Of a DNA stretch of 64,000 nucleotides, positions 1-64,000 are shown one piece after another (within the stretch, counting starts at the first letter, position 1; each line of letters opens with the position of its first letter). Source of the stretch: an uncultured Lentisphaerota bacterium (GTDB lineage: Bacteria; Verrucomicrobiota; Kiritimatiellia; CAIQIC01). Below the pieces are notes generated by a model. That model saw only the letters and a list, made by a program, of their open reading frames with translations, ran no database searches and had not been told where the DNA came from. The stretch is from assembly GCA_903889245.1 (NCBI GenBank), contig CAISWQ010000056.1, forward strand, positions 1 to 64,000. Direction: 5' to 3'. A program made the translations under genes and the position numbers.

Positions 1-145
1 AGCGTTGAACAACCGCCCGCGCAAGCAACTCGGCTGGCAGACCCCGGCCGAAAAATTGGCCGAAGTTTTGGCCGCGCGCGCCGCCCCCCTTGGGGGGCGG
101 GAAGGTTCCGGTCCCGCCACCAATCCCACCACACCCACCCTGTGA
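1..145 (+). pseudogene. IS30-family transposase, 3' end only (cut by window edge)
   Basis: The first 145 bases read in one frame to a TGA at 143-145. The translation carries LNNRPRKQLGWQTPAEKL, which matches the conserved C-terminal signature of IS30-family DDE transposases (NNRPRK-LG--TP-E). Only about 47 residues lie in the window, so it cannot be said whether the gene upstream is intact. A GC-rich palindrome, CCGCCCCCCTTGGGGGGCGG, lies inside the tail near 90-110. Family call from the motif; the rest is inference. Confidence 0.7.
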
Positions 146-182
146 CATGACCACCCTCTTCCAACCATCCACCCGACCCCCC

Positions 183-216
183 AAGTGGTGCACTTGGTCC
201 TTGCGCCCGCGGCCTT
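183..216. mobile_element. Possible right end of the IS30-like element
   Basis: About 40 bp after the transposase stop there is a dyad, CCAAGTG-GTG-CACTTGG, followed by GGTCCTTGCGCC. Terminal inverted repeats of several IS30 relatives begin in a similar TG-TGCACTT-like way, so this may be the element boundary. The left end is outside the window and cannot be compared. Confidence 0.25.
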
Positions 217-237
217 GGAAAACGGCGGGGTTTTGAC

Positions 238-252
238 TTCCAATGCCTGGAA
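238..252. repeat. Dispersed palindrome TTCCAA-N3-TTGGAA, one copy
   Basis: TTCCAATGCCTGGAA: one variant of the short palindrome found in about 35 copies in this window. It sits between the transposase tail and the sigma factor gene. No other feature is evident in 217-402. A GGGGAG at 380-384 is too far from the 403 start to be a good ribosome binding site. Confidence 0.75.
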
Positions 253-402
253 CGGGCGCATCAAGACAAATTCGGCGCGGAACGGATAAAACATCGCTCA
301 TGCCGTGCCGCGCTGTTACTGGCCCCCGCAGCCGATCAGAAATCATCCAGGTTGGTTTCTTTGTAGTGGTAGGTTTGTCGGGGAGCGTACATATATCACC
401 TG

Positions 403-927
403 ATGTCACACGAGATTGATCACGGGGAATTCGTCAAGCGGCTTAGCGAAGCGCATCGCCGGCTGCTGGGCTATCTGCTGTCGTTGCTCGGCAACCGGCA
501 TGATGCGGAGGATGTGCTGCAACGGGCGAGCGTCACGATGTGGCGGCGGTTCGAGACGTTCGAGCCGGGCACGGATTTCATGGCGTGGGCGAGCACGGTG
601 GCGTTCTATGAGGCGAAGAATTTCCAGCGCGTGGCGGCCCGGTCGCGGTTGCGCTTCGACGATGACCTGCTGAACACACTGGCGGCGGAGCGGCTGGACG
701 ACCTACGGCATCTCGATGGGCGGCTCGATGCGCTCGAAAAGTGCGTCGGCAAACTCGATACGGCGAACCGCAAGCTGGTCGAGGCGGTCTATGGCGATGA
801 TGCCGACATTGCGGCGCTGGCCGCGCAACTGGGGCGCGCGCCGCAGACGCTCTACAACCGGCTCAACGTCATCCGGCGCATGCTGGCAGATTGCGTCGAG
901 CGACGGTTGGCGGAGGCACACACATGA
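403..927 (+). CDS. ECF RNA polymerase sigma factor, Rhodopirellula/Verrucomicrobium type
   Basis: 174 residues, the normal size for a group IV sigma factor. Region 2 lies at about residues 20-75 (LLGNRHDAEDVLQRAS, then FEPGTDFMAWA, both characteristic of the planctomycete/verrucomicrobial ECF family). The region 4 helix-turn-helix is at about 133-160 (ADIAALAAQLGRAPQTLYNR). Its stop overlaps the FecR-like gene by ATGA, so the two are translationally coupled and are expected to act as a sigma/anti-sigma pair. It heads a same-strand run of secreted polysaccharide-degrading genes, which is the likely regulon (inference). No strong Shine-Dalgarno precedes the ATG. Confidence 0.92.
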   Translation: MSHEIDHGEFVKRLSEAHRRLLGYLLSLLGNRHDAEDVLQRASVTMWRRFETFEPGTDFMAWASTVAFYEAKNFQRVAARSRLRFDDDLLNTLAAERLDDLRHLDGRLDALEKCVGKLDTANRKLVEAVYGDDADIAALAAQLGRAPQTLYNRLNVIRRMLADCVERRLAEAHT

Positions 928-2183
928 ACCTCGACCGCGACGAACTTTTCCGTCTGTTTGGTGCGCTTGGCGATGGCACGATCAGCGCAGCCGATCACGA
1001 GCGGCTTCAGCAAACGTTGCGCGACGACGCGGAAGCGCGCCGGCAGTGGTTTTTGTTCAATGATCTTGAGTCGGGACTCGCCAGTCTGCCGGTAACGCAA
1101 GCGGTGGAGCGACCGGTGGCGGCGGTGTGGCGTTGGTGGTGGGCAGCGGCGGCGGCGGCAGCGGCGGTGATTGTGGCGTTGGCGGTTTTTGTGCCACGCA
1201 AGACACCCGCGCCGGTTGCCATGCTTAGCGCGGCCGCGAACGCGCGGTGGTTTGATCCCAACATGGAATTGACGTTGCGAGGCGGCGAACTGCCGGCCGG
1301 GCTGATCCGACTCGAGGCGGGAGCGGCGGAGTTTCTGTTCGCGGGCGGGGCCACCGCGGTGATCGAAGGGCCTGCCGCATTCGAGCCGGTGGCGGCAGAC
1401 CGGCTGATTCTGACATCCGGCCGCGTCATCGGGCGCTGTGGCCCCGGCGTGGCAAAGCTGATTGTCGTGACGCCGAATGCAACGGTCACGGACTTGGGAA
1501 CGGAGTTCGGTGTGACGGTCGGCGAGGATTTGCAGACGCGCGTGGCGGTGCTCAAGGGCGCGGTGGAGCTGCTGGCAGGTCAGCATCCACGACGTCTGAC
1601 TGCCGGTGAGGCGGCGGCGGTGAATCAACAGGGAAAGCTGGCGGAAGCGGAATTTGTCATCAAGGACTTCTCCAAGCTGGCCACGATTCTGCCGGAGACG
1701 GAGGTGCCCGTTCAGAATGGCGTCAACCTATTGCGCGATCCGAGTCTCAAGCAATTGTCGCGCGAGTGGAGAAGCACCGAGGGGCACGTGGATCTCGACG
1801 CGGCCGGTAGCGCCCGCATTCGCGCCAACGGCAGTCCGCTGTGGCCGTTGCTCTGGCAGCGCGTGGCGACGGGCGACATCGCGGGCCGGGTGGTGATCGC
1901 CTCGGTCCGCGCGCTACAACCCGCTGACGATCCCTTGAGCGGCCTGCAAAATGCGATTGTGAAGATGGTGTTCCTGGATGCCGACGGTCGGGAATTTGCA
2001 GGCGCGGAACGGCATTTTCTGCGGGCCAGCGCGCCGCGCGGGCAATGGATTCGCGGCCAGATCGCCGCGTTGGCGCCACCGGGCACGACGCGCGTGACGT
2101 TTCAGGCGTTGCTGAACGCGCGCGGATTGAAGACCGGATCGGTGTGCTTCACGGAAGCCGCGTTGGTCCTCGCACCCGAATAA
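924..2183 (+). CDS. FecR-domain membrane protein, probable anti-sigma factor
   Basis: 419 residues from the ATG that overlaps the sigma-factor stop (ATGA, 924-927). A longer reading from 891 would run through the sigma gene and is not preferred. The N-terminal 65 residues are cytoplasmic and helical, as in anti-sigma domains. One membrane segment, alanine/valine-rich after WRWWW, lies at about 69-90. A FecR domain follows at about 130-215 (VVTPNATVTDLGTEFGV, then RVAVLKGAVELL). The remaining C-terminal ~170 residues look like a beta-sandwich, perhaps carbohydrate-binding. The expected role is to hold the upstream sigma factor at the membrane and release it on a periplasmic signal, by analogy with FecR; in PVC bacteria this is inferred rather than proven. 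Confidence 0.87.
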   Translation: MNLDRDELFRLFGALGDGTISAADHERLQQTLRDDAEARRQWFLFNDLESGLASLPVTQAVERPVAAVWRWWWAAAAAAAAVIVALAVFVPRKTPAPVAMLSAAANARWFDPNMELTLRGGELPAGLIRLEAGAAEFLFAGGATAVIEGPAAFEPVAADRLILTSGRVIGRCGPGVAKLIVVTPNATVTDLGTEFGVTVGEDLQTRVAVLKGAVELLAGQHPRRLTAGEAAAVNQQGKLAEAEFVIKDFSKLATILPETEVPVQNGVNLLRDPSLKQLSREWRSTEGHVDLDAAGSARIRANGSPLWPLLWQRVATGDIAGRVVIASVRALQPADDPLSGLQNAIVKMVFLDADGREFAGAERHFLRASAPRGQWIRGQIAALAPPGTTRVTFQALLNARGLKTGSVCFTEAALVLAPE

Positions 2184-2190
2184 TTTGATT

Positions 2191-3318
2191 ATGAACAAGA
2201 TCAGCTCATCAATCGCTACCGCGGTTCTATTGCTCGCAACTGCTGCCAATCCCGCTCGCGGTGAGCCGACACTTCAGCGCAGCCTGATGAGCGCGGGCGA
2301 TCCGGCGCGTGTTCAGGCGGTGCTCGCGAAGGCGCGGCGGGGCGAGCCGATTTGCGTGGCGGCCATCGGCGGGTCCATCACGGCGGGCGGGAAGGCAACC
2401 AAGGATCCGATGCGGCGCTATGTGCAGCAGCTTGGGAAATGGTTCGAGCGAACTTTCCCCGGGCAGAAGGTCCGCGTCGTGAACGCCGGCATCGGCGCGA
2501 CGAATTCAGGCTACGGTGCGCTGCGCGTCCAGCGCGATGTCATCGCACAACAGCCCGACCTCGTCGTCGTGGAGTATGCGGTGAACGATGTCACCGGGAT
2601 CGAGAAAATGGATGAAAGCTACGAAGGCGTCCTGCGGCAGTTGCTCGGCAGTTCGACGAATCGCGCGGTGATCGAATTGTTCTTCATGCACAAGGACGGC
2701 AAGAGCGCGCAAGCCGAACAGGTCGCGCTGGGCCGGCATTACGGTCTGCCGATGATCAGTTTTCGCGATGCGGTCTGGCCTGAACTGCAAGCGGGCAAGT
2801 TGAAGTGGGAGACGATCTACGATGACGTGGTTCATCCGAATGATGCCGGGCACGACATCGCGAGCGAACTGCTCCGCGGTTTTCTAAACGCGTCGCTAGC
2901 CAAGTTGCCGGCAAAGGATTCCGACCTGCCGGCGATTGCGCCGGTGCCCGCGCCGTTGATCTCCGATACGTTCGAGCGTTGCACGATGTTCCGCGCCGCC
3001 GATTTGAAGCCGTTGTCATCGGCAGGCTGGACGTGTGTGAAGTCGAACGTCTGGGAATGCGGCAGTGCAGGCGGCCGGATCGAATATGAAGTGCGCGGCA
3101 CGGTGCTGATGCTGGGCCGCAACATTCCCGTCGCCGCGAACAACAAGGTTGAACTCATCGTGGACGGCGGAACGCCGCGCCCGATTGTGCGCGACGGTCA
3201 CAATCGGCCCGTGGCGAAGGGGCTGAACGCCGGCTTGCATCGCGTGGCCGTCGTGGTCCATCCGTTTGACGGAACCGACAAAGTCCAAATCTCGTGGGGA
3301 GGCGCAGCCGGCTTATGA
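2191..3318 (+). CDS. Secreted SGNH/GDSL-family hydrolase (carbohydrate esterase-like)
   Basis: 375 residues. The ATG at 2191, seven bases after the FecR stop, gives a clean signal peptide ending near NPARG; an in-frame TTG at 2185 is less likely. The SGNH blocks are visible: GGSITAGG (block I, catalytic Ser), GATNSGYG, VVVEYAVND (block III Asn), and DDVVHPNDAGH (block V Asp/His). After about residue 250 there is a beta-rich C-terminal domain. Such enzymes remove acyl groups (commonly acetate) from polysaccharides. Position between the FecR gene and glycan-processing genes supports that role; the substrate cannot be read from the sequence. Confidence 0.85.
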   Translation: MNKISSSIATAVLLLATAANPARGEPTLQRSLMSAGDPARVQAVLAKARRGEPICVAAIGGSITAGGKATKDPMRRYVQQLGKWFERTFPGQKVRVVNAGIGATNSGYGALRVQRDVIAQQPDLVVVEYAVNDVTGIEKMDESYEGVLRQLLGSSTNRAVIELFFMHKDGKSAQAEQVALGRHYGLPMISFRDAVWPELQAGKLKWETIYDDVVHPNDAGHDIASELLRGFLNASLAKLPAKDSDLPAIAPVPAPLISDTFERCTMFRAADLKPLSSAGWTCVKSNVWECGSAGGRIEYEVRGTVLMLGRNIPVAANNKVELIVDGGTPRPIVRDGHNRPVAKGLNAGLHRVAVVVHPFDGTDKVQISWGGAAGL

Positions 3319-3371
3319 ACTTTATGAAAATCAGTAGGAAACAAAACGAACATCAACGAGGAGGTTTCAAT

Positions 3372-4796
3372 ATGCCAATCTGCGCGAATTACAAACATCT
3401 CGACCGGCGGTGGTTTCTGAAACGAATGGGGGCCGGCGTCGCGATGGCGGCGGCGCCGTTGATTTTGCCATCACGGATTTGGGCGGCGGGACAAGGCGCC
3501 CCAAGCAACAAGCTCAACATCGCCATGATCGGCTGCGGAGGCCGGGGCACCGCCATCCTCGAAGAAGCAACCCGGCTGGGCGTCAACGTCATTGCCCTCT
3601 GCGATGCGGATGCCAAGCGGATCGGCAACATCCGCAAGGCGATTGGCGATAAGATCCCCGACGCTCGGCCGATGATGGAAAAGGCGACCAGTTACGAGGA
3701 CTACCGCCAGCTCATCGCCAAGGAGAAATCCCTCGACGGTGTCCTGATCGCCATCGGGCCTTGGTGGCACGCCCCCATGAGCACCGCGCTGATCAAGGCG
3801 GGGAAACACGTCTATTGCGAGAAGCCACTCACGCGACTGGTCTCCGAGGCCCGGGCGTTGGGCCAACTGGCCAAGCAGTCGAAGGTCGCCACGCAGATGG
3901 GCACGCAAGGCGCAGCCAGCGAGACGTTCCGCCGCGCCGTGGAGATCATCCAGGCCGGGTTACTGGGCCAGATCCGCGAGCTGCATGTTTGGCACGACAA
4001 CCCGGTGGGGCCGAAGAGTCAGGCCCGGCCGTCCGGTGAAGATCCGGTTCCCGCCGGTTTCAACTGGGACCTGTGGGTTGGCCCGTCGCCCATGCGGCCC
4101 TACAAGAAAGATGTGTATCAGCCCGGCTGCCGAAGGACATCGCAATGGTTCGACTTCGGCGCGGGGATTCTCGGCGATTTCGGCGTGCATACCTGGCAAT
4201 TGCCGATCCGGGCGCTGAAGCTCGGTTACCCGATCCGCGTCGAGCATAGCGTGCCGGAGCCCGTCCTGGAGACGTATGTCTCCACGACGAAGATCCGCTA
4301 TGAGTTTGCCGCGCGGGGCGATCTGGCGCCAGTCACCGCCTGGCATTACGACTCGGGCAACCTGCCGCCGAAAGAGGCCACGGCCGACATTGAAGCGCTC
4401 TACAGAGAGCTACCCAAGGTCGGCGCGATGCTTCTGGGCGAGAAAGGCTCGATGTATGTAGGCGGCTGGGGCGCCGGCAACCTGATCAAGCTCAAGGGGG
4501 ATGAAAAGATGCGCGGCGTGAGCGATCACCCAGCCGCCAAGTCCATCCCGGTGACCGAGCCGCGCGCGCCGCGGCAGAACCACATGCTCGAATGGATCGA
4601 GGCGGCCAAGGGCGGGCCGAAGACCTACCAGTCGTTCGAGGTCGCCGCGCACGCGATGGAAGTCATCCTGCTGGCGATTGTCGCGCAACGGATGCAACGG
4701 CCCATCGCTTGGGACGGCGCAAACATGAAAGTCCCCGGCGCTTCTGAGGCCGACAAGTTCATTCAGGCCGACCACCGCAAGAAGTGGCTGTTTTGA
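3372..4796 (+). CDS. Gfo/Idh/MocA-family oxidoreductase with Tat signal
   Basis: 474 residues from the ATG at 3372, which follows GAGGAGG with 7-nt spacing. The track-length reading from 3294 overlaps the upstream gene and lacks this ribosome site. A twin-arginine signal RRWFLKRMGAG is followed by a hydrophobic stretch to RIWAAG. The Rossmann motif is IAMIGCGGRGTA at about 50. EKP in HVYCEKPLTR is the conserved NAD-sugar active-site loop, and a histidine typical of the second domain sits in GDFGVHTWQLP. Members oxidise or reduce sugars, or act as NAD-dependent glycosidases. Export by Tat with bound cofactor is common for the PVC versions. Gaps to neighbours are 53 and 15 nt, consistent with one operon. 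Confidence 0.9.
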   Translation: MPICANYKHLDRRWFLKRMGAGVAMAAAPLILPSRIWAAGQGAPSNKLNIAMIGCGGRGTAILEEATRLGVNVIALCDADAKRIGNIRKAIGDKIPDARPMMEKATSYEDYRQLIAKEKSLDGVLIAIGPWWHAPMSTALIKAGKHVYCEKPLTRLVSEARALGQLAKQSKVATQMGTQGAASETFRRAVEIIQAGLLGQIRELHVWHDNPVGPKSQARPSGEDPVPAGFNWDLWVGPSPMRPYKKDVYQPGCRRTSQWFDFGAGILGDFGVHTWQLPIRALKLGYPIRVEHSVPEPVLETYVSTTKIRYEFAARGDLAPVTAWHYDSGNLPPKEATADIEALYRELPKVGAMLLGEKGSMYVGGWGAGNLIKLKGDEKMRGVSDHPAAKSIPVTEPRAPRQNHMLEWIEAAKGGPKTYQSFEVAAHAMEVILLAIVAQRMQRPIAWDGANMKVPGASEADKFIQADHRKKWLF

Positions 4797-4811
4797 TCAG
4801 AGGATTCTGAA

Positions 4812-7800
4812 ATGGTGTCCGGAACTAAAGCCATGAAACCAATAACGACAAGTCTAATACTCTCTCTCTTGACGTCCGTGTGTTCGTTGCGCGCGGCAGA
4901 AGAGTCAGTTGTCGCCCCGCGCCAATGGTGGGTCGTCGGCCCGTATACGTGTTACAGCGCGGCGGATTTCGAGGCGAATGAAGCCATCGAAAATGACGCC
5001 AGAAAAAACGAACAGGCGCAGGAATGGAACCGCGTTGTCGGCATGGGCGGACGCGAACTGCGCACCAGCGTTATCGAAGGCGCGCCGACCGGTGTCGTTG
5101 ATTTGGAAAACATCCTCGGTCCGGTGCCGACGAACGTTTGTGCTTACGCCGGTGTTATCGTGCGCGCCGAGAAAGCGGGAACGGCGACAGCGACGTTGAC
5201 GGCGACGGGACCGGTGCGGTGGTTCCTCAACAACAAACTCGTGGCCGAGAGCAGGGAAGCCGGCGTCCAGACAACGAAAATGAGCCTCGCAGCCGGCGTG
5301 AATTGTTTGCTGGCGAAGAGTTGGAAAACCGGCGCCGCTTGGAAACTTGGTTGCACGCTGGAAGGCGTGCCGGTAACGGTCGAGGCGGTGACGGCCAAAG
5401 CGCGGCCAGCGAAACTTGCCACCGGCCGACGCAACGTGGCGTTGTGGTCGGAGGGCAGCAAGGTCGCCGTCAGCAGCATTGTGTGGCGCGGGTTTCCGCT
5501 CAACGAGCACGGCCAGACCCCGCTCAATGATGGGCGGCGCGAGACCGGGTGGACGTCGTTGGAGGTCGATCAGTTGCCGCAGTGGGCGTGGGTGCGGTTT
5601 CCCGGAATGCGCAAGATCGATGAGGTGGTGGTTCATGCCGCATCGGCCGCGCGCCGGCCGCTGGAACTGGTTGGCGAATACACCGACGATGGCGGCGCCA
5701 CGTTCAAGAATCTGTTTCGCGTGACCGATCCAAAAGACCTTTCCATCCGCGCCAACTTCCCGGCAGTGGTGACGGACAACGTGCGCGTCCGCATTGACCG
5801 CGTCGCCGTGCCGGAAAAATCAGGCTTCGCGCAGGCACAGTTGCTGGAGATTGAAGCCTTCGGCGAAGACGCACCCGGCAGCGGTTCGCTCGCGCTGACG
5901 GATGCAACGCCGAAGACTCGCGTGGAGCAGTTGGAACCGGACTCGAACTTCAAGCCGGCAATCGTCACCGACGACGCCACCACGACGGTTTCAACGCCGT
6001 GGTATCAAATCGTCCTCGACCGGCATCGGCCGCGGCTGGCGCAGTTGCGTTTGGACTCGCGCGGCAAAGGCGAGTTCAAGATCAACCTGCTGCGCCGCTC
6101 CGGCGCGACGGCGTTGCTCGCGCCGCTGTTCGATCGCGCCGCCTTCCTGCCGGACGGCGCATTGGAGTTGACCGGCAATGTCGCGAATTATCCGCCGGTG
6201 AGCGTCGCGCCCGGTGTGAGCTTGCAACTGGCGTTGCGGTTCCATGAAAAGAATTTCGAGCTGGCACTTGTCACCGCGTCGGCCCGCAACGTGCCGTTGG
6301 AGGGCGGCGTGTTCCGCTTCGATTTCGATCCCTGGCAAACGCCCGCGACTTTTCTTGGACGCGCGACCGACCGGGCGAATTTCGTGACGGTACCGTGCTA
6401 CATCCACGCGCCCGATGCCGGCACGTTTCACGTCACGCAGAGCAGCGGCGATGGCGCCATCTTGCGGCAGACCGCTACGGCGGATAACTGGGGTCTGTCC
6501 ACCCGCCAGTTTTTGAACGTCGCGCCGCTGGACGGCATGCTGCCGGTGGGCCAGTGGCGCAGCACGTTGCGGTTCGAGGTGGACTCGCCGCGGCCGTTTC
6601 CGGAACTGCTCGCGCACGAGCCGCGCCTCGCCGGGCTGCCGCGCTATGCGTTGAACATCGCGCAGTGGACGCCGTGCCGCCGCGTCTTGATCAACAACGT
6701 CGCCAGCACGCCGTGTCCGTTGTCGCTCCAGTTTTATGCTGAGATGATGACGTATGCGCCGGCGTTGGCGGATGGCGCGACATTGATGGAGTTGATGATT
6801 CCCTCTATTGATGGCTATCTCAACGGCGCGGGCGGACATATTTACTGGCACGGCATGAAAGTCGAAGTGACGCCGCCCGGCACTTGGACGGCATCGTTGG
6901 AGAGTCCCGGTTTTCTGATCAACTCCGCGTGGTATGCCGTGCGCACCGTCGGCGGCCGGCCGTTGCTGGAGCGATGGCTGCCGCGACTGGAGGCAATCGC
7001 CGGCCATCTCGAAGCGCACGACACCGACGGCGACGGCATCGTGGATTCGGTGGACCACGGCCATTGGTTCGACACCTACAACTTGCCGGCCGGCGTGAAG
7101 GAAGCGCACTCGACCGCCGTGAACTACGACGCCTTCCGCCATCTCGCGGAGCTGGAAGAACTCGCTGGCCACGCCGACAAGGCCGCCCATTACCGTGAGC
7201 GCGCGAAGCTGATCAAAGACAACTATCTGAAGATGTTTTTCAACCCCGAAACCGGCGTGATCAGTGGCTGGCGTGACAAAGACGGCAAGCTGCATGACCG
7301 GATGTTCCCGTGGGTCAATGGCTATGCGATTTGTGCCGGTCTGGTGGACGACGAACTCGCCAAGAGCATCCTGACGAAGTTCCTGGCGAAGATGAAGGAG
7401 ATCGGCTTCACACAATATCAATTCGGACTGCCGACGAATTTGCTGCCGATGCAAAAGGACGATTGGAGTCACGGCGGGCGCGGTTGGCAGGACTACATGA
7501 ACGGCAGCATCACGCCGCCCTACTCGCACTATTTCATCATGGCGCTTTACCGGCATGGTTTTCGCGAGGAGGCCGAGCGGATGCTCTGGGCGCAGGTGAG
7601 ATCATTCGATAAGGGCACGTTCAATTCCGGCGTAAGGATTCCGCATCTGCCGCCGCGCAATCCGGTCGGCAGCGCGTTCTTCCGGTGGGATGGCCAGCAC
7701 GCCGAGGGCGAAGGCTACCTGCCCGAAAACTGGCACGCCTACGCGAGCATCTTCGCCGGCCACTACGGCATTCGTTTTGATGAACATGGCTACGCGTTGG

Positions 7801-7880
7801 AAGCATGGTCCCCGCTGAAAGGCCAGCGCGTTCGCTGCGGCCTGCCGGTAATGGGAAAGGTCCAGGAATTCATTGAGTGA
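4812..7880 (+). CDS. Secreted six-hairpin (alpha/alpha)6 glycosidase with discoidin-like domain, family uncertain
   Basis: 1022 residues with a signal peptide; ATG at 4812 is preceded by AGAGGA at 7 nt, and an alternative ATG at 4833 (MKPITTSL) keeps the signal too. The N-terminal third has beta-sandwich character, including an F5/8 type C-like stretch near 220-340 (WVRFPGMRKIDEVVVHA, then RVRIDRV). The C-terminal ~400 residues carry hallmarks of six-hairpin glycosidases: DTDGDGIVDSVDHGHWFDTY, then NYDAFRHLAELEELAGH and GHYGIRFDEHGYALEAW. Similar folds occur in GH78, GH95 and GH116-like enzymes, and the exact family is not claimed. The neighbour is a GH106 rhamnosidase, so deconstruction of a rhamnose-containing glycan is the likely context. 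Confidence 0.7.
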   Translation: MVSGTKAMKPITTSLILSLLTSVCSLRAAEESVVAPRQWWVVGPYTCYSAADFEANEAIENDARKNEQAQEWNRVVGMGGRELRTSVIEGAPTGVVDLENILGPVPTNVCAYAGVIVRAEKAGTATATLTATGPVRWFLNNKLVAESREAGVQTTKMSLAAGVNCLLAKSWKTGAAWKLGCTLEGVPVTVEAVTAKARPAKLATGRRNVALWSEGSKVAVSSIVWRGFPLNEHGQTPLNDGRRETGWTSLEVDQLPQWAWVRFPGMRKIDEVVVHAASAARRPLELVGEYTDDGGATFKNLFRVTDPKDLSIRANFPAVVTDNVRVRIDRVAVPEKSGFAQAQLLEIEAFGEDAPGSGSLALTDATPKTRVEQLEPDSNFKPAIVTDDATTTVSTPWYQIVLDRHRPRLAQLRLDSRGKGEFKINLLRRSGATALLAPLFDRAAFLPDGALELTGNVANYPPVSVAPGVSLQLALRFHEKNFELALVTASARNVPLEGGVFRFDFDPWQTPATFLGRATDRANFVTVPCYIHAPDAGTFHVTQSSGDGAILRQTATADNWGLSTRQFLNVAPLDGMLPVGQWRSTLRFEVDSPRPFPELLAHEPRLAGLPRYALNIAQWTPCRRVLINNVASTPCPLSLQFYAEMMTYAPALADGATLMELMIPSIDGYLNGAGGHIYWHGMKVEVTPPGTWTASLESPGFLINSAWYAVRTVGGRPLLERWLPRLEAIAGHLEAHDTDGDGIVDSVDHGHWFDTYNLPAGVKEAHSTAVNYDAFRHLAELEELAGHADKAAHYRERAKLIKDNYLKMFFNPETGVISGWRDKDGKLHDRMFPWVNGYAICAGLVDDELAKSILTKFLAKMKEIGFTQYQFGLPTNLLPMQKDDWSHGGRGWQDYMNGSITPPYSHYFIMALYRHGFREEAERMLWAQVRSFDKGTFNSGVRIPHLPPRNPVGSAFFRWDGQHAEGEGYLPENWHAYASIFAGHYGIRFDEHGYALEAWSPLKGQRVRCGLPVMGKVQEFIE

Positions 7881-7884
7881 GAAA

Positions 7885-10800
7885 ATGAAAACAATGAAGT
7901 TCCTTGTAGCCCTGGTGTTCACACCGCTGGTTGCGGTTGCCAACTTGGAGAGCGAATTTGCCAATCCGCCGAAGTCTGCCAAGCCGCAAATCTGGTGGCA
8001 CTGGATCACGGGGAATGTTTCGAAGGAAGGAATCACCGCCGACTTGGAAGCCATGCAGCGGGTGGGGCTTTCGGAGGCGCACATTTTTACCATCGGCGGC
8101 GGGGCGCCGCTTGGACCGATGCAGAAGATGGACCCTCAGTTTTTTGATATGGTTGAGTTTGCCGCCAAGGAAGCCAATCGGCTGGGTTTGAATCTGAGCC
8201 TGCATAACTGCCCGGGATGGTCAGCCAGCGGAGGACCGTGGATCAAGCCCGAAGAAGCCATGCAGTTTGTCACAGCAAGCGAAGTGGTTGTCACAGGTCC
8301 GATGCTGTTCAACGCAAAGCTACCGTCTCCGCCAAGCAAGGCCGGTTTTTACAAGGACATTGCCGTGCTGGCATTTCCGACTCCCGGCGACGAGGAGGAC
8401 GTCATTACCCCGGAAAACCCGCCCACCATCATGACCACTGCGCCGGGAGTGGACACGACTCCCTTGATGACTGGAAGCGGACAGGTCTTTGTCACTTTTC
8501 CCGCGCCCGAAAAAGGCAAACCCTACTACATTCAAGCCGAGTTCAAGAAGCCGGTCAGCGTTCGGACCCTTCTGTTCAAAGTTGCCTCTGGACAGTCATT
8601 CGGGGGCGATCTGATGGCGTCCGATGATGGTGTCACGTTTCGACCCCTTCGCCGTCGGGTTGGACTCAACCCGGTGGATCAAGCCGGATATGTTCATGTT
8701 TCTTTGGGTGCCGAACCGGTGACCGCCCAGATTTTTCGGTTGAATTGCGAATTTTCCTCGGGGCAGGCCCCGGTAAAAATTAGCGAGATCGGATTTTCGT
8801 GTCGGGCCAGCACACCCAACCTGATGCTGAAAGCCGCCTACAGGAATAATCATACGATTGATGTCGCTCAGGAAATGGAACGCGATTCCCGCCGCAAGTT
8901 TTCTTCAAGTTCCGCGGTGCGCAAAAGCGAGATGGTCAACTTAACATCCGCGTTGAAGGAGGGAGGCACCCTCACGTGGAATGTGCCCAAGGGAAAGTGG
9001 ACCATTATTCGCTTCGGGCATACCCCCACGGGCAAAGTCAATGGCGGTCCATGGCAGGGGTTGGAATGCAACAAACTAAGTCCATCGGGCATGGAAGCCT
9101 GCTGGAACGGGATGATGCAACCGGTCCTCAATCGCCTGGATCCTTCGATCAAGCGAACGCTGGTCAATTCACTGATCGACAGCTTTGAGGCCGGTGGCCA
9201 GAACTGGACTGCGAAGATGCCCGAAGAGTTCCAGAAACGGCGCGGCTACGATCCGACGTTGTTTCTGCCCGCAATCACTGGACGCGTTTTGGAAAGTCCA
9301 GCGATCACCGAACGCTTTCTCTGGGATTTGCGGCGCACCATTGCCGATCTATTCGCAGAAAATTACTACAAACCATTTACGGATTTGTGTCATCGCAACG
9401 GATTGGAATCCATGGCCGAGACGTATGGCGGCCCCTTTGAAGCGATGCATTGCGGCGGGCAGGTGGATATTCCGATGGCCGAGTTCTGGCAGGATAAAGA
9501 CGTGTCCACCGTTAAGATGATGTCCTCGGTAGGGCATGGGTATGGCAAGCCGGTCATCGCCGCCGAGAGCTTTACCGGCGCCCCAGAGAAACATGGCTGC
9601 TGGAAAGACGATCCCTATTCGATGAAGGCGTTCGGAGACCAGATGTTTTGTTGGGGTATCAACCGCTTCGTGTTCCATAGCTATGCGCACCAACCCTGGC
9701 TGAATCGGTTTCCGGGGATGACGCTCGGTCCCTACGGCATCAACTTGAATCGCGCGAACACCTGGTTCGAGATGGCCGGCCCGTGGATGAAATACCTCTC
9801 CCGTTGCCAGCTCCTGCTCCAGCAAGGACGGGCGGTGGCCGATGTGGCCTATTTTTGCGGACAGAACTCGCCTTTCTTCTGGAGTCGCAACAACAAGCCG
9901 CCGATTCCCCAAGGCTACTATTTTGACAACATCAATGCCGACCTCCTGCTTCATCATGCCCGGGTTGTTCAAGGCCGAATCGTTCTGGATGGCGGTGCTA
10001 GCTACGCCGTTCTGGTTCTGCCTGCCTCCGATCCTGAGATGACGCCGGAATTACTCCAGAAGCTTCGTGACATGGTGCGCGATGGAGCATCTATTTTGGG
10101 TTCCCGTCCGACGCATTCGCCCAGTTTGCAGGGGTTCCCCGACTGCGATTCGCACGTGCGCGCGCTGGCAGAGGAGTTGTGGGGGAATATTGACGGAAAG
10201 AAGATTACGGAACATCGCCTCGGCAAGGGACGGGTGGTCTGTGGAAAAGATCTGAAAACCGTGCTCGCGGATTTGCAGGTGGCTCCTGACTGCCGGTTGT
10301 CTGACGGTTTTGAATTTATCCACCGAAGCTTTGATCACGGGGATGCCTTTTTTGTGGCAAACTCCGCGGACAAACCGATTCGCCAGGAGTGCTCGTTTCG
10401 CATTTCCGGTAAGATCCCGGAACTGTGGCATCCCGACACCGGGGTGATGGAGGAAGCCCAAAATTATCGGGTGGAAAGTGACCGGGTGGTTGTGACGGTT
10501 GAATTCGATCCGCGGGGATCCGTGTTTGTGGTCTTTCGCAAACCGGCGCCACCGGGGGCCGGAGTTATTGAGCGGACGCGCAAGTCGATCGCTGAAACAG
10601 CCATGGAAATCCCGGGCGGCTGGAAGCTGAATTTCCCACCGAATTGGGGAGCCCCCGATTCCGTGAACTTGGATCACCTGATTTCCTGGCCGGAACATCC
10701 CCATCCAGGGGTGAAATATTTCTCCGGCACGGCAACCTACCAAAAGCAAGTGGAGATTCCAGCAAGCGTCTTCGGCAAAGACCGTGCGCTCTGGCTCGAC

Positions 10801-11217
10801 TTGGGCATCGTGAGAAACTTGGCCAAAGTGAAACTCAACGGCAAGGAGCTGGGGATTCTATGGAAGCCACCTTTCCGTGTGGATATCAGCACCGCGGCGA
10901 AGTCTGGCGAAAATATGCTGGAAGTCCAAGTTGTCAATCTGTGGCTCAATCGTCTGATTGGCGACGAACAATTGCCGGAAGACGGCATGCCATGGCGGCG
11001 ATCAACGCCGGCAAGCTGGGGGCGGGATCTTGTTGGTTCCGTCTGGCCGCAGTGGTTCATTGAGGGCAAGCCCTCGCCAGCGGGGCGATTGACGTTCGCC
11101 ACCCACCGTCACTTTACAAAGGAATCGCCGCTGCTCCCATCCGGCCTGCTTGGCCCGGTGCGGCTCATTCTGGCGGAACTGCGCCTAACTACCCTCCATG
11201 AGGAAATAATCAAATGA
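7885..11217 (+). CDS. GH106-family alpha-L-rhamnosidase-like glycoside hydrolase
   Basis: 1110 residues with a short signal peptide (FLVALVFTPLVAVA). It opens with PQIWWHWITGNVSKEGIT, the family-defining N-terminal motif of GH106-like proteins (WHW-NGNV-KEGI-AD), followed by NLSLHNCPGWSASGGPW. SFEAGGQNWT and ESMAETYGGPFEA contain conserved acidic residues of the barrel. The C-terminal ~150 residues form a galactose-binding-like sandwich (YQKQVEIP, then LWLDLGIVRNLAKVKLNGK). The ATG at 7885 lies 4 nt after the previous stop, and the gene's own stop overlaps the next start by ATGA. Its codon choice is visibly less GC-rich than that of its neighbours. Expected to release L-rhamnose from a side chain or backbone end in the periplasm or outside. 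Confidence 0.85.
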   Translation: MKTMKFLVALVFTPLVAVANLESEFANPPKSAKPQIWWHWITGNVSKEGITADLEAMQRVGLSEAHIFTIGGGAPLGPMQKMDPQFFDMVEFAAKEANRLGLNLSLHNCPGWSASGGPWIKPEEAMQFVTASEVVVTGPMLFNAKLPSPPSKAGFYKDIAVLAFPTPGDEEDVITPENPPTIMTTAPGVDTTPLMTGSGQVFVTFPAPEKGKPYYIQAEFKKPVSVRTLLFKVASGQSFGGDLMASDDGVTFRPLRRRVGLNPVDQAGYVHVSLGAEPVTAQIFRLNCEFSSGQAPVKISEIGFSCRASTPNLMLKAAYRNNHTIDVAQEMERDSRRKFSSSSAVRKSEMVNLTSALKEGGTLTWNVPKGKWTIIRFGHTPTGKVNGGPWQGLECNKLSPSGMEACWNGMMQPVLNRLDPSIKRTLVNSLIDSFEAGGQNWTAKMPEEFQKRRGYDPTLFLPAITGRVLESPAITERFLWDLRRTIADLFAENYYKPFTDLCHRNGLESMAETYGGPFEAMHCGGQVDIPMAEFWQDKDVSTVKMMSSVGHGYGKPVIAAESFTGAPEKHGCWKDDPYSMKAFGDQMFCWGINRFVFHSYAHQPWLNRFPGMTLGPYGINLNRANTWFEMAGPWMKYLSRCQLLLQQGRAVADVAYFCGQNSPFFWSRNNKPPIPQGYYFDNINADLLLHHARVVQGRIVLDGGASYAVLVLPASDPEMTPELLQKLRDMVRDGASILGSRPTHSPSLQGFPDCDSHVRALAEELWGNIDGKKITEHRLGKGRVVCGKDLKTVLADLQVAPDCRLSDGFEFIHRSFDHGDAFFVANSADKPIRQECSFRISGKIPELWHPDTGVMEEAQNYRVESDRVVVTVEFDPRGSVFVVFRKPAPPGAGVIERTRKSIAETAMEIPGGWKLNFPPNWGAPDSVNLDHLISWPEHPHPGVKYFSGTATYQKQVEIPASVFGKDRALWLDLGIVRNLAKVKLNGKELGILWKPPFRVDISTAAKSGENMLEVQVVNLWLNRLIGDEQLPEDGMPWRRSTPASWGRDLVGSVWPQWFIEGKPSPAGRLTFATHRHFTKESPLLPSGLLGPVRLILAELRLTTLHEEIIK

Positions 11218-13583
11218 AAAAATATTTTCTAAAGATGCTATTGGCCGCCTGGATTCTTCCGGTAACCAGCCAAGCTGCACCGGTAATGGATGTCACCAGT
11301 TACGGCGCTGTTGGCGATGGGAAAACCCTGAACACGAAAGCACTTCAAGCAGCCGTCAACGACTGCGCTGCCAAAGGTGGGGGCACGGTGGTGGTTCCCG
11401 CAGGCACTTTCCTTTCGGGTTCCGTGGAATTGAAATCGAACGTCACGCTCTGTCTCGGCACCAACGCGGTGCTGCGCGGCTCGGACAAGCTGGAGGATTA
11501 TCCGCCGCTGGCTTTTCGCCACAATGAGCTTGGCAAAACGCACTCGCTCTTGTGGGCGATGAACCAGAACGACATCCGCATCACCGGCGAGGGCACGATT
11601 GATCTCAACGACGGCGCATTCTTCGATTTCAGCCAATACCGCACCAACCTGAGCTTGAGCAGTGGCGTGGAACTTGACGAACGCCAGCGGCAGGAAACCG
11701 AAGCCCCTCTCGCCCGGCCACGTCCCACCCTGCCGATCTTCTTCCATCGCTGCCAGCGGCTGCGTGCCGACGGCGTGGCAATTCGCAACGCGCCGTGCTG
11801 GACGGTGACGTTCAGTGTTTGCCGCGACATCCAGGTTTCGCACCTCACCATCGCCAACAACCTGCGCACGGGCAACTGTGACGGACTTCATTTTTGCGGC
11901 AGCAAGAACGCGACGATCACCGATTGCAATTTCTCCTGTGGCGACGATTGCATCGCCATCACGGGCATCACCGATTGGGACGAAGTCGCCGAGAACTACG
12001 TCATCAGCAACTGCACCATGACTTCGCGTTCGGCGGCGCTGCGGTTGGGGCATCAAGCCAGCAAAGTGCGCAACGTCGCCGTCAACAACCTCGTCATCAA
12101 GGACACCAATCGCGGCTTCGCCATTTTCGCCCGCGACAAAGGCTGGGTCGAGAACGTGCGCATCCAAAACGTGGTGATGGAGACGCGGTTGTTTGCCGGT
12201 GGCTGGTGGGGCAAAGGCGAGCCGCTGGTATTGTGTGCCGCCGGCTCCGGCCACATCGGAAACATCTCCGTCGCGAACGTCCGTGCCGAATCCGAAAACG
12301 GCATTCTTGTCATCGGCCAGCAGAACAACATCCGCGATGTCGAACTGCGCGACTGGACGCTCACGTTGAGCTACGGCCGCAACCGCGCGTGGTTCAAGCC
12401 GGTGTTCGAACTCTGGCCGATGCCAGCCATTCCTGCACCCGATCCCAAGCTTCAGATTCCCTGGTTGTTTGCCAAAGAGGCGCAGGGTTTACGGGTATCG
12501 AATGTGCGTTGCGTGAGACAGGCTCAGGCTCCCCAATTCAGTATCGCCCCCATCACAACCGACGTGCGTGACCTGCGGTACACCGATTGTCAGTCCGGCC
12601 CCGTGCAAGCCGAATTGATCCGTGAACTCAAACCGCTCTCGGTGCGCGGCGTCAATTACATGCCGCGCGAAACGCCGTGGGGCGGGATGTGGACGAAAAC
12701 GCCACCCGAAGTTTTCGAGAAAGACATGGCGCTGGCGGCGTCACTCGGCTGCAACACCGTGCGAACGTTTCTCCAGTTTTCGGCGCCGCTCGAACAGGCG
12801 GGCCTGCTGAAGCCCGATGGAGCGCTGACGCCGGCCTATCACGAAAAGATCGAACAGTTGTTTTCAGCGGCGTGGCGGCATGGTATTCGTGTCATTGTAT
12901 GCTTTGAGTTCAGTCCGCCATGGCTGTCAGCGCCCGACGCGGCGGCGCGCTGGCGGCGCGCGCTCGGCGACGTTGTCGGCGCGCACCGCAACGATGGCCG
13001 CGTTTTGCTGTGGGACTTGATGAACGAGCCAGACAACGACGCGAAATGGACCGACGCCACGCGCGCTTACCTCAAGGCGGCGTTGCCGTTGATCAAGCAG
13101 CTCGACACTAACCATCTCACGACGGTCGGCCTGACGTGGCGCGCGGACCGGCTCAAGGAAATCGGCCTGTCCGACGTGATGCAGTATCACGAGTATGCGG
13201 GCAAGGACGTGTTCTTCAAAGTCGGCCCGAAACGCGTGCTGGTCACATTCGGTCATCAACGCCACGTCGGCGGCGCGCGGCCGCTGCTCATCGGCGAGTT
13301 CGGCATGTGTACGGCGCGCGATGCGCAATACGGCGCGGCCCCGGAACTGCGCGGCAAGATGAGCGCCGCGACTGGCACCGAGGCGGAACAGGCGCGGCTC
13401 TATGAAATCGTCCTCGCTGGCGCCGAGCAAGGTCTCGCCGCCGGCGCTCTCGCCTGGTGCCTGCACGATTACGCGATCAAGAATCCGGACGAATCGCACT
13501 TCGGCCTCGTCCGCGCCGACGGCTCGCTTAAACCGGCGGCATTGCTACTGCGTGACAAATTCACGCGTTGGAGTCACCCATGA
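11214..13583 (+). CDS. Bifunctional secreted enzyme: GH28 polygalacturonase-like fused to GH5-like domain
   Basis: 789 residues, starting in an ATGA overlap with the GH106 gene. A signal peptide is followed by a right-handed parallel beta-helix at about 25-470: DVTSYGAVGDGKTLNTKALQ, then GEGTIDL, GNCDGLHF, CGDDCIAITG and LRLGHQAS. The GH28 catalytic aspartates correspond to the D of NCDG and the DD pair; the usual GHG is GHQ here. From about 478 (VRGVNYMPRETPWGGMW) a TIM-barrel domain follows, with LLWDLMNEPDN (NEP, acid/base Glu) and LLIGEFGM (nucleophile Glu), the clan GH-A/GH5 signature. The frame is unbroken across the junction, so it is a genuine fusion or a very recent one. Likely acts on a galacturonan-type chain and a second linkage of the same glycan. 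Confidence 0.82.
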   Translation: MKKYFLKMLLAAWILPVTSQAAPVMDVTSYGAVGDGKTLNTKALQAAVNDCAAKGGGTVVVPAGTFLSGSVELKSNVTLCLGTNAVLRGSDKLEDYPPLAFRHNELGKTHSLLWAMNQNDIRITGEGTIDLNDGAFFDFSQYRTNLSLSSGVELDERQRQETEAPLARPRPTLPIFFHRCQRLRADGVAIRNAPCWTVTFSVCRDIQVSHLTIANNLRTGNCDGLHFCGSKNATITDCNFSCGDDCIAITGITDWDEVAENYVISNCTMTSRSAALRLGHQASKVRNVAVNNLVIKDTNRGFAIFARDKGWVENVRIQNVVMETRLFAGGWWGKGEPLVLCAAGSGHIGNISVANVRAESENGILVIGQQNNIRDVELRDWTLTLSYGRNRAWFKPVFELWPMPAIPAPDPKLQIPWLFAKEAQGLRVSNVRCVRQAQAPQFSIAPITTDVRDLRYTDCQSGPVQAELIRELKPLSVRGVNYMPRETPWGGMWTKTPPEVFEKDMALAASLGCNTVRTFLQFSAPLEQAGLLKPDGALTPAYHEKIEQLFSAAWRHGIRVIVCFEFSPPWLSAPDAAARWRRALGDVVGAHRNDGRVLLWDLMNEPDNDAKWTDATRAYLKAALPLIKQLDTNHLTTVGLTWRADRLKEIGLSDVMQYHEYAGKDVFFKVGPKRVLVTFGHQRHVGGARPLLIGEFGMCTARDAQYGAAPELRGKMSAATGTEAEQARLYEIVLAGAEQGLAAGALAWCLHDYAIKNPDESHFGLVRADGSLKPAALLLRDKFTRWSHP

Positions 13584-16006
13584 GAACCTACCTTATCCTC
13601 ACAGCCCTGCTGCTGGCTCTGCCGGCCGGCGTTTCCGCCGCAAAGCCGGGCGGCAACGCGCCCATACCCGATTTCACCAAGGGCGATAAACCCGGCGAGG
13701 CGCACGACTGGACGCTCGGTCCGACGGGCGCGCGCGGCTGGATTCATACCGCCAGCGGCCACTCGGCGGAGGCGCGCCAGATTTTGGTGACGGCTGTCGC
13801 CAAGGGTTCGCCGGCGGATGGCGTGCTCAACACCGGCGACGTGATTCTCGGAGTGGACGGCAAAAATTTTTCCGGCGATGCGCGTATCCAGTTCGCCAAC
13901 GCCATCATGATGGCGGAACAGGGCGGCGTGTTGCGCTTGCTCCGCTGGCGCAGCGGTCAGGTCCAGAACGTGGAACTGAAACTGCCGGTGCTCGGCAACT
14001 ACAGCGCCACCGCACCCTATGATTGCCCGAAGTCGAAGCGCATCTTCGAGCAAGGCTGCCAGACGCTCGCCAAGCGGATGGTCGCACCGGACTACACGCA
14101 GAACCTGAACGCGATTCCGCGTTCGCTGAATGCGCTGGCGTTGCTGGCCGGCGGCAAGCCGGAGCATCTCCCGCTCGTCCGTCGCGAAGCCCAGTGGGCC
14201 GCGGATTTTTCGATCGATGGTTTCGCGACGTGGTACTACGGCTACGTCATGGCGCTGGCCGCCGAATATGTCATGGCCACCGGTGACCGTTCCGTGATGC
14301 CCGGCCTCAAGCGGCTGGCGCTGGAGGCCGCCCGCGGCCAGAGCGCCGTCGGCACGTGGGGACACAAGTTCGCCATGCCGAACGGGAACCTGAACGGCTA
14401 CGGCTGCATGAACCAGCCCGGCCTCACGCTCTGCATCGGGATGGCGCTGGCCCGCGAGGCCGGCGTGCAGGACCCCGTGCTGGACCGCGCCCTCGCCAAG
14501 GCCGCGGGCTTCCTGCGCTGGTTTGTGAACAAGGGCGCCATCCCCTACGGCGACCACCGGCCGTGGCCCGGCCACGAGGACAACGGCAAATGTTCCAGCG
14601 CGGCGGTGCTCTTCGATCTGCTGGGCGACCGCGAGGCCGCGGAGTTTTTCGCCAAGATGTCCGCCGCCGCCTACAGCGAGCGCGAGCGCGGACATACCGG
14701 CAATTTCTTCAACGTCCTGTGGGCGCTGCCCGGCGTCGCCCGCTGCGGCCCGCTCGCGACGGGCGCCTACTGGAAAGAGCAGTCGTGGTACTACGACCTC
14801 GCGCGGAGCTGGGACGGAACCTTCTTCTATCAAGGCTCGCCGGTCGGCGAGGAGGAACACAACAAATACAAAAACTGGGACTCCACCGGCGCCTACCTGC
14901 TGGCGTTCGCGCTGCCGCTGAAAAGTCTGCGCCTGACCGGCAAAAAACCGTTCTGTGTGCCGGCCCTCAACGCCGCGCAGACGGCGGAGGTCATTGCCGC
15001 AGGCCGCGACTTTGGCTTCAAGGACGACAAGAACGCCTACGACAAACGCACGACCGAGCAACTGCTCGCCGGCCTCTCGTGCTGGTCGCCGGCGGTGCGC
15101 CTGCGCTCGGCGCAGGCGCTGGGCCGGCGCGAGGGGAATTTCACGCCCACGGTGCTCAAGCTGCTGGCCAGCGCCAACCGCGACGCCCGGTACGGTGCTT
15201 GCGAAGCGCTCGCCAGCCTCGGCCCGCGGGCCGACGCGGCCGCGCCGCAGTTGCGCGTCCTGCTCAAGGACCCGGACCCGTGGCTGCAAAGCCAGGCGTG
15301 CATGGCACTGCCGGCCCTGGGCGCGGAGACGCGCAAGGCCAGCGTGAGCGACCTGCTGAAAATGTCGGTGAGCGCCAACCCCGCCGATCCGCGGCGCATG
15401 GCGCAGCGCGCGGCCTGCATGGCGCTGTTCTCGCCCTATCCCGGCGCGCGCGAGCCGAGGAGCATCCTGGCCGAATCGCTCGATGGCGTTGACCGCAAGC
15501 TGCTCTATCCGGCGATCCAGTCGGTTTTGGAAAACGATGACAGCGCCGCCCGCGGCTCGCTCTCGCGCCTCTACGGCAAGTTGACCGACGAGGACGTGGT
15601 GGCGCTGCTGCCCGCCATCGTCAAGGCGATCACGAAGCTCGCGCCGAGCAACGAAATGTTCGGCGACGGCATCCGGCTGGCGGGACTCGATCTCCTCTCG
15701 CGGCTGCATATCCGCGAGGGCCTGCCGCTATGCGTCGCGCTGATCGAGCCGGGCCGCTGGGGCGCGGGCAAGCGCCTGCCGAAATGCCTGGAGTACCTCG
15801 CCCGCTACGGCGCCCACGCCCGGGAAATTCTCCCGCAGTTGCAGGACGTACGCGGCCAGTGGGTGCAAGGCGGACGCGGCAAGGAGAACCGCGAGCAGGT
15901 GCAGTTGCTGGACAAGGCCGTCGCCGCCATCCAAGCCAGCAAGGCAACGCCCACGCTGCTGAACATGAAGGATTTCGCGGCCACCGGAAAGCGGACGCCA
16001 CGGTGA
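13580..16006 (+). CDS. Secreted PDZ- and HEAT-repeat protein (DUF6288-like)
   Basis: 808 residues; the start overlaps the GH28-GH5 stop by ATGA (13580-13583). A signal peptide ends near GVSAAK. A PDZ-like module occupies about 45-140 (AVAKGSPADGVLNTGDVILGV). The middle part (about 160-480) is helical and rich in Trp, Gly and His (NLNGYGCMNQPG, YYDLARSWDGTFFYQGSP), resembling a six-hairpin toroid. The last ~300 residues show HEAT-like helical repeats (LLAGLSCWSPAVRLRSAQAL, YGACEALASLGPRADAAAPQL). The architecture resembles proteins annotated DUF6288 in PVC genomes. No catalytic residues can be named. Placement in the middle of the coupled operon argues for a part in glycan processing or in presentation of the other enzymes. 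Confidence 0.7.
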   Translation: MRTYLILTALLLALPAGVSAAKPGGNAPIPDFTKGDKPGEAHDWTLGPTGARGWIHTASGHSAEARQILVTAVAKGSPADGVLNTGDVILGVDGKNFSGDARIQFANAIMMAEQGGVLRLLRWRSGQVQNVELKLPVLGNYSATAPYDCPKSKRIFEQGCQTLAKRMVAPDYTQNLNAIPRSLNALALLAGGKPEHLPLVRREAQWAADFSIDGFATWYYGYVMALAAEYVMATGDRSVMPGLKRLALEAARGQSAVGTWGHKFAMPNGNLNGYGCMNQPGLTLCIGMALAREAGVQDPVLDRALAKAAGFLRWFVNKGAIPYGDHRPWPGHEDNGKCSSAAVLFDLLGDREAAEFFAKMSAAAYSERERGHTGNFFNVLWALPGVARCGPLATGAYWKEQSWYYDLARSWDGTFFYQGSPVGEEEHNKYKNWDSTGAYLLAFALPLKSLRLTGKKPFCVPALNAAQTAEVIAAGRDFGFKDDKNAYDKRTTEQLLAGLSCWSPAVRLRSAQALGRREGNFTPTVLKLLASANRDARYGACEALASLGPRADAAAPQLRVLLKDPDPWLQSQACMALPALGAETRKASVSDLLKMSVSANPADPRRMAQRAACMALFSPYPGAREPRSILAESLDGVDRKLLYPAIQSVLENDDSAARGSLSRLYGKLTDEDVVALLPAIVKAITKLAPSNEMFGDGIRLAGLDLLSRLHIREGLPLCVALIEPGRWGAGKRLPKCLEYLARYGAHAREILPQLQDVRGQWVQGGRGKENREQVQLLDKAVAAIQASKATPTLLNMKDFAATGKRTPR

Positions 16007-16929
16007 ACGCCGCGCCTCCATCCTCCGCCGCGCAACTTTCCAAGGCTTGGAAAAAACCCGCGTTCGAGCTTCCAATGCTTGGAACGGGCCGGCGCCTGCT
16101 GACCGCCGGCCTGTGCTGTTGCGGCGTCATCGCGGCGCAAGGCCCCGCCGTTGGCGCGAACAAGGCGGCCGCTTCCCAGGCGAAGACCAATGCGGCCCCG
16201 GCCTTGTACACGCAGAGCGGGACCGATCCTTCCTTCCGGTCGCTGCTGGATGCGAAGGCCCTTCCGCTCGGGGGAAATTCCACGGCCGTCGCCAAGGGTT
16301 CCCGCATCCACGTCAACACGGCCGCGCTGGCGCAGGGCGCGAACAGCCGCAACGCCATCCCCAGGAACATCAAAATTCACACCCTGTGCCACAGCGCCGT
16401 GGCCCGCAAGGACTTCCCGAAATGGACGCGGTGGTATCAGGAGGATGGCCACACACAAATCTTCCGGCTCTTCCAGGGCGAGACCAATGTGCGTAATCAG
16501 CGGGAGCTGGCGGCACGCATCGAGGCCTTTGGCGAAACGTGGGAGGCCGGCCGGACGAATGAGTGGCACGAGTGGTCGGGCACCTTCACTATCGTGAGGC
16601 CCCACGGTTGTTCCATCTTCCAATCCAAGAACAATGTGAACGATTGGAGCGTCATGCTCAACATGGGCGACGATGGCAACATCATCCTGAATCACCGTCG
16701 GCACCAGAAGGATGTCGTCCTGGCCCGGGACATGACCGGCAAGAGCTTCGATCTGCTGGTCAGGGACAATGGTCGTGACTATGAAGTATTTTTCAACGAC
16801 CGGAAGGTCGGCGCGGGCTATTATGACCGCCCGCAAGGCAGCAACGGTTTCCGGTGGGGCATGTATCTGGGCCACCATGAGGTCCGGCACGACGCCCTGC
16901 TCTTCGTCACGGGCGCCAAATATAAGTAA
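16003..16929 (+). CDS. Secreted jelly-roll (concanavalin-like) protein, possible polysaccharide lyase
   Basis: 308 residues from a GTG that overlaps the previous stop (GTGA, 16003-16006), the same coupling geometry as the three genes upstream. An ATG at 16075 would give 284 residues and a neater signal peptide (RRLLTAGLCCCGVIAAQ) but lies inside a dispersed palindrome and lacks a ribosome site. The mature part is beta-rich: HVNTAALAQ, TRWYQEDGHTQIFRLFQGE, WHEWSGTFTIVRPHGCSIFQ, then DLLVRDNGRDYEVFFND and FRWGMYLGHHEVRHDALLFV. Alternating strands with a terminal RWG-Y strand fit a ConA-like sandwich such as those of polysaccharide lyases. No family can be assigned with confidence. Confidence 0.6.
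   Translation: MNAAPPSSAAQLSKAWKKPAFELPMLGTGRRLLTAGLCCCGVIAAQGPAVGANKAAASQAKTNAAPALYTQSGTDPSFRSLLDAKALPLGGNSTAVAKGSRIHVNTAALAQGANSRNAIPRNIKIHTLCHSAVARKDFPKWTRWYQEDGHTQIFRLFQGETNVRNQRELAARIEAFGETWEAGRTNEWHEWSGTFTIVRPHGCSIFQSKNNVNDWSVMLNMGDDGNIILNHRRHQKDVVLARDMTGKSFDLLVRDNGRDYEVFFNDRKVGAGYYDRPQGSNGFRWGMYLGHHEVRHDALLFVTGAKYK
16037..16084. repeat. Two copies of the TTCCAA-N3-TTGGAA palindrome
   Basis: TTTCCAAGGCTTGGAAA at 16037-16053 and TTCCAATGCTTGGAA at 16070-16084. They fall in the 5' part of the jelly-roll gene if the GTG start is right, or immediately before and across the ATG at 16075 if that is the true start. Confidence 0.85.
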
Positions 16930-16942
16930 CGGATGACATGCC

Positions 16943-16988
16943 TCCCAACCTTGGAAAATATCTCACGCCAGAGTTCCCAACCTTGGAA
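16943..16988. repeat. Two palindrome copies in the spacer before the acetylesterase gene
   Basis: Variants TCCCAACCTTGGAAA (16943-16957) and TTCCCAACCTTGGAA (16974-16988) in the 86-nt gap. Confidence 0.75.
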
Positions 16989-17015
16989 CCGGGCGGGAAA
17001 GGAAACACCACCGCC

Positions 17016-18938
17016 ATGCAACCCATCCTCACGCTCCTCGCCGCCCTGCTGCTGGCATCGCTGACCGGGTCGGCGGCGGAAAAGAAAAATCTGCCGAAGG
17101 CAGATGTGGTCGAAGTGCCGGCGATTGGGCAGGGCTTGTGCGTCGCCAACGCCTTTCAGTCGAACATGGTTCTCCAGCGCGATAAGCCGCTGAACATCTG
17201 GGGCTGGGCCGCGCCGGGCGAGGAGGTCACCCTCGCGTTCGCCGGGCAACAGGTTCGCGCAAAGGCGGCGGCGGACCGGTCGTGGCAGGTGACGCTCAAG
17301 CCGATGCCCGCCAACCGCCAGCCGCAGAGCCTGACGATCAAGGGCAAGGGTACGACGCTGACGCTGGAGAACATCCTCGTCGGCGATGTCTGGGTGCTGG
17401 GCGGCCAGAGCAACATGGAATTTCCCATCAGCAACGTGGATGACGGCGATCTCGAAATCGTGTCGGCGAACTTCCCGCAGATCCGGCTGCTCACGCTGCC
17501 GCAAGGCAAGGGCTTCCAGTCGGTCCACAGTTTCGAGCGGCTGCACGAGTGGAGTGATTGGTCCCACCGGCACTTTCGCAAGGGCGATTGGGACCTCTGT
17601 TCGCCCGAAACCGTGACGGAGTTCTCTGCGATCGGCTACATCTTTGGCCGGCGAATACACATGGCCAGCGGCGTGCCGATTGGATTGATTGACGCCTCCA
17701 TCGGCGGGACGACCGTGGAGACGTGGACGCCGGAGGAGGTCTTGAAGAAGATCACCGGCAAGGAAACGCAGGACATGCTCAAGGAGTGGGCCGACCGCAT
17801 CGCCGCGTTCGATCCGCAGGAGGATCTGAAGAAACGGATCGCCGGACACGAGAACCACATCAAGAATCTCAAGGCGCGCGGCCAGACGATCTCCGCCGAC
17901 GACAAGCCGCCGACCGACGTGCGTCCCGGTCCCGTCGAGGAGCGCAACCGCCCCGGGTACTGCTACGCCAGCACGATCAAGCCGCTCGACGGCCTGGCCG
18001 TGGCCGGCGCGGTCTGGCATCAGGGCTTCAACAACTGCTTCAACGGCTCCGCGGGCGCGCGGATGTACCGGCAGGTTTTTCCGAAGATGATCGGCGCGTG
18101 GCGCGCGACATTCGGTGATCCGCAGATGCCCTTCTGCATCCTCTCGCTCTGCACGGCGGGCGAGCCGCAGACGCCGGAGAACTTCCTCGAACCCATGTAC
18201 GACGCGGGCGCCTACATTCGCGAGGCGCAATACCAGACCTTCCGCGACCTGCGCGCCGCCGGCGACAAGACCATCGGCTTCGCCAGCAGTTCCGATCTGC
18301 GCAAATCCTGGTATCACCCACAGATCAAGATTCCCGCCGGCGAACGGGCCGCGAAGTGGGCGTTGGTGACGCGGTACGGGCTGCTCAAGGGCCGGGACGC
18401 CGGGGACTATTGGCTCCCGCCCACCATCGAAAAAGTCGAGATCGCCGGCGGTACGATGCGGTTGACGATGAGCGCGGACGTCAAGACCCGCGATGATAGC
18501 GACGGCAAACTGCTCGGCTTCGCCATGGCCGGCAAGGACCGCCGGTTCTATCCCGCCGAGGTCAACTGGTTCACCGACGGCACCAAGGGCAACCGTAACA
18601 AGCCGCAGTACCAGCGCAACGTGCTCGTGCTGGGCAGCCGGTTCGTCCCCGCGCCGGTTCACTACCGGTATGCGTGGGCGCGAAACCCGATGGGCAATAT
18701 CGTCAACAATCGTGGCGTTCCCCTGCCCGGCCAGCGCAGCGACGACTGGCTGCTTGAGGAAACGCCCGTGAAGTTGGACGGGGCGGACGAGAATTCAAAG
18801 CGGCAGGTCGCGAACCAGCTTCGCAAGGAACTCAAGCAGGCCGATCTCGAACGCCGCGTCAAGGAGGCCGAGGCGACCATCGCGGAGTTGAAGCCCGCCC
18901 TCGAAAAGCTCCGGGCCGACGGGAAGAAGCATGACTGA
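17016..18938 (+). CDS. Sialate O-acetylesterase-like secreted esterase (SASA family)
   Basis: 640 residues from the ATG at 17016, which gives a compact signal peptide (ILTLLAALLLASLTGSAA). The in-frame start at 16938 would translate through the palindromic repeats. The SASA serine motif is GDVWVLGGQSNMEF at about 125-140. The second block has GAVWHQGFNN (usual WYQGE, here HQG), with SFFKMIGAW-type context PKMIGAWRATFGDPQMPF. A charged C-terminal segment (about 615-640) looks like a short coiled coil. Homologues remove acetyl groups from sialic acid or from plant and algal polysaccharides; here the second is more likely given the locus. The Gly at the usual catalytic-loop Glu position (WHQGF versus WYQGE) deserves an alignment check. 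Confidence 0.82.
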   Translation: MQPILTLLAALLLASLTGSAAEKKNLPKADVVEVPAIGQGLCVANAFQSNMVLQRDKPLNIWGWAAPGEEVTLAFAGQQVRAKAAADRSWQVTLKPMPANRQPQSLTIKGKGTTLTLENILVGDVWVLGGQSNMEFPISNVDDGDLEIVSANFPQIRLLTLPQGKGFQSVHSFERLHEWSDWSHRHFRKGDWDLCSPETVTEFSAIGYIFGRRIHMASGVPIGLIDASIGGTTVETWTPEEVLKKITGKETQDMLKEWADRIAAFDPQEDLKKRIAGHENHIKNLKARGQTISADDKPPTDVRPGPVEERNRPGYCYASTIKPLDGLAVAGAVWHQGFNNCFNGSAGARMYRQVFPKMIGAWRATFGDPQMPFCILSLCTAGEPQTPENFLEPMYDAGAYIREAQYQTFRDLRAAGDKTIGFASSSDLRKSWYHPQIKIPAGERAAKWALVTRYGLLKGRDAGDYWLPPTIEKVEIAGGTMRLTMSADVKTRDDSDGKLLGFAMAGKDRRFYPAEVNWFTDGTKGNRNKPQYQRNVLVLGSRFVPAPVHYRYAWARNPMGNIVNNRGVPLPGQRSDDWLLEETPVKLDGADENSKRQVANQLRKELKQADLERRVKEAEATIAELKPALEKLRADGKKHD

Positions 18939-18986
18939 CAGCGCAGTCATGGACCAACGTTTTCATCCCAGGATGAACGGACAACC

Positions 18987-20354
18987 ATGAAGACCACCCT
19001 CACACTCCTCGCCGCCCTGCTGCTCGCGCCGCTTCACGCCGCCGCTGCGCCCGCGAAGCCCAACATCATCTTCGTCCTGTTCGACGATCTCGGCTACGGC
19101 GAGCCGGCGGGTTTCCGCGCCGGCTCGCCGTTCACGATGCCGAACCTCGACCGGCTCGCGCGCGAGGGGATGCGCTTCACCGATGCACACAGCGCGTCGG
19201 CGGTTTGCACGCCGACCCGGTATGGCGTGCTGACCGGCCGCTATCCGTGGCGCATCGGTCAGTTCGGCGTGCTGACGACGTTCTCGCCGCCGATCATCGA
19301 GCGCGAGCGGCTGACGGTCGGCGCGCTGCTGAAGCAGCACGGCTACCACACCGCCTGCATCGGCAAATGGCATCTGGGCATGGCGTGGGGCAACACCGGC
19401 GGGAAAAAAGGCAGCGACTCCGCGCCCGTCGGCGCGACGGCCGGCGAAGGACCGACGGCGCGCGGGTTCGATTATTTCTGCGGCTACACGCACGCCCGCA
19501 ACATCGGGATGATCATGGAGCAGGACAAGGTGGTGGCCAACCTCGCGTCCGTCCAGGCGCCGCCCTATCTGGCGCAAAAGACTCTCGACTACCTCGCGCA
19601 GCGCGCCAAGGCCGGCACGCCCTTCTTCCTTTACGTGCCGCTTAGCCAGCCGCACACGCCCATCGTGCCCTCACCGGAGTTCCAGGGCAAAAGTGGACAG
19701 AAGGACTACGGCGATTGGATCATGCAGGGCGATGCGACCGTCGGGAAAATTCTCGGGGCGCTGGAGCAGCATCAGCTCGCCAGCAACACGCTCGTCCTCG
19801 TCAGCAGCGATAACGGCGCCGCGGGGCGCCCGTATCCGCCGCTGCGCGGCTGCAAGACCCAGATCTGGGAAGGCGGTCACCGCGAGCCGTTTCTCGCGCG
19901 CTGGCCGGGCAGGATCAAACCCGGCTCCGTGTGTGGCGACACCATCTGCCTCAACGACCTGCTCGCCACGTGCGCCGACATCGTGGGCGCAAAACTCCCC
20001 GACAACGCCGCCGAGGATAGCTTCAGCCTTCTGCCCGATCTGCTCGGCACCGCGACCGCCCCCGTGCGCGAGGCGACAGTGCACCAGTCCCATAAAGGCG
20101 ACCTCGCCATCCGGCAGGGGCCGTGGAAACTGGTCTTCCTGAACAACGGCACGCAGGAACTCTATAACCTCCAGAACGATCCCGGCGAAACCACCGACCG
20201 CGCCGCCGTGCAGCCGGAGGTCGTCGCGCGCCTGACCGCATTGATGCAGCGCTACATTGATTCCGGCCGCAGCACGCCGGGCGCGCCGCAGAAAAACGGC
20301 GTGAACATCTCCTTGAAAGGTGGTCGCAAAAAAGGCAGCGCCAGTCCAGAATGA
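18987..20354 (+). CDS. Secreted type I sulfatase (arylsulfatase A-like)
   Basis: 455 residues with a signal peptide (TLLAALLLAPLHAAA). The metal-site motif is NIIFVLFDDLGYGEP. The formylglycine core CTPTR has Cys74 and Arg78 in order, and GKWHLG follows at about 128. The C-terminal substrate part includes SDNGAAGRPYPPLRGCKTQ. Cys74 must be oxidised to formylglycine by a maturation enzyme that is not encoded in this window. Removal of sulfate esters from a polysaccharide is the expected role. It lies 48 nt after the acetylesterase and 21 nt before the first unknown paralogue. Confidence 0.92.
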   Translation: MKTTLTLLAALLLAPLHAAAAPAKPNIIFVLFDDLGYGEPAGFRAGSPFTMPNLDRLAREGMRFTDAHSASAVCTPTRYGVLTGRYPWRIGQFGVLTTFSPPIIERERLTVGALLKQHGYHTACIGKWHLGMAWGNTGGKKGSDSAPVGATAGEGPTARGFDYFCGYTHARNIGMIMEQDKVVANLASVQAPPYLAQKTLDYLAQRAKAGTPFFLYVPLSQPHTPIVPSPEFQGKSGQKDYGDWIMQGDATVGKILGALEQHQLASNTLVLVSSDNGAAGRPYPPLRGCKTQIWEGGHREPFLARWPGRIKPGSVCGDTICLNDLLATCADIVGAKLPDNAAEDSFSLLPDLLGTATAPVREATVHQSHKGDLAIRQGPWKLVFLNNGTQELYNLQNDPGETTDRAAVQPEVVARLTALMQRYIDSGRSTPGAPQKNGVNISLKGGRKKGSASPE

Positions 20355-20375
20355 GGCCCCAACGAAAGCAACACC

Positions 20376-21989
20376 ATGAAACGAAGCCTCACACTCCTCG
20401 CCGCCCTGCTGCTCGCGGCGCAGGCCGACGGCAAGCTGCAGGATGGCGAGATGGCCGGCTACCTCTTTGGCCCGGCGGAGAAGGTGCCGGAGGACTTCAA
20501 CGGCGGCTTCTCCCTCTACGCGGCGGCGTGGCCGCTCGTCGCCACCTATCCCGGCCACCGCTTCCAGACCGGCCTGTGCGGCACCTGGATGCACCCGCAG
20601 TGGGACGCGGACAAAAAGCCCGCCGACAAATGCTACACCGACATCGAGGGCGGCCTCGGCTGGTGGCGCGACACGCACTTCCCCACCACCACGCCGAAAT
20701 TCATCATGGGCGGCGTCGGGCCGAATTTCCGGTGGATCGCCAACGGCCCCGGCTACGGCGCGGGCACGTGGGAGAAACCGCGCGGCCAGTACGGCGTCGC
20801 GCAGTTGAGCCCGTGGCTGCTGTTCCCGCTCGATGGCCTGAACCTGAAGCAGGGCGTGCGCGGCGAACTCTTCGGTTACGGCTATCTCCCGCTGCCGCTC
20901 ACGAATCCCAAAACCACCACGGCCGGCAAAAACGTGCCGACCGGCAACCACTGCTGGACGCTGTTCTTGAGCACCGCCAACTTCAAGGGCCCGGTCGCCT
21001 TCTTCACGCCCTTCTTCTGGTCGCAGGCGACGCTCGAGCATCCAGAGTGGGCCGGGCTGATGCTGGACTCGCGCCCCGCCGGCCCGAACAAGGCGATCCA
21101 GATGGAGACGCAGCACGTCCCGGCCATCTTGAGCACGAGCACGACCGGCCAGGTTTTCGCCCGCGTCGCGCCGACCGCGTTCCCCATCGGCCCCGATGGA
21201 AACTCGACCGTGCTCCACCGGATCACCGCCTACAAGAAGGCGGCGCTATGGGACGACGTGCAGCGCTGGTTCGCCGGCGGCGCGCCGGCCTCGGGCCAGA
21301 TCAAGGCCGACGCCTCCGCCGTGCACAACTTCCGTCAGGGCGGCGGCTCCAGTTGGAGCATCTATCCGCCCCGCACGGCGCGCGAAGCGAAGCCGCCGCT
21401 CGCGTGGAACTCCTTCGCCACGTCCTTCACGCCGAACCCCGTCACGTTCGGCTACCGCTGGAGCGAGCAGCTCACCCGCCGGAGCGGCGCGCTCGTCACG
21501 CTGCCCGAATACTACCGGCTCGACACGAGCGGCAAGAAACCCCGGTGGATCGTCGTCGCGACGCAGGACGTCCCGCCGGAACTCGGCCTCACGCAACACC
21601 GCTTTGAGACGCCGAAGGAAAAGCCGCAGGAGCCCCGCATCACGCCGGACGACGCCGCAAGCTGCTGGAAGCAACCCGGCCCCAAAGCCGGCCCGTTCCA
21701 GGCGCAGCTCGGCGATGGCAGCGTGGTCACCTACTACTGGTATCGTTTCGCCGATCAACCCGCGCTGCTCAACGCCGACCTCACGCCGGCGGAGCGCGAG
21801 CAGATGCAGGCGCGTGTGGAAAAAATCCATCGTGCCTGGACGAAAGACCGCACCTACCTCGCCCCGCCGGACGCCGGCGCGCTCGCGAGCCTGGACCCGG
21901 CCCTGATCCTGACGCCGCCGCGCGGCCTCGAAGCCGGCTACGTCCCCATCGCCACCCGTCAGGAATTGCCCGGTGCGCGTAACCCATGA
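20376..21989 (+). CDS. Secreted protein of unknown function, tandem paralogue 1
   Basis: 537 residues with a signal peptide nearly identical in wording to that of the sulfatase before it (SLTLLAALLLAAQA). No recognised domain. Features shared with the next gene: NFKGPVAFFTPFFWSQ, a DGSVVTYYWYRFADQPALL block near 445, and the ending PPRGLEAGYVPIATRQELPGA. It is rich in Trp, Gly and Pro, and a beta-rich extracellular fold is likely. Its place at the end of the glycan operon suggests binding to or acting on the polysaccharide. Function not assigned. Confidence 0.75.
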   Translation: MKRSLTLLAALLLAAQADGKLQDGEMAGYLFGPAEKVPEDFNGGFSLYAAAWPLVATYPGHRFQTGLCGTWMHPQWDADKKPADKCYTDIEGGLGWWRDTHFPTTTPKFIMGGVGPNFRWIANGPGYGAGTWEKPRGQYGVAQLSPWLLFPLDGLNLKQGVRGELFGYGYLPLPLTNPKTTTAGKNVPTGNHCWTLFLSTANFKGPVAFFTPFFWSQATLEHPEWAGLMLDSRPAGPNKAIQMETQHVPAILSTSTTGQVFARVAPTAFPIGPDGNSTVLHRITAYKKAALWDDVQRWFAGGAPASGQIKADASAVHNFRQGGGSSWSIYPPRTAREAKPPLAWNSFATSFTPNPVTFGYRWSEQLTRRSGALVTLPEYYRLDTSGKKPRWIVVATQDVPPELGLTQHRFETPKEKPQEPRITPDDAASCWKQPGPKAGPFQAQLGDGSVVTYYWYRFADQPALLNADLTPAEREQMQARVEKIHRAWTKDRTYLAPPDAGALASLDPALILTPPRGLEAGYVPIATRQELPGARNP

Positions 21990-22006
21990 AACCCCACGCG
22001 ACGATG

Positions 22007-22083
22007 TTCCAAGCCCTGGAAAATTGCCTGGAATTTTTTCCAAGGCTTGGAAAAAGCGGCGCGAAAATTTCCAAGGCTTGGAA
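22007..22083. repeat. Three palindrome copies between the tandem paralogues
   Basis: TTCCAAGCCCTGGAA (22007-22021), TTCCAAGGCTTGGAA (22038-22052, flanked by T and A runs) and TTCCAAGGCTTGGAA (22069-22083) fill the 112-nt gap just upstream of the ribosome site of the second paralogue. Confidence 0.88.
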
Positions 22084-22101
22084 CTGATGAAGGGAGCAAC
22101 C

Positions 22102-23730
22102 ATGAAACGCTGCTATCTGTTCGCTGCCACAGCCCTCGGACTTGCGACCGCCACGGCGGCGGACAAGGCCGGCGTCGTCACGTCGCACTCGCAAGGGCTG
22201 CACGGCTACATCGGCTTCAAGCACGATGAGCCGCCGCCCCAGTCGGCCTTCCACGCGGGCATGGGCTTCTATGCCGCGGTCTGGCCGCTGGTGGATCAGC
22301 CACTGGCCGATTTCCAGATCGGTCTGCCGAGCTCGTGGATCATGCCGGACAACTCCGACAACAAGGACAAGCCGCTCGCGCCCGAGGGTACGCTGGCCCG
22401 GACGTGGAAGCCGCGCGGGCCGACGTGGGCCAGCGTCTTCCAGACCGTGGAGGGCGGGCTGGGTTACTGGGCGGGCAATCATTTCCGCTACGGTCCTCCG
22501 AAGTTCAGCATGAACGCCACGCCGCAATGCTACGACTACGAAATCGGCTCGCCCGGCTGGTCGTTCTTCTACAGCGACACCGCGCTGCCGGACAACCGCC
22601 TCGGCATCGCGCAGCTCTCCAACCGCCTGCTGATTCCGCCCGACGCGCTGCCGTTCCAGGGCAACCCCAACGGCGAATTCCTCGGCTACACGTGGATGGC
22701 GTTGCCGTTCACCGATCCGGTCGCCGGCGACCCGCCGACGGGCGACCAGAGCTGGACGTGCTTCCTCTCCGCCGCCAACTTCAAGGGCCCGATCGCCTAC
22801 TACATCCCGGAGACGTGGAGCAAGATCGGCAAGCTGTTCAACTATCCGTTCCTCTACGGCCGCGGCCTCGACGCGCGCCCGGGCAAGATGGGCGGCGGCG
22901 CGATGGAGATCAACACCGTGCCGCGCTTCGATGCGCAGGACGCGCGGGGCGTCACCTACTCCAAGCTGCCGAAGCTCCAGTGGCCCGTGGACGCACAAGG
23001 CCGCGCCTACCTCGTGCAGGACGTCACCTACTACTCGCAGGCCGCGCTCGCCGACGCGTTCAAGGCCTGGCGCGATGGCGGCCCCGCCTGCTCCGGCCGC
23101 TTCGATGACAAGGGCGCGTGGCGGCCCAAGCTCAACACCCGCACCACGCGCTACGACCAGGAGGGCAAGAAGATGGTCGGCGTGGAGCACGCCTTCGACA
23201 CGCGGATTTTCGAGGGCAACGTCTGGGGCTTGCAGTGGTTCACCAACAGCCTCGCCACAAACGGACTGTTCCCGCAGTACTACAAACACGTCGGCGCGGA
23301 ACGCGTCGCGATCAGCGCTGCCGAGGTGCCCGCCGAAACCAAGCTGCACGCGCAGGAGTTCAAGCGCGCCACGCCCGGCAAGCCCTACACCTCGCCGACC
23401 GGCGGCGCGTGGACGCAGCCCGGCGCGAAGCAGGGGCCCTGCACTGCGCGGCTCGTGGATGGCTCCGTGGTGACCTACTCGTGGTACCGCTTCGTGGATC
23501 AGCCCTCCTTCCAGCAATACCAGTGGAGCGCGGAGAAGAAAGCGAAGCTGCAGGAGTTCGTCGAGAAGCTGCACGCGCAGTGGAGCCTTGACCGCGACTA
23601 CATGGCCCCGCCCACGCGCGGCCAGCTCGTCGCGCTCGACCCCGCGTTGCTGGTGACGCCGCCCAAAGGTTTGGAGGTCGGCTACGTCCCGATCGTCACC
23701 GGCCAGGCCTGGGCCGGCGCGAAGCGCTAA
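22102..23730 (+). CDS. Secreted protein of unknown function, tandem paralogue 2
   Basis: 542 residues from the ATG at 22102, preceded by AGGGAG at 6 nt; a longer reading from 21973 would translate the repeats and is rejected. Signal peptide to about TATAADK. It aligns over its whole length with the preceding gene: NFKGPIAYYIPETWSK, then DGSVVTYSWYRFVDQPSF and PPKGLEVGYVPIVTGQAWAGA. The two are therefore an old tandem duplication that has diverged strongly. No catalytic motif is recognised. Confidence 0.75.
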   Translation: MKRCYLFAATALGLATATAADKAGVVTSHSQGLHGYIGFKHDEPPPQSAFHAGMGFYAAVWPLVDQPLADFQIGLPSSWIMPDNSDNKDKPLAPEGTLARTWKPRGPTWASVFQTVEGGLGYWAGNHFRYGPPKFSMNATPQCYDYEIGSPGWSFFYSDTALPDNRLGIAQLSNRLLIPPDALPFQGNPNGEFLGYTWMALPFTDPVAGDPPTGDQSWTCFLSAANFKGPIAYYIPETWSKIGKLFNYPFLYGRGLDARPGKMGGGAMEINTVPRFDAQDARGVTYSKLPKLQWPVDAQGRAYLVQDVTYYSQAALADAFKAWRDGGPACSGRFDDKGAWRPKLNTRTTRYDQEGKKMVGVEHAFDTRIFEGNVWGLQWFTNSLATNGLFPQYYKHVGAERVAISAAEVPAETKLHAQEFKRATPGKPYTSPTGGAWTQPGAKQGPCTARLVDGSVVTYSWYRFVDQPSFQQYQWSAEKKAKLQEFVEKLHAQWSLDRDYMAPPTRGQLVALDPALLVTPPKGLEVGYVPIVTGQAWAGAKR

Positions 23731-24179
23731 AGACAGCCAGAGGTCAGAGGACAGAGGTCAGAGGACAGAAGGAAAAGCTCTGCGCTCTTTGCGTTCTCTT
23801 GCGGCTATTCCCTGCGGCTTATTAGCCACAAAAGGGCGCAAAGACCGGCAGAGGTGGACAGAAGAACAACGGACAACTGACGACTGACAACCCACCACTG
23901 ACATCTTCTCCAAGAAAGATACTGGACAATCCCAGTCCGCGCCGCTAGCCTCCGCACCGTTGCGAGAAATTGGGAGAGGGACTTGGGGTCAGCCAGACAA
24001 GCATTCGAGGGACAGCCAGCACAGGCGAAAGCACCGCCCACCCATGGGCCGCTGACGCCCACCACCCCGCAACCCACCACCGCAACCCATCACCAACCAC
24101 ACATGGGGCGCGTACCCCGATACGACATACATGAGTGGCAAGTGCGTTTCACATTTTTTCAAGAGGAGAGCGATGAGCC
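23731..24179. other. Spacer without a gene; mixed low-complexity repeats
   Basis: After the operon's last stop come CAGAGGTCAGAGGACAGAGG-type repeats (23736-23770), a cgcaaag-type stretch (TTAGCCACAAAAGGGCGC, 23819-23836), a GACAACTGACGACTGACAAC stretch near 23870, and a C/A-rich segment (24040-24105) made of accacc/cacaacc units. No credible coding region is seen. The promoter of the restriction gene should lie in the last ~80 bases. Confidence 0.6.
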
Positions 24180-25862
24180 ATGAAAAAATCTACAGCGATT
24201 TCAATTGATATGCACGGGATAGGTCGGATCCTCTTCAATAGGAATGTAAGCGTGCCGATATACCAGAGGTCTTACGCTTGGGAGAACGAGCACGTTAGCG
24301 ATCTTTTCAACGACGTCGCAACCGCCATGGCTGATGGTGCGCACGAATACTTCATAGGATCTATAGTAACAACACAGAACGAAGCGCTTCGCGCAGAGGT
24401 CGCAGACGGGCAACAACGACTGGCAACGGTCACCATCCTGCTCGCAGCCATACGTGACTTCTTTTACGAGACAGGAGACAAAGAACGTGCGGGCACCATT
24501 ACTACGGATTTACTCCACAAGAAGGATCTCAAGACCCTTGCCCTAATTCCAAAACTAAAACTCAATGATGTAGACAACGAGTTCTTTACAAAGCGCATCC
24601 TTCTCCTTCCTGACGACTCAGAAAGGGCTCAGTTGATTACCAAGCCTTCGCATGAGCGAATTGACAAGGCGGCGGTGTTGGCAAGGGAACATGTGCGAAA
24701 ACTTGCAACAGGTAGAGGGGCAACCGACACATTAACTGATCTGGTGGACTATCTCACGGATTCAGTGAAGGTGATTTGGGTTCAGGTGCCAGATGATACA
24801 AACGCCTTCATGGTATTTGAAACGCTGAACGACCGCGGTCTTGCCTTAGCCATTACAGATTTATTGAAGAACCATCTGTTTGGGTTGTCTGGTGGGCGCT
24901 TGGGCGAAGTACAGCAGGCTTGGGTTAGCATGACGTCCGCCCTTGAGTCGATTGAGGAGGAAAACGTCGTCCTGACCTTTCTGCGACACTATTGGTCCTC
25001 GCGTGAGGGATTAGTTCGAGAGAAGGACTTATATGCTGACATCAAGCGGAAGATAAGCAACCAGACACGCGCAGCAGCTTTTGCAAAGGAGCTTGAGCGG
25101 AATGCGCACATCTACGCGGCAATCGTGAATAGCTCTGATGCTCTGTGGACTCAGTACGGGGATTCGTGTCGGAAACACATGGAGACACTCAATGCACTTC
25201 GGCTTACACAAATTCGCCCTCTCTTGCTCTCGATTCTGGATAATTTCGATTTGGCAAACGTTCGTCAGGCAGTCAAAAATCTTGTTTCTTGGTCCGTTCG
25301 CTTCCTTGTGCACGGTGGATTGGGCAGCGGCGCTATTGAGACTCATAATTGCGCTGCAGCAAAGGAAATTCGCAGCAAGGCAATCGCGAACGCCTCTCAA
25401 CTTCTCCGGCGACTACAGCCGGTCATTCCAAGTGATGCTCAGTTCCGTGGAGCGTTTCTCGGGTGTAGTGTGTCCAAAGCATTTCTTGCGCGATATTACC
25501 TGCGGGCGCTTGAACAGCAGGCAACAGGGGTGGCCGAGCCTGAACTTGTCCCAAACGACAACGCTGATGTCGTCAATCTAGAACATATACTGCCGCAAAA
25601 ACCATCCAAACAGTGGACTCATATCCCTGCGGATGATCAAACTCTGCTGATCAACAGGCTTGGGAATCTCGCGTTGGTTAAGACGAAGATCAACACACGC
25701 GCAGGAAACGACGGCTTTGCTTTCAAGAAGGGCTTCTACAGTCAGTCCGCATTCCGACTTACGAAGTGCATGGGGCAGGAACTCATATGGGATCGCGCTG
25801 CAATAGAGCGGCGGCAGACGACTATGGCAGACTTGGCCGTTCGCGCTTGGCCGTTGAATTAG
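24180..25862 (+). CDS. GmrSD-type restriction protein (DUF262-DUF1524)
   Basis: 560 residues. The N-terminal DUF262/GmrS-like domain shows VPIYQRSYAWENEHVSDLF at about 22-40, FIGSIV, and the ParB-like DGQQRLATVTILL motif near 78. The C-terminal DUF1524/GmrD-like HNH domain has NLEHILPQKPSKQW near 465 and NRLGNLALVKTKIN near 500. This fused architecture is known from type IV restriction enzymes that cut modified phage DNA (GmrSD) and related BrxU-type proteins, so a phage-defence role is likely. GAGGAGAG precedes the ATG. The gene is clearly lower in GC than its surroundings and stands alone between repeat-filled spacers, which suggests horizontal gain. Confidence 0.88.
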   Translation: MKKSTAISIDMHGIGRILFNRNVSVPIYQRSYAWENEHVSDLFNDVATAMADGAHEYFIGSIVTTQNEALRAEVADGQQRLATVTILLAAIRDFFYETGDKERAGTITTDLLHKKDLKTLALIPKLKLNDVDNEFFTKRILLLPDDSERAQLITKPSHERIDKAAVLAREHVRKLATGRGATDTLTDLVDYLTDSVKVIWVQVPDDTNAFMVFETLNDRGLALAITDLLKNHLFGLSGGRLGEVQQAWVSMTSALESIEEENVVLTFLRHYWSSREGLVREKDLYADIKRKISNQTRAAAFAKELERNAHIYAAIVNSSDALWTQYGDSCRKHMETLNALRLTQIRPLLLSILDNFDLANVRQAVKNLVSWSVRFLVHGGLGSGAIETHNCAAAKEIRSKAIANASQLLRRLQPVIPSDAQFRGAFLGCSVSKAFLARYYLRALEQQATGVAEPELVPNDNADVVNLEHILPQKPSKQWTHIPADDQTLLINRLGNLALVKTKINTRAGNDGFAFKKGFYSQSAFRLTKCMGQELIWDRAAIERRQTTMADLAVRAWPLN

Positions 25863-26501
25863 GAACTTTGGTCAACTGGTACTTACGTTCAACGCATTTC
25901 CCGCGCGCATGTGGCGGTGTTTGTATCAAGTAGGTGTTTGAGTTTTCCAGGCATTGGAAGGTCTCGATGGTGGTTTTTCCAAGGATTGGACGGTTTCGCC
26001 GCTGGCTTTTCCGAGGCCTGGAAAACCAGATGTCAGAAGTCAGCGGTCGGAGGTCAGTTTTTTCCAAGGCTTGGAGGTTTTCGTGGTGATTTTTCCGAGG
26101 CTCGGGAAACAGAGGTCAGAAGCCAGAGGTCAGAGATCAGAAGTCAGAGATCAGCGGGCAGAGGGCGGGGTTCGGAGGTCAGATTTTTCCAAGGCTCGGA
26201 CAAATTGAGGGTGATTTTTCCAAGGCTCGGAGGTTTTCGGGGGGATTTTTCCAAGGCCTGGAAAGCAGAGGTCCGAAGCCAGAGGACAGAGATCAGAAGT
26301 CAGAGATCAGCGGTCTGTATGCAGAGGATAGAGGTCTGATCGCTGAAATCTGACTTCTGATCTCTGTCCTCTGACCTCTGATTTCTGTCCTCTGACCTCT
26401 GATTTCTGCAACCCGGTCCTCGCGTGGTCAACACGATTTACTGGGGGTGATGCGTTGTAGCGTGGGCGGCGGGTTCAGCGGTGGTGGGTGGGAGAATGTT
26501 T
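25863..26501. repeat. Repeat-packed spacer: eight palindromes and CAGAGGTCAGA arrays
   Basis: Between 25943 and 26265 there are eight variants of TTTTCCAAGGCTTGGAAAA (some with CCGAGGC or GGCTCGG centres). They alternate with CAGAGGTCAGAAGTCAGAGA-type units (26030-26060, 26115-26180, 26265-26335). At 26344-26405 the same unit appears on the opposite strand (CTCTGACCTCTGATTTCTG), so the whole can fold as a long imperfect inverted repeat about 26270-26405. No coding region is supported. Confidence 0.85.
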
Positions 26502-27920
26502 ATGGGAAGGCAGATCAATCGTCGGGCATGGTTGCGGGCGTCGGGTTTGGCGTCGGGCGCGCTGGCGTTGGGCGCTGGGCGGGCGGGTGCGGCGGCGGTC
26601 AAGCCGGGCACGGTGGCGTTCCAGCGCGAGGTGCCGGTGCGGCGCGAGGTGGATGTGTTCATCGCGGGCGGCGGGCCGGGGGGCGCAGCGGCGGCGGTCG
26701 CCGCACGCAGCGCGGGGGCGAGCGTCTATCTGGCGGAGGCGCATACGTGTCTGGGCGGGATGGGCACGGCGGCGCATGTGCCGGTATTCATGCCGGTGAC
26801 CGATGGAATCAATTTTCTGGCGGGCGGGTTCGGGAAGCTGGTGCTGGAGCGGCTGAAGAAGGAGCAGTCGCTGCGGGGGCCGGCGAACGATGTGGAGGCG
26901 CTGAAGCGGGTCTATGAGGCGCTGCTGGGCGAGGCGGGCGCGGAGTTCACGTTTTATACGCGGCTGGCGGCGGTGGAGGCGCAGGCGGGGCGCGTGGCGT
27001 TCGTGCTGTGCGCGGCGCCGAGCGGGTTGTTCGCGGTGCGGGCCAAGGTCTATATCGATGCGACGGGCAACGGCGACCTGGCGGCGTGGGCGGGCGCGGC
27101 GTTCGAGAAGGGCGATGCCCAGGGGCGGCTGATGCCGGGGACGCTGTGCAGTATCTGGGCCGATATCGACTGGCAGACGTGGAAGGCGAGCAAGCCGCAG
27201 GGTCCGCAGCCGGATGGGCACCGGCTGGAGCAGGCGTTCGCAGACGGCGTGTTCACGGTGCGCGATGAGCACCTGACGGGGATGTATCAGCTCGGCGAGC
27301 GGCTGGGCGCGGGCAATATCGGGCACACGTTCGAGGTGGATGGGACCGATGAGGCGTCGCTGACGAAGGCGCTGGTGTGGGGGCGCAAGAGTCTCAAGGA
27401 ATACGAGCGCTACTATCGCGGCTATCTCAAGGGCTTTGAGCAGGCGCGGCTGCTGGAGACGGGGTCGCTGCTGGGCATCCGCGAGACGCGGCGCGTGCTC
27501 GGCGATTACGTGCTCGGGCTCGAGGACTACAAGAAGCGCGCGACGTTTGCCGACGAGATCGGGCGCTACGCCTATTCGGTGGACATCCATCCGCTGCGGC
27601 CGGGCAAGGACACCTATGAGGCGCACCGCAAGGAGTTCGATGCGGACCTGCGATATAAGAAGGGCGAGAGCTACGGCATTCCCTATCGCATCCTGACGCC
27701 GCGCGGGCTGGAGAACGTGCTCGTGGCGGGGCGCTGCGTGAGTACCGACCAGAAGGTGCATGGGTCACTGCGCGTGATGCCGGGGTGCTTCATCACCGGG
27801 CAGGCCGCGGGCATCGCGGCGGCGCTCGCGGCGCAGCAGAAGCTTTCCACGCACCAGGTGGATGTGAAGGAACTCCAGCAGAAGCTGAAGCAATTCGGCG
27901 CCTACCTCCCGCATGCCTGA
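26502..27920 (+). CDS. Tat-exported FAD-dependent oxidoreductase
   Basis: 472 residues from the ATG at 26502, with GGAG 7 nt upstream; ATGs at 26481 and 26496 are also in frame. The Tat signal is NRRAWLRASGLASGALALGAG. The dinucleotide-binding motif DVFIAGGGPGGAAAAVAA is followed by an acidic E in YLAEAHTCLGGMGTA. The C-terminal FAD motif is RVMPGCFITGQAAGIAAALAA. It belongs to the large FAD_oxidored group common in PVC bacteria, where substrates are mostly unknown. It lies alone between repeat-rich spacers on both sides. Confidence 0.85.
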   Translation: MGRQINRRAWLRASGLASGALALGAGRAGAAAVKPGTVAFQREVPVRREVDVFIAGGGPGGAAAAVAARSAGASVYLAEAHTCLGGMGTAAHVPVFMPVTDGINFLAGGFGKLVLERLKKEQSLRGPANDVEALKRVYEALLGEAGAEFTFYTRLAAVEAQAGRVAFVLCAAPSGLFAVRAKVYIDATGNGDLAAWAGAAFEKGDAQGRLMPGTLCSIWADIDWQTWKASKPQGPQPDGHRLEQAFADGVFTVRDEHLTGMYQLGERLGAGNIGHTFEVDGTDEASLTKALVWGRKSLKEYERYYRGYLKGFEQARLLETGSLLGIRETRRVLGDYVLGLEDYKKRATFADEIGRYAYSVDIHPLRPGKDTYEAHRKEFDADLRYKKGESYGIPYRILTPRGLENVLVAGRCVSTDQKVHGSLRVMPGCFITGQAAGIAAALAAQQKLSTHQVDVKELQQKLKQFGAYLPHA

Positions 27921-28448
27921 CCGCGCCAACGGCAGGCTACCGCTCTATCTGCCTTGTGGGCGGGAGCTACAGCTCCCGCGCGATCAACCCACAAGCTGCC
28001 GAACGCGGGAGCTGTAGCTCCCGCCCACAAAACCCCGATCAAAGTCTGCCGCTGAAATCTAGACGGTAGGTCGCCGCGCAAAAGCCTCACGCGGAGCGTG
28101 AGGTCTACTATGGCGGCGGCTCAGCAAAGTAGTCTTCACGCTCCGCGTGAAGTTCCGGGGTGACTATTCCGCTTTTCCCGCTCTTCTTCAGATCAATTAG
28201 CCACAAAAGCAATGCAAAGATCACAAAGGCGGAGCATCACAAAATCATGCTTACAAAATCATGAAGCGGCGGAAAAATGTCTCGCGCAAAGGGCGCAAAG
28301 CCCGCAAAGGTCAAAAAGCGAGGCGGCGGCTGGACTGGGAAACAAATGACCAATGACAAGTGACGAATGACAAAGGACCACTGACCACTGACGTCCGACA
28401 GAAGCTTTGTGATTTCCCTCGCCGGGCCGATGCGCTATTTTCCGCGCC
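27921..28448. repeat. Repeat-rich spacer: inverted 27-bp pair and hairpin palindromes
   Basis: 27954-27980 and 28004-28030 are exact reverse complements (27 bp) and each contains the palindrome GCGGGAGCT-AC-AGCTCCCGC. CCTCACGCGGAGCGTGAGG (28085-28103) and TTCACGCTCCGCGTGAA (28135-28151) are further palindromes; the first recurs at 39737. Near 28200-28310 come TTAGCCACAAAAGCAATGC and AAAGGGCGCAAAGCCCGC-type sequence, then GACCAATGACAAGTGACG-type units (28346-28395). No gene is seen. Confidence 0.85.
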
Positions 28449-31169
28449 ATGAAAATCACCTCGTTGCTCGCCTTGGTTTGTTGCGCCACGGCCGCGCTGG
28501 CGCAGACGGAAAAGCCGGTGTTCGATACGCCGGTCGTCATCACCCAGCCCGGACCCGAGTTCCGCGACGAGGTACGGCCGGGCGCGATGATCATCGGCAT
28601 GGACCGCACGCCCAAGGGCCGCATCTGGGGCTGCTGGACGGGCACGGGCGATAAGCCGGACTCCTACTTCATCCTCGCGACGAGCGACGACGATGGCGCG
28701 TCGTGGTCGAAGCCGCGGCTCGTGGTCGGCGCGCTCGATCCCACCGGCAAGCGGCAGCGGGGCGCGCTGGTCGGCAATGTGTGGACCGATCCGCTCGGGC
28801 GCGTGTGGCTGTTCTTCGATCAGGCCGTGGTCGGCGAGCACGGGCCGCGGAGCGATTGGTATATCCGCTGCGATAATCCCGATGCGGCCTCTCCCGTGTG
28901 GTCGGCGCCGGTGCGGATTTCTGACGAGGGCTGTACGCTCAACAAGCCGACGGTCCTCAAGAACGGCGACTGGCTGCTGCCGGTCTCCAAGTGGGCCGAG
29001 AAGACCGCCTATGTCTTTGCCTCGACCGATCAAGGCAAGTCGTGGAAGGAGCGCGGGCACACGGTATTCCCGGACTGGAACTTCGATGAGCACATGCTGA
29101 TCGAGCTGCGCGACGGCCGGCTCTGGATGCTGGCGCGGACGGGCGGGAATCCGTGGGAGACGTTCTCCACCGACCAGGGCGCGACGTGGTCCGCGCCCAA
29201 GGAGGCCGCGACGGTCAAGAACGTCAACGCGCGCTTCTTCCTGCGGCGGCTGGCGTCGGGGAATATCCTGCTGGTGAAGAACGGCCCGCCGACGGAGCGC
29301 ATCGCGAAGCGCTCGCACATGTCGGCCTATCTCTCCGAGGACGACGGCCAGTCGTGGAAGGGCGGGCTGCTGCTCGACGAGCGCGCGTCGGTCTCCTATC
29401 CCGATGGCTTCCAGGCGCCGGATGGGCTGATCCATATCCTCTATGACTGGAACCGGCACAGCGATGCGGAAATCCTGCTGGCGAAGTTTCGCGAGGAGGA
29501 CATCCTCGCGGGCAAGCTGGTCTCGCAGGACGCGAAGTTGCTGCTGCTTGCCAACAAGGCGACCGGGCCGAAGCCGGTCCTCTATAACGGCCTCGAGCTG
29601 CCCTTTGAGTGGCCGCCGCGCCATCTCGATCCGAAGTCCACCGAGCCGATGCCGGTGAAGCCGCACATGCCGAAGACGCTCCCGGTGGACGTGGGCCGGC
29701 AGTTGTTCGTGGATAATTTCCTGATCGAGAAGACCGACCTGAAGCGGGTGTTCCATCAGGCGCAGAAGTTCGCGGGCAATCCTGTTTTCAAGGCGGAGAC
29801 GCCGCGCGAGCTTGGCGCGTCGCAGGAAGGCGAGCGCGGCGAGGAGGCGACGACGTTCCTCGGGCAGGGCGGCGTGTTCTGGGACCCGGCGGAGAAGCAC
29901 TTCAAGATGTTCTACGTCGCCGGCTGGCGCGGGCCGCTCTCGCTCGCGACGAGCCCCGACCTGAAAAACTGGACGCGCCACGGGCCGCTGCTGGGCGAGG
30001 GGCTGCGCTGGACCGGGCCGAGGCTCGTCACGGGCGGCTCCGATAACTGCGTCTGGCTGGACCTGAACGCGACAAACGCCGCCGAGCGGATCAAGTACCT
30101 GACCTGCTGGATGCACGTGCCCAAGGACCAGCGCCCGCAGGGCTTCAACCACTCGCTGCAGGTCAGCGGCGATGGGAAGACGTGGTCGGAGGCCCACCCG
30201 GTGGACAAGGCGCTGGACGACTACTGCTCGTTTTTCTTCAACCCGTTCCGCCAGAAGTGGTGCTTCAGCATCAAGCGCGGCACCGCGCGCGGCCGGAGCC
30301 GCTACTACCTCGAAAGCGATGCGTTTCTCGCGGGCACCAACTGGTCGCAGGCCGTGTACTGGACGTGCGCCGACAAGCTCGACCTGCCGGAGCCAGCCGG
30401 CCGCTATCCCGGCGCGGGCGAGCCGCCGCAGCTCTACAGCCTCAACGCCGTCGCCTACGAGAGCCTGATGGTCGGCATGCACTACATCCACCGCGGGCCG
30501 AACAACGGAGTCTGCGCGAAGGGAGGCTTTCCCAAGCTGATTGACCTCGAACTCGGCTTCAGCCGCGACGGCTTCCACTGGAGCCGCCCCGACCGGCGCG
30601 GCTTCATCGCCGGCGCGCGGACCGAGGGCGCGTGGGACCGCGCCTATCTGCACAGCACGGCGGGCGTGTTCGTGGTGCTCGATGATCAGCTCGTGTTCCC
30701 GTACATGGGGACCAGCGGCGTCGCGCCCAGCGGCAAGAAGGGCATGTACACCGGCGGCAGCATCGGCCTGGCGACGCTGCGCCGCGACGGCTTCGCCTCG
30801 ATGGAGGCCGGCGCGAAGACCGGCACGCTGACGACGCGCCCGCTCCGGTTCAAGGGCGACAACCTGTTCGTCAACTTCGCCGCGCCGCAGGGCGAGCTGC
30901 GCGTCGAGGTGCTGACGCTGGAGGACAAGACCTACGGCGGCTTTTCCGCGGCCAAGTGCGTCCCCATGCGCGGCGATAGCACGCGCCAACGCGTGACGTG
31001 GACCGGCGCCGAGAACCTCGCCCGCGCCAGCAACAAGAACGTGAAGCTGCGCTTCACGCTGACCAACGGTGCGCTCTACTCGTTTTGGATCACCGATGAT
31101 AAGAACGGCGCGAGCCACGGCTACCTCGGCGCCGGCGGCCCGGGCTTCAGCGGCGTCGTCGATAAATAG
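28449..31169 (+). CDS. Secreted sialidase-like propeller fused to a GH32/GH43-like propeller
   Basis: 906 residues with a signal peptide (LLALVCCATAALAQ). Residues about 25-390 are sialidase/BNR-like: Asp-box repeats SDDDGASWSKP, STDQGKSWKE, STDQGATWSAP and SEDDGQSWKG recur, and PDGFQAPDGLIHILYDWNR carries conserved acids. From about 415 a second module starts (VDVGRQLFVDNFLIE), with GGVFWDPAEKHFKMFYVAG and SPDLKNWTRHGP, resembling the five-bladed propellers of GH32/GH43-like proteins. Asp-box repeats are structural and do not prove sialidase activity; many PVC homologues act on other sugars. No ribosome site is obvious. Confidence 0.8.
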   Translation: MKITSLLALVCCATAALAQTEKPVFDTPVVITQPGPEFRDEVRPGAMIIGMDRTPKGRIWGCWTGTGDKPDSYFILATSDDDGASWSKPRLVVGALDPTGKRQRGALVGNVWTDPLGRVWLFFDQAVVGEHGPRSDWYIRCDNPDAASPVWSAPVRISDEGCTLNKPTVLKNGDWLLPVSKWAEKTAYVFASTDQGKSWKERGHTVFPDWNFDEHMLIELRDGRLWMLARTGGNPWETFSTDQGATWSAPKEAATVKNVNARFFLRRLASGNILLVKNGPPTERIAKRSHMSAYLSEDDGQSWKGGLLLDERASVSYPDGFQAPDGLIHILYDWNRHSDAEILLAKFREEDILAGKLVSQDAKLLLLANKATGPKPVLYNGLELPFEWPPRHLDPKSTEPMPVKPHMPKTLPVDVGRQLFVDNFLIEKTDLKRVFHQAQKFAGNPVFKAETPRELGASQEGERGEEATTFLGQGGVFWDPAEKHFKMFYVAGWRGPLSLATSPDLKNWTRHGPLLGEGLRWTGPRLVTGGSDNCVWLDLNATNAAERIKYLTCWMHVPKDQRPQGFNHSLQVSGDGKTWSEAHPVDKALDDYCSFFFNPFRQKWCFSIKRGTARGRSRYYLESDAFLAGTNWSQAVYWTCADKLDLPEPAGRYPGAGEPPQLYSLNAVAYESLMVGMHYIHRGPNNGVCAKGGFPKLIDLELGFSRDGFHWSRPDRRGFIAGARTEGAWDRAYLHSTAGVFVVLDDQLVFPYMGTSGVAPSGKKGMYTGGSIGLATLRRDGFASMEAGAKTGTLTTRPLRFKGDNLFVNFAAPQGELRVEVLTLEDKTYGGFSAAKCVPMRGDSTRQRVTWTGAENLARASNKNVKLRFTLTNGALYSFWITDDKNGASHGYLGAGGPGFSGVVDK

Positions 31170-31188
31170 TTTTCCAAGGCTTGGGAAA
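31170..31188. repeat. Palindrome copy directly after the sialidase stop
   Basis: TTTTCCAAGGCTTGGGAAA begins at the base after the TAG stop and lies in the short gap between two convergent genes. It may act at the 3' ends of both. Confidence 0.8.
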
Positions 31189-31199
31189 GCAGGCGCGGG

Positions 31200-32549
31200 T
31201 CAGGTGGCGGCGGACATCTTGCGCGCCATCAGCAGCGCGAGTTCGAGCGACTGCTCGTAGTTCAGGCGCGGATCCACGTTGCTGTGGTAGGCGTGCTCGA
31301 GGTCGGCCTCGGAGAGGCCGCGTGCGCCACCCACACACTCGGTGACGTTCTCGCCGGTCAGCTCGAAGTGGACGCCGCCGAGGTGCGAGCCGCAGGCGCG
31401 GTGGATGTCGAACGCCTGTTCGAGCTCGGAGAGAATGGACTGAAAGTCGCGTGTCTTGCGGCCGGTGCGCGTGTTCTTGGTGTTGCCGTGCATCGGGTCG
31501 CAGCACCAGAGCACCTGCTGATCGGCGGCTTGGAGGGCGGCGATGTGCGGCGGCAGGGCAAGGGCGATTTCCGGCGCGCCGTAGCGGTGGATCAGCGTCA
31601 GGCGCCCCGGCTCGTTTGCGGGGTTGAGCACGCGCGCGAGTTCGGCGACCTCGGCGGGCGCGGTCTTGGGGCCGATTTTCACGCCGATGGGATTGGCCAG
31701 GCCACGGAAAAATTCCACGTGCGCGCCATCGAGCTGGTTCGTGCGGTTGCCGATCCACGGCATGTGGCAGGTCAGGTCATACCAGCCGCTGCGCCGCGGC
31801 ACATGGCGCGTCTGACTCTGTTCATAGGGCAGGTGCAGGCCCTCGTGGCTCGTATAGAATTCCTGCCGCTGCAGTTCATCGAGCGGCCGGCCGGCGAGCG
31901 TCTCGAGGAAGCGCAGGCCATCGCCGATGTTGCCGATGATCCGGGTGTATTCGTCGGACAACGCGGCGAATTTCACAAAGCCGACGTCCCAATATTCGGG
32001 GTGATGCAGGTCGGCGAAGCCGCCATCCACCAGGCCACGGATGAAGTTCAACGTCAGCGCGGCGCGTTCATAGCCGCGCAGCAACAGCGCAGGGTCGGGT
32101 GTGCGCGCGGCGGCGTTGAATTCCGGGCGGTTGACAAGGTCCCCGCGGTAGGCGGTCAGCGTAACGCCGCCCTGCGTCTCGGTGTCCGACGAGCGCGGCT
32201 TGGTATATTGCCCTGCGAAACGGCCGACGCGGATCACGCGGCGCTTACCGCCGTAGGTCAGCGCCATGCTCATGTTCAGGAGGATTTTCAGCTTGGCGAC
32301 GATGGTCTCGGAGCGGCAATCGGCGAACTGCTCGCAGCAGTCGCCGCCCTGCAGGAGGAACGCCTCGCCGTGCTGCGCCTGCGCGAGCAGGCCCTTCAGC
32401 CTCTCGACTTCCCAACTGGTCACCAGCGGCGGGAGTTGGCCGAGCTGTTCGAGCGCCGCGGCCAGCGCACGCTCGTCGGGATAGGCGATACCCTGCCGCA
32501 GCGTTTTCTGCTTCCAGGCTTCCGGTGACCATTCGTGGGAAGTGTTCAT
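31200..32549 (-). CDS. Class II 3-deoxy-7-phosphoheptulonate (DAHP) synthase
   Basis: 449 residues, the usual length for the plant-like class II enzyme. It opens WSPEAWKQK and carries LLQGGDCCEQF (metal-binding Cys), RVGRFAGQYTKPRS, SHEGLHLPYEQSQTR, WIGNRTNQLDGAHVEF, GVKIGPKTAP and WCCDPMHGNT, the diagnostic blocks of the family. It catalyses the first step of the shikimate pathway: phosphoenolpyruvate plus erythrose 4-phosphate to DAHP. It is a housekeeping gene standing between carbohydrate-degradation genes. No strong Shine-Dalgarno is seen. The ATG at 32549 matches family N-termini. Confidence 0.95.
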   Translation of the reverse strand: MNTSHEWSPEAWKQKTLRQGIAYPDERALAAALEQLGQLPPLVTSWEVERLKGLLAQAQHGEAFLLQGGDCCEQFADCRSETIVAKLKILLNMSMALTYGGKRRVIRVGRFAGQYTKPRSSDTETQGGVTLTAYRGDLVNRPEFNAAARTPDPALLLRGYERAALTLNFIRGLVDGGFADLHHPEYWDVGFVKFAALSDEYTRIIGNIGDGLRFLETLAGRPLDELQRQEFYTSHEGLHLPYEQSQTRHVPRRSGWYDLTCHMPWIGNRTNQLDGAHVEFFRGLANPIGVKIGPKTAPAEVAELARVLNPANEPGRLTLIHRYGAPEIALALPPHIAALQAADQQVLWCCDPMHGNTKNTRTGRKTRDFQSILSELEQAFDIHRACGSHLGGVHFELTGENVTECVGGARGLSEADLEHAYHSNVDPRLNYEQSLELALLMARKMSAAT

Positions 32550-32626
32550 GCCGCGCGGATTCTACCCGATTACTCCGCCGCCGCAAGCAACCCCAGTCCA
32601 AGGCCGCGCGGCAACCGCGGCCGATC

Positions 32627-32707
32627 TTCCCAAGAATTGGAACCGGAACCCGGTGGTTTTTCCAAGCCTTGGAAAATTTCGCAGGGATCTTTCCAAGCTT
32701 TGGAAAA
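32627..32707. repeat. Three palindrome copies between DAHP synthase and the sulfatase
   Basis: TTCCCAAGAATTGGAA (32627-32642), TTTTTCCAAGCCTTGGAAAA (32657-32676) and TTTCCAAGCTTTGGAAAA (32690-32707). The last ends two bases before the sulfatase's 3' end. The DAHP synthase promoter must be in or beside this cluster. Confidence 0.85.
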
Positions 32708-32708
32708 C

Positions 32709-34226
32709 TCAACCGGGCCTGGCAATCCAACGCTCGCGGACGGCGGCGAGGCGCGCGAGCAGTTGCTTTTTGAGCTGCTCGCGGAGCGCGGCGTGGGCCG
32801 CGTCGTCGTAGAGGTTGCGCCATTCGTGCGGGTCGTTCTTCAGGTCGTAGAGCTCGCCGCGGATTTCCTCCTGGCCGGGCGTGTGGCGGCGGTCGGTGAA
32901 CAAGATCAATTTCCACTCTGGCGTGCGCCACATCCACGCGGGGACATCGGCCTCGTGGAGTTCGCAGAACGAGGCCGCGTGCTTTTCATCACCGAGCAAA
33001 TTCAAGCCGGGTAAATTCGCCGGCAGTTGCACGCCGGCGGTCTGCGCGATGGTCGGCAGCACGTCCACCAGTTCGGCGGGCCGCTCATCCACGGTGCCGC
33101 GCTGCGCCGGCGGCACCACGGAGCCGGCGAGGATCAGCGGGACGCGGACGCTGCTATCGTAGAGGCAGTATTTCGTGAAGCGCCAGTGCCGCTCGCCGAG
33201 CATGTCGCCGTGGTCGGCGGTGAAGACGATCAGCGTGTGCTGGAGCCGGCCGAGTTTTTCCAGTTTCTCCAGCACGCGGCCGAAGTAATGCTCGAGCCAC
33301 GAGCAGTTCGCGTAGTAGCGCAGCGTGGTCCGCCGCCGCTCATCGCGCGGCATGGCGGAGAACGCCGCGCGCCACTCGCCGTGCCGCTTGGCGTGGAATT
33401 TGTTGGTCGCATCCACGTAGGCCAGGTGCGTGTCCGGCTCCTGTGCCCACGGCGGCTGCGGCGCATCGGGCATCTGCGCGAGGTCATAGAGGTCCGCGAA
33501 CCGCTTCGGCACGTTCAGCCCGGCGTGCGGCTTGTAGAACGAGAGGTAGAGGAACAGCGGCTTGTTCGCGTCCGCACCGGAGTCGAGCCATTGCAGGCAC
33601 TGCTCCGCGATCCAGCCATCGCGGTGATCGGATTCCGGCACCTGTGACGTGCAGCCGATGTAGCCGGGCACCGACTCCTCGCCCGGGCCATAGTTCGCCG
33701 CTTCCTTGTGATAGGCCGTCACGCCCTTGGGATTCTCGACGCTCCAGTAGCGTGCGCCGGTCTCGCCCTCGACGCCCGGCGTGCCGACCACGCGGGTCTC
33801 GAAGCCGCGCGTCGAATTGGGCTTCTTCGACTGGCCCCAGTGCGTCTTGCCGAAGCCGGCGGTCTGGTAACCGGCGCGCCGGAGCTGCTCGGCGAGCGGC
33901 GCGAGCGGCAGGTGCGCCTCGTCGAGCGCCGGCGAACCGTTTTTGACGTTGCCGGTCTGCGAGGGATAGAGCCCGAACATCAGCGCGTTGCGGCTCGGCA
34001 CGCACATCGGTGCCTGGCACGTCGCCTGGCGGAACAGGATGCCCTGCCGCGCGAGCCGGTCGAGCGTCGGCGTCTTGATCTTGTCGTTCAATACGCCGAG
34101 CGCGTCCCAGCGCTGCTGGTCAACCATCAGGAAGATGATGTCCGGCGGCCGCGCGGCGGCGGCCCGGCCGAACTGTGGCGCGGCCAGCGCCGCGCCCGCG
34201 AGCTTCAGGAAATCACGTCGCTTCAT
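32709..34226 (-). CDS. Tat-exported type I sulfatase
   Basis: 505 residues. The Tat signal is MKRRDFLKLAGAALAAP. The metal motif is PDIIFLMVDQQRWDALG. The formylglycine core CVPSR has Cys75 and Arg79, and GFGKTHWGQ follows. Later motifs are FTADHGDMLGERHW and LYDLKNDPHEWRNLY. The overall arrangement resembles the arylsulfatase/choline-sulfatase-like subgroup with VDQQR. The leaderless CxPxR is intact, so it should be active if a formylglycine-generating enzyme is present elsewhere. It is a second sulfatase, exported by a different route (Tat) from the Sec-type one at 18987. Confidence 0.92.
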   Translation of the reverse strand: MKRRDFLKLAGAALAAPQFGRAAAARPPDIIFLMVDQQRWDALGVLNDKIKTPTLDRLARQGILFRQATCQAPMCVPSRNALMFGLYPSQTGNVKNGSPALDEAHLPLAPLAEQLRRAGYQTAGFGKTHWGQSKKPNSTRGFETRVVGTPGVEGETGARYWSVENPKGVTAYHKEAANYGPGEESVPGYIGCTSQVPESDHRDGWIAEQCLQWLDSGADANKPLFLYLSFYKPHAGLNVPKRFADLYDLAQMPDAPQPPWAQEPDTHLAYVDATNKFHAKRHGEWRAAFSAMPRDERRRTTLRYYANCSWLEHYFGRVLEKLEKLGRLQHTLIVFTADHGDMLGERHWRFTKYCLYDSSVRVPLILAGSVVPPAQRGTVDERPAELVDVLPTIAQTAGVQLPANLPGLNLLGDEKHAASFCELHEADVPAWMWRTPEWKLILFTDRRHTPGQEEIRGELYDLKNDPHEWRNLYDDAAHAALREQLKKQLLARLAAVRERWIARPG

Positions 34227-34457
34227 GGTTGCACCTTTGGTTTGAGCGTGAGCGTGGCCTTGACCAGATTGAATTGATCGTGAGCGCGCAGGCCCTGCTT
34301 CGCGCCCGCGACCCTAAAGATCAGCGAAAAAATCCTGAACATGGTGTTGCTTCCAGCGCCGCGCAGTATGCCAACGCCACGCCGCCGCCGCACGGCTTTT
34401 CCCGCGGCGGTGCGCTATTGACTCCGCCGGCCCGCCCGCTACCCTCCCCGGCACGCT

Positions 34458-35240
34458 ATGAAGACCAACCTCCGCCTGCACCTGCTGTGGCCGCTGCTCG
34501 CCGCCGGAACCGCGCTCGCCGCCGAGCCCGGCTGGAAGCTGACGCTCGACGAAAACTTCGACGGCCAGGAACTCGATCCCAAAATCTGGAACATCGAAAC
34601 CGGCAAGCGACGCGATGCCACGAACTCGACGCAGGCGGTGGACCTCAAGGAGGGCAGGCTGGTCATCACCACCTTCACCGACGACAAAGGCGTGACGCAT
34701 TGCGGCTTTGTGACCACACGCAAAAAGTTTTTTGTGACGCAGGGCCGGGCCGTCGCCCGCTGCCGCTTTCACGTCGAGCCCGGCACCCAGGTCGCGTTCT
34801 GGGCGCAATCGCCGACCTATGGCAAGACCGGCGACCCGGCCAAGGCCGCGCAGGACGGCGTCGAAATTGACATCATGGAAACCACCGGGCTGATGAAGGG
34901 CGCCTACCAATATGCGCTTCACTGGGGCAGCTACAAACCCGCGACGCACAAGACCAGCAGCCACAAGTTCACCGAGGTCGTCGGCGCCGAGTGGCACGAC
35001 TATGGCGTGGAGTGGGACGACACCGGCTACCGCTTCACCCGCGACGGCCAGGTGGTGGCAACCGATGTGAAATGTCCCGGCTCCAAGTCGCCTGAATTTC
35101 TCCTGCTCACGAGCGAGTCGAACATCAAGTCGTGGAACGGCGCACGGCCCAAGGAGGGGTACGGCGCCAAGGACAAGTCCAGAAACGTTTTCGAGATTGA
35201 TTGGGTCAAGGCGTGGGAACGCGTGACGGCTGCCCGTTAA
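34458..35240 (+). CDS. Secreted GH16-family endo-glycanase
   Basis: 260 residues with a signal peptide (LLWPLLAAGTALAAE). The GH16 catalytic motif EIDIME is at about 136-141 (nucleophile E136, assisting D138, acid/base E141). Flanking family features are LTLDENFDGQELDPKIWN at the start, WHDYGVEWDD and FEIDWVKAWE at the end. GH16 members cut beta-1,3/1,4-glucans, agars, carrageenans or porphyrans; subfamily not assigned. It is divergent from the Tat sulfatase, with 231 nt of shared upstream sequence, and convergent with the PL6 gene (9-nt gap). Confidence 0.92.
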   Translation: MKTNLRLHLLWPLLAAGTALAAEPGWKLTLDENFDGQELDPKIWNIETGKRRDATNSTQAVDLKEGRLVITTFTDDKGVTHCGFVTTRKKFFVTQGRAVARCRFHVEPGTQVAFWAQSPTYGKTGDPAKAAQDGVEIDIMETTGLMKGAYQYALHWGSYKPATHKTSSHKFTEVVGAEWHDYGVEWDDTGYRFTRDGQVVATDVKCPGSKSPEFLLLTSESNIKSWNGARPKEGYGAKDKSRNVFEIDWVKAWERVTAAR

Positions 35241-35249
35241 CGGTCAATC

Positions 35250-36593
35250 TCACGGCGCGTCGGGGCCGACCTCTTTCGGCGTCAGTGGATGGACCTCTGG
35301 AAGCGGGCGCGCGCCCAGCTCTTCAAAGCGGAACCAGCCGGCCCAGGCGTTGGTGGGTGCAGCGCCGCAGCCGAGGGCGCGGTTGTCGCGCGCCTGAAAA
35401 TCGCGAATCAGTTCCATGTTCAACAGCGGCGCCCGGCCTGGCGTGGTGCGCACGACCGTATTGCTGATGAAGGTGCAGTCGGTCGGGATAAACTTCCGTT
35501 CCTTGTCCTTTTTGAACCCGAACTGCAGCGGCGCGCAATCCTCCCATGTGTTGTGTGCGATCCACGCCCTCGTCGGCGGCACCGTCGTCAGATCCTTGTA
35601 CTGCCTGCCGATCTCCATCGTCGTGGGCGCCGCAAAGATGCCGGGCACCAGCGCGAGCGGCGCCTCGTGCTTCTGGCCAGTCAGCCCGCGGAAGTAATTG
35701 CTGAAGACGCGGTGATCGAAGCCATAGAGTTTCACGCCGCCGCAGCCGGGCGCGTCCGCATCCGCCAGCACGCAGTTGCCGGAGACCTCGGTGCGGTTGC
35801 CCAGCCGCAGGCAGATCGCGCCGCGGCAGTTCAGGAGCGTGTTGCGGCGGACGATGTTGTCGGAGGACTTCAGCGACATGACCTCGCCCTCGCCGCTGCA
35901 GCGTTCGAGCAGGTTGTCCTCGATCACGGTGAACGAGCTGCGCCCGCTCGCGCCGAGATCGTTGCCGCCCGTACGGATGGTCTCGTGGCCATTCGCGCCG
36001 TTGGCGAACACGACATCGCGAAAATGGTTGTGGTCAATGCGGTCGTGCTGCGAGCAGACGAGCGTGGCATCGTCGCCGCGGACAAAGACCGGGCTGCCGG
36101 AGTTCACCTTGCGCTCAAACAGATTGTGATCAATCCGGTTGCTGCGGCTGTGCGCGCCGAGCGCATAGACCCAATGTTCCATCCGTCGCGGCTTCGTGCG
36201 CTCGGTCGGCCGGAAGCGGTTCCGCGTCACGCGCACGTGCCGGCAATTATCGAGCAGCAACGCCGGCTGGTCGGCATCGTGCGTGAACCGGAATCCCTCC
36301 ACCACCAGATGCTCGCAGTCCTTGAGGACAAAACCCGCCGCGCCGCCGATGACCGCCCGGCCGCGCTGCTCCGCGCGCAGCACGATGGGCGCCGTCTCCG
36401 TGCCGCGCACGCCCTCGATGCGCACCGCCTGCTTCGTCGGGTACTCGCCCCCGGTCAGCACCACCGTGGCCCCCGCTCTCACGCCGCGCAACGCCGCCTC
36501 CAGCTTGTCCAGGGCGTCCACCCGCACCGCGGTCTCCGCCGCCGCGCCGCCCAGCAGCGCCACCACACCCAGACCCAGCGCCATGAATTTCAT
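35250..36593 (-). CDS. Secreted PL6-family polysaccharide lyase (alginate lyase/chondroitinase B-like)
   Basis: 447 residues from the ATG at 36593, chosen because it gives a signal peptide (FMALGLGVVALLGGAAA); the open frame to 36860 runs through repeats. Right-handed beta-helix with many N/D ladder turns (NCRHVRVTRNRF, NRIDHNLFERK, FTVIEDNLLERCSGEGEV). Lys in MSLKSSDN and Arg in ICLRLGNR sit where the PL6 catalytic Lys and Arg are expected. It should cleave a uronic-acid polymer by beta-elimination; alginate and dermatan sulfate are the known substrates of the family. Next to GH16 and a sulfatase, a sulfated algal or host glycan is plausible. Confidence 0.88.
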   Translation of the reverse strand: MKFMALGLGVVALLGGAAAETAVRVDALDKLEAALRGVRAGATVVLTGGEYPTKQAVRIEGVRGTETAPIVLRAEQRGRAVIGGAAGFVLKDCEHLVVEGFRFTHDADQPALLLDNCRHVRVTRNRFRPTERTKPRRMEHWVYALGAHSRSNRIDHNLFERKVNSGSPVFVRGDDATLVCSQHDRIDHNHFRDVVFANGANGHETIRTGGNDLGASGRSSFTVIEDNLLERCSGEGEVMSLKSSDNIVRRNTLLNCRGAICLRLGNRTEVSGNCVLADADAPGCGGVKLYGFDHRVFSNYFRGLTGQKHEAPLALVPGIFAAPTTMEIGRQYKDLTTVPPTRAWIAHNTWEDCAPLQFGFKKDKERKFIPTDCTFISNTVVRTTPGRAPLLNMELIRDFQARDNRALGCGAAPTNAWAGWFRFEELGARPLPEVHPLTPKEVGPDAP

Positions 36594-37304
36594 GCGCCGC
36601 ACTATAACAAAATCCGCGTATTTTTCCCGGGGCTTGGAGCATGCACCCGCCCTTTTCCAGACCTTGGAAAGGCCTCCGCGTACGCGCCGTCGTTCCCGGC
36701 CGCGTTTTCCAGACCCTGGATATTGCGCCAGAAATAGGGGGTGCGTAAAACCAGCCCTGCTCCGAAAACCGTGTGAGGCCGCATGGAGTACTGGGGTGAT
36801 GGAGTAGTGGAGTGTTGAAAAGCCGGCTAACGCCCAGCCTCCCTGGCTGATGCCTGGCACCCGCCTGACGGCGGGGCTACGAACGACACTGCCCCATCAC
36901 GAGCCGTTTGTAATGCGCCCGTCAGGGCGCTTCGGTGGCGCCCGCCCACACCGCGGCGCAAGCAACCGGCCCAGCAGCGCGAAGACCAGCACTCCAGCCA
37001 CCGGGTGCGAGAGGAGGCGCCTTCCACGATGCGCACTACGCATGGCCCCCCCCATTCCAGGTGCAATTTCCAATCCTTGGAAAAAATCCGGTTCCCCTTT
37101 CCAATCCTTGGAAACGGCCCGCAGCGTCCACCCCACCAAACCCCATCCCGCAGGCCCATGCAAGCTGACCCATCCTCTGGCCGTACCCCGGGAGCAAGCA
37201 CGGAGATAGGTAACCATCCCAAGCCTCGCCCCGCCAACCACCCAACCCACGCGCACCTCACCCTCGCTGGCCCGGCTCGCGCCCCAAAACACACTCGACG
37301 GCCA
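36594..37304. other. Spacer without a gene; five palindromes and GGAGTACTGG-type repeat
   Basis: Palindromes at 36621-36639, 36653-36670, 36705-36720, 37067-37083 and 37098-37114 (centres GGG, GAC, ATC). A GGAGTACTGGGGTGATGGAG-type stretch is at 36785-36810, and CGCCTGACGGCGG / GCGCCCGTCAGGGCGC hairpin-like sequence near 36860 and 36915. Several short open frames exist but none has a ribosome site or recognisable product. Confidence 0.7.
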
Positions 37305-37329
37305 TGATACATGTCAGTAACATGTATCA
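37305..37329. promoter_or_regulatory. PadR operator 1 (perfect palindrome abutting the padR start)
   Basis: Arms TGATACATGT and ACATGTATCA are exact reverse complements around the 5-nt spacer CAGTA. The palindrome ends three bases before the ATG of the PadR gene and occupies the place where a ribosome site would be. The ATGT/ACAT halves agree with known PadR-family operators, so autorepression is very likely. The transcript may be leaderless. Confidence 0.85.
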
Positions 37330-37332
37330 ACT

Positions 37333-37674
37333 ATGAAACGCGATGCCTTCGGACGGAACCTGATGGCGGGCATGATTGGGCTGATCGTGCTCGATGTGCT
37401 GCGCGAGGGACCGAGCTACGGCTACGGCCTCCGCCTGCGCATCGGCGCACAGTCCAACCACGCGCTCCACTGGCAGGACGGGACGCTCTACCATGCCCTC
37501 CGCCTGCTGGAGGAACGGGGGCTGGTCACCAGTGCGTGGCGTGGCCCCAAGGATGGTCGCCGCCGCCGCTACTATCGCCTCACGCCGCGTGGCCAACGCA
37601 CGTGGGCCGAGCAGCGGCGGCAGTGGGCCCATTTCGACCGCGCCGTGCATGCGGTGCTCGGTCTGCCCACCTGA
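37333..37674 (+). CDS. PadR-family transcriptional regulator
   Basis: 113 residues. The winged-helix PadR signature is clear: GLIVLDVLREGPSYGYGL, then DGTLYHALRLLEERGLV and RRRRYYRLTPRGQ. No C-terminal PadR helical extension beyond the dimerisation helix, so this is the short form. It starts 4 nt after a perfect palindrome that recurs at 37920 before the DUF4832 gene. PadR proteins usually repress genes until a small ligand binds, and the inducer here is unknown. Confidence 0.92.
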   Translation: MKRDAFGRNLMAGMIGLIVLDVLREGPSYGYGLRLRIGAQSNHALHWQDGTLYHALRLLEERGLVTSAWRGPKDGRRRRYYRLTPRGQRTWAEQRRQWAHFDRAVHAVLGLPT

Positions 37675-37919
37675 ACCGGCGGGCGCGCGGCGGACAGGAT
37701 GGCGACTGCCGTGCAGCCCGAACCATGGCCATGGTTTGGTGTGCCGCACGTAGCCGGCTGGCACCGCGTTTCCATCCTCGTCCATATCGTCCCCAGCGCG
37801 GAGGCGGGTCTGCGATCAGGCAGGCGCGTACAGCGCCACCACCCGCCGCATTGCGCAGCCGCTCAACCGGACAATTTTTTGCCGCCGCCCCGCTGGCGCA
37901 GCACCCCGGCCGGGCGTGC
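37675..37919. other. Spacer between padR and the second operator; no gene seen
   Basis: Contains the perfect 16-bp palindrome AACCATGGCCATGGTT at about 37719-37734. A 77-codon frame (37699-37932) runs into the second operator and has no features of a real protein. Confidence 0.5.
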
Positions 37920-37944
37920 TGATACATGTTAGTAACATGTATCA
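37920..37944. promoter_or_regulatory. PadR operator 2 (near-identical palindrome)
   Basis: Same arms as operator 1 (TGATACATGT and ACATGTATCA) with spacer TAGTA instead of CAGTA. It lies 113 nt upstream of the DUF4832 ATG, a normal place for a promoter operator, so this gene is probably the PadR target. Confidence 0.82.
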
Positions 37945-38057
37945 GGGCCGGCGCCGTGGCTGCGTGGGCGGACCCGTCACGGGACGCCGCGGGAGACAGG
38001 GCCTTGGTCACCCTTGCATCTTGTGCGCCCGGCGGGGCGCGTGGTAGCGTGCGCGCC

Positions 38058-39392
38058 ATGCAACGGTTGCTGGTCAGTCTGCTCGTCACCATCGGCGCGG
38101 GTGCGGCGCAATTCGAATACGTGGCTGCGCCACCGGATAATCCGCTCAAGGGCCTCGTGCCTTATGTCGGGCAAGCGAAGGCTTTTCCGCACAGCCTTGA
38201 GTTCCAGTATTTCCCGCTGAAGGACCTGATGACCGGCCCGCACACGTTCGACTGGCAGCCGCTGGAGCGGGTCATCACCAACGTGACGGCGCGCGGCTGC
38301 CAACTGGTGTTCCGCGCCTATCTGGAATATCCCGGTAAGCCGAATGCGGTGCCGCCGTTCCTGACCGAGGCCGGGGTCAAGATCACCGAGTGGATGACCG
38401 ACAACACCTACCGCGGTCGCAGCTTCACGCCAGACTACGGCGATCCGCGTCTGCGCGCGGCGCTGACCAACTTCATCGCCGCGCTCGGTGCGCGCTACGA
38501 TGGCGACCCGCGCCTCGGCTGCATCACCGCCGGCCTGCTCGGCTCGTGGGGCGAGTGGCACACGCATCCGCGCCGAGACCTTTGGGCGAGCAAGGCTGTG
38601 CAGGCCGAGGTCATGAGCGCCTATGAGGCGGCGTTCAAGAAGACACCGGTGTTGGTGCGCTATCCCTCCGGCGAGGGCGAGCGCGACTACGCGGCCAACC
38701 ACACGCGGCGGCTTGGCTATCACGACGACTCGTTCGTGTGGGCGACGCTGCCGACCGGCAAGCAGAGCGATGGCTGGTTCTTCATGGTGCGCATGCAGCG
38801 CGCCGGACCTCAAGCCCTGACGCGATGGCAGACCCAGCCGATCGGCGGCGAAGTGCGACCGGAGACTTGGGACAAGCTATGGGATGTACCGAGCAGCGCG
38901 CCGCCGGGACAGGAATTCCTGCGGTGCGTCGAGGCCACGCACGCCACATGGTTGATGGATTCCAGCATCGTGCGCAAGCTCACACCGGAGCAGCGTGAGC
39001 GCGCCATCGCCGGCGCGCGCCGGCTCGGTTACGAGTTTCACATCACCGAGGCCGCGGTGCAGGTGGTGGGCGGTGCCGTGCTCGTCCACGCGATGGTGGA
39101 AAACAAAGGCGTCGCGCCCTTCTACGCCGATTGGCCGGCGGAGCTCGGCGTGTTGGACGCGACCGGAGATGTGATCAAGACGTGGCAGCCCGGTTGGAAA
39201 TTGAGCGCCTTGCTGCCCGGCGAAAAACGCGCGTGGGATTTCCGTGCCGACCTCGCCGCGCTGCCGGCCGGCAACTACCGCCTGCTGGTCCATGTCCCCA
39301 ACCCACTGCCGAACGGCCGCCCGCTGCGCTTCGCCAACCGCGAAGCTGACCTGCCCGGCTGGGTTACGTTGGGGAATTTTTCCAAACCCTGA
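38058..39392 (+). CDS. Secreted DUF4832-type protein (TIM-barrel glycoside-hydrolase-like)
   Basis: 444 residues from the ATG at 38058, which gives a short signal peptide (LLVSLLVTIGAGAAQ); the open frame from 37926 starts inside the operator and is rejected. Opening NPLKGLVPYVG and the later GCITAGLLGSWGEWHTHP resemble the DUF4874/DUF4832 pair, whose fold is like a glycosidase barrel followed by a beta domain (VVGGAVLVHAMVENKGVAPFY). No enzymatic activity is established for the family. The last codons (NFSKP) are formed by a dispersed palindrome (39377-39391), so the C-terminus may have been altered by that sequence. Predicted to be repressed by the adjacent PadR. Confidence 0.8.
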   Translation: MQRLLVSLLVTIGAGAAQFEYVAAPPDNPLKGLVPYVGQAKAFPHSLEFQYFPLKDLMTGPHTFDWQPLERVITNVTARGCQLVFRAYLEYPGKPNAVPPFLTEAGVKITEWMTDNTYRGRSFTPDYGDPRLRAALTNFIAALGARYDGDPRLGCITAGLLGSWGEWHTHPRRDLWASKAVQAEVMSAYEAAFKKTPVLVRYPSGEGERDYAANHTRRLGYHDDSFVWATLPTGKQSDGWFFMVRMQRAGPQALTRWQTQPIGGEVRPETWDKLWDVPSSAPPGQEFLRCVEATHATWLMDSSIVRKLTPEQRERAIAGARRLGYEFHITEAAVQVVGGAVLVHAMVENKGVAPFYADWPAELGVLDATGDVIKTWQPGWKLSALLPGEKRAWDFRADLAALPAGNYRLLVHVPNPLPNGRPLRFANREADLPGWVTLGNFSKP

Positions 39393-39836
39393 CCATCGCA
39401 CACTTGTTCAAGTGTGCGGTTGAGGCGGGCACGCCGAATACCGGGAATTTTTCCGCGCGGATCACGCACGCAGGAAGCGTTTTCCAAACCTTGGAACTTT
39501 CCACCGTGAACTTTTCCAAGGCTTGGAAGAATGAGTGGTTCCGGTTTCCAAGGCTTGGAAAAACGCTGGCCGCGCCAGGGGGCGCTTACGAAGGGCGGGA
39601 GTTTGCCCCGCTGGGAAATGGCTGTTCAGGTCAAAACTCAAAACCATGCTGATAAAATCATCGCGCCGCACCTGGACTGCGCGATTGTTTTGTCGGTCAT
39701 GATTTTGAAATCAAGCCGGTAGAGCACCCGCCAGAACCTCACGCGGAGCGTGAGGACTACGAGGGCGCACGTGTTCTTGTTCGTGAGTTCTGTAGTGGCG
39801 GCCAAAGGCCGCCGCTACAGCTTTCACCTACCACAG
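39393..39836. repeat. Spacer between convergent genes; palindromes and a strong hairpin
   Basis: Palindromes at 39480-39496, 39512-39528 and 39545-39561; CCTCACGCGGAGCGTGAGG at 39737-39755 (same as 28085). A hairpin with 14-bp arms CTGTAGTGGCGGCC and GGCCGCCGCTACAG (one G-T) is at 39790-39820 and may end transcription from both sides. No gene seen. Confidence 0.8.
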
Positions 39837-41558
39837 CTACGGCTGCACACCGCGTAGTCGTTCGATGAGCGTCTGCGGGACGGCGATGATCGTGCCGTGG
39901 CGCGGGCGCAGCGGCGTGCCCTCGTCGGGGAACGTCATCTGCGCGGTGACGTCCTCCCACATCTTCAGGTCGCGCGAGCGCATCGCGCCGTAGTGTTTGT
40001 TGCGGTAGGCGTCGAAGTAGATGAGGTAGTCGGCGCCGATCTTGAGGGCGGTCGGGCCTTCCGCCCAGACGCCCGGCGGCGTGATCGGTTGCGAGAGCGC
40101 GCCGAAGGGACCTTGCAAGGTTTCGGCTGTCGCAACCTGGAGATATTTTTTCGGCGGCTTCAGCGTCTCGTCCTTGAGTACCAGCCAATGGCGGCCATCG
40201 GCGTGCAGGAAGGTCGCATCGATCACGCTGAAGCCGGGGTCGTAGAAAAGTTTCGTCGGCGCGAACGTGACGAAGTCCTTCGTCGTCGTGCAGTACATCC
40301 GGTGATTGTATTTGCTCTCCGACGACTCGGCGGTCTGCGCGAAGCGGCCGGGAATGGTCGAGGCCCAGAAGATGATGAACTCGCCGCGCTGGTCGTCGTA
40401 GTGAATCTCCGGCGCCCACGTGTTGCGGACCGCCGGCTCGTGGGCCATCACGGGGATTTCCTGCTGCGGCGACCACGTCAGAAAATCCTTGGTGGAGGCA
40501 TGGCCGATGTCGTTCTCGGTCCACCCGCTGGTCCACACCATGTGGAACGTTCCGTCCGGCCCGCGCGTCACGCACGGATCGCGCATCAGCTTGGACCGGC
40601 CGACCGTCGGCGTGAGGTAGCTTTTGCCGTCGCCCAGCTTGGCCCACTTATAACCATCGGCGCTCCACGCCAGGTGCAGTCCATCCTCGCCGTTCTTGGT
40701 GAAGTAGGTGAACAGATACGCGACCGGCTCCGCCGCCGGTGCGCGCAAGAATTTTTCCAATCCGGCGAGGTCGTCGGTGTTGATGAGATCCACGCCAGCA
40801 TCGCGCAGCACCGTCCAGCAGGCGGGGGAATCCGGGGCGCCCCAGAAGCGCACGCGACGTCCCTGCCCGTGGGCCTTGGCCACAATCTCCTTGAGGCGCG
40901 CGAACTCCTGTGCCGGCATGGCGCCTTTACCGCGCCACTTGAACGAGCGGCCCCACATGGTGCTCATCCACGGCAGCATGTCGGCGGGTATGGCGTTGTC
41001 CAAATCGGTCAGTTCGCCATCCAGCGCGGCATAGCGCACGGCCTCACCCGCCAGCATATCGCGCGACCGGTTACCGCTGATGACAACCATGACCGCGTTC
41101 GTCTGCTTCTGCCCGCCGCGGAAAGTCGTCAGGATGTCGGCATAGTTGGTCAGGACCGCATGCAGGACCGGATATAGTTCGTGCCAGTCGGCCTTGAGAT
41201 CAATCAGCAAAGTGAGCTCCGGCCCGCCGCGATAGACGCGTCCGCCGTTTTGTTTGGCCCGCTCCCGCAGGGGATCGAGATAGAGCGCCTGCAACGTGCG
41301 GTCGGGCCGCGTCTGGCTGCGGTCGTGCGCGACCAGCAATTTGCCATCAACCAGATGGATATCGGCCTCCACGCTGCAGAAGCCATGCTCCAGCGCATCC
41401 AGCAACGGTCGCTCATGCAGATAGTCGTTGTGCGCGTGGGTCTGGAGCAGCGGCTCGACCGCCGGCTGCGTTGACGCTCCGCCGGCGCGCGCGCCCAAGC
41501 CCATCAGCGCGACTGCGACACAACACAACAGGCGCAGGGTTTGCATACTTCCTTTCAT
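39837..41558 (-). CDS. Secreted fusion: glycerophosphodiester phosphodiesterase-like domain plus GH43-like propeller
   Basis: 573 residues. The first ATG (41558) overlaps the stop of the upstream DUF6498 gene (ATGA). Signal peptide to about ARAGG. Residues about 35-275 are GDPD/PI-PLC-like: THAHNDYLHERPLLDALEHG, SVEADIHLVDGKLLVAHDRS, then LLIDLKADW and LINTDDLAGLEKFL. From about 285 a five-bladed GH43/GH32-type module follows: AYLFTYFTKNGEDGLHLAWS, LMRDPCVTRGPDGTFHMVW (the aspartate expected at blade 1), NTWAPEIHYDD (WAPE, a common GH43 motif) and WAEGPTALKIG (EGP, the acid). A phosphodiesterase joined to a glycosidase suggests action on a glycerol-phosphate-decorated or similar glycan; this is inference. 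Confidence 0.82.
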   Translation of the reverse strand: MKGSMQTLRLLCCVAVALMGLGARAGGASTQPAVEPLLQTHAHNDYLHERPLLDALEHGFCSVEADIHLVDGKLLVAHDRSQTRPDRTLQALYLDPLRERAKQNGGRVYRGGPELTLLIDLKADWHELYPVLHAVLTNYADILTTFRGGQKQTNAVMVVISGNRSRDMLAGEAVRYAALDGELTDLDNAIPADMLPWMSTMWGRSFKWRGKGAMPAQEFARLKEIVAKAHGQGRRVRFWGAPDSPACWTVLRDAGVDLINTDDLAGLEKFLRAPAAEPVAYLFTYFTKNGEDGLHLAWSADGYKWAKLGDGKSYLTPTVGRSKLMRDPCVTRGPDGTFHMVWTSGWTENDIGHASTKDFLTWSPQQEIPVMAHEPAVRNTWAPEIHYDDQRGEFIIFWASTIPGRFAQTAESSESKYNHRMYCTTTKDFVTFAPTKLFYDPGFSVIDATFLHADGRHWLVLKDETLKPPKKYLQVATAETLQGPFGALSQPITPPGVWAEGPTALKIGADYLIYFDAYRNKHYGAMRSRDLKMWEDVTAQMTFPDEGTPLRPRHGTIIAVPQTLIERLRGVQP

Positions 41559-42205
41559 GGCGCTTTTTTGCGCCGCATAAAGAACCGGTCCATCCCACCC
41601 AGCTCGGCCATCAGCTTGGCGGTCAGCAGGATCAGCCCCATGGCTTTCAGATAGGCCGGGGTGATGTTCAGTTGCTGCGCACCGCTGAAATGATAATGGA
41701 GCATGAGCACGGCATAGAGGACCAGCACGACGCCGGACCGCCGGGCGAATTGCAGGTCAACTTGGCGCGCCTCGCCCGCGCCATGCTGGGGCTGGCGCAG
41801 CGTCCGCACGAGGTAGAGCGCATAGAACGCGGCCGTGCCCAGCAGGCTGGCGCCTTTGCCGTCCAGAAATTCCGGGAAGCGGCCCCAGCGCTCCCATTCG
41901 CCGAGATAGGCCAAGCCGAAAAACATCGTCGCGTAGAGCAGGACCATCGCGAAGGCAAACAGCGAGATCATGGGTTTGACTTTGATCTGGCTGCGCTGTT
42001 CGGGCGTCCCCGTGCATGCCCAGACGGTGGCCAGCAGCACCAGCGTGACGCCCGTCAGCGTCAGCTCGAACCAAAACCAGAAAAACAGGTCGGCGACCTT
42101 CCAGTTAAAAAACAGCACGCCCGCGATGGAGACGAGGTTGGAAACCAGCACCGGCCACATGGCCCAGCGCTTATTTCTGACCAACGTTTGGATCCATCCA
42201 TCCAT
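41555..42205 (-). CDS. DUF6498-like integral membrane protein
   Basis: 216 residues from the ATG at 42205; the longer frame to 42325 adds an implausible charged leader. About six hydrophobic segments are visible (WPVLVSNLVSIAGVLFF, FFWFWFELTLTGVTLVLLAT, ISLFAFAMVLLYATMFFGL, ASLLGTAAFYALYLV, SGVVLVLYAVLMLHYHF, and AYLKAMGLILLTAKLM). The opening SNL-GVLFF-W followed by W-E fits DUF6498. Function unknown. Translationally coupled to the GDPD-GH43 gene, so the two are probably made together. Confidence 0.75.
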   Translation of the reverse strand: MDGWIQTLVRNKRWAMWPVLVSNLVSIAGVLFFNWKVADLFFWFWFELTLTGVTLVLLATVWACTGTPEQRSQIKVKPMISLFAFAMVLLYATMFFGLAYLGEWERWGRFPEFLDGKGASLLGTAAFYALYLVRTLRQPQHGAGEARQVDLQFARRSGVVLVLYAVLMLHYHFSGAQQLNITPAYLKAMGLILLTAKLMAELGGMDRFFMRRKKAP

Positions 42206-42396
42206 GATGCTTTCAACCGCGCGTCGCGCGCGCAGTATAACAAACCCAAGCTTCCATCCATGTACAAACGCACGCGACGCCTGCGCCGGCCGCGCGCCAG
42301 TTCCCGCTTGCCAGCCATCGCACAACGCGCATACTCCCGACCTGTTGACGGTTTCTGGCGAAGAGCAGAGACCATTTCACCTGTGAATTGCTTGGA

Positions 42397-43308
42397 ATGA
42401 GTAAAGACCAGTCATACTGGCTACATAAACTCGCAACGCTTCAGGTTGATCGTGCGCGCAGCGACCCGGCACCCCACAAGCCTTTCCTTCTTCTGGTGGT
42501 CCTCGAAATGGCGGATCGGGGTGAGATAAGAACTTCCGAACTGTCGCTTTCTCCTGACCTCGCTTTTCGATTCAGTCTCTTCAATTCAGTCATCGCCGAG
42601 CGGAAACGTCCTCCATTGGAGTTGCGTTTGCCGTTTCACCATCTCAAGACCTCTGGTATTTGGCAGCCACTCATGGCTGATGGCAAACCTTCACCCCACA
42701 GAAATCTCACGGCCAAAGTACGCTTCGATCCGGAATTCTTTGACTGCTTGCGTGACGGGGGGTTCCGCGATAAAGCAAAACAGATATTACTGGCGCCATC
42801 GCTATATTTCCGCCCAGAGGAACAGATCGCCTTGCGGGCCATGCTGGGCCTGCAACCGACCGCCAGTGGTCGTTTCAAGGAAGCAGCCGAGTTATACACC
42901 GCACCCGTCAAACGTGGCCGCGATGCCCGCTTCCGTATCGAGGTGGTCGCTGTTGCGTATAGGCATACCTGCGCCCTGACGGGTTACCGGATGAATACAC
43001 TCGACATGGAAAGCATAGTGGACGCCGCCCACATCCACGAGTTCCGTGACAGCCGTAACAATGATCCCCGGAATGGGCTTGCCCTATCGAAGAATGCTCA
43101 CTGGCAATTTGACCGAGGCCTTTGGTCTGTTACCAGCGATTTTCGCGTGATCGTAAATCGTGACAAGTTCGTGGAGGAAGGTGTCCCAGGTCAGAAGCTC
43201 GCTGACTTTGAAGGGAACTGCCTTTTTTTGCCGGGTGATCCGCGCTATTGGCCCGAGCAAAAGCATTTGGCGTGGCACCGCGAGCACAAGCTTCAGATCT
43301 CGCCATAG
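42397..43308 (+). CDS. HNH endonuclease, putative restriction enzyme
   Basis: 303 residues from the ATG at 42397; the TTG at 42388 is less likely. The N-terminal half (HKPFLLLVVLEMADRGEI, then SLFNSVIAE) matches the regulatory half of stand-alone HNH restriction-like proteins. The HNH nuclease lies at about 195-265: CALTGYRMN, VDAAHIHEFRDSRNNDPRNGLAL (the H-N core), and LSKNAHWQFDRGL (final H). Lower in GC than the glycosidase genes nearby. Likely a DNA-cutting defence protein; its modification partner, if any, is not in the window. Confidence 0.88.
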   Translation: MSKDQSYWLHKLATLQVDRARSDPAPHKPFLLLVVLEMADRGEIRTSELSLSPDLAFRFSLFNSVIAERKRPPLELRLPFHHLKTSGIWQPLMADGKPSPHRNLTAKVRFDPEFFDCLRDGGFRDKAKQILLAPSLYFRPEEQIALRAMLGLQPTASGRFKEAAELYTAPVKRGRDARFRIEVVAVAYRHTCALTGYRMNTLDMESIVDAAHIHEFRDSRNNDPRNGLALSKNAHWQFDRGLWSVTSDFRVIVNRDKFVEEGVPGQKLADFEGNCLFLPGDPRYWPEQKHLAWHREHKLQISP

Positions 43309-43396
43309 TGAAAATAGACGGATTGTGGTTTTCCTTTTGTTGCACTGGGTCTTGTGGCCTGGCTTCAAGGGGGTTGTTGCTGGTTAGCGGCGGCGC

Positions 43397-43474
43397 TCAT
43401 TTCATTCGCCATTCCAAGATGCCGCCGGAGACTTTCGACTGAAGCTGGACGGCGAGGCGCAGCGCGGTGGTGGC
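43397..43474 (-). pseudogene. Remnant A of a GH127 gene 3' end
   Basis: On the minus strand the last ~25 codons read TALRLAVQLQ-KVSGGILEWRMK followed by TGA, closely matching the C-terminus of the intact GH127 gene (TALRLEVQLQPQVSGGILEWRMK, TAG). Nothing of the rest of the gene remains. The different stop codon and several base changes show that it is not a fresh copy. Confidence 0.75.
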
Positions 43475-43511
43475 GAAGAGCTGGGAGGCCATGGAGGGGT
43501 ATAATTCATCC

Positions 43512-43544
43512 TTGAATATTGAAAGTGTAGCGTTCAATATTCAA
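43512..43544. promoter_or_regulatory. Perfect 12-bp inverted repeat before the DUF4143 ATPase
   Basis: TTGAATATTGAA (43512-43523) and TTCAATATTCAA (43533-43544) are exact reverse complements separated by 9 nt. The repeat ends three bases before the ATG at 43548, where it would block both promoter and ribosome access if bound. Probably a repressor site. Confidence 0.65.
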
Positions 43545-43547
43545 CCC

Positions 43548-44693
43548 ATGAAAACAATCCAACGCACGCTGCTCAAGCAGCGCGTGGAACTGGCCCTGCG
43601 CCGGAGCCGCAGCGTCGCCCTGCTGGGGCCGCGACAATGCGGCAAGACCACCTTGGCCCGTCAATTGGCCGCCGCAGCCAAGGCCACCTACTTCGACCTG
43701 GAAAATCCCGCCGATCTGGCGCGATTGCATGACCCGCTGTTGGCGCTGGAAGCGTTGCGCGGACTGGTGGTGCTCGACGAAATCCAGCGGCGACCCGACC
43801 TGCTGCCGGTCTTGCGGGTGTTGCTGGATCGGCGGCCTCTGCCGGCCCGCTTCCTGTTGCTGGGCAGTGCCGCGCCCGATATCGTGCGCGGCACGTCCGA
43901 GACGCTGGCCGGCAGGATTGAATTTGTGGATATGCAAGGTTTCGATCTACAGGAGGTCGGCCTCCGCCATCAGGACGAGCTCTGGTCGCGCGGCGGTTTC
44001 CCGCCATCATTTTTGGCCGCTTCCGACCTTGATAGTCTGCAATGGCGGCTGGATTTTCTCCGAACGTTCGTGGAACGCGATCTGCGCCTGCTGGGTTATG
44101 ATCTACCACCCGACATGCTGCGTCGGTTCCTGGTCATGCTGGCGCATTATCACGGGCAGCTTTGGAATGCCTCGGAGATCGGTCGCTCGCTCCAGGTCGC
44201 GCACCCTACTACGCGTCGCTATCTGGATCTGATGTCAGGCGCGTTTCTGGTCCGGCAACTGCCACCTTGGTTCGAGAATACGGGGAAGCGGATGGTCAAA
44301 TCACCTAAGGTCTACATCCGGGACAGCGGCCTGTTGCATGCCTTGCTGGGCCTCGACTCCAGACACGCGTTGCAGGGCCATCCCAAGCTGGGCGCTTCGT
44401 GGGAAGGCTTTGCCCTGGAGAATCTGCTCGCCGTCCTGGATACGCGCCAGGCCTATTTCTGGGCCACGCAGAGCGGGGCCGAGTTGGATTTGTTCTATTG
44501 TGCCCGCGGCCAGCGGCTGGGCATCGAATTCAAATACACGAGCGCGCCTGCCGTGACCCGCTCGATGCACGTGGCACTGGCCGATTTGAGGCTGGATCAT
44601 CTCTATGTGGTTCATGCCGGCTCGGGCCTGTTCCCCTTGACGGAGAACATCACCGCCACCGACCTGCCGGCTTTGATGAAGCGTCTCGCTTGA
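43548..44693 (+). CDS. AAA-type ATPase with DUF4143 nuclease-like C-terminus
   Basis: 381 residues from the ATG at 43548, which follows the inverted repeat; the frame from 43467 would translate the repeat and is not preferred. The Walker A motif is LLGPRQCGKTTLARQL at about 25-40 and Walker B is GLVVLDEIQRRPDLL near 75. A sensor-like LLGSAAP follows. The C-terminal DUF4143 part ends with a PD-(D/E)XK-like pattern: ENLLAVL, SGAELDLFYCARGQRLGIEFKYT (E-D, then E-K). These ATPases are widespread and patchily distributed, often mobile; their function is unclear, with proposals including defence and toxin-antitoxin-like roles. It sits between two GH127 3'-end remnants. Confidence 0.9.
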   Translation: MKTIQRTLLKQRVELALRRSRSVALLGPRQCGKTTLARQLAAAAKATYFDLENPADLARLHDPLLALEALRGLVVLDEIQRRPDLLPVLRVLLDRRPLPARFLLLGSAAPDIVRGTSETLAGRIEFVDMQGFDLQEVGLRHQDELWSRGGFPPSFLAASDLDSLQWRLDFLRTFVERDLRLLGYDLPPDMLRRFLVMLAHYHGQLWNASEIGRSLQVAHPTTRRYLDLMSGAFLVRQLPPWFENTGKRMVKSPKVYIRDSGLLHALLGLDSRHALQGHPKLGASWEGFALENLLAVLDTRQAYFWATQSGAELDLFYCARGQRLGIEFKYTSAPAVTRSMHVALADLRLDHLYVVHAGSGLFPLTENITATDLPALMKRLA

Positions 44694-44719
44694 GCACTTC
44701 AGTGCCGCTGGGCACCCGG

Positions 44720-44800
44720 TTATTTCGTCCGCCATTCCAGGATGCCGCCGGAGACTTGCGGCTGGAGCTGGACTTCGAGGCGCAGCGCGGTGGTGGTGAC
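44720..44800 (-). pseudogene. Remnant B of a GH127 gene 3' end
   Basis: Minus-strand codons TTALRLEVQLQPQVSGGILEWRTK then TAA: almost base-for-base the end of the intact GH127 gene at 45419-45499, but with an R-T-K end and a different stop. Homology stops sharply at 44800, after which the toxin gene's 3' end begins. Confidence 0.8.
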
Positions 44801-44815
44801 TTCAAGAAACTGGAA

Positions 44816-45072
44816 TCAATCACCGTAATGCGTCCGCGCCCGGTGGACATAAATGGTGTGGGCGCCTTCATCCACGGAATAAACAATGCGATCCTTGAAG
44901 GTCAGGCGCAGGGAATAGAAACCTTCCAAATCACCGACCAGCCGTTTGCCCTGATGAGGCATGAGGGCAACCTGGTGCAGCAGCATGTCTTTGAGCTTGA
45001 GCTTCAGCTTGGGGTCAGCTTGGCAAGGTCTTTGACCGCTTCCCGCGTGAGGCGGATTTCGTAGGGTTTCAC
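44816..45072 (-). pseudogene. RelE/ParE-family toxin, broken by a one-base frameshift
   Basis: From the GTG at 45072 (overlapping the antitoxin stop, GTGA) the frame reads KPYEIRLTREAVKDLAKLTP and then hits TGA. One base further on, the frame continues PKLKLKLKDMLLHQ and then GFYSLRLTFKDRIVYSVDE and HRARTHYGD to a stop at 44816. Joined, the two parts make a normal 85-residue RelE-like toxin; the length (257 nt) is one short of a whole number of codons. The missing base is in the CCCCAAG run at about 45010-45016. The toxin is probably inactive unless the shift is a sequencing error or is suppressed. Confidence 0.82.
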
Positions 45073-45329
45073 GCCTGGTCCCCAAGGGCCTCCGCCAATG
45101 CTACGGTTTCCCCGCGCTGCATCTGCGCTACAGATTTCTTGATGCTGGCGTGGAAGCCGGGAATGGAGAGCAATTCCAAGGTCTCCAGCAAGCCGTCATA
45201 ATCGGTTTCAGAAAGCAACACCGCCGCGCCTTGACGATGCTGAATGCGAAAGGTCTTGTGTCCCTCCGCCGCGCCTTTGACCAAGTCAAAAAATTCGCGC
45301 CGGGCCGTGGTCGCCGTCATCGTTGTCAT
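45069..45329 (-). CDS. Phd/YefM-family antitoxin
   Basis: 86 residues from the ATG at 45329 (AAAGGTG upstream); an internal ATG at 45320 is possible, while the frame extending to 45896 overlaps the GH127 gene and is spurious. TATTARREFFDLVKGAAEG at the N-terminus fits the Phd/YefM DNA-binding fold, followed by the PVLLS-like AAVLLSETDYDGLLETLELL. The C-terminal part (IKKSVAQMQRGETVALAEAL) would wrap the toxin. It overlaps the toxin start by GTGA. With a frameshifted toxin the antitoxin may be an orphan. Confidence 0.88.
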   Translation of the reverse strand: MTTMTATTARREFFDLVKGAAEGHKTFRIQHRQGAAVLLSETDYDGLLETLELLSIPGFHASIKKSVAQMQRGETVALAEALGDQA

Positions 45330-45418
45330 GCTGCACCTTTGGATATGTACATCGCCGCGTACGCTATCATGCTGACCGGTTCTGTCAACCCGTCCATGGG
45401 CGCTGCAAGTCTGCGCCC

Positions 45419-47737
45419 CTACTTCATCCGCCATTCCAGGATGCCGCCGGAGACTTGCGGCTGGAGCTGGACTTCGAGGCGCAGCGCGGTGGTGGTGACG
45501 GGCTTGAAGGTTATGGCGTTGAACTGGTCCTTGGCGACGCCGTAGCTTGCGGTGGTCTTGACGGCTTTCCAGTCGTTGCCGTCCTTGTAGAGCAGCTTCC
45601 AGCTCTGCGGCACGCGGCAGGCGCCGCGGCCGGTGTCGTCGAACCAATAAACCTCGGAAGAGAAAAGCGTCGTCGGTTTCTCGAAAGTGCGCTCGACCCA
45701 CTCGGCGGTGCCCTTGTGGTCCCACCACGTCATGCGCGGAATTTTGTGGTCGCCGGAGTTTTTCGGCAACTGGCCATCGAAGCAGGCTTCGACGCTGTCG
45801 GCGTCGTGGCAGAACGAGGCCGCCCACGGTTCTAGAATCATTTCGCTGCGGAACCACACCGCCATCTCGCTCGGCCCGCGGTTCTCCCACAGGCAATACG
45901 GGATTAGCGTCAGCGCGGCGTTATCCTGCGCGTCGCTCGTCATCTTCAGCGTCATCACGCCGCCGAACAGATCCGGCCGCAGTTCCTCGGCGAAGCTGAT
46001 CTTCCCCGGGAATATCCAGTTCAAAACCTTGCCGCCGTTATCGGCGCCCTCGGCGCAGTAGACGATCGGGCCGCGCATGACGGCGAAGCGGCTGCGGTCG
46101 GCCTTCACCTCGTCGCGCGCGAGCACGCGGCGCACGCTCATCGGGAGTTCAAGCTCGACCACGTCGCCATTTTTCCAAGCCTTGGAAATAACGGCATAAC
46201 CATTTTCCAACGCTTGGAAACTTTGCGGCGCGCCGTTGACCTTCACGCTCCAGTTCTCCGGCACTGCGTCGGCATAGCGGTAGAGCCCGCCGGGCAGCGG
46301 CTCGTTCCGCGCCCAGCCGGGGATGCGCAGCTTGAGCGCGAAGGTCGCCGGCTTCTCCGGCGCGACGGCGATCTTGATCTGGCCGTCCCACGGATAGTTG
46401 CCCGTCTGCACCAGCGTCACAGCCTGCCCGCCGAGCTGCACCTTGGCCGTGCCGCCGATGAAGAGGTTGACGAAGAGCGCATCGCCGCGCGTCGCATAGA
46501 CGTAGCCCGGCACGCTCGGCACCATGCGCACGACGTTGACCGGGCAGCACGAGCAGCCAAACCACGGGCTGCGCTTATAGCCGGCGCGGCTCTCCAGCGG
46601 GTTCGGGTAGAAGAACGCATCGCCGGTCAGTGCGACGCCGGAGAGGAAGCCGTTATAGAGGATGTGTTCGAGCACATGCGCGTACTTCGCCTCGCCGTGG
46701 AGCAGGAACATGCGCTGATTCCAGAGCGCGTTGGCGATCGCGGCGCAGGTCTCGTTATAGGCGCTCGCGTTGGGCAGCTCGAAGTTCTCGCCGAACGCCT
46801 CACCCGCGTGGCGTGCGCCGATGCCGCCGGTCAGGTACTGCTTCTTCTCCGCGACGTTGTTCCAGATGCGGTCAATCGCGGCAATCAACTTTTCGTCGCC
46901 GGTCAGCGCGGCCACGTCGGCGACGCCGGAGTAGAGGTAGCCTGCGCGTACCGCGTGGCCTACGGCCTCATCCTGCTCGACCACCGGCACGTGGTCCTGC
47001 TGGTAGGCGCCGCGCAGCTTGTGCGTGCTTTCGCGGCCGCGGATGTCAACGTAGTACTTCGCCAGGTCGAGGTACTTCTGCCGGCCGGTCGCGCGGTAGA
47101 GCTTGCACAGCCCGATCTCGATCTCCTCGTGGCCGGGCGGCTCCTGGATTTTGCCGGGACCAAACGTGTTGCACAGCAGGTCGGCGCTCTTGGTCGCCAC
47201 GTCCAGCAGCGTCTTCTTGCCAGTCGCCAGATAGTGCGCCACCGCGCCCTCATAGAGGTGGCCGAGGTTATACAGCTCGTGACTGCCGGCCAGCCGCGAC
47301 CAGCGCGTCGGCCCATGAAAACCCTCGCGTTTCTTCGGGTCGATGGTGCGCGCCGAGTAGAGGTAGCCATCGGGCTCCTGCGCGGCGGCGATCTTGGCGA
47401 TCAGGTCGTCGAGATACTTGTCGAGCTTGGGATCGGGCTGTAGCGCGAGCGAGTAGGCGGCGCCCTCGATCACCTTGAACACGTCGGAGTCGTCGAACGG
47501 CGTGCCGCGGAATTCGCCGGGCATCAGCTTGCCGGCCTTGGCGAAGTTGTCGATGCGGCCGGTCTCCTCGCATTTCTGGAAGTCATACCAGACGGTCGTC
47601 TGCCGGTTCGTCTCCAGCCGCGGCGTCCAGAAACCATCCCGCACGTGCACCGCCGTGAACGGCACCGGCTGATAGGGATAGTCGCCCGCCAGCGCCACGC
47701 CCGCCAGCCAGCCCAGACCAAGAATCCAGCCACGCAT
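45419..47737 (-). CDS. GH127-family beta-L-arabinofuranosidase
   Basis: 772 residues from the ATG at 47737, with AAAGGAG 6 nt upstream, and a signal peptide (ILGLGWLAGVALAGD). The six-hairpin barrel domain includes DSDVFKVIEGAAYSL, QEPDGYL and GSHELYNLGHLYEGA. The zinc-thiolate active site typical of GH127 is visible: NETC (E329, C331) and GCSCCPVN (C397, C398, one being the nucleophile). The C-terminus ends TALRLEVQLQPQVSGGILEWRMK, an F5/8-like strand. Two dispersed palindromes lie within the reading frame at 46173-46219. It should release L-arabinofuranose from arabinans or arabinogalactan-type glycans. Remnants of its 3' end occur twice downstream. Confidence 0.92.
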   Translation of the reverse strand: MRGWILGLGWLAGVALAGDYPYQPVPFTAVHVRDGFWTPRLETNRQTTVWYDFQKCEETGRIDNFAKAGKLMPGEFRGTPFDDSDVFKVIEGAAYSLALQPDPKLDKYLDDLIAKIAAAQEPDGYLYSARTIDPKKREGFHGPTRWSRLAGSHELYNLGHLYEGAVAHYLATGKKTLLDVATKSADLLCNTFGPGKIQEPPGHEEIEIGLCKLYRATGRQKYLDLAKYYVDIRGRESTHKLRGAYQQDHVPVVEQDEAVGHAVRAGYLYSGVADVAALTGDEKLIAAIDRIWNNVAEKKQYLTGGIGARHAGEAFGENFELPNASAYNETCAAIANALWNQRMFLLHGEAKYAHVLEHILYNGFLSGVALTGDAFFYPNPLESRAGYKRSPWFGCSCCPVNVVRMVPSVPGYVYATRGDALFVNLFIGGTAKVQLGGQAVTLVQTGNYPWDGQIKIAVAPEKPATFALKLRIPGWARNEPLPGGLYRYADAVPENWSVKVNGAPQSFQALENGYAVISKAWKNGDVVELELPMSVRRVLARDEVKADRSRFAVMRGPIVYCAEGADNGGKVLNWIFPGKISFAEELRPDLFGGVMTLKMTSDAQDNAALTLIPYCLWENRGPSEMAVWFRSEMILEPWAASFCHDADSVEACFDGQLPKNSGDHKIPRMTWWDHKGTAEWVERTFEKPTTLFSSEVYWFDDTGRGACRVPQSWKLLYKDGNDWKAVKTTASYGVAKDQFNAITFKPVTTTALRLEVQLQPQVSGGILEWRMK
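46173..46219. repeat. Two dispersed palindromes inside the GH127 reading frame
   Basis: TTCCAAGCCTTGGAA (46173-46187) and TTCCAACGCTTGGAA (46205-46219), on the coding strand giving SFQALENG and ISKAWKNG at about residues 506-522. The segment still reads like the normal family sequence around ENGYA--W--GD, so no inserted residues are apparent. Confidence 0.8.
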
Positions 47738-47789
47738 GAGGTGCTCCTTTCGTCCGAAAACGCGCGGCAGCATAGAAGCCGCGCCGCGC

Positions 47790-47888
47790 TTTTCCAAGCC
47801 CAAGAAAAGTCAGCGCCAGAGGTCGGCTGCCGCAAACAGACCTTCCCTGGTTGGGGACATCAGGCCGGCCTGTTCCCCAGCGTTGGAA
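47790..47888. repeat. Degenerate palindrome copies in the GH127/gpmI divergent spacer
   Basis: TTTTCCAAGCCCAAGAAAA (47790-47808), TTCCCTGGTTGGGGA near 47843 and TTCCCCAGCGTTGGAA (47873-47888). The 220-nt gap must hold promoters for both divergent genes. Confidence 0.6.
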
Positions 47889-47957
47889 CAACCACGCGCC
47901 GCTTGCAAATCGGGAAACGCTGCGGCATTGTCCCGCGACGCGAAAGGAAAACCGAGC

Positions 47958-49637
47958 ATGGAAAAGTTGCAGTCTCTCTCCACTTTCAAGGGGCCGCAGG
48001 GGCCGGTGCTGCTGGTCATCATGGATGGCGTCGGCATCGGCAAATATGCCGAGGGCGACTTCGTGCAGGGCGCCATGAAGCCGAACCTCGACTGGCTCAA
48101 GACGCATGCGATCTACACGGAACTCAAGGCGCATGGCAAGGCGGTCGGCATGCCGAGCGATGACGACATGGGCAATAGCGAGATCGGCCACAACGCCATC
48201 GGCTGCGGCCGCGTCTTCGACCAGGGCGCGGCGCTGGTCAACAACGCGATCAGCTCCGGCGCGATGTTTCAGGACACGGGCTGGCGCGAGATCGCCGATG
48301 GCGTCCTGAAGAACAAGAGCACGCTGCACTTCATCGGCCTGTTCTCCGATGGCAACGTCCACAGCCATATCAACCACCTCGAGGCGATGCTGCGGCAGGC
48401 GAAGGCCGAGGGCATCAAGCGCGTTCGCGTCCACATTTTGCTCGATGGCCGCGACGTGCCACCGACCTCGGCGCTGGACTATGTGGATCGCTTCGAGGCG
48501 TTCCTCAAACAGATCAACGCCGATGGCTCCGTGGACTTCCTCATCGGTTCCGGCGGTGGCCGCATGGGCGTGACGATGGACCGCTATGAGGCTGACTGGT
48601 GCATCGTCGAGCGCGGCTGGAAGGCGCACGTGAAAGGCGATGCGCGCGCGTTCGCCACGGCGCGCGAGGCCATCGAGACCTTCCGCAAGGAGAAGCCCGG
48701 TATCCTCGATCAGGACCTGCCCGCGTTCGTCATCTCGCAGAATGGCCAACCGGTCGGCAGGATCGCCGACGGCGACGGAGTCATCTTCTTCAACTTCCGC
48801 GGCGACCGCGCGATCGAGATCACGCGCGCCTTCGAGGAGGAGCAGTTCGACAAGTTCGCGCGCGGCCCGCGCCCGAACATCCTGTTCGCCGGCATGATGC
48901 AATATGACGGCGACCTCAAGCTGCCGAAGCGCTACCTCGTGGCGCCGCCGGGCATCGAGCGCACGATGGGCGAGTACCTCGTCAACAGCGGCGTGCGTCA
49001 GCTCGCGATCAGCGAGACGCAGAAATTCGGACACGTCACCTACTTCTTCAACGGCAACCGCTCCGGTAAATTCAACAACGCGCTGGAAGATTACATCGAG
49101 GTGCCGTCCGACCGCCTGCCGTTCGAGCAGCGCCCGTGGATGAAGGCCGCGGAAGTCACCGACGCCATCCTCGACGCCATCGCGGGCGGCAAGCATCGCT
49201 TCATCCGCGTCAACTTCGCCAACGGCGACATGGTCGGTCACACCGGCGTGTTCCCCGCGGTAAAGATCGCCGTTGAGACCGTGGACCTCTGCCTCGGCCG
49301 ACTGATGAAGGCGGTGCAGGCCGCCGGCGGCATCATGGTCATCAGCGCCGACCACGGCAACGCCGACGACATGTATGAGCACGAGAAGAAGACCGGCGCG
49401 ACGGTCAACGACGCGATCACCGGCCAGCCGAAGTCGAAGACCAGTCACTCGCTGAACCCCGTGCCATGTTTCGTCTGGGATCCGAGCGGCACCGCGAAGC
49501 TGCGGCTCGCTGCGGGTGCGGTACCGACGGCAAAAGGCCCGGCGCTGGGGATCAGCAGCCTCGCGGCGACATGCCTCAAGCTGCTCGGCTTTGCGCCGCC
49601 CAGCGACTATGACCCAGCGGTCGTGGATGTGGGTTGA
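47958..49637 (+). CDS. gpmI: 2,3-bisphosphoglycerate-independent phosphoglycerate mutase
   Basis: 559 residues, the longer iPGM form. The ATG at 47958 follows AAAGGA; upstream frame is repeat-derived. Alkaline-phosphatase-superfamily motifs: LLVIMDGVGIG (metal Asp), DDDMGNSEIGHNAIG (phosphoserine nucleophile Ser in NSEIGH), VHILLDGRDVPPTSAL, GSGGGRMGVTMDRYEADW, VNFANGDMVGHTG and ISADHGNADDM (metal Asp/His). It interconverts 3- and 2-phosphoglycerate in glycolysis and gluconeogenesis and needs Mn. Highly GC-rich, like the core of the window. Confidence 0.95.
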   Translation: MEKLQSLSTFKGPQGPVLLVIMDGVGIGKYAEGDFVQGAMKPNLDWLKTHAIYTELKAHGKAVGMPSDDDMGNSEIGHNAIGCGRVFDQGAALVNNAISSGAMFQDTGWREIADGVLKNKSTLHFIGLFSDGNVHSHINHLEAMLRQAKAEGIKRVRVHILLDGRDVPPTSALDYVDRFEAFLKQINADGSVDFLIGSGGGRMGVTMDRYEADWCIVERGWKAHVKGDARAFATAREAIETFRKEKPGILDQDLPAFVISQNGQPVGRIADGDGVIFFNFRGDRAIEITRAFEEEQFDKFARGPRPNILFAGMMQYDGDLKLPKRYLVAPPGIERTMGEYLVNSGVRQLAISETQKFGHVTYFFNGNRSGKFNNALEDYIEVPSDRLPFEQRPWMKAAEVTDAILDAIAGGKHRFIRVNFANGDMVGHTGVFPAVKIAVETVDLCLGRLMKAVQAAGGIMVISADHGNADDMYEHEKKTGATVNDAITGQPKSKTSHSLNPVPCFVWDPSGTAKLRLAAGAVPTAKGPALGISSLAATCLKLLGFAPPSDYDPAVVDVG

Positions 49638-49709
49638 ACACCAAGGATTCGCAACAGGTTTCGTGCGGATTGGAGTTACCGGCCTCGCGGCCGCAGGCAA
49701 CCAAGCGGA

Positions 49710-50348
49710 CTAAAACACTCCTGTCTTCTGGGCATGCCGCAAGACTTCCACCGCACTGTGCGCTCCAAGCTTGCGGCGGATGTTACGCTGGTGCGTGCGT
49801 GCGGTTTGGTAAGTGATCTGTAACTGTGTTGCAATCGTGGACAGGTCCTTCCCTTGGACCAGCAACCGCAGCACCTCGATTTCCCGATCGGACAGGATTT
49901 TGAAGAAAGCCTTGGAGTCCGTACGTAACTGGTGCCAGGCGTTGGCATAATTGGGGCTCCAAGAGTCTTTCCCCTCCATGACAGATAAAATGGTTTGGGT
50001 CACACGATCAGGCGTACAGGATTTATCCACACAACCATGAATATCGAGCTGCTGAAGCCGATAGAGAACATAGGGTTCCAAGCGGGCGGAAAGGATGATG
50101 ATTTTCAGATCCGGCAGTTCGCGCCGCAGATGCCCGGCCAAGGTCAGGCCGTCCATCTTGGGCATCATAATATCCAGCAGCACAACCTCCGGCCTGGTCT
50201 GCAGGCAGAGGGCCCGCCCCTGTTCTCCATCGGTGGCATGACCTATCAGCTCAAAGCGCCGATGCTGGCCGAGCCAGGCGCACAGCATACGGGCGACCAG
50301 ATACTCGTCCTCGACCACGGCTATACGGATGCGTCTTTTTTGCGCCAT
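49710..50348 (-). CDS. LuxR/NarL-type response regulator
   Basis: 212 residues from the ATG at 50348. The receiver at about 1-125 has IRIAVVEDEYLVARML (acidic pocket), VVLLDIMMPKMDGLTL (phosphoacceptor Asp) and IIILSAR, with VDKSCTP carrying the conserved Lys. The GerE-type helix-turn-helix at about 150-210 has LSDREIEVLRLLVQGKDLST and TARTHQRNIRRKLGAHS. It lies downstream of a stand-alone receiver and divergent from a hybrid kinase, the likely phosphodonor. Target genes unknown. Confidence 0.93.
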   Translation of the reverse strand: MAQKRRIRIAVVEDEYLVARMLCAWLGQHRRFELIGHATDGEQGRALCLQTRPEVVLLDIMMPKMDGLTLAGHLRRELPDLKIIILSARLEPYVLYRLQQLDIHGCVDKSCTPDRVTQTILSVMEGKDSWSPNYANAWHQLRTDSKAFFKILSDREIEVLRLLVQGKDLSTIATQLQITYQTARTHQRNIRRKLGAHSAVEVLRHAQKTGVF

Positions 50349-50470
50349 TGCTATCCTGCCTATGAGGCGGCGGGGATATTTACCACAAAAAAGACCGGCC
50401 TGCGCGCAAACCTTATCTTGAACAGGGCCACGCAACGCCTGCCCATACGCCCCGCCTCGAAAAGCCCTCT

Positions 50471-50875
50471 TCACCACATACCGGCTTCCGCTACCACCTG
50501 TGCAATGCGTATCTTCTGATAGCAACAATCAACGGCCTGCAGCAGGGTCTCCATGTCGGTGGGCTTTTCGAGCACATAGTGGGCGCCGTGGGCAATGGCT
50601 GCCTCCACCCAACTATCGCCGCCTCCGGTCAGGGCGATAATCCTGATCTCCGGCTGTTCTGCCCGCAACTTCCGGATCAAGCCTAGAGCATTTTCGCCTT
50701 TTAACATCAAATCCGTCACCAGCACATCCGTGGAGCCGGTCCTGCAGGCTTCGCGACAGGCGGCGGTGGTGCTGGTAACCACAACGGTCCGCCCGTCCTG
50801 GTCAAAGACTTGTTCCAGCAGCCGGCAGATCATCTCGTTGTCTTCACAAATCACAAGGCGGTTTGGCGGTTGCAC
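50471..50875 (-). CDS. Stand-alone response-regulator receiver (CheY-like)
   Basis: 134 residues from the GTG at 50875, which has GAGGAG 8 nt upstream; the GTG at 50881 is too close to that site. A single receiver domain: LVICEDNEMICRLLEQVF, DVLVTDLMLKGENALGLI (phosphoacceptor Asp), IIALTGGGDSWVEAAI and VLEKPTDM (Lys). No output domain, so it probably acts by phosphotransfer or protein contact. 122 nt separate it from the LuxR-type regulator downstream. Confidence 0.9.
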   Translation of the reverse strand: MQPPNRLVICEDNEMICRLLEQVFDQDGRTVVVTSTTAACREACRTGSTDVLVTDLMLKGENALGLIRKLRAEQPEIRIIALTGGGDSWVEAAIAHGAHYVLEKPTDMETLLQAVDCCYQKIRIAQVVAEAGMW

Positions 50876-51128
50876 GCTCACAGCTCCTCACAGCGCTGGC
50901 GCTGCGTTCTCGCGGGAAACCATGGAAGAACGCAAAGGGAGGTTCAACTCCGCAGAATACCCCCCGCGGGGTAATAAGACTGTTTTCAGATGGGGGCGCG
51001 GCTGCTATGTTCTTCCCCGCAGAAATTCGTAGGCTGAAAGCGCCAAACGTGGAATATGTCAGCAACCATCTGAACCGGCGTGCCACGACGCGCCGACTAC
51101 CGCCGGGCAACCGCAGCGAGGACGACGA
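50876..51128. promoter_or_regulatory. Divergent intergenic region of the two-component cluster
   Basis: About 250 nt between the receiver gene (minus) and the hybrid kinase (plus). No dispersed palindromes are present here. A CCCCGCGGGG palindrome is at about 50961-50970. GAGGA at 51118-51122 serves the kinase TTG start. Exact promoters cannot be picked out. Confidence 0.4.
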
Positions 51129-54100
51129 TTGAAAGTATTCCCCCAACGATCCGCTCTACTTCTGCTCGCCCTGCTTGGTTTGACGGGGGTGATGGCAACA
51201 GGTTTTCTTTTCTATCAGGTACATCAAGCCGAACAGCGCCATCTCCTAACCGAGTTGCAACACGACGCCAGCATCCATGCCAGGCAGATCGAAGGTGAAT
51301 TGCGCAGTTGCCTGCTCATAACCAAGGCGCTCCAACAGTTTTTATGCGATCCGGAAGCAAGGGCTCATGATCGCTTTACCCTCTTTACCCGTCCCCTGCT
51401 TACAGAACGCCCTGAAGTTCAGGCCTTGGAATGGATCCCGCGCATCAGGCACGCAGACCGTGACCAGTTTGAAAAACAAGGGTTGGACAACCCCGGGGTG
51501 AGTTATCGAATCATGGACCGGACTGCGGCCGGCCAGATGACCAACGCTCCGCAGCGGGAATTTTATTATCCTGTCCATTGGGTGGAACCCTGGCAAGGGA
51601 ATGAACAGGCGGCGGGCTTCGATCTGGGTTCTGAAACTACCCGGCTTGGGGCGTTGGTACGAGCCTGCGAGCATGCCGAGGTTTTGGCGACCGCACCGAT
51701 CAATCTGGTTCAGGAGAAAGGCGGCCAACGGGGTTGCCTGTTTTATGCTCCGGTCTATAGGCGGAACCAACCCCTTGGCACGGCTGAACAACGGTGGCAG
51801 GCTTTGGATGGTTTTGCGCTGGGCGTTTTCCGGGTGGGGGATCTGCTGCAGACAGCCTTGCGACCGGCGCCACCAGAAGGGCTGGTGTTGGAGCTGTGGG
51901 ACAGCGAGAGCGGCGCGACCGCACACTACTCGCCGCCTACCGCAGCACCTGCCCAGACAGCCCCCTCCCTCCTTTATCCAGCCTGTCCCCGTCATGACAG
52001 CTCCTTTTTCTTGGTCGGCCGCACCTGGACATTGATCGCACAGGGCGATGGGACATACGTTGCAAAGCGCTATTCTCGCCTCCACTGGTTCCTCCTGCCC
52101 CTCGGACTCACCCTGACAGGACTCTTGGTTTTCTTTCTCAACCATCAAGCCAGCCGCTACTACCGTTTTAAGTCAGACATCCAGCATCAAGAGCATCAAA
52201 TAGCGCAACAGGCAGCGCTCACCCCGCTGGGCTGCATCGAATGGGATACCGCTTTCCGGGTCCGTACCTGGTCAGCAGGCGCCGGGAAAATTTTTGGTTA
52301 CACGGCAGGGGAGGCCTTGGGACAGCATGCCGCGTTTATCATCCCCCCTGCCGCCCATCAACATGTGGATCAAATCTGGCATCAGTTGTTGGCCCAGACG
52401 GGCGGAACGCGCAGCACCAATGAAAACATCACCCGTGATGGCCGCACCATCGTGTGCGATTGGTACAACCTCACGCAAACCGACAAGACCGGCCAGGTCA
52501 CCGGCGTGCTCTCCCTCATAGAGGACATCACGGTGCGCCGCCGCGCGGCGGAAATGATGAGGGCCAGCGAGACAAAATATTACACTTTGTTCAACGCCAT
52601 GGCCGATGGAGTCATTGCCCTGGATGACGCCGGCGAAATCATTTCCGCTAATCCGGCCGCGGCGCGGCTGCTGGAACTCCCGCTCAATGAACTGCTGGGA
52701 CGACGCCTGTGGAATCTGTCCTGGACCTATGTTGGCGAGGATGGCGTGGAAGTGCCCGCCAGAACATTGTTTGATCCGGCGAATTTCCACGGCGTCCCCG
52801 CGCAAACCACCCAGCTCCTGGGGCTGCAACATGCGCCGGACCAACCGGCGCGCTGGTTGCTGTTGCGGGTTCTGCCCAGCCCTGGCGGAACCGGCCCTAG
52901 TTATGTCATGTTTGCGGACGTGACCGAGCGCCGGCAGGCCATCTGGGAAGTGGAGCGGCAAGCCAGGCGTATTCAACATCTCAATGAAACCCTGCAAGCG
53001 GTCCATGCGGTCAACCGTTTGATCCGGCAGGAAAAGGATCGGCAGCGTTTGCTTACCGGCGTCTGTGAAGCGCTGGTGCAAACACGCGGTTATCTCGTAG
53101 CCTGGGTCGGGCAGCTGGAGGTGGGTTCGATGCGAGTGGTTCCGGTGGCTCAAGCCGGTGCCCCGGATGACTTTCTGCAGAGCCTGCCCATCACGTGGGA
53201 TGATAGCCCCGCCGGGCGTGGGCCCTGTGGCACGGCCCTCCGCGAACGCAGGCCCGTAGTCGTTCATGACATCGCAAGCGACCCCAACTTCGCGCCGTGG
53301 CGGGAAGCCGTCGCCTCCACCGGGGTCGTAACCTTGGCCGCCTTTCCTTTGCTTCACGAGGGTGCCCTGTTGGGCACCCTTATCATCAAGGCCGATTTCC
53401 CCGACGCCTTCCAGCCGGAGGAAATGGAGGTCTTGACGGAGATGGCGTACGACATTGCGCATGCCTTGCAGGTCATCAAGGATGACTCCACGCATGAGGC
53501 GACCCGGCACGAACTCCAAGAACGGGAAGAGGAAGCCCGTCTGGTACTGGCGACGGCGGTGGATGGTTTTTCTGTTTGCGACAACAACGGTCGGTTCCTG
53601 GAAGTCAACGCAGCCTATTGCCGGCAAACCGGCTATAGTCGCGAAGAATTCCTGGGGATGTCTATCCATGATCTGCAACCCCAAGTTGAGCGAGAGACTA
53701 TTGCGCAACGTTTCACCCAGATTGCAGCCTCCGGTTCCTGCCGCTTTGAAGCGCAGCACCAGCGCAAGGATGGCAGTGTTTATGAGGCCGAGTTGAGCGT
53801 GACCCATCTGCCCAATGGGGGGGGGGGGGGGCGGTATTACGCTTTTATTCATGACATCACGATGGCCAAGGCGGCCGGGCGCATTCAACGCCGTTACCAG
53901 TTGATGATGCAAACAGCCCGTGACGTGGTGCTGTTAGTTGCCTTGGATGGCCGCATCATGGAGGCCAACGAGGCGGCCCTTGCCTTCTACGGATATTCAC
54001 GCGAAGAATTGCTGGGCATGAAGATCTTCGCGTTGCGCCGACCGGAAACGGGCGGACAGGTGCGAGAGCAGATGGAGCGAGCCCGCGGAGAGGGTGTGCT

Positions 54101-55763
54101 GTTCGAGACAGAGCATCGGCGCCGGGATGGCCGTTGGCTACCCGTGGAGGTCAGTTCCAGAGCCGTCATGGTGGATGGCGCAGAAATGCTCATGAGCATC
54201 ATTCGTGACATCTCTGAACGCAAGCAGGCGCAACTGGAGCTATGGAAAAGCGAGGAACGCTTCCGGGCCTTGGTGGAAAAGGCTGCCGATGTTTTCCTCA
54301 TCATTGAGCCAACCGGCCTCATCACCTATGTCAGTCCCGCCATTGCCCATATGACGGGCCGCCAGCCAAGAGAGTTGATGGGACATCATTTCGGTGAACA
54401 TGTCCGCCGCGAGGAACTACCCGCAGTCGGTGCCGTTTTGGCCCAGATCCTGTCCGAACCAGAAAGAGCGGCCAGACTGGAGGTGCATGTACAGCACAAA
54501 GACGGGAGCTGGCGCGTGCTGGCTGGTGTCGGCACCAATTTCCTAACCCATCCTGCCATCCAGGGGATTGTGATCAATTGTCAGGATGTTACGCTGCGCG
54601 ATACGCTGGAACGGCAGGTGCGCCGGGCGCAGAAGATGGAGGCCATCGGCACCCTGGCGGGCGGGATTGCCCATGATTTCAACAACATGTTGTTTGCGAT
54701 CATGGGTTTCACCACCATCGTTCAGCGTCGCGTCAAGGATGCCAAAACACTTGCTGATCTGGAGCAGGTGATGACGGCCAGCCGGCGCTCTGCCGAGCTG
54801 GTTAACCAATTGCTGCTCTTTAGCCGGGAGGGCGAGAAGACCTTCGTCGCCTTGTCTTTCACCCCTCTGTTGAAGGAAACGAGCAAGCTGTTGCGTGCGA
54901 CGTTACCCGCCAACATTGAGATTCGCCATGACTTGTGTGCACATCATGACAGGATCAAAGCCGACCCCGTTCAGCTTCAACAGGTCATCATGAACCTCGC
55001 CACCAACGCCCTGCATGCGATGCGCGAGAACGGAGGCGTTTTGACGTTGAGCACCGAGGAAGTGGGCCAGGCACCTATACCGCCCGATGTCAAAAAAGCC
55101 GACACCTGGTTGTGCTTTATGGTTCGAGATACTGGTTGTGGCATTACCCCTGAACATCTGGAGCATATTTTCGAGCCTTTTTTCACCACAAAACCCGTCG
55201 GGGAAGGCACCGGGTTGGGCCTGCCGGTTGTCCATGGCATCGTGACCGCCGCCGGCGGTTTCATCGAGGTGGAAAGCACGCTGCAACAAGGGACCTGCTT
55301 TAAAGTATTTTTTCCCTTATTACCCGCCCAAACGCCTCCGGTACTGGCGCAGGAAAGGCCCAAGCTCCTGCCGCCCACGAGCACCGGGCACATCCTCTGC
55401 GTGGATGATGAAACCCTGCTGACCCGCATGTGCCAAGACCTCTTGGAAGCTGAAGGCTACAGGGTCACGCCGTTTAACGATAGCTTGGCGGCCTTGGAGT
55501 TCGTGCGGCAGCAGGCTGCGGCTATTGATTTAATCATCACGGACCAGACCATGCCCAAGATGACGGGTCTTCAGCTGGCCAAAGCCGTCCGTGACTTGTC
55601 CCCAGCCCTGCCGATCATCCTGGTCACCGGCTATGACCACGAGCAGGTTTCGGTAGCGCAGTGCCAGCAGTTGAAGATTGTGCTGCAGCATAAGCCCCTG
55701 GAAAGCAACAAGCTCAAGGAGATGGTACACCATGCTCTGCAACCGCAACCAAGCCCGTCCTGA
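51129..55763 (+). CDS. Hybrid sensor histidine kinase (CHASE-PAS-PAS-GAF-PAS-PAS-PAS-HisKA-HATPase-REC)
   Basis: 1544 residues from a TTG at 51129 with GAGGA at 6 nt; the first ATG in frame would cut into the first membrane segment. TM1 is at about 8-31 and TM2 at about 318-338, enclosing a periplasmic CHASE-like domain ([21 protein letters not shown]). Then PAS-like units at about 355-470 and 480-610, a GAF domain at about 640-785, and PAS units ending near 915, 1035 and 1155. HisKA has [13 protein letters not shown] (His about 1182), HATPase has [10 protein letters not shown] and [19 protein letters not shown] with GTGLGL, and REC has [13 protein letters not shown] 15-G tract at 53817-53831 lies in the third PAS after the GAF. 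The next receiver gene overlaps its 3' end. Confidence 0.92.
53817..53831 (+). repeat. Homopolymer of 15 G in the kinase coding sequence
   Basis: Fifteen consecutive G encode five glycines ([14 protein letters not shown]) at about residues 897-901, between the strands of a PAS domain. A slip of one base would end the protein early and remove the kinase core. This could be a phase-variation switch or a sequencing/assembly error. Confidence 0.9.
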
Positions 55764-56148
55764 ACGCAGCCATATCTTGATTATTGATGATGAGGAACTC
55801 ATCCGCCGGATGCTGCGCGATTTCCTCGAAGGCTACGGATATAGCGTCTGCATAGCTGGTGATGGCAAGCAAGCCCTGCGACTCTTCGAACATTACCATG
55901 CCGATTTGATCATTACCGATATCCTGATGCCGGAGAAGGATGGTTTGGAAGTGCTCACCGCCGTCCGTCAGCGTTGGCCGCACATACCCGTCATCGCCAT
56001 CACGGGCGGGAGCGTCCATCTGACCCCTCACGCGCTATGTCATACGGCGCATGTGTTGGGCGCAACGCGGGTCTTCAGTAAACCGGTAGATCTTCAGGAA
56101 CTGTTGCTGACCGTACAACAACTGTTGCAAAGTGCCCAAACAGGCTAG
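55732..56148 (+). CDS. Stand-alone response-regulator receiver (CheY-like)
   Basis: 138 residues from the ATG at 55732, which overlaps the kinase gene by 32 nt and has AAGGAG 10 nt upstream. Receiver motifs: HILIIDDEELIRRMLRDFL, ADLIITDILMPEKDGLEVL (phosphoacceptor Asp), VIAITGGS and VFSKPVDLQELL (Lys). Probably a phosphorelay partner of the hybrid kinase. Confidence 0.92.
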   Translation: MLCNRNQARPERSHILIIDDEELIRRMLRDFLEGYGYSVCIAGDGKQALRLFEHYHADLIITDILMPEKDGLEVLTAVRQRWPHIPVIAITGGSVHLTPHALCHTAHVLGATRVFSKPVDLQELLLTVQQLLQSAQTG

Positions 56149-56186
56149 TGCCCATCCGGCGGGCGGCTGGCCCCGATAAAAAGGGG

Positions 56187-56224
56187 AAACCGGCCCGCAG
56201 GTCAGGGGGTGACGGGGCCGGTTT
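56187..56224 (+). terminator. Strong hairpin after the kinase-receiver pair, possible terminator
   Basis: Perfect 10-bp arms AAACCGGCCC (56187-56196) and GGGCCGGTTT (56215-56224), then GGGTGTTTGGGTACCTTTT. The T-tract is interrupted, so terminator efficiency is uncertain. Confidence 0.55.
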
Positions 56225-56254
56225 GGGTGTTTGGGTACCTTTTCTAGGTCCGGA

Positions 56255-56629
56255 TCATTGATGGTTGGCAACTCTCCGGTGACCATAAAGCACGCAAGTG
56301 CTGTTGGGGGTGGGTGTTCTGCGAAAAGGGCGCCCCGTGTTCCGCACGTGTGGCAGGCCATGCTCCAGCCGGAGGAAGATACGCATGGCATTATGGCCCC
56401 CAGGCCAGCGCTGCAAGAGCGGGGGTGGAGGTGCCGGGCTCTTTTTTACGGGAACTTGGCTGGCGTCAGTCATGGGGTGGCGTCCTGCTCCGATCAGGGC
56501 TTCCCATTTCATGGCCATGGCGCTGCCCGCCAAAAGGGAGAGCAAGGTGGCCACAAACAAAACGAGAAGCCCCGTGATCACCAGTAACTCACCGGTTATC
56601 CTCCGCCTTATATAGCCTGTTCCTCTCAC
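56255..56629 (-). CDS. Possible small membrane protein (uncertain)
   Basis: 124 residues from the GTG at 56629, with GAGAGG 6 nt upstream; an alternative TTG at 56707 would overlap the pilin stop (TTGA). One strong hydrophobic segment, ELLVITGLLVLFVATLLSLL, follows a basic YIRRR start, then a proline-rich PAPPPPLL region. It resembles the small anchored proteins that often follow pseudopilin genes, but no family is recognised and the C-terminal half has odd composition. It may be spurious. Confidence 0.35.
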   Translation of the reverse strand: MRGTGYIRRRITGELLVITGLLVLFVATLLSLLAGSAMAMKWEALIGAGRHPMTDASQVPVKKSPAPPPPLLQRWPGGHNAMRIFLRLEHGLPHVRNTGRPFRRTPTPNSTCVLYGHRRVANHQ

Positions 56630-56703
56630 TGTCACCCTCTCGGCTGTCGCCGCAAGCGCAGGCCCCCAGGCCCATGCCGCACACGGTCGGAACACATCCG
56701 TGA

Positions 56704-57039
56704 TCAAAGCGAACCATGCACCGAACAGATGGTCTTGCCTGATAGATTGGCTGGCAGTTCATAGGCCCCCCCGCCCCCACATTGCGGGTAATCCCGGATG
56801 AACGCATTGGTGCCAACCAACAACGCCAAGGAGGCCGGCACGCTGTTGGAATGATCCAGACCATACTGTTGAACCGCCCCATCAATCTGTCGCAGATTAT
56901 TTTGACACGAACTGGACAATGATTTGGCACGGGCGGTGGTGATGGAAGGCACAACAATGGCGGCCAGCAAAGCCAGGATAGTGACAACGATCATAATCTC
57001 CATGACCGTGAACCCAAACTGTCTTGCCCTGCTTGTCAT
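56704..57039 (-). CDS. Type IV pilin-like (pseudopilin) protein
   Basis: 111 residues. The prepilin peptidase site and hydrophobic helix are clear: QFGFTVMEIMIVVTILALLA, with cleavage after Gly and Glu at +5 (FTVME). The mature part is short (NNLRQIDGAVQQYGLDHSN, then CGGGGAYELPANLSGKTICS), as in GspG/PilE-like minor pseudopilins of PVC bacteria. No assembly machinery (ATPase, PilC, secretin, peptidase) is in the window, so its partners lie elsewhere. Confidence 0.9.
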   Translation of the reverse strand: MTSRARQFGFTVMEIMIVVTILALLAAIVVPSITTARAKSLSSSCQNNLRQIDGAVQQYGLDHSNSVPASLALLVGTNAFIRDYPQCGGGGAYELPANLSGKTICSVHGSL

Positions 57040-57284
57040 GCGATATCAGCCTTCAATGATGAAATCCCCGGGAAGCGAGGCCGCTCTGCGGTCACCGACC
57101 GCACCGAAAACATCGGAAGAATGGCACGGCTGATCACGGAGGCAAGTCGGCCAACTACCCCCTGCGAGGTAGCGGCGAGTGGCGCAGAGGACTGGTTACA
57201 GCAAGACGAGAGCCCAGCGGCTGGGCTGGCGCGGGCTTGGGCGGGTTTCAACGCACGAGGTGATGACCGCGAAACTCACATGCT

Positions 57285-58265
57285 TTAGAACCGGCCGCCA
57301 AGGCCGAGCGAGAACATCCAGCTCTCGCTGCTGATGCCGGCGGTGTTGCGGCTGGTGCGCTGGAGGCCGGTGTCGGTTTCGGTGACGGTCGTGTCGCCGA
57401 TCATCTCGGGGATGAGCTGGCCGTCGAGCGCGGCGGAAAGATAGCCGTGTTCCGTGAAAAGCCAGGTCGCGCGCAGGCCCAGGCCGTAATACTGCCCGCC
57501 CTTGTTGAACGTCTCCTCGAAGTCCAGATGCCGCAGCAGATGCTGGTCGCGGTCGTCGGCGAGGACATAGGGGCTGAAGAGGCCGTAGGCCTCCAGCACC
57601 CAGGCGCCGGAGGCGAAGTTCAGGCCGGCGCCGAGGTAGGGGATGTGAAAATTCTGCTCGTAGATGATGGCGGTGTTGTGCGGGTCCTCGGCAACATCGT
57701 TGCGAAAACCGCCGGGCATGGCCGGCTGGCTGGAATAGATGTGCCGGAGGCCGTAGTCCTGCCATTTCCACGTGTTGAATTTGTACCCGACGATGCCGCG
57801 GAAGCCCAGCTTGCCGAAGCGCGTCAACTCGACGGCGGCGTTGAGGTCGAGCAGCCACGCGCGCGTCAGGTCCACCTCGCTCAACGACCAGTCGGTCCAC
57901 GGCGAGTCGAATTCCTCCAACTGCCAGTCCCAGTCGCTCATCTGGCCGCTGCCCTTGGTCACCGCGCCCCAGAGGCCGGCGTTGAGCCAGACGGTGTTCT
58001 TGAGCGCCACGGACACCTGTGCGCCCGCCAAGGCCACGTTGCGGAGATCCCAGTCGAGCTCGCTCAAGTGATAACGCCGGCCGCCGAGGCCGGTGTAGAC
58101 GTTCTCCTGCGCCGTACCGTTGAGCAGCCCGAAGCTGCCCTGCACGCTGACGGCCACGGCCTTGTTCGTCAGCACTGGCAGGCCGCCGCCGGCGTGCATC
58201 GCCAGCGCGTTACCCGCCCACAACAGCGCCACGGTCAGTACGCAACATACGAGTCGGGATGGCAT
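57285..58265 (-). CDS. Omptin-family outer-membrane aspartyl protease
   Basis: 326 residues from the ATG at 58265 with AAGGAG 6 nt upstream; an ATG at 58286 overlaps the glmM stop but lacks a ribosome site. Signal peptide (VCCVLTVALLWAGNALA). Ten-strand beta-barrel features are evident, with LSELDWDLRNVALAG, HIYSSQ and a terminal Phe (SLGLGGRF). The omptin catalytic pairs are kept: DWD (D111, D113), matching OmpT D83/D85, and DQH (D240, H242), matching OmpT D210/H212. Omptins cut surface-exposed or extracellular peptides between basic residues. Best known from gammaproteobacteria, so its presence here is notable. About two-gene spacing from phosphohexomutases suggests co-transcription. Confidence 0.85.
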   Translation of the reverse strand: MPSRLVCCVLTVALLWAGNALAMHAGGGLPVLTNKAVAVSVQGSFGLLNGTAQENVYTGLGGRRYHLSELDWDLRNVALAGAQVSVALKNTVWLNAGLWGAVTKGSGQMSDWDWQLEEFDSPWTDWSLSEVDLTRAWLLDLNAAVELTRFGKLGFRGIVGYKFNTWKWQDYGLRHIYSSQPAMPGGFRNDVAEDPHNTAIIYEQNFHIPYLGAGLNFASGAWVLEAYGLFSPYVLADDRDQHLLRHLDFEETFNKGGQYYGLGLRATWLFTEHGYLSAALDGQLIPEMIGDTTVTETDTGLQRTSRNTAGISSESWMFSLGLGGRF

Positions 58266-58282
58266 GGGGTGCTCCTTGGTTT

Positions 58283-59638
58283 TCATCTGCGCAGTTCATC
58301 CAGCGCGGCCCGGACCAGTGTCTCGGCGGCGGCGGCCGAGAGCGCCTCGGCGGTCAGGCGCAGCACCGGCTCGGTGTTCGAGCGGCGCACGCTGATCCAG
58401 CGGTCACCGAAGTCTGCGTGGACGCCGTCGAACAGGGAGATGTTCGCGCCGCGCTCCTCGAAGTGACGCCGCAGCCGGCGCAGCAACTCGGGCGCGGCCT
58501 CGCCGCTGACTTCCAGCTTGGTCTTGGCCACCTGAAATTCCGGGATCGCCGCGCGTAGCGCGCTGATGGGGCGCTGTTGGTCCGCGAGCAGTTCCAGCAC
58601 CAGCGCCATCGAGACATAGGCGCAACGGCACGGATGGACCGCCGGCACGATGACGCCGCCGGAGCCCTCGCCGCCGACGGGCGCGCCGAGCTGCAGGATT
58701 TTCTCGGCGACGTTGATCTCGCCGATCTTGGTGCGCACCACCTCCACGCCGAATTTTTTGGCGACGGCGTCCACGCACAGGCTGGTCGAGATGGTCGCCA
58801 CCACCGGGCCGCGCGCGTGCCGCTCCAGCACCTGCCAGGCGGCCAGCGCCAGCGTGAAATCCTCGCCGAGCGGCTGGCCGCGCTCGTCCACGAGCGCCAG
58901 ACGGTCGCCATCGGGGTCATGGGCGAACCCGACCGCGCAACCGTGTTGCCGCACGGCCGCGCCCAGGCGGGTGAGATGTTCCGGCACCGGTTCCGGCCCG
59001 CGCTCAAAGCGGCCTGTGGGCGCCTCATGCAGGGCCACCACCTCGCAGCCCAGCGCCGCGCGCAGCCAGCCGGGCGTGAACACCGCGCCGACGCCGTTGA
59101 CGCAATCCACCGCCACCTTGAAGCGCCGCGCGCGAATGGCGGCGGCCGCCACATAGCCGGCGATGCGGGCGGCGTGTCGCTCAAACGCATCCTTGATGAA
59201 GGTGACCGCCGGCAATTCGCTTTCGGCGACGAGGGGGAAATCACCCTGATGATAGACGTCGTACAACTCCTCGGCGCGCGTCGCATCCAGGAAGAGCCCG
59301 TCGCGATTGACGAACTTGAGCGCGTTCCATTCGGCGGCGTTGTGGCTGGCGGTGATGGCAATGCCGCCGCGGGCGCTGGAATTCTTCGTGGCCAGCAGCA
59401 ACGTCGGCGTGGGCACCACGCCGAGCAGGACCGGGAGGCAGCCGACGCTCTGCAGGCCGGCGATCACCGCCTGCTCCAGCATCGGGCCGGAGGGGCGCGT
59501 GTCGCGGCCGACCACCACCGGGCCGCGCCCGACGAACGCGCCGAACGCCTGCGCGAAAGTCGCGGCGAGCTGCGGGGTGAAGCTTTCGCCCACCACGCCA
59601 CGCACGCCCGAGACGCCGACTTTCAACGATTCCTTCAT
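58283..59638 (-). CDS. glmM: Phosphoglucosamine mutase-like alpha-D-phosphohexomutase
   Basis: 451 residues from the ATG at 59638, two bases after the upstream stop (AGGAAA upstream); a TTG at 59644 is possible. All four active-site loops are present: ITASHNAAEWN (phosphoserine S98), DPDGDRLAL (Mg binding), GEGSGGVI (sugar binding) and RRSNTEP (phosphate binding). The GEGSGG loop is of the type found in archaeal/Bacteroidota-like GlmM proteins. It should convert glucosamine 6-phosphate to glucosamine 1-phosphate for peptidoglycan and LPS precursors; phosphomannomutase/phosphoglucomutase activity cannot be excluded. Confidence 0.85.
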   Translation of the reverse strand: MKESLKVGVSGVRGVVGESFTPQLAATFAQAFGAFVGRGPVVVGRDTRPSGPMLEQAVIAGLQSVGCLPVLLGVVPTPTLLLATKNSSARGGIAITASHNAAEWNALKFVNRDGLFLDATRAEELYDVYHQGDFPLVAESELPAVTFIKDAFERHAARIAGYVAAAAIRARRFKVAVDCVNGVGAVFTPGWLRAALGCEVVALHEAPTGRFERGPEPVPEHLTRLGAAVRQHGCAVGFAHDPDGDRLALVDERGQPLGEDFTLALAAWQVLERHARGPVVATISTSLCVDAVAKKFGVEVVRTKIGEINVAEKILQLGAPVGGEGSGGVIVPAVHPCRCAYVSMALVLELLADQQRPISALRAAIPEFQVAKTKLEVSGEAAPELLRRLRRHFEERGANISLFDGVHADFGDRWISVRRSNTEPVLRLTAEALSAAAAETLVRAALDELRR

Positions 59639-59640
59639 GC

Positions 59641-60996
59641 TCAAATTTCCTGCTCGATCAACCGCTCGAGCTCATCCGCGCGCCGCACGGCGACCTCGCG
59701 TTCCTGCGCCTCGGAAATGACGCGGATCAGTTGCTCGGTCCGCGAGGCGCGGGCATGGACCCAGCCATCGGGCCAGTCCATGCGGAAGCCATCGGCCAGG
59801 TCCACCGCGCCGGCGTCCGGCCGCGCGAGCAGCTGCGCCTGAATCTGGTCGAGCGCGCGGTAGACGTGCCGCAAGTCGCAATGGATCTGGCGCTTGACGA
59901 TGTGATAGCGCGGCAGCTCCGCGAGCAGCTCCGACAGTTTCCGGCCGCGCTGCGCCATCGCCTCCAGCACCAGGCCCATCATCAGGAAGCCATCGAAGGC
60001 GCGGCTGAAATCCGGCAGCACCGCGCTGCCGCTGCCCTCGCCGCCGAGCACGCCCTGCTCATCGAGCAGGAGCGAGACAATGTAGGCCTGGCCGACGCGG
60101 GTCTTGACCAGCCGCGCGCCACGCTGCGCGGCAATGTCATCTATCATCCGCGTCGTGCAGGTGTTGGTGACCACCGTGCCCGCGCGGCGGCCCAGCACGT
60201 GGTTGGCGATGACGGCGAAGGTGAACTCCTCGCTGGCCGGCTCGCCGGTCTCGGTCACCAGCGACAGGCGGGTCAGGTCACTCGACAGCAGGAAGCCCAC
60301 GTCGCCGTTGAGCTGTTTGATGATGCCCGCCATCTGCATCGCGCTGCGCGGGCGCGGCTCCGGCTCGCGGGCGAGATAGGCGGAGAGCTGCGCATTGATC
60401 GGCCGCAGGTGGAAGCCGAACCGCCGGGCATATTCATCGAGGAAGGGGCACCCCGCGCCGCCGACCGGATCAATCAACACCGTCGGTTGCGCCGCGCGGA
60501 TGGCGGCCACGTCCAGCCGTTGCTCCAGCGCGTCAAAATAAGGCGCGGCAAACGCGCGCTCCTCGCGCAGGTCGCCCATATGTGCCCAGTCGGCCAGCAG
60601 CAACGAGCCGGCATGGTAGCGGTCCAGCAACGCCTCGCCGCCGATGGGATCCAGGAACGCGCCATCCGCGCCGATGAACGTCAGCGCGTTCCAGCCCATG
60701 GCGTTGTGGCCGCCGGAGATGGAGATCGCGCCGGCGGCGGCATAGGGGCGGACGGAAAATTGCAGCATCGGGGTGGGGCAGACGCCGAAGTTCAGCACCT
60801 CGCACCCCGCGCCGAGCAGGCTGCTGGCCACCGCCGAGTGGAGCATCCGGCTTGAGCCGCGCGAGTCGCGGCCCAGCAGGACGCGCCCGCCGCCGACATG
60901 CGCGGCGAACGCCCCGGCAAAATCCATCGCGACCTTCGGTGTAAGCGAGGTGCCGACAAACCCCCTGACTCCAAAGCTGGCAATGCGCAGCGTCAC
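59641..60996 (-). CDS. Phosphohexomutase paralogue lacking the catalytic serine (probable pseudoenzyme)
   Basis: 451 residues from the GTG at 60996, the same length and domain order as the adjacent GlmM. The opening ASFGVRGFVG and the sugar loop GEGSGSAVL are kept. At the phosphoserine loop TASHN is replaced by SGGHN (Gly96 at the serine position). The Mg loop DPDGDR is reduced to SSDLTR, and the phosphate loop RRSNTEP becomes RASRTEQ. Phosphoryl transfer should therefore be lost, although the reading frame is intact and the fold seems well preserved. It is coupled to glmM (stop at 59641-59643, next ATG at 59638), suggesting a partner or regulator of the active enzyme. Confidence 0.85.
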   Translation of the reverse strand: MTLRIASFGVRGFVGTSLTPKVAMDFAGAFAAHVGGGRVLLGRDSRGSSRMLHSAVASSLLGAGCEVLNFGVCPTPMLQFSVRPYAAAGAISISGGHNAMGWNALTFIGADGAFLDPIGGEALLDRYHAGSLLLADWAHMGDLREERAFAAPYFDALEQRLDVAAIRAAQPTVLIDPVGGAGCPFLDEYARRFGFHLRPINAQLSAYLAREPEPRPRSAMQMAGIIKQLNGDVGFLLSSDLTRLSLVTETGEPASEEFTFAVIANHVLGRRAGTVVTNTCTTRMIDDIAAQRGARLVKTRVGQAYIVSLLLDEQGVLGGEGSGSAVLPDFSRAFDGFLMMGLVLEAMAQRGRKLSELLAELPRYHIVKRQIHCDLRHVYRALDQIQAQLLARPDAGAVDLADGFRMDWPDGWVHARASRTEQLIRVISEAQEREVAVRRADELERLIEQEI

Positions 60997-61012
60997 GGCG
61001 CAAATCTAGCAT

Positions 61013-61125
61013 GTTTCCGGGGATTGGAAACCGGAAAGCTCGTTTTTCCAGACCTGGGAACTTTTCAGGCCCGCGTGTTCCAAGGCCAGGAAATTTTCGT
61101 CCACGTTTTCCCAAGGCTTGGAAAA
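61013..61125. repeat. Four palindrome copies upstream of the phosphohexomutase and VWA genes
   Basis: TTTCCGGGGATTGGAAA (61014-61030), TTTTTCCAGACCTGGGAA (61043-61060), TTCCAAGGCCAGGAA (61078-61092) and TTTTCCCAAGGCTTGGAAAA (61106-61125). They fill the gap between two divergent genes. The remaining spacer to 61284 holds TTTCTTTTACAATC, the only A/T-rich stretch. Confidence 0.82.
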
Positions 61126-61284
61126 TTTCGCCGCGCGCGGAGTGCAGCCTGTGACATTTCTTTTACAATCTTTTTGCCGCCCTGTGACGACAGCGGCCGC
61201 GCGGTCTGCTGGAATGGCGCCGCGAAATGAAGGGCGCGTGTGCGCCCGCGGTTGCGGAAAATGTTCGGAACGAGGGAAGGCAAC

Positions 61285-62631
61285 ATGAAGACGAGTCTGT
61301 GGATCATGGCGGGACTGGCGCTCGTGGCGGGCGCCGGTTTCGCGGACCGCGCGGCGGCCAGCCGCGTGGACAAGGTTTCGTGCAAGGTGGAGCTGGACCG
61401 CGGCGTTCTGCCGGCCGGCGCGAGCCAGCGGGCGGTGGTCAAGGTCACGCTCGATGCGCCGCTGGTGCGCGAGCAGGCCGAGCGGCCGCCGGTGAACCTG
61501 GCGATCGTGCTCGACCGCTCCGGCTCGATGGGCAGCGGCAACAAACTGGAGAAGGCGAAGGAGGCCGCCCTCGCGGCGCTGCACAAGTTGACCGAGCGCG
61601 ACCTGTTCTCGCTTGTGATCTTCGACCACGAGGTCGAGACGCTCATCCCGCCGCAGAGCGCGGGCAATACCGAGTGGATCGAGCCGCGCATCCGCGGCAT
61701 CCGCGCGCGCGGCAACACGGCGCTGTTCGGCGGCGTCAGTCAGGGCGCGGCGGAGGTGCGCAAGCACGCGGAGGGCCGCTACGTCCACCGCATCCTGCTG
61801 CTCTCCGACGGGCAGGCGAACGTCGGGCCGAGCCAGCCGGAGGACCTCGGTCGCCTCGGCGCGGCGTTGATGAAGGAGCGCATCGCCGTCAGCACCATCG
61901 GCGTCGGCAACGACTACAACGAGGACCTGATGACGAAGCTGGCACAGCACAGCGACGGCAACACCTACTTCGTCGAGTCCAGCCGCGATCTGCCGCGCAT
62001 CTTCGCGCGGGAACTGGGCGATGTGTTGAGCGTCTTCGCGCGCGACGTGCGGCTGGAGATCGAGTTCACCGACGGCGTGCGGCCGATCCGCATCATCGGG
62101 CGCGATGGCCGGCTCGACCACCGCAAGGTGGAAATCCGCCTGAACCAGCTCTACGGCGGGCAGGCGAAGTACGCGCTGGTCGAGGTCGAGGTGCCCGCCG
62201 GCGCCGCGCACGCCGAGCGCCGGCTGGCGTCCGCGCGCTGCTCCTACGAGAACCTGCTCAACCGCCAGAGCGAGCGCGCCGAGGCCGAGGCCAGCATCCG
62301 CTATAGCGAACGCGAGAGCGAGGTGCTGAAGTCGGTCAACATCAGCGTGCAGAAGGAGATCGCGGTCAACGATCTGGCCGAGGCGCAGGAAGCGGCGATC
62401 CGGCAGGCGGACAAGGGCGACCGCGTCCAGGCCGCCGCCACGCTGCGCTCCGCCAACGAGCGCGTGCGCGCCCATGCCAAGGTTTATAATTTTGCCGACG
62501 CGCAGTTCGAGAAAGACCTGTCCAACGCGGCGGCAGCCGCCAAGGCCATCGAGCAGCGCGGGCTCGATAGCACGTCCCGCAAGGGGCTGATGACCGATAG
62601 CTACCAGATGCGCAACCAGCAGCTGCGCTGA
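61285..62631 (+). CDS. Secreted von Willebrand factor type A domain protein
   Basis: 448 residues from the ATG at 61285, preceded by AGGGAAGG; signal peptide (LWIMAGLALVAGAGFAD). The VWA domain at about 70-245 has a full MIDAS: LDRSGSMGSG (D77-x-S-x-S), later T in RGNTALFGG, and LLSDGQANVG (Asp). Downstream are LFARE-like and beta-rich segments (VEIRLNQLYGGQAKYALVEVEV), then an alpha-helical C-terminus rich in Ala, Glu and Arg (about 310-440) that may form coiled coils. Likely binds protein or metal-dependent ligands at the cell envelope; no enzyme function. Followed by a strong terminator. Confidence 0.9.
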   Translation: MKTSLWIMAGLALVAGAGFADRAAASRVDKVSCKVELDRGVLPAGASQRAVVKVTLDAPLVREQAERPPVNLAIVLDRSGSMGSGNKLEKAKEAALAALHKLTERDLFSLVIFDHEVETLIPPQSAGNTEWIEPRIRGIRARGNTALFGGVSQGAAEVRKHAEGRYVHRILLLSDGQANVGPSQPEDLGRLGAALMKERIAVSTIGVGNDYNEDLMTKLAQHSDGNTYFVESSRDLPRIFARELGDVLSVFARDVRLEIEFTDGVRPIRIIGRDGRLDHRKVEIRLNQLYGGQAKYALVEVEVPAGAAHAERRLASARCSYENLLNRQSERAEAEASIRYSERESEVLKSVNISVQKEIAVNDLAEAQEAAIRQADKGDRVQAAATLRSANERVRAHAKVYNFADAQFEKDLSNAAAAAKAIEQRGLDSTSRKGLMTDSYQMRNQQLR

Positions 62632-62642
62632 AGCAAAGCCCG

Positions 62643-62672
62643 GCGGGGCGGCGCGGGCCGCCCCGCTTTTTT
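62643..62672 (+). terminator. Rho-independent terminator after the VWA gene
   Basis: Arms GCGGGGCGGC (62643-62652) and GCCGCCCCGC (62657-62666) pair perfectly around a 4-nt loop and are followed by TTTTTT. Confidence 0.9.
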
Positions 62673-62721
62673 GCTTCCCGCTCTGGCGGCCGCTCCCTAA
62701 CATCCGCGGCGTGAACAAACC

Positions 62722-64000
62722 GTGACCTTGAAAACCTCCAGCCTGCGCCTCGGGTTCGCGCTGCTGGCCGGCGCGACGCTTGCCATCGGCGCGCTGGCGT
62801 TCCGGCTGCTGCGCCACGAGGAGACGCGGCTGGCCGACGAAGCGCGCCGGACGCTGCTCGGTCGCGCACAGATCATCGCCGACAATGTGCAGCTCGCGGT
62901 CCACGACGTGCAGGATGAACTGCTCGAACGTGTCGCAGCGCTGCCCGCCGCCGACCTGCCGCGCATGCTCGCCGGCTGGACCGAGGCAAATCCGCTGGTG
63001 CGCAATACCTTCATCTGGAATACAGCCACGCGCCGGCTGGAGCTACCGAATCCCGCCGCGCCGACGGCGGAGGAAAAACTTTTCATCCAGCGCTACGCCC
63101 ACCTCTTCGTGGCGCGACTGGAGACACTATTGCGCGCCGGCGAGCGCGAGAATGTGGCGGCCACCGCGCAACAGCAGGCCTCGCCGCGCTACCAATTCAA
63201 CCAAGACATGCAGCAAGCGATGACGCCGGCCGCGGTCCGGCCGGCGCGGCGCGGCTGGATTCCGTGGTTCGAGGGCGACCAGCTTTTCCTGCTCGGCTGG
63301 GTCGAGCGCGAGGGCCGCGTCGCCGGCGTCGAGCTGGAGATGACCGCGCTGCTCTCGCGGCTGCTCGCCGTGTTTCCGCGCGAGCCGGAGGCGGCGCGCG
63401 CCTGGGCGCTGCTCGATGGCGCGGGCCACGTGCTGCACCAGACCGGCGGGCTCGATATCGCCAAGGGGCAAAAACCCGCCGCCGCCGTGAGCTTGAGTCC
63501 CACCCTGCCACATTGGCAGGTCGCGCTCTTCGGCGCACCGCCGGCCGCGGCCGGCGGCAGCTACCGCCTGCTCTCGGCGTTGCTCGTCGCCGCGCTGCTC
63601 GTCTCGATTCTCGCCGGTGGCGCGCTGTTGCTGTGGGAGGCGGGCCGCCGCGCGCGCGAGGCGCGGCAGAAGACCACGTTCGTCGCCAACGTCAGCCACG
63701 AGCTCAAGACGCCGCTGACCACGCTGCGCATGTACGCCGAGTTGCTGCGCGAGGACCGTGTGCGCGAGCCGGAGAAGCGCCGGCATTATCTCGATGTGAT
63801 GATTACCGAGTGCGCGCGGCTCGGCCGGCTGGTGAACAACATGCTCGACTTCAGCCGCCTCGAACAGAACCGCCGCGCCTACGCGCCCGAACCGCTCGAC
63901 CTCACCGCCTGGCTGGCGGCGTTCCTCGAACAGCAGCGCCTGCGCATCGAGGAGGCCGGGCTCAGGCTCATCACCCTTCTGCCCGCCGAAGCGCTGACCG
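62722..64000 (+). CDS. Sensor histidine kinase, 3' end beyond the window
   Basis: At least 426 residues, open from the GTG at 62722 to the window edge; an earlier GTG at 62711 stops after four codons. TM1 is at about 8-27 (LRLGFALLAGATLAIGALAF) and TM2 at about 282-304 (LLSALLVAALLVSILAGGAL), with a periplasmic sensor of about 250 residues between them that has no recognised domain. HisKA starts at about 315: FVANVSHELKTPLTTLRMYA (phospho-accepting His). NMLDFSRLEQNRRAYAPEPLDL follows, and the ATPase domain is cut off. Its response regulator probably follows outside the window. Confidence 0.85.
   Translation, partial: MTLKTSSLRLGFALLAGATLAIGALAFRLLRHEETRLADEARRTLLGRAQIIADNVQLAVHDVQDELLERVAALPAADLPRMLAGWTEANPLVRNTFIWNTATRRLELPNPAAPTAEEKLFIQRYAHLFVARLETLLRAGERENVAATAQQQASPRYQFNQDMQQAMTPAAVRPARRGWIPWFEGDQLFLLGWVEREGRVAGVELEMTALLSRLLAVFPREPEAARAWALLDGAGHVLHQTGGLDIAKGQKPAAAVSLSPTLPHWQVALFGAPPAAAGGSYRLLSALLVAALLVSILAGGALLLWEAGRRAREARQKTTFVANVSHELKTPLTTLRMYAELLREDRVREPEKRRHYLDVMITECARLGRLVNNMLDFSRLEQNRRAYAPEPLDLTAWLAAFLEQQRLRIEEAGLRLITLLPAEALT

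What the first reader, a model, noticed from the sequence alone, without database searches (positions are those of the whole stretch)
403..23730. A 23-kb sigma/anti-sigma-headed glycan-degradation operon without SusC/SusD or a visible transporter
Thirteen same-strand genes run from an ECF sigma and FecR-like pair through esterase, oxidoreductase, three glycosidases, PDZ/HEAT protein, lyase-like protein, acetylesterase, sulfatase and two unknown secreted proteins. Four junctions are stop/start overlaps (924, 11214, 13580, 16003) and most others are under 60 nt. No outer-membrane porter, binding protein or sugar transporter is present, unlike Bacteroidota loci. A FecR-like sensor could detect the glycan directly through its C-terminal sandwich. 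The target is inferred to be acetylated, sulfated and rich in rhamnose and uronic acid.
Basis: partly seen in the sequence, partly recalled or inferred. Interest (0 to 1): 0.7.

Follow-up and report, generated by a model that had tools for sequence, protein, structure and literature searches.

The report
Sigma-controlled glycan operon with swapped sensor
A tightly packed set of 13 bacterial genes pairs a membrane-anchored on-switch with eleven exported proteins, mostly enzymes for breaking down a rhamnose-containing sugar polymer, and relatives show that the outer sensing half of the switch has been swapped, like a plug-in part, between unrelated inner halves.

Summary
Thirteen same-strand genes (403-23730) are packed with five 4-nt start/stop overlaps and no gap above 112 nt. 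They begin with a TIGR02989 ECF sigma factor and a FecR-like anti-sigma, followed by eleven exported proteins (GDSL, Gfo/Idh, GH78-like, GH106, GH28-GH5, DUF6288, SASA, sulfatase, three unassigned). There is no transporter in the run, no SusD in the genome, and four TonB plug proteins, all on other contigs. SusCD-free clusters are already known for Verrucomicrobiota, so that part is not new.

The new result is modularity of the switch. The window's sigma and cytoplasmic anti-sigma domain are 57%/56% identical to G491's. Its membrane and periplasmic parts are instead 71/72/66% identical to G109's, whose sigma and anti-sigma domain (25-31%/24% to the window) match a third operon (78%/73%). A third locus, G502, carries the same sensor with yet another sigma. 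All three loci with this sensor have a GDSL-family hydrolase among the first two downstream genes. Across 64 pairs, sigma tracks the anti-sigma domain (r=0.69) better than the periplasmic FecR part (0.47).

Best reading: an envelope glycan sensor releases an ECF sigma factor that turns on the enzymes. Direct glycan binding and the sensor's fold are not shown. New variant of a known kind.

The parts
403..927 (+). ECF sigma factor, TIGR02989 (Rhodopirellula/Verrucomicrobium family)
   Evidence: 167.1 bits vs cut-off 124.55; the only match above cut-off in the genome; 57% identical to the sigma of G491:C190
924..2183 (+). FecR-like anti-sigma: cytoplasmic anti-sigma domain (aa ~5-53), TM (72-88), FecR beta domain (~125-240), C-terminal domain (265-419) of unresolved fold
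   Evidence: PF04773 26.3 bits; AF2 confident for aa 1-47 and 125-240 only; Foldseek PupR CSS domain 6ovk E 3.7e-7, BDI_1681 4m0n E 6.6e-9, weak MucA/RsiW for the N-terminus; only FecR in the genome
2191..3318 (+). GDSL-family esterase, exported
   Evidence: PF13472 E 1.3e-18; 85% identical orthologue next to the same sensor in G109
3315..4796 (+). Gfo/Idh/MocA oxidoreductase with Tat-type signal; resembles BT_2158 glycoside 3-dehydrogenase (271 bits, below its cut-off of 750)
   Evidence: ATGA overlap at 3315
4812..7880 (+). GH78/MGH1-like (alpha/alpha)6 glycosidase
   Evidence: PF22422 31.9 bits, PF17389 26.4 bits
7885..11217 (+). GH106 alpha-L-rhamnosidase
   Evidence: PF17132 676 bits; one of 18 GH106-matching genes in the genome
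11214..13583 (+). GH28 + GH5 fusion
   Evidence: PF00295 68 bits aa 51-324, PF00150 41.6 bits aa 497-703; NCBIfam polygalacturonase/rhamnogalacturonidase-like below cut-off
13580..16006 (+). DUF6288 + PDZ + HEAT exported protein
   Evidence: PF19805 487 bits; sits next to GH106 or sulfatases without sigma/FecR in other genomes
16003..16929 (+). exported protein of no known family
   Evidence: no Pfam, NCBIfam or PDB match
16938..18938 (+). SASA acetylesterase
   Evidence: PF03629 48 bits
18987..20354 (+). sulfatase with CTPTR formylglycine motif
   Evidence: PF00884 164 bits; motif read from the sequence
20376..21989 (+). exported protein, unnamed family, paralogue of the next gene
   Evidence: no Pfam/NCBIfam; aligned with g13
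22102..23730 (+). exported protein, unnamed family, likely start 22102
   Evidence: in 17 of 288 genomes of the class, 67-87% identity in eleven of them; no Pfam, NCBIfam or PDB match

Best explanation
This is an ECF-sigma/anti-sigma-controlled glycan-degradation operon. Without substrate, the FecR-like inner-membrane protein holds the sigma factor through its N-terminal helical domain. A product of the target glycan, probably rhamnose- and galacturonate-containing and acetylated or sulfated, is detected in the periplasm by the FecR beta domain and the C-terminal domain. Detection, probably followed by regulated proteolysis, frees the sigma factor, which transcribes its own operon and so more exported enzymes. 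The switch has two exchangeable modules: sigma plus anti-sigma domain (output), and TM plus periplasmic sensor (input), the latter tied to the first enzyme. Shown by sequence: gene order, coupling, domain make-up, module exchange. Inferred: ligand, release step, autoregulation, promoter, substrate.
For: Start/stop overlaps across the run. Sigma family above cut-off. Anti-sigma anatomy by AF2 and Foldseek. Congener operons sigma-FecR-DUF4861-...-GH106-SASA-Gfo/Idh. Module exchange: window vs G109 ASD 24%, TM 71%, FecR 72%, C-term 66%, sigma 25-31%; G109 vs G004 sigma 78%, ASD 73%, FecR 32%; window vs G491 sigma 57%, ASD 56%, FecR 39%, C-term 29%; G502 same C-term (38%) with a further unrelated sigma. 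Mantel across 64 pairs: sigma-ASD 0.685, sigma-FecR 0.469; partials 0.62 and 0.32. A GDSL-family hydrolase is among the first two downstream genes in all three loci with this sensor. No SusD in the genome; 4 TonB plugs, none on this contig.
Against: No transcript or promoter data, and the contig starts 402 bp upstream of the sigma gene. The C-terminal domain has no resolved fold or known relative. In 32 of 58 TIGR02989 loci no gene follows the anti-sigma in the same run by a crude gene caller, so the pair is not a glycan regulator by nature. The operon as a whole is not conserved: its genes sit in other contexts elsewhere. Seventeen further GH106 genes in the genome are not next to a FecR.
Confidence: 0.6

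Rival explanations
1. The anti-sigma does not see the glycan itself. It is told by another protein, such as one of the four TonB-dependent receptors encoded elsewhere, as in FecA-FecR and in Bacteroides PULs.
For: The FecR beta domain is the part that matches the PupR cell-surface-signalling domain. The genome has four TonB plug proteins. In Bacteroides, ECF-sigma/anti-sigma PUL regulation is described as trans-envelope signalling with SusC (PMC3243724).
Against: No receptor gene in this run or in the related operons examined; the four plugs lie on contigs C33, C34 and C42, not C56. The C-terminal domain changes between operons while the FecR domain is kept, which fits ligand-specific sensing.
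Confidence: 0.2
2. The sigma/anti-sigma pair and the enzymes are neighbours by accident of mobile, mosaic gene content. The pair controls itself or an envelope-stress regulon, and the enzymes are read from other promoters.
For: Many TIGR02989 pairs stand alone. The operon genes occur in other arrangements without the pair.
Against: 4-nt coupling of sigma to anti-sigma, 7 nt to the first enzyme, and further coupling down the run. Recurrent GH106/SASA/sulfatase/GDSL neighbours in distant genomes. The sensor and GDSL enzyme move together.
Confidence: 0.15
3. The module swap is an assembly artefact in the G109 contig (a genome in about 380 contigs).
For: G109 is fragmented, with 6% estimated contamination and an 8.4-kb contig.
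Against: The join is in frame and just before the TM helix. G502, on a 368-kb contig, independently joins the same sensor type to another sigma, and G491:C190 independently joins the window's sigma/ASD type to a different sensor. A second exchange lies within G296. The Mantel trend does not rest on one locus.
Confidence: 0.05

Closest known systems
SusCD-free CAZyme/sulfatase gene clusters of Verrucomicrobiota (PMC8857213, PMC11980603)
   Same: Rhamnosidases and sulfatases clustered with other exported enzymes; no SusC/SusD; secreted products
   Different: Those papers, searched for sigma factors, do not report ECF/FecR control; here the cluster is headed by a sigma/anti-sigma pair
ECF-sigma/anti-sigma-controlled PULs of Bacteroides (PMC3243724)
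   Same: ECF sigma plus FecR-type anti-sigma next to a glycan-degradation locus
   Different: No SusC/SusD; different sigma subfamily (TIGR02989); C-terminal periplasmic domain replaces the receptor partner (inferred)
sigmaI/RsgI biomass-sensing pairs of Clostridium thermocellum (PMC6056542, PMC4711584)
   Same: Works alike if the sensor reading is right: single-pass anti-sigma whose outer domain senses polysaccharide and controls secreted enzymes, with no transporter in the signalling
   Different: sigmaI is not an ECF factor; RsgI sensors are known carbohydrate-binding modules; Gram-positive
FecI/FecR and PupI/PupR cell-surface signalling
   Same: ECF sigma; ASD-TM-FecR beta domain (Foldseek to PupR 6ovk)
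   Different: No TonB receptor in the operon; extra C-terminal domain; enzyme cargo instead of iron uptake

Membership tests
TIGR02989 ECF sigma (Sig-70_gvs1) | score above the curated cut-off of 124.55 bits | tested here: met
   167.1 bits
FecR-like anti-sigma | FecR domain above the curated cut-off, with anti-sigma helices and one TM segment | tested here: met
   26.3 vs 24 bits; AF2 helices 5-53, TM-like helix 72-88; Foldseek
FecI/FecR cell-surface signalling | cognate TonB-dependent receptor gene in the locus | tested here: not met
   none in the run; the four Plug matches are on other contigs
Bacteroidota PUL | SusC/SusD pair | tested here: not met
   no SusD_RagB in the genome; TonB plug frames 692-858 aa, on other contigs
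SusCD-free CAZyme gene cluster | several CAZymes/esterases/sulfatases co-localised without SusCD | tested here: met
operon | same strand, tight spacing, no internal terminator | tested here: met
   co-transcription itself not testable here
RsgI-type glycan-sensing anti-sigma | extracytoplasmic carbohydrate-binding domain | tested here: inconclusive
   C-terminal domain has no Pfam/PDB match and low pLDDT; LamG in relatives
GH28 polygalacturonase | NTD, DD, GHG and RIK catalytic motifs | tested here: inconclusive
   by eye NCD and GDD present, GHG and RIK not seen

The most novel reading that the evidence does not exclude
FecR-like anti-sigma proteins of these bacteria are direct glycan receptors built from two plug-in halves. 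Evolution rewires glycan sensing by swapping the membrane-plus-periplasm half, together with the first enzyme, between unrelated sigma/anti-sigma-domain halves, so that no outer-membrane receptor is needed.
Probability: 0.4. Interest if true: 0.65.

Novelty: new variant of a known kind. Interest (0 to 1): 0.48.

Why it matters
These bacteria break down sulfated and rhamnose-rich polymers without the SusCD system, and how they sense the polymer is unclear. Here nature has done the domain-swap experiment: the same sensor on different sigma outputs and the same output on different sensors. That makes 'which part reads the sugar' directly testable with chimeras, and gives a rule for matching sensors to enzymes in genomes. 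It could also supply ready-made sensor parts for reporters.

Tried and rejected
AF2 of the g12/g13 family with the two window sequences failed (pLDDT 28). The FecR C-terminal domain did not fold and found no Pfam or PDB relative, nor any other carrier among 6,327 ORFs of the loci then held. One genome-contig scan with the FecR alignment gave a single locus, from a planctomycete. Whole-operon conservation: rejected, since a DNA search across 346 genomes finds the genes singly or in small groups in other contexts. Idea that all TIGR02989 pairs head glycan operons: rejected. Enrichment of sulfatases downstream of the pairs (9 of 64, versus none among control families seen in two or more members) rests largely on one locus, L090, so it is not used as proof. 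A first GDSL test used a misframed query for G502; it was redone with a profile: 3/3 loci with this sensor against 3/64 others. That is post hoc, and the profile was built partly from those loci.

Full report
What is there. The window is the first 64 kb of a 223-kb contig in a 5.26-Mb genome. From 403 to 23730 there are 13 genes on the plus strand. With the most likely starts the spacings are -4, 7, -4, 15, 4, -4, -4, -4, 8, 48, 21 and 112 nt. No terminator-like or promoter-like site in the run exceeds what shuffled sequence gives. The sigma factor belongs to TIGR02989 and is the only member above cut-off in the genome. The second gene is the genome's only FecR match. The other eleven proteins appear exported (signal peptides read by eye; Tat-type for the oxidoreductase). 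They are GDSL esterase, Gfo/Idh, a weak GH78/MGH1-like enzyme, GH106, GH28-GH5, DUF6288/PDZ/HEAT, an unassigned protein, SASA esterase, sulfatase and two paralogous unassigned proteins.

Transport. Nothing in the run is a transporter. The genome has no SusD and four TonB plug proteins of 692-858 aa frames on other contigs. Absence of SusCD from such clusters is published for Verrucomicrobiota (PMC8857213; PMC11980603). It is a feature of the group, not a surprise.

Anatomy of the switch. The anti-sigma has an N-terminal three-helix domain (aa 5-53), a hydrophobic helix (72-88) and a beta domain (125-240), the first and last predicted with fair confidence, then 180 residues that did not fold. 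Foldseek matches the folded part to the PupR cell-surface-signalling domain and to BDI_1681, and the N-terminus weakly to MucA and RsiW. In congeners the C-terminus is a LamG domain. Here it is something else, with no Pfam or PDB relative.

Relatives. In two congeners a sigma/FecR pair heads an operon with DUF4861, an FG-GAP-like protein, GH106, SASA and Gfo/Idh. In G109, from another family of the class, an anti-sigma has a periplasmic part 66-72% identical to the window's and an 85% identical GDSL esterase after it, with a 1421-aa repeat protein between. Yet its sigma factor (31% by pairwise alignment, 25% in the joint alignment) and anti-sigma domain (24%) are unrelated to the window's. They are 78% and 70-73% identical to those of the G004 operon. 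The break falls at aa 60-68, just before the membrane helix.

The reverse case exists. In G491, sigma and anti-sigma domain are 57% and 56% identical to the window's, but the FecR part is 39% and the C-terminus is unrelated. G502 has the window-type C-terminus (38-41%) with yet another sigma (28%); a GH16-GDSL protein is its first downstream gene and a sulfatase lies further on. Within G296 two pairs share the FecR part while sigma, anti-sigma domain and far C-terminus differ. Over 64 pairs, sigma similarity correlates with the anti-sigma domain (0.685) more than with the FecR part (0.469); partial values are 0.62 and 0.32. Window against G109 is the extreme case: periplasmic similarity ranks 9th, sigma similarity 1330th, of 2016 comparisons.

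Meaning. Sigma and anti-sigma domain form one unit; membrane helix and periplasmic part form another that travels with a GDSL enzyme. If the periplasmic part reads the inducer, this is what evolution should leave. It does not prove glycan binding. The closest analogy in mode of action is sigmaI/RsgI of Clostridium thermocellum (PMC6056542), where the outer domain of the anti-sigma senses polysaccharide. The closest relative in parts is the FecI/FecR and Bacteroides ECF PUL class (PMC3243724), from which this differs by lacking a receptor in the locus.

Limits. In 32 of 58 TIGR02989 loci the pair is not followed by a same-strand gene in the run, and the gene caller was crude. The operon is a mosaic: its genes occur elsewhere without the pair, for example DUF6288 beside GH106 in G166. 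Eighteen GH106-matching genes exist in the genome but only one FecR, so most are controlled otherwise. The substrate is a guess from enzyme families.

Noticed in passing
window 20376-21989 and 22102-23730: An unnamed exported protein family (~540 aa; motifs EGGLGxW, DGSxVTYxWYRFxDQP, GYVPIxTxQ) with no Pfam, NCBIfam or PDB match. Found in 17 of 288 genomes of the class, at 67-87% identity in eleven of them, in changing neighbourhoods that often include sulfatases or Gfo/Idh.
   Followed up: partly
own genome: 18 distinct GH106-matching frames in a 5.26-Mb genome, an unusual load of rhamnosidases; only one lies next to a FecR.
   Followed up: partly
L084:1938-6203 (G109), L280:10070-15571 (G502), L285:6177-16088 (G563): Giant repeat proteins follow the FecR gene directly or as the next gene but one: PATR repeats in the last two by Pfam, similar-looking beta-repeats in the first by eye. 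In G563 an alpha-L-fucosidase domain is fused in.
   Followed up: no
L200 and L203 (G296): Two sigma/anti-sigma pairs in one genome share a near-identical FecR part (up to 92% per block) but differ in sigma, anti-sigma domain and far C-terminus: a second module exchange.
   Followed up: partly
window 11214-13583: GH28 and GH5 fused in one exported protein; by eye the GH28 part keeps NCD and GDD but not the usual GHG and RIK motifs.
   Followed up: no
L264 (G166), L260 (G079), L257 (G004): DUF6288 relatives of window gene 13580-16006 sit beside GH106 or sulfatases without any sigma/FecR, so this family of unknown function looks tied to rhamnose-polymer degradation.
   Followed up: partly
window 24180-25862: GmrSD-type restriction enzyme gene immediately after the operon (449-nt gap).
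   Followed up: no
window 26481-34226: More polymer-type genes follow: FAD oxidoreductase with a Tat-like N-terminus, BNR-repeat protein and, on the minus strand, a second sulfatase.
   Followed up: no
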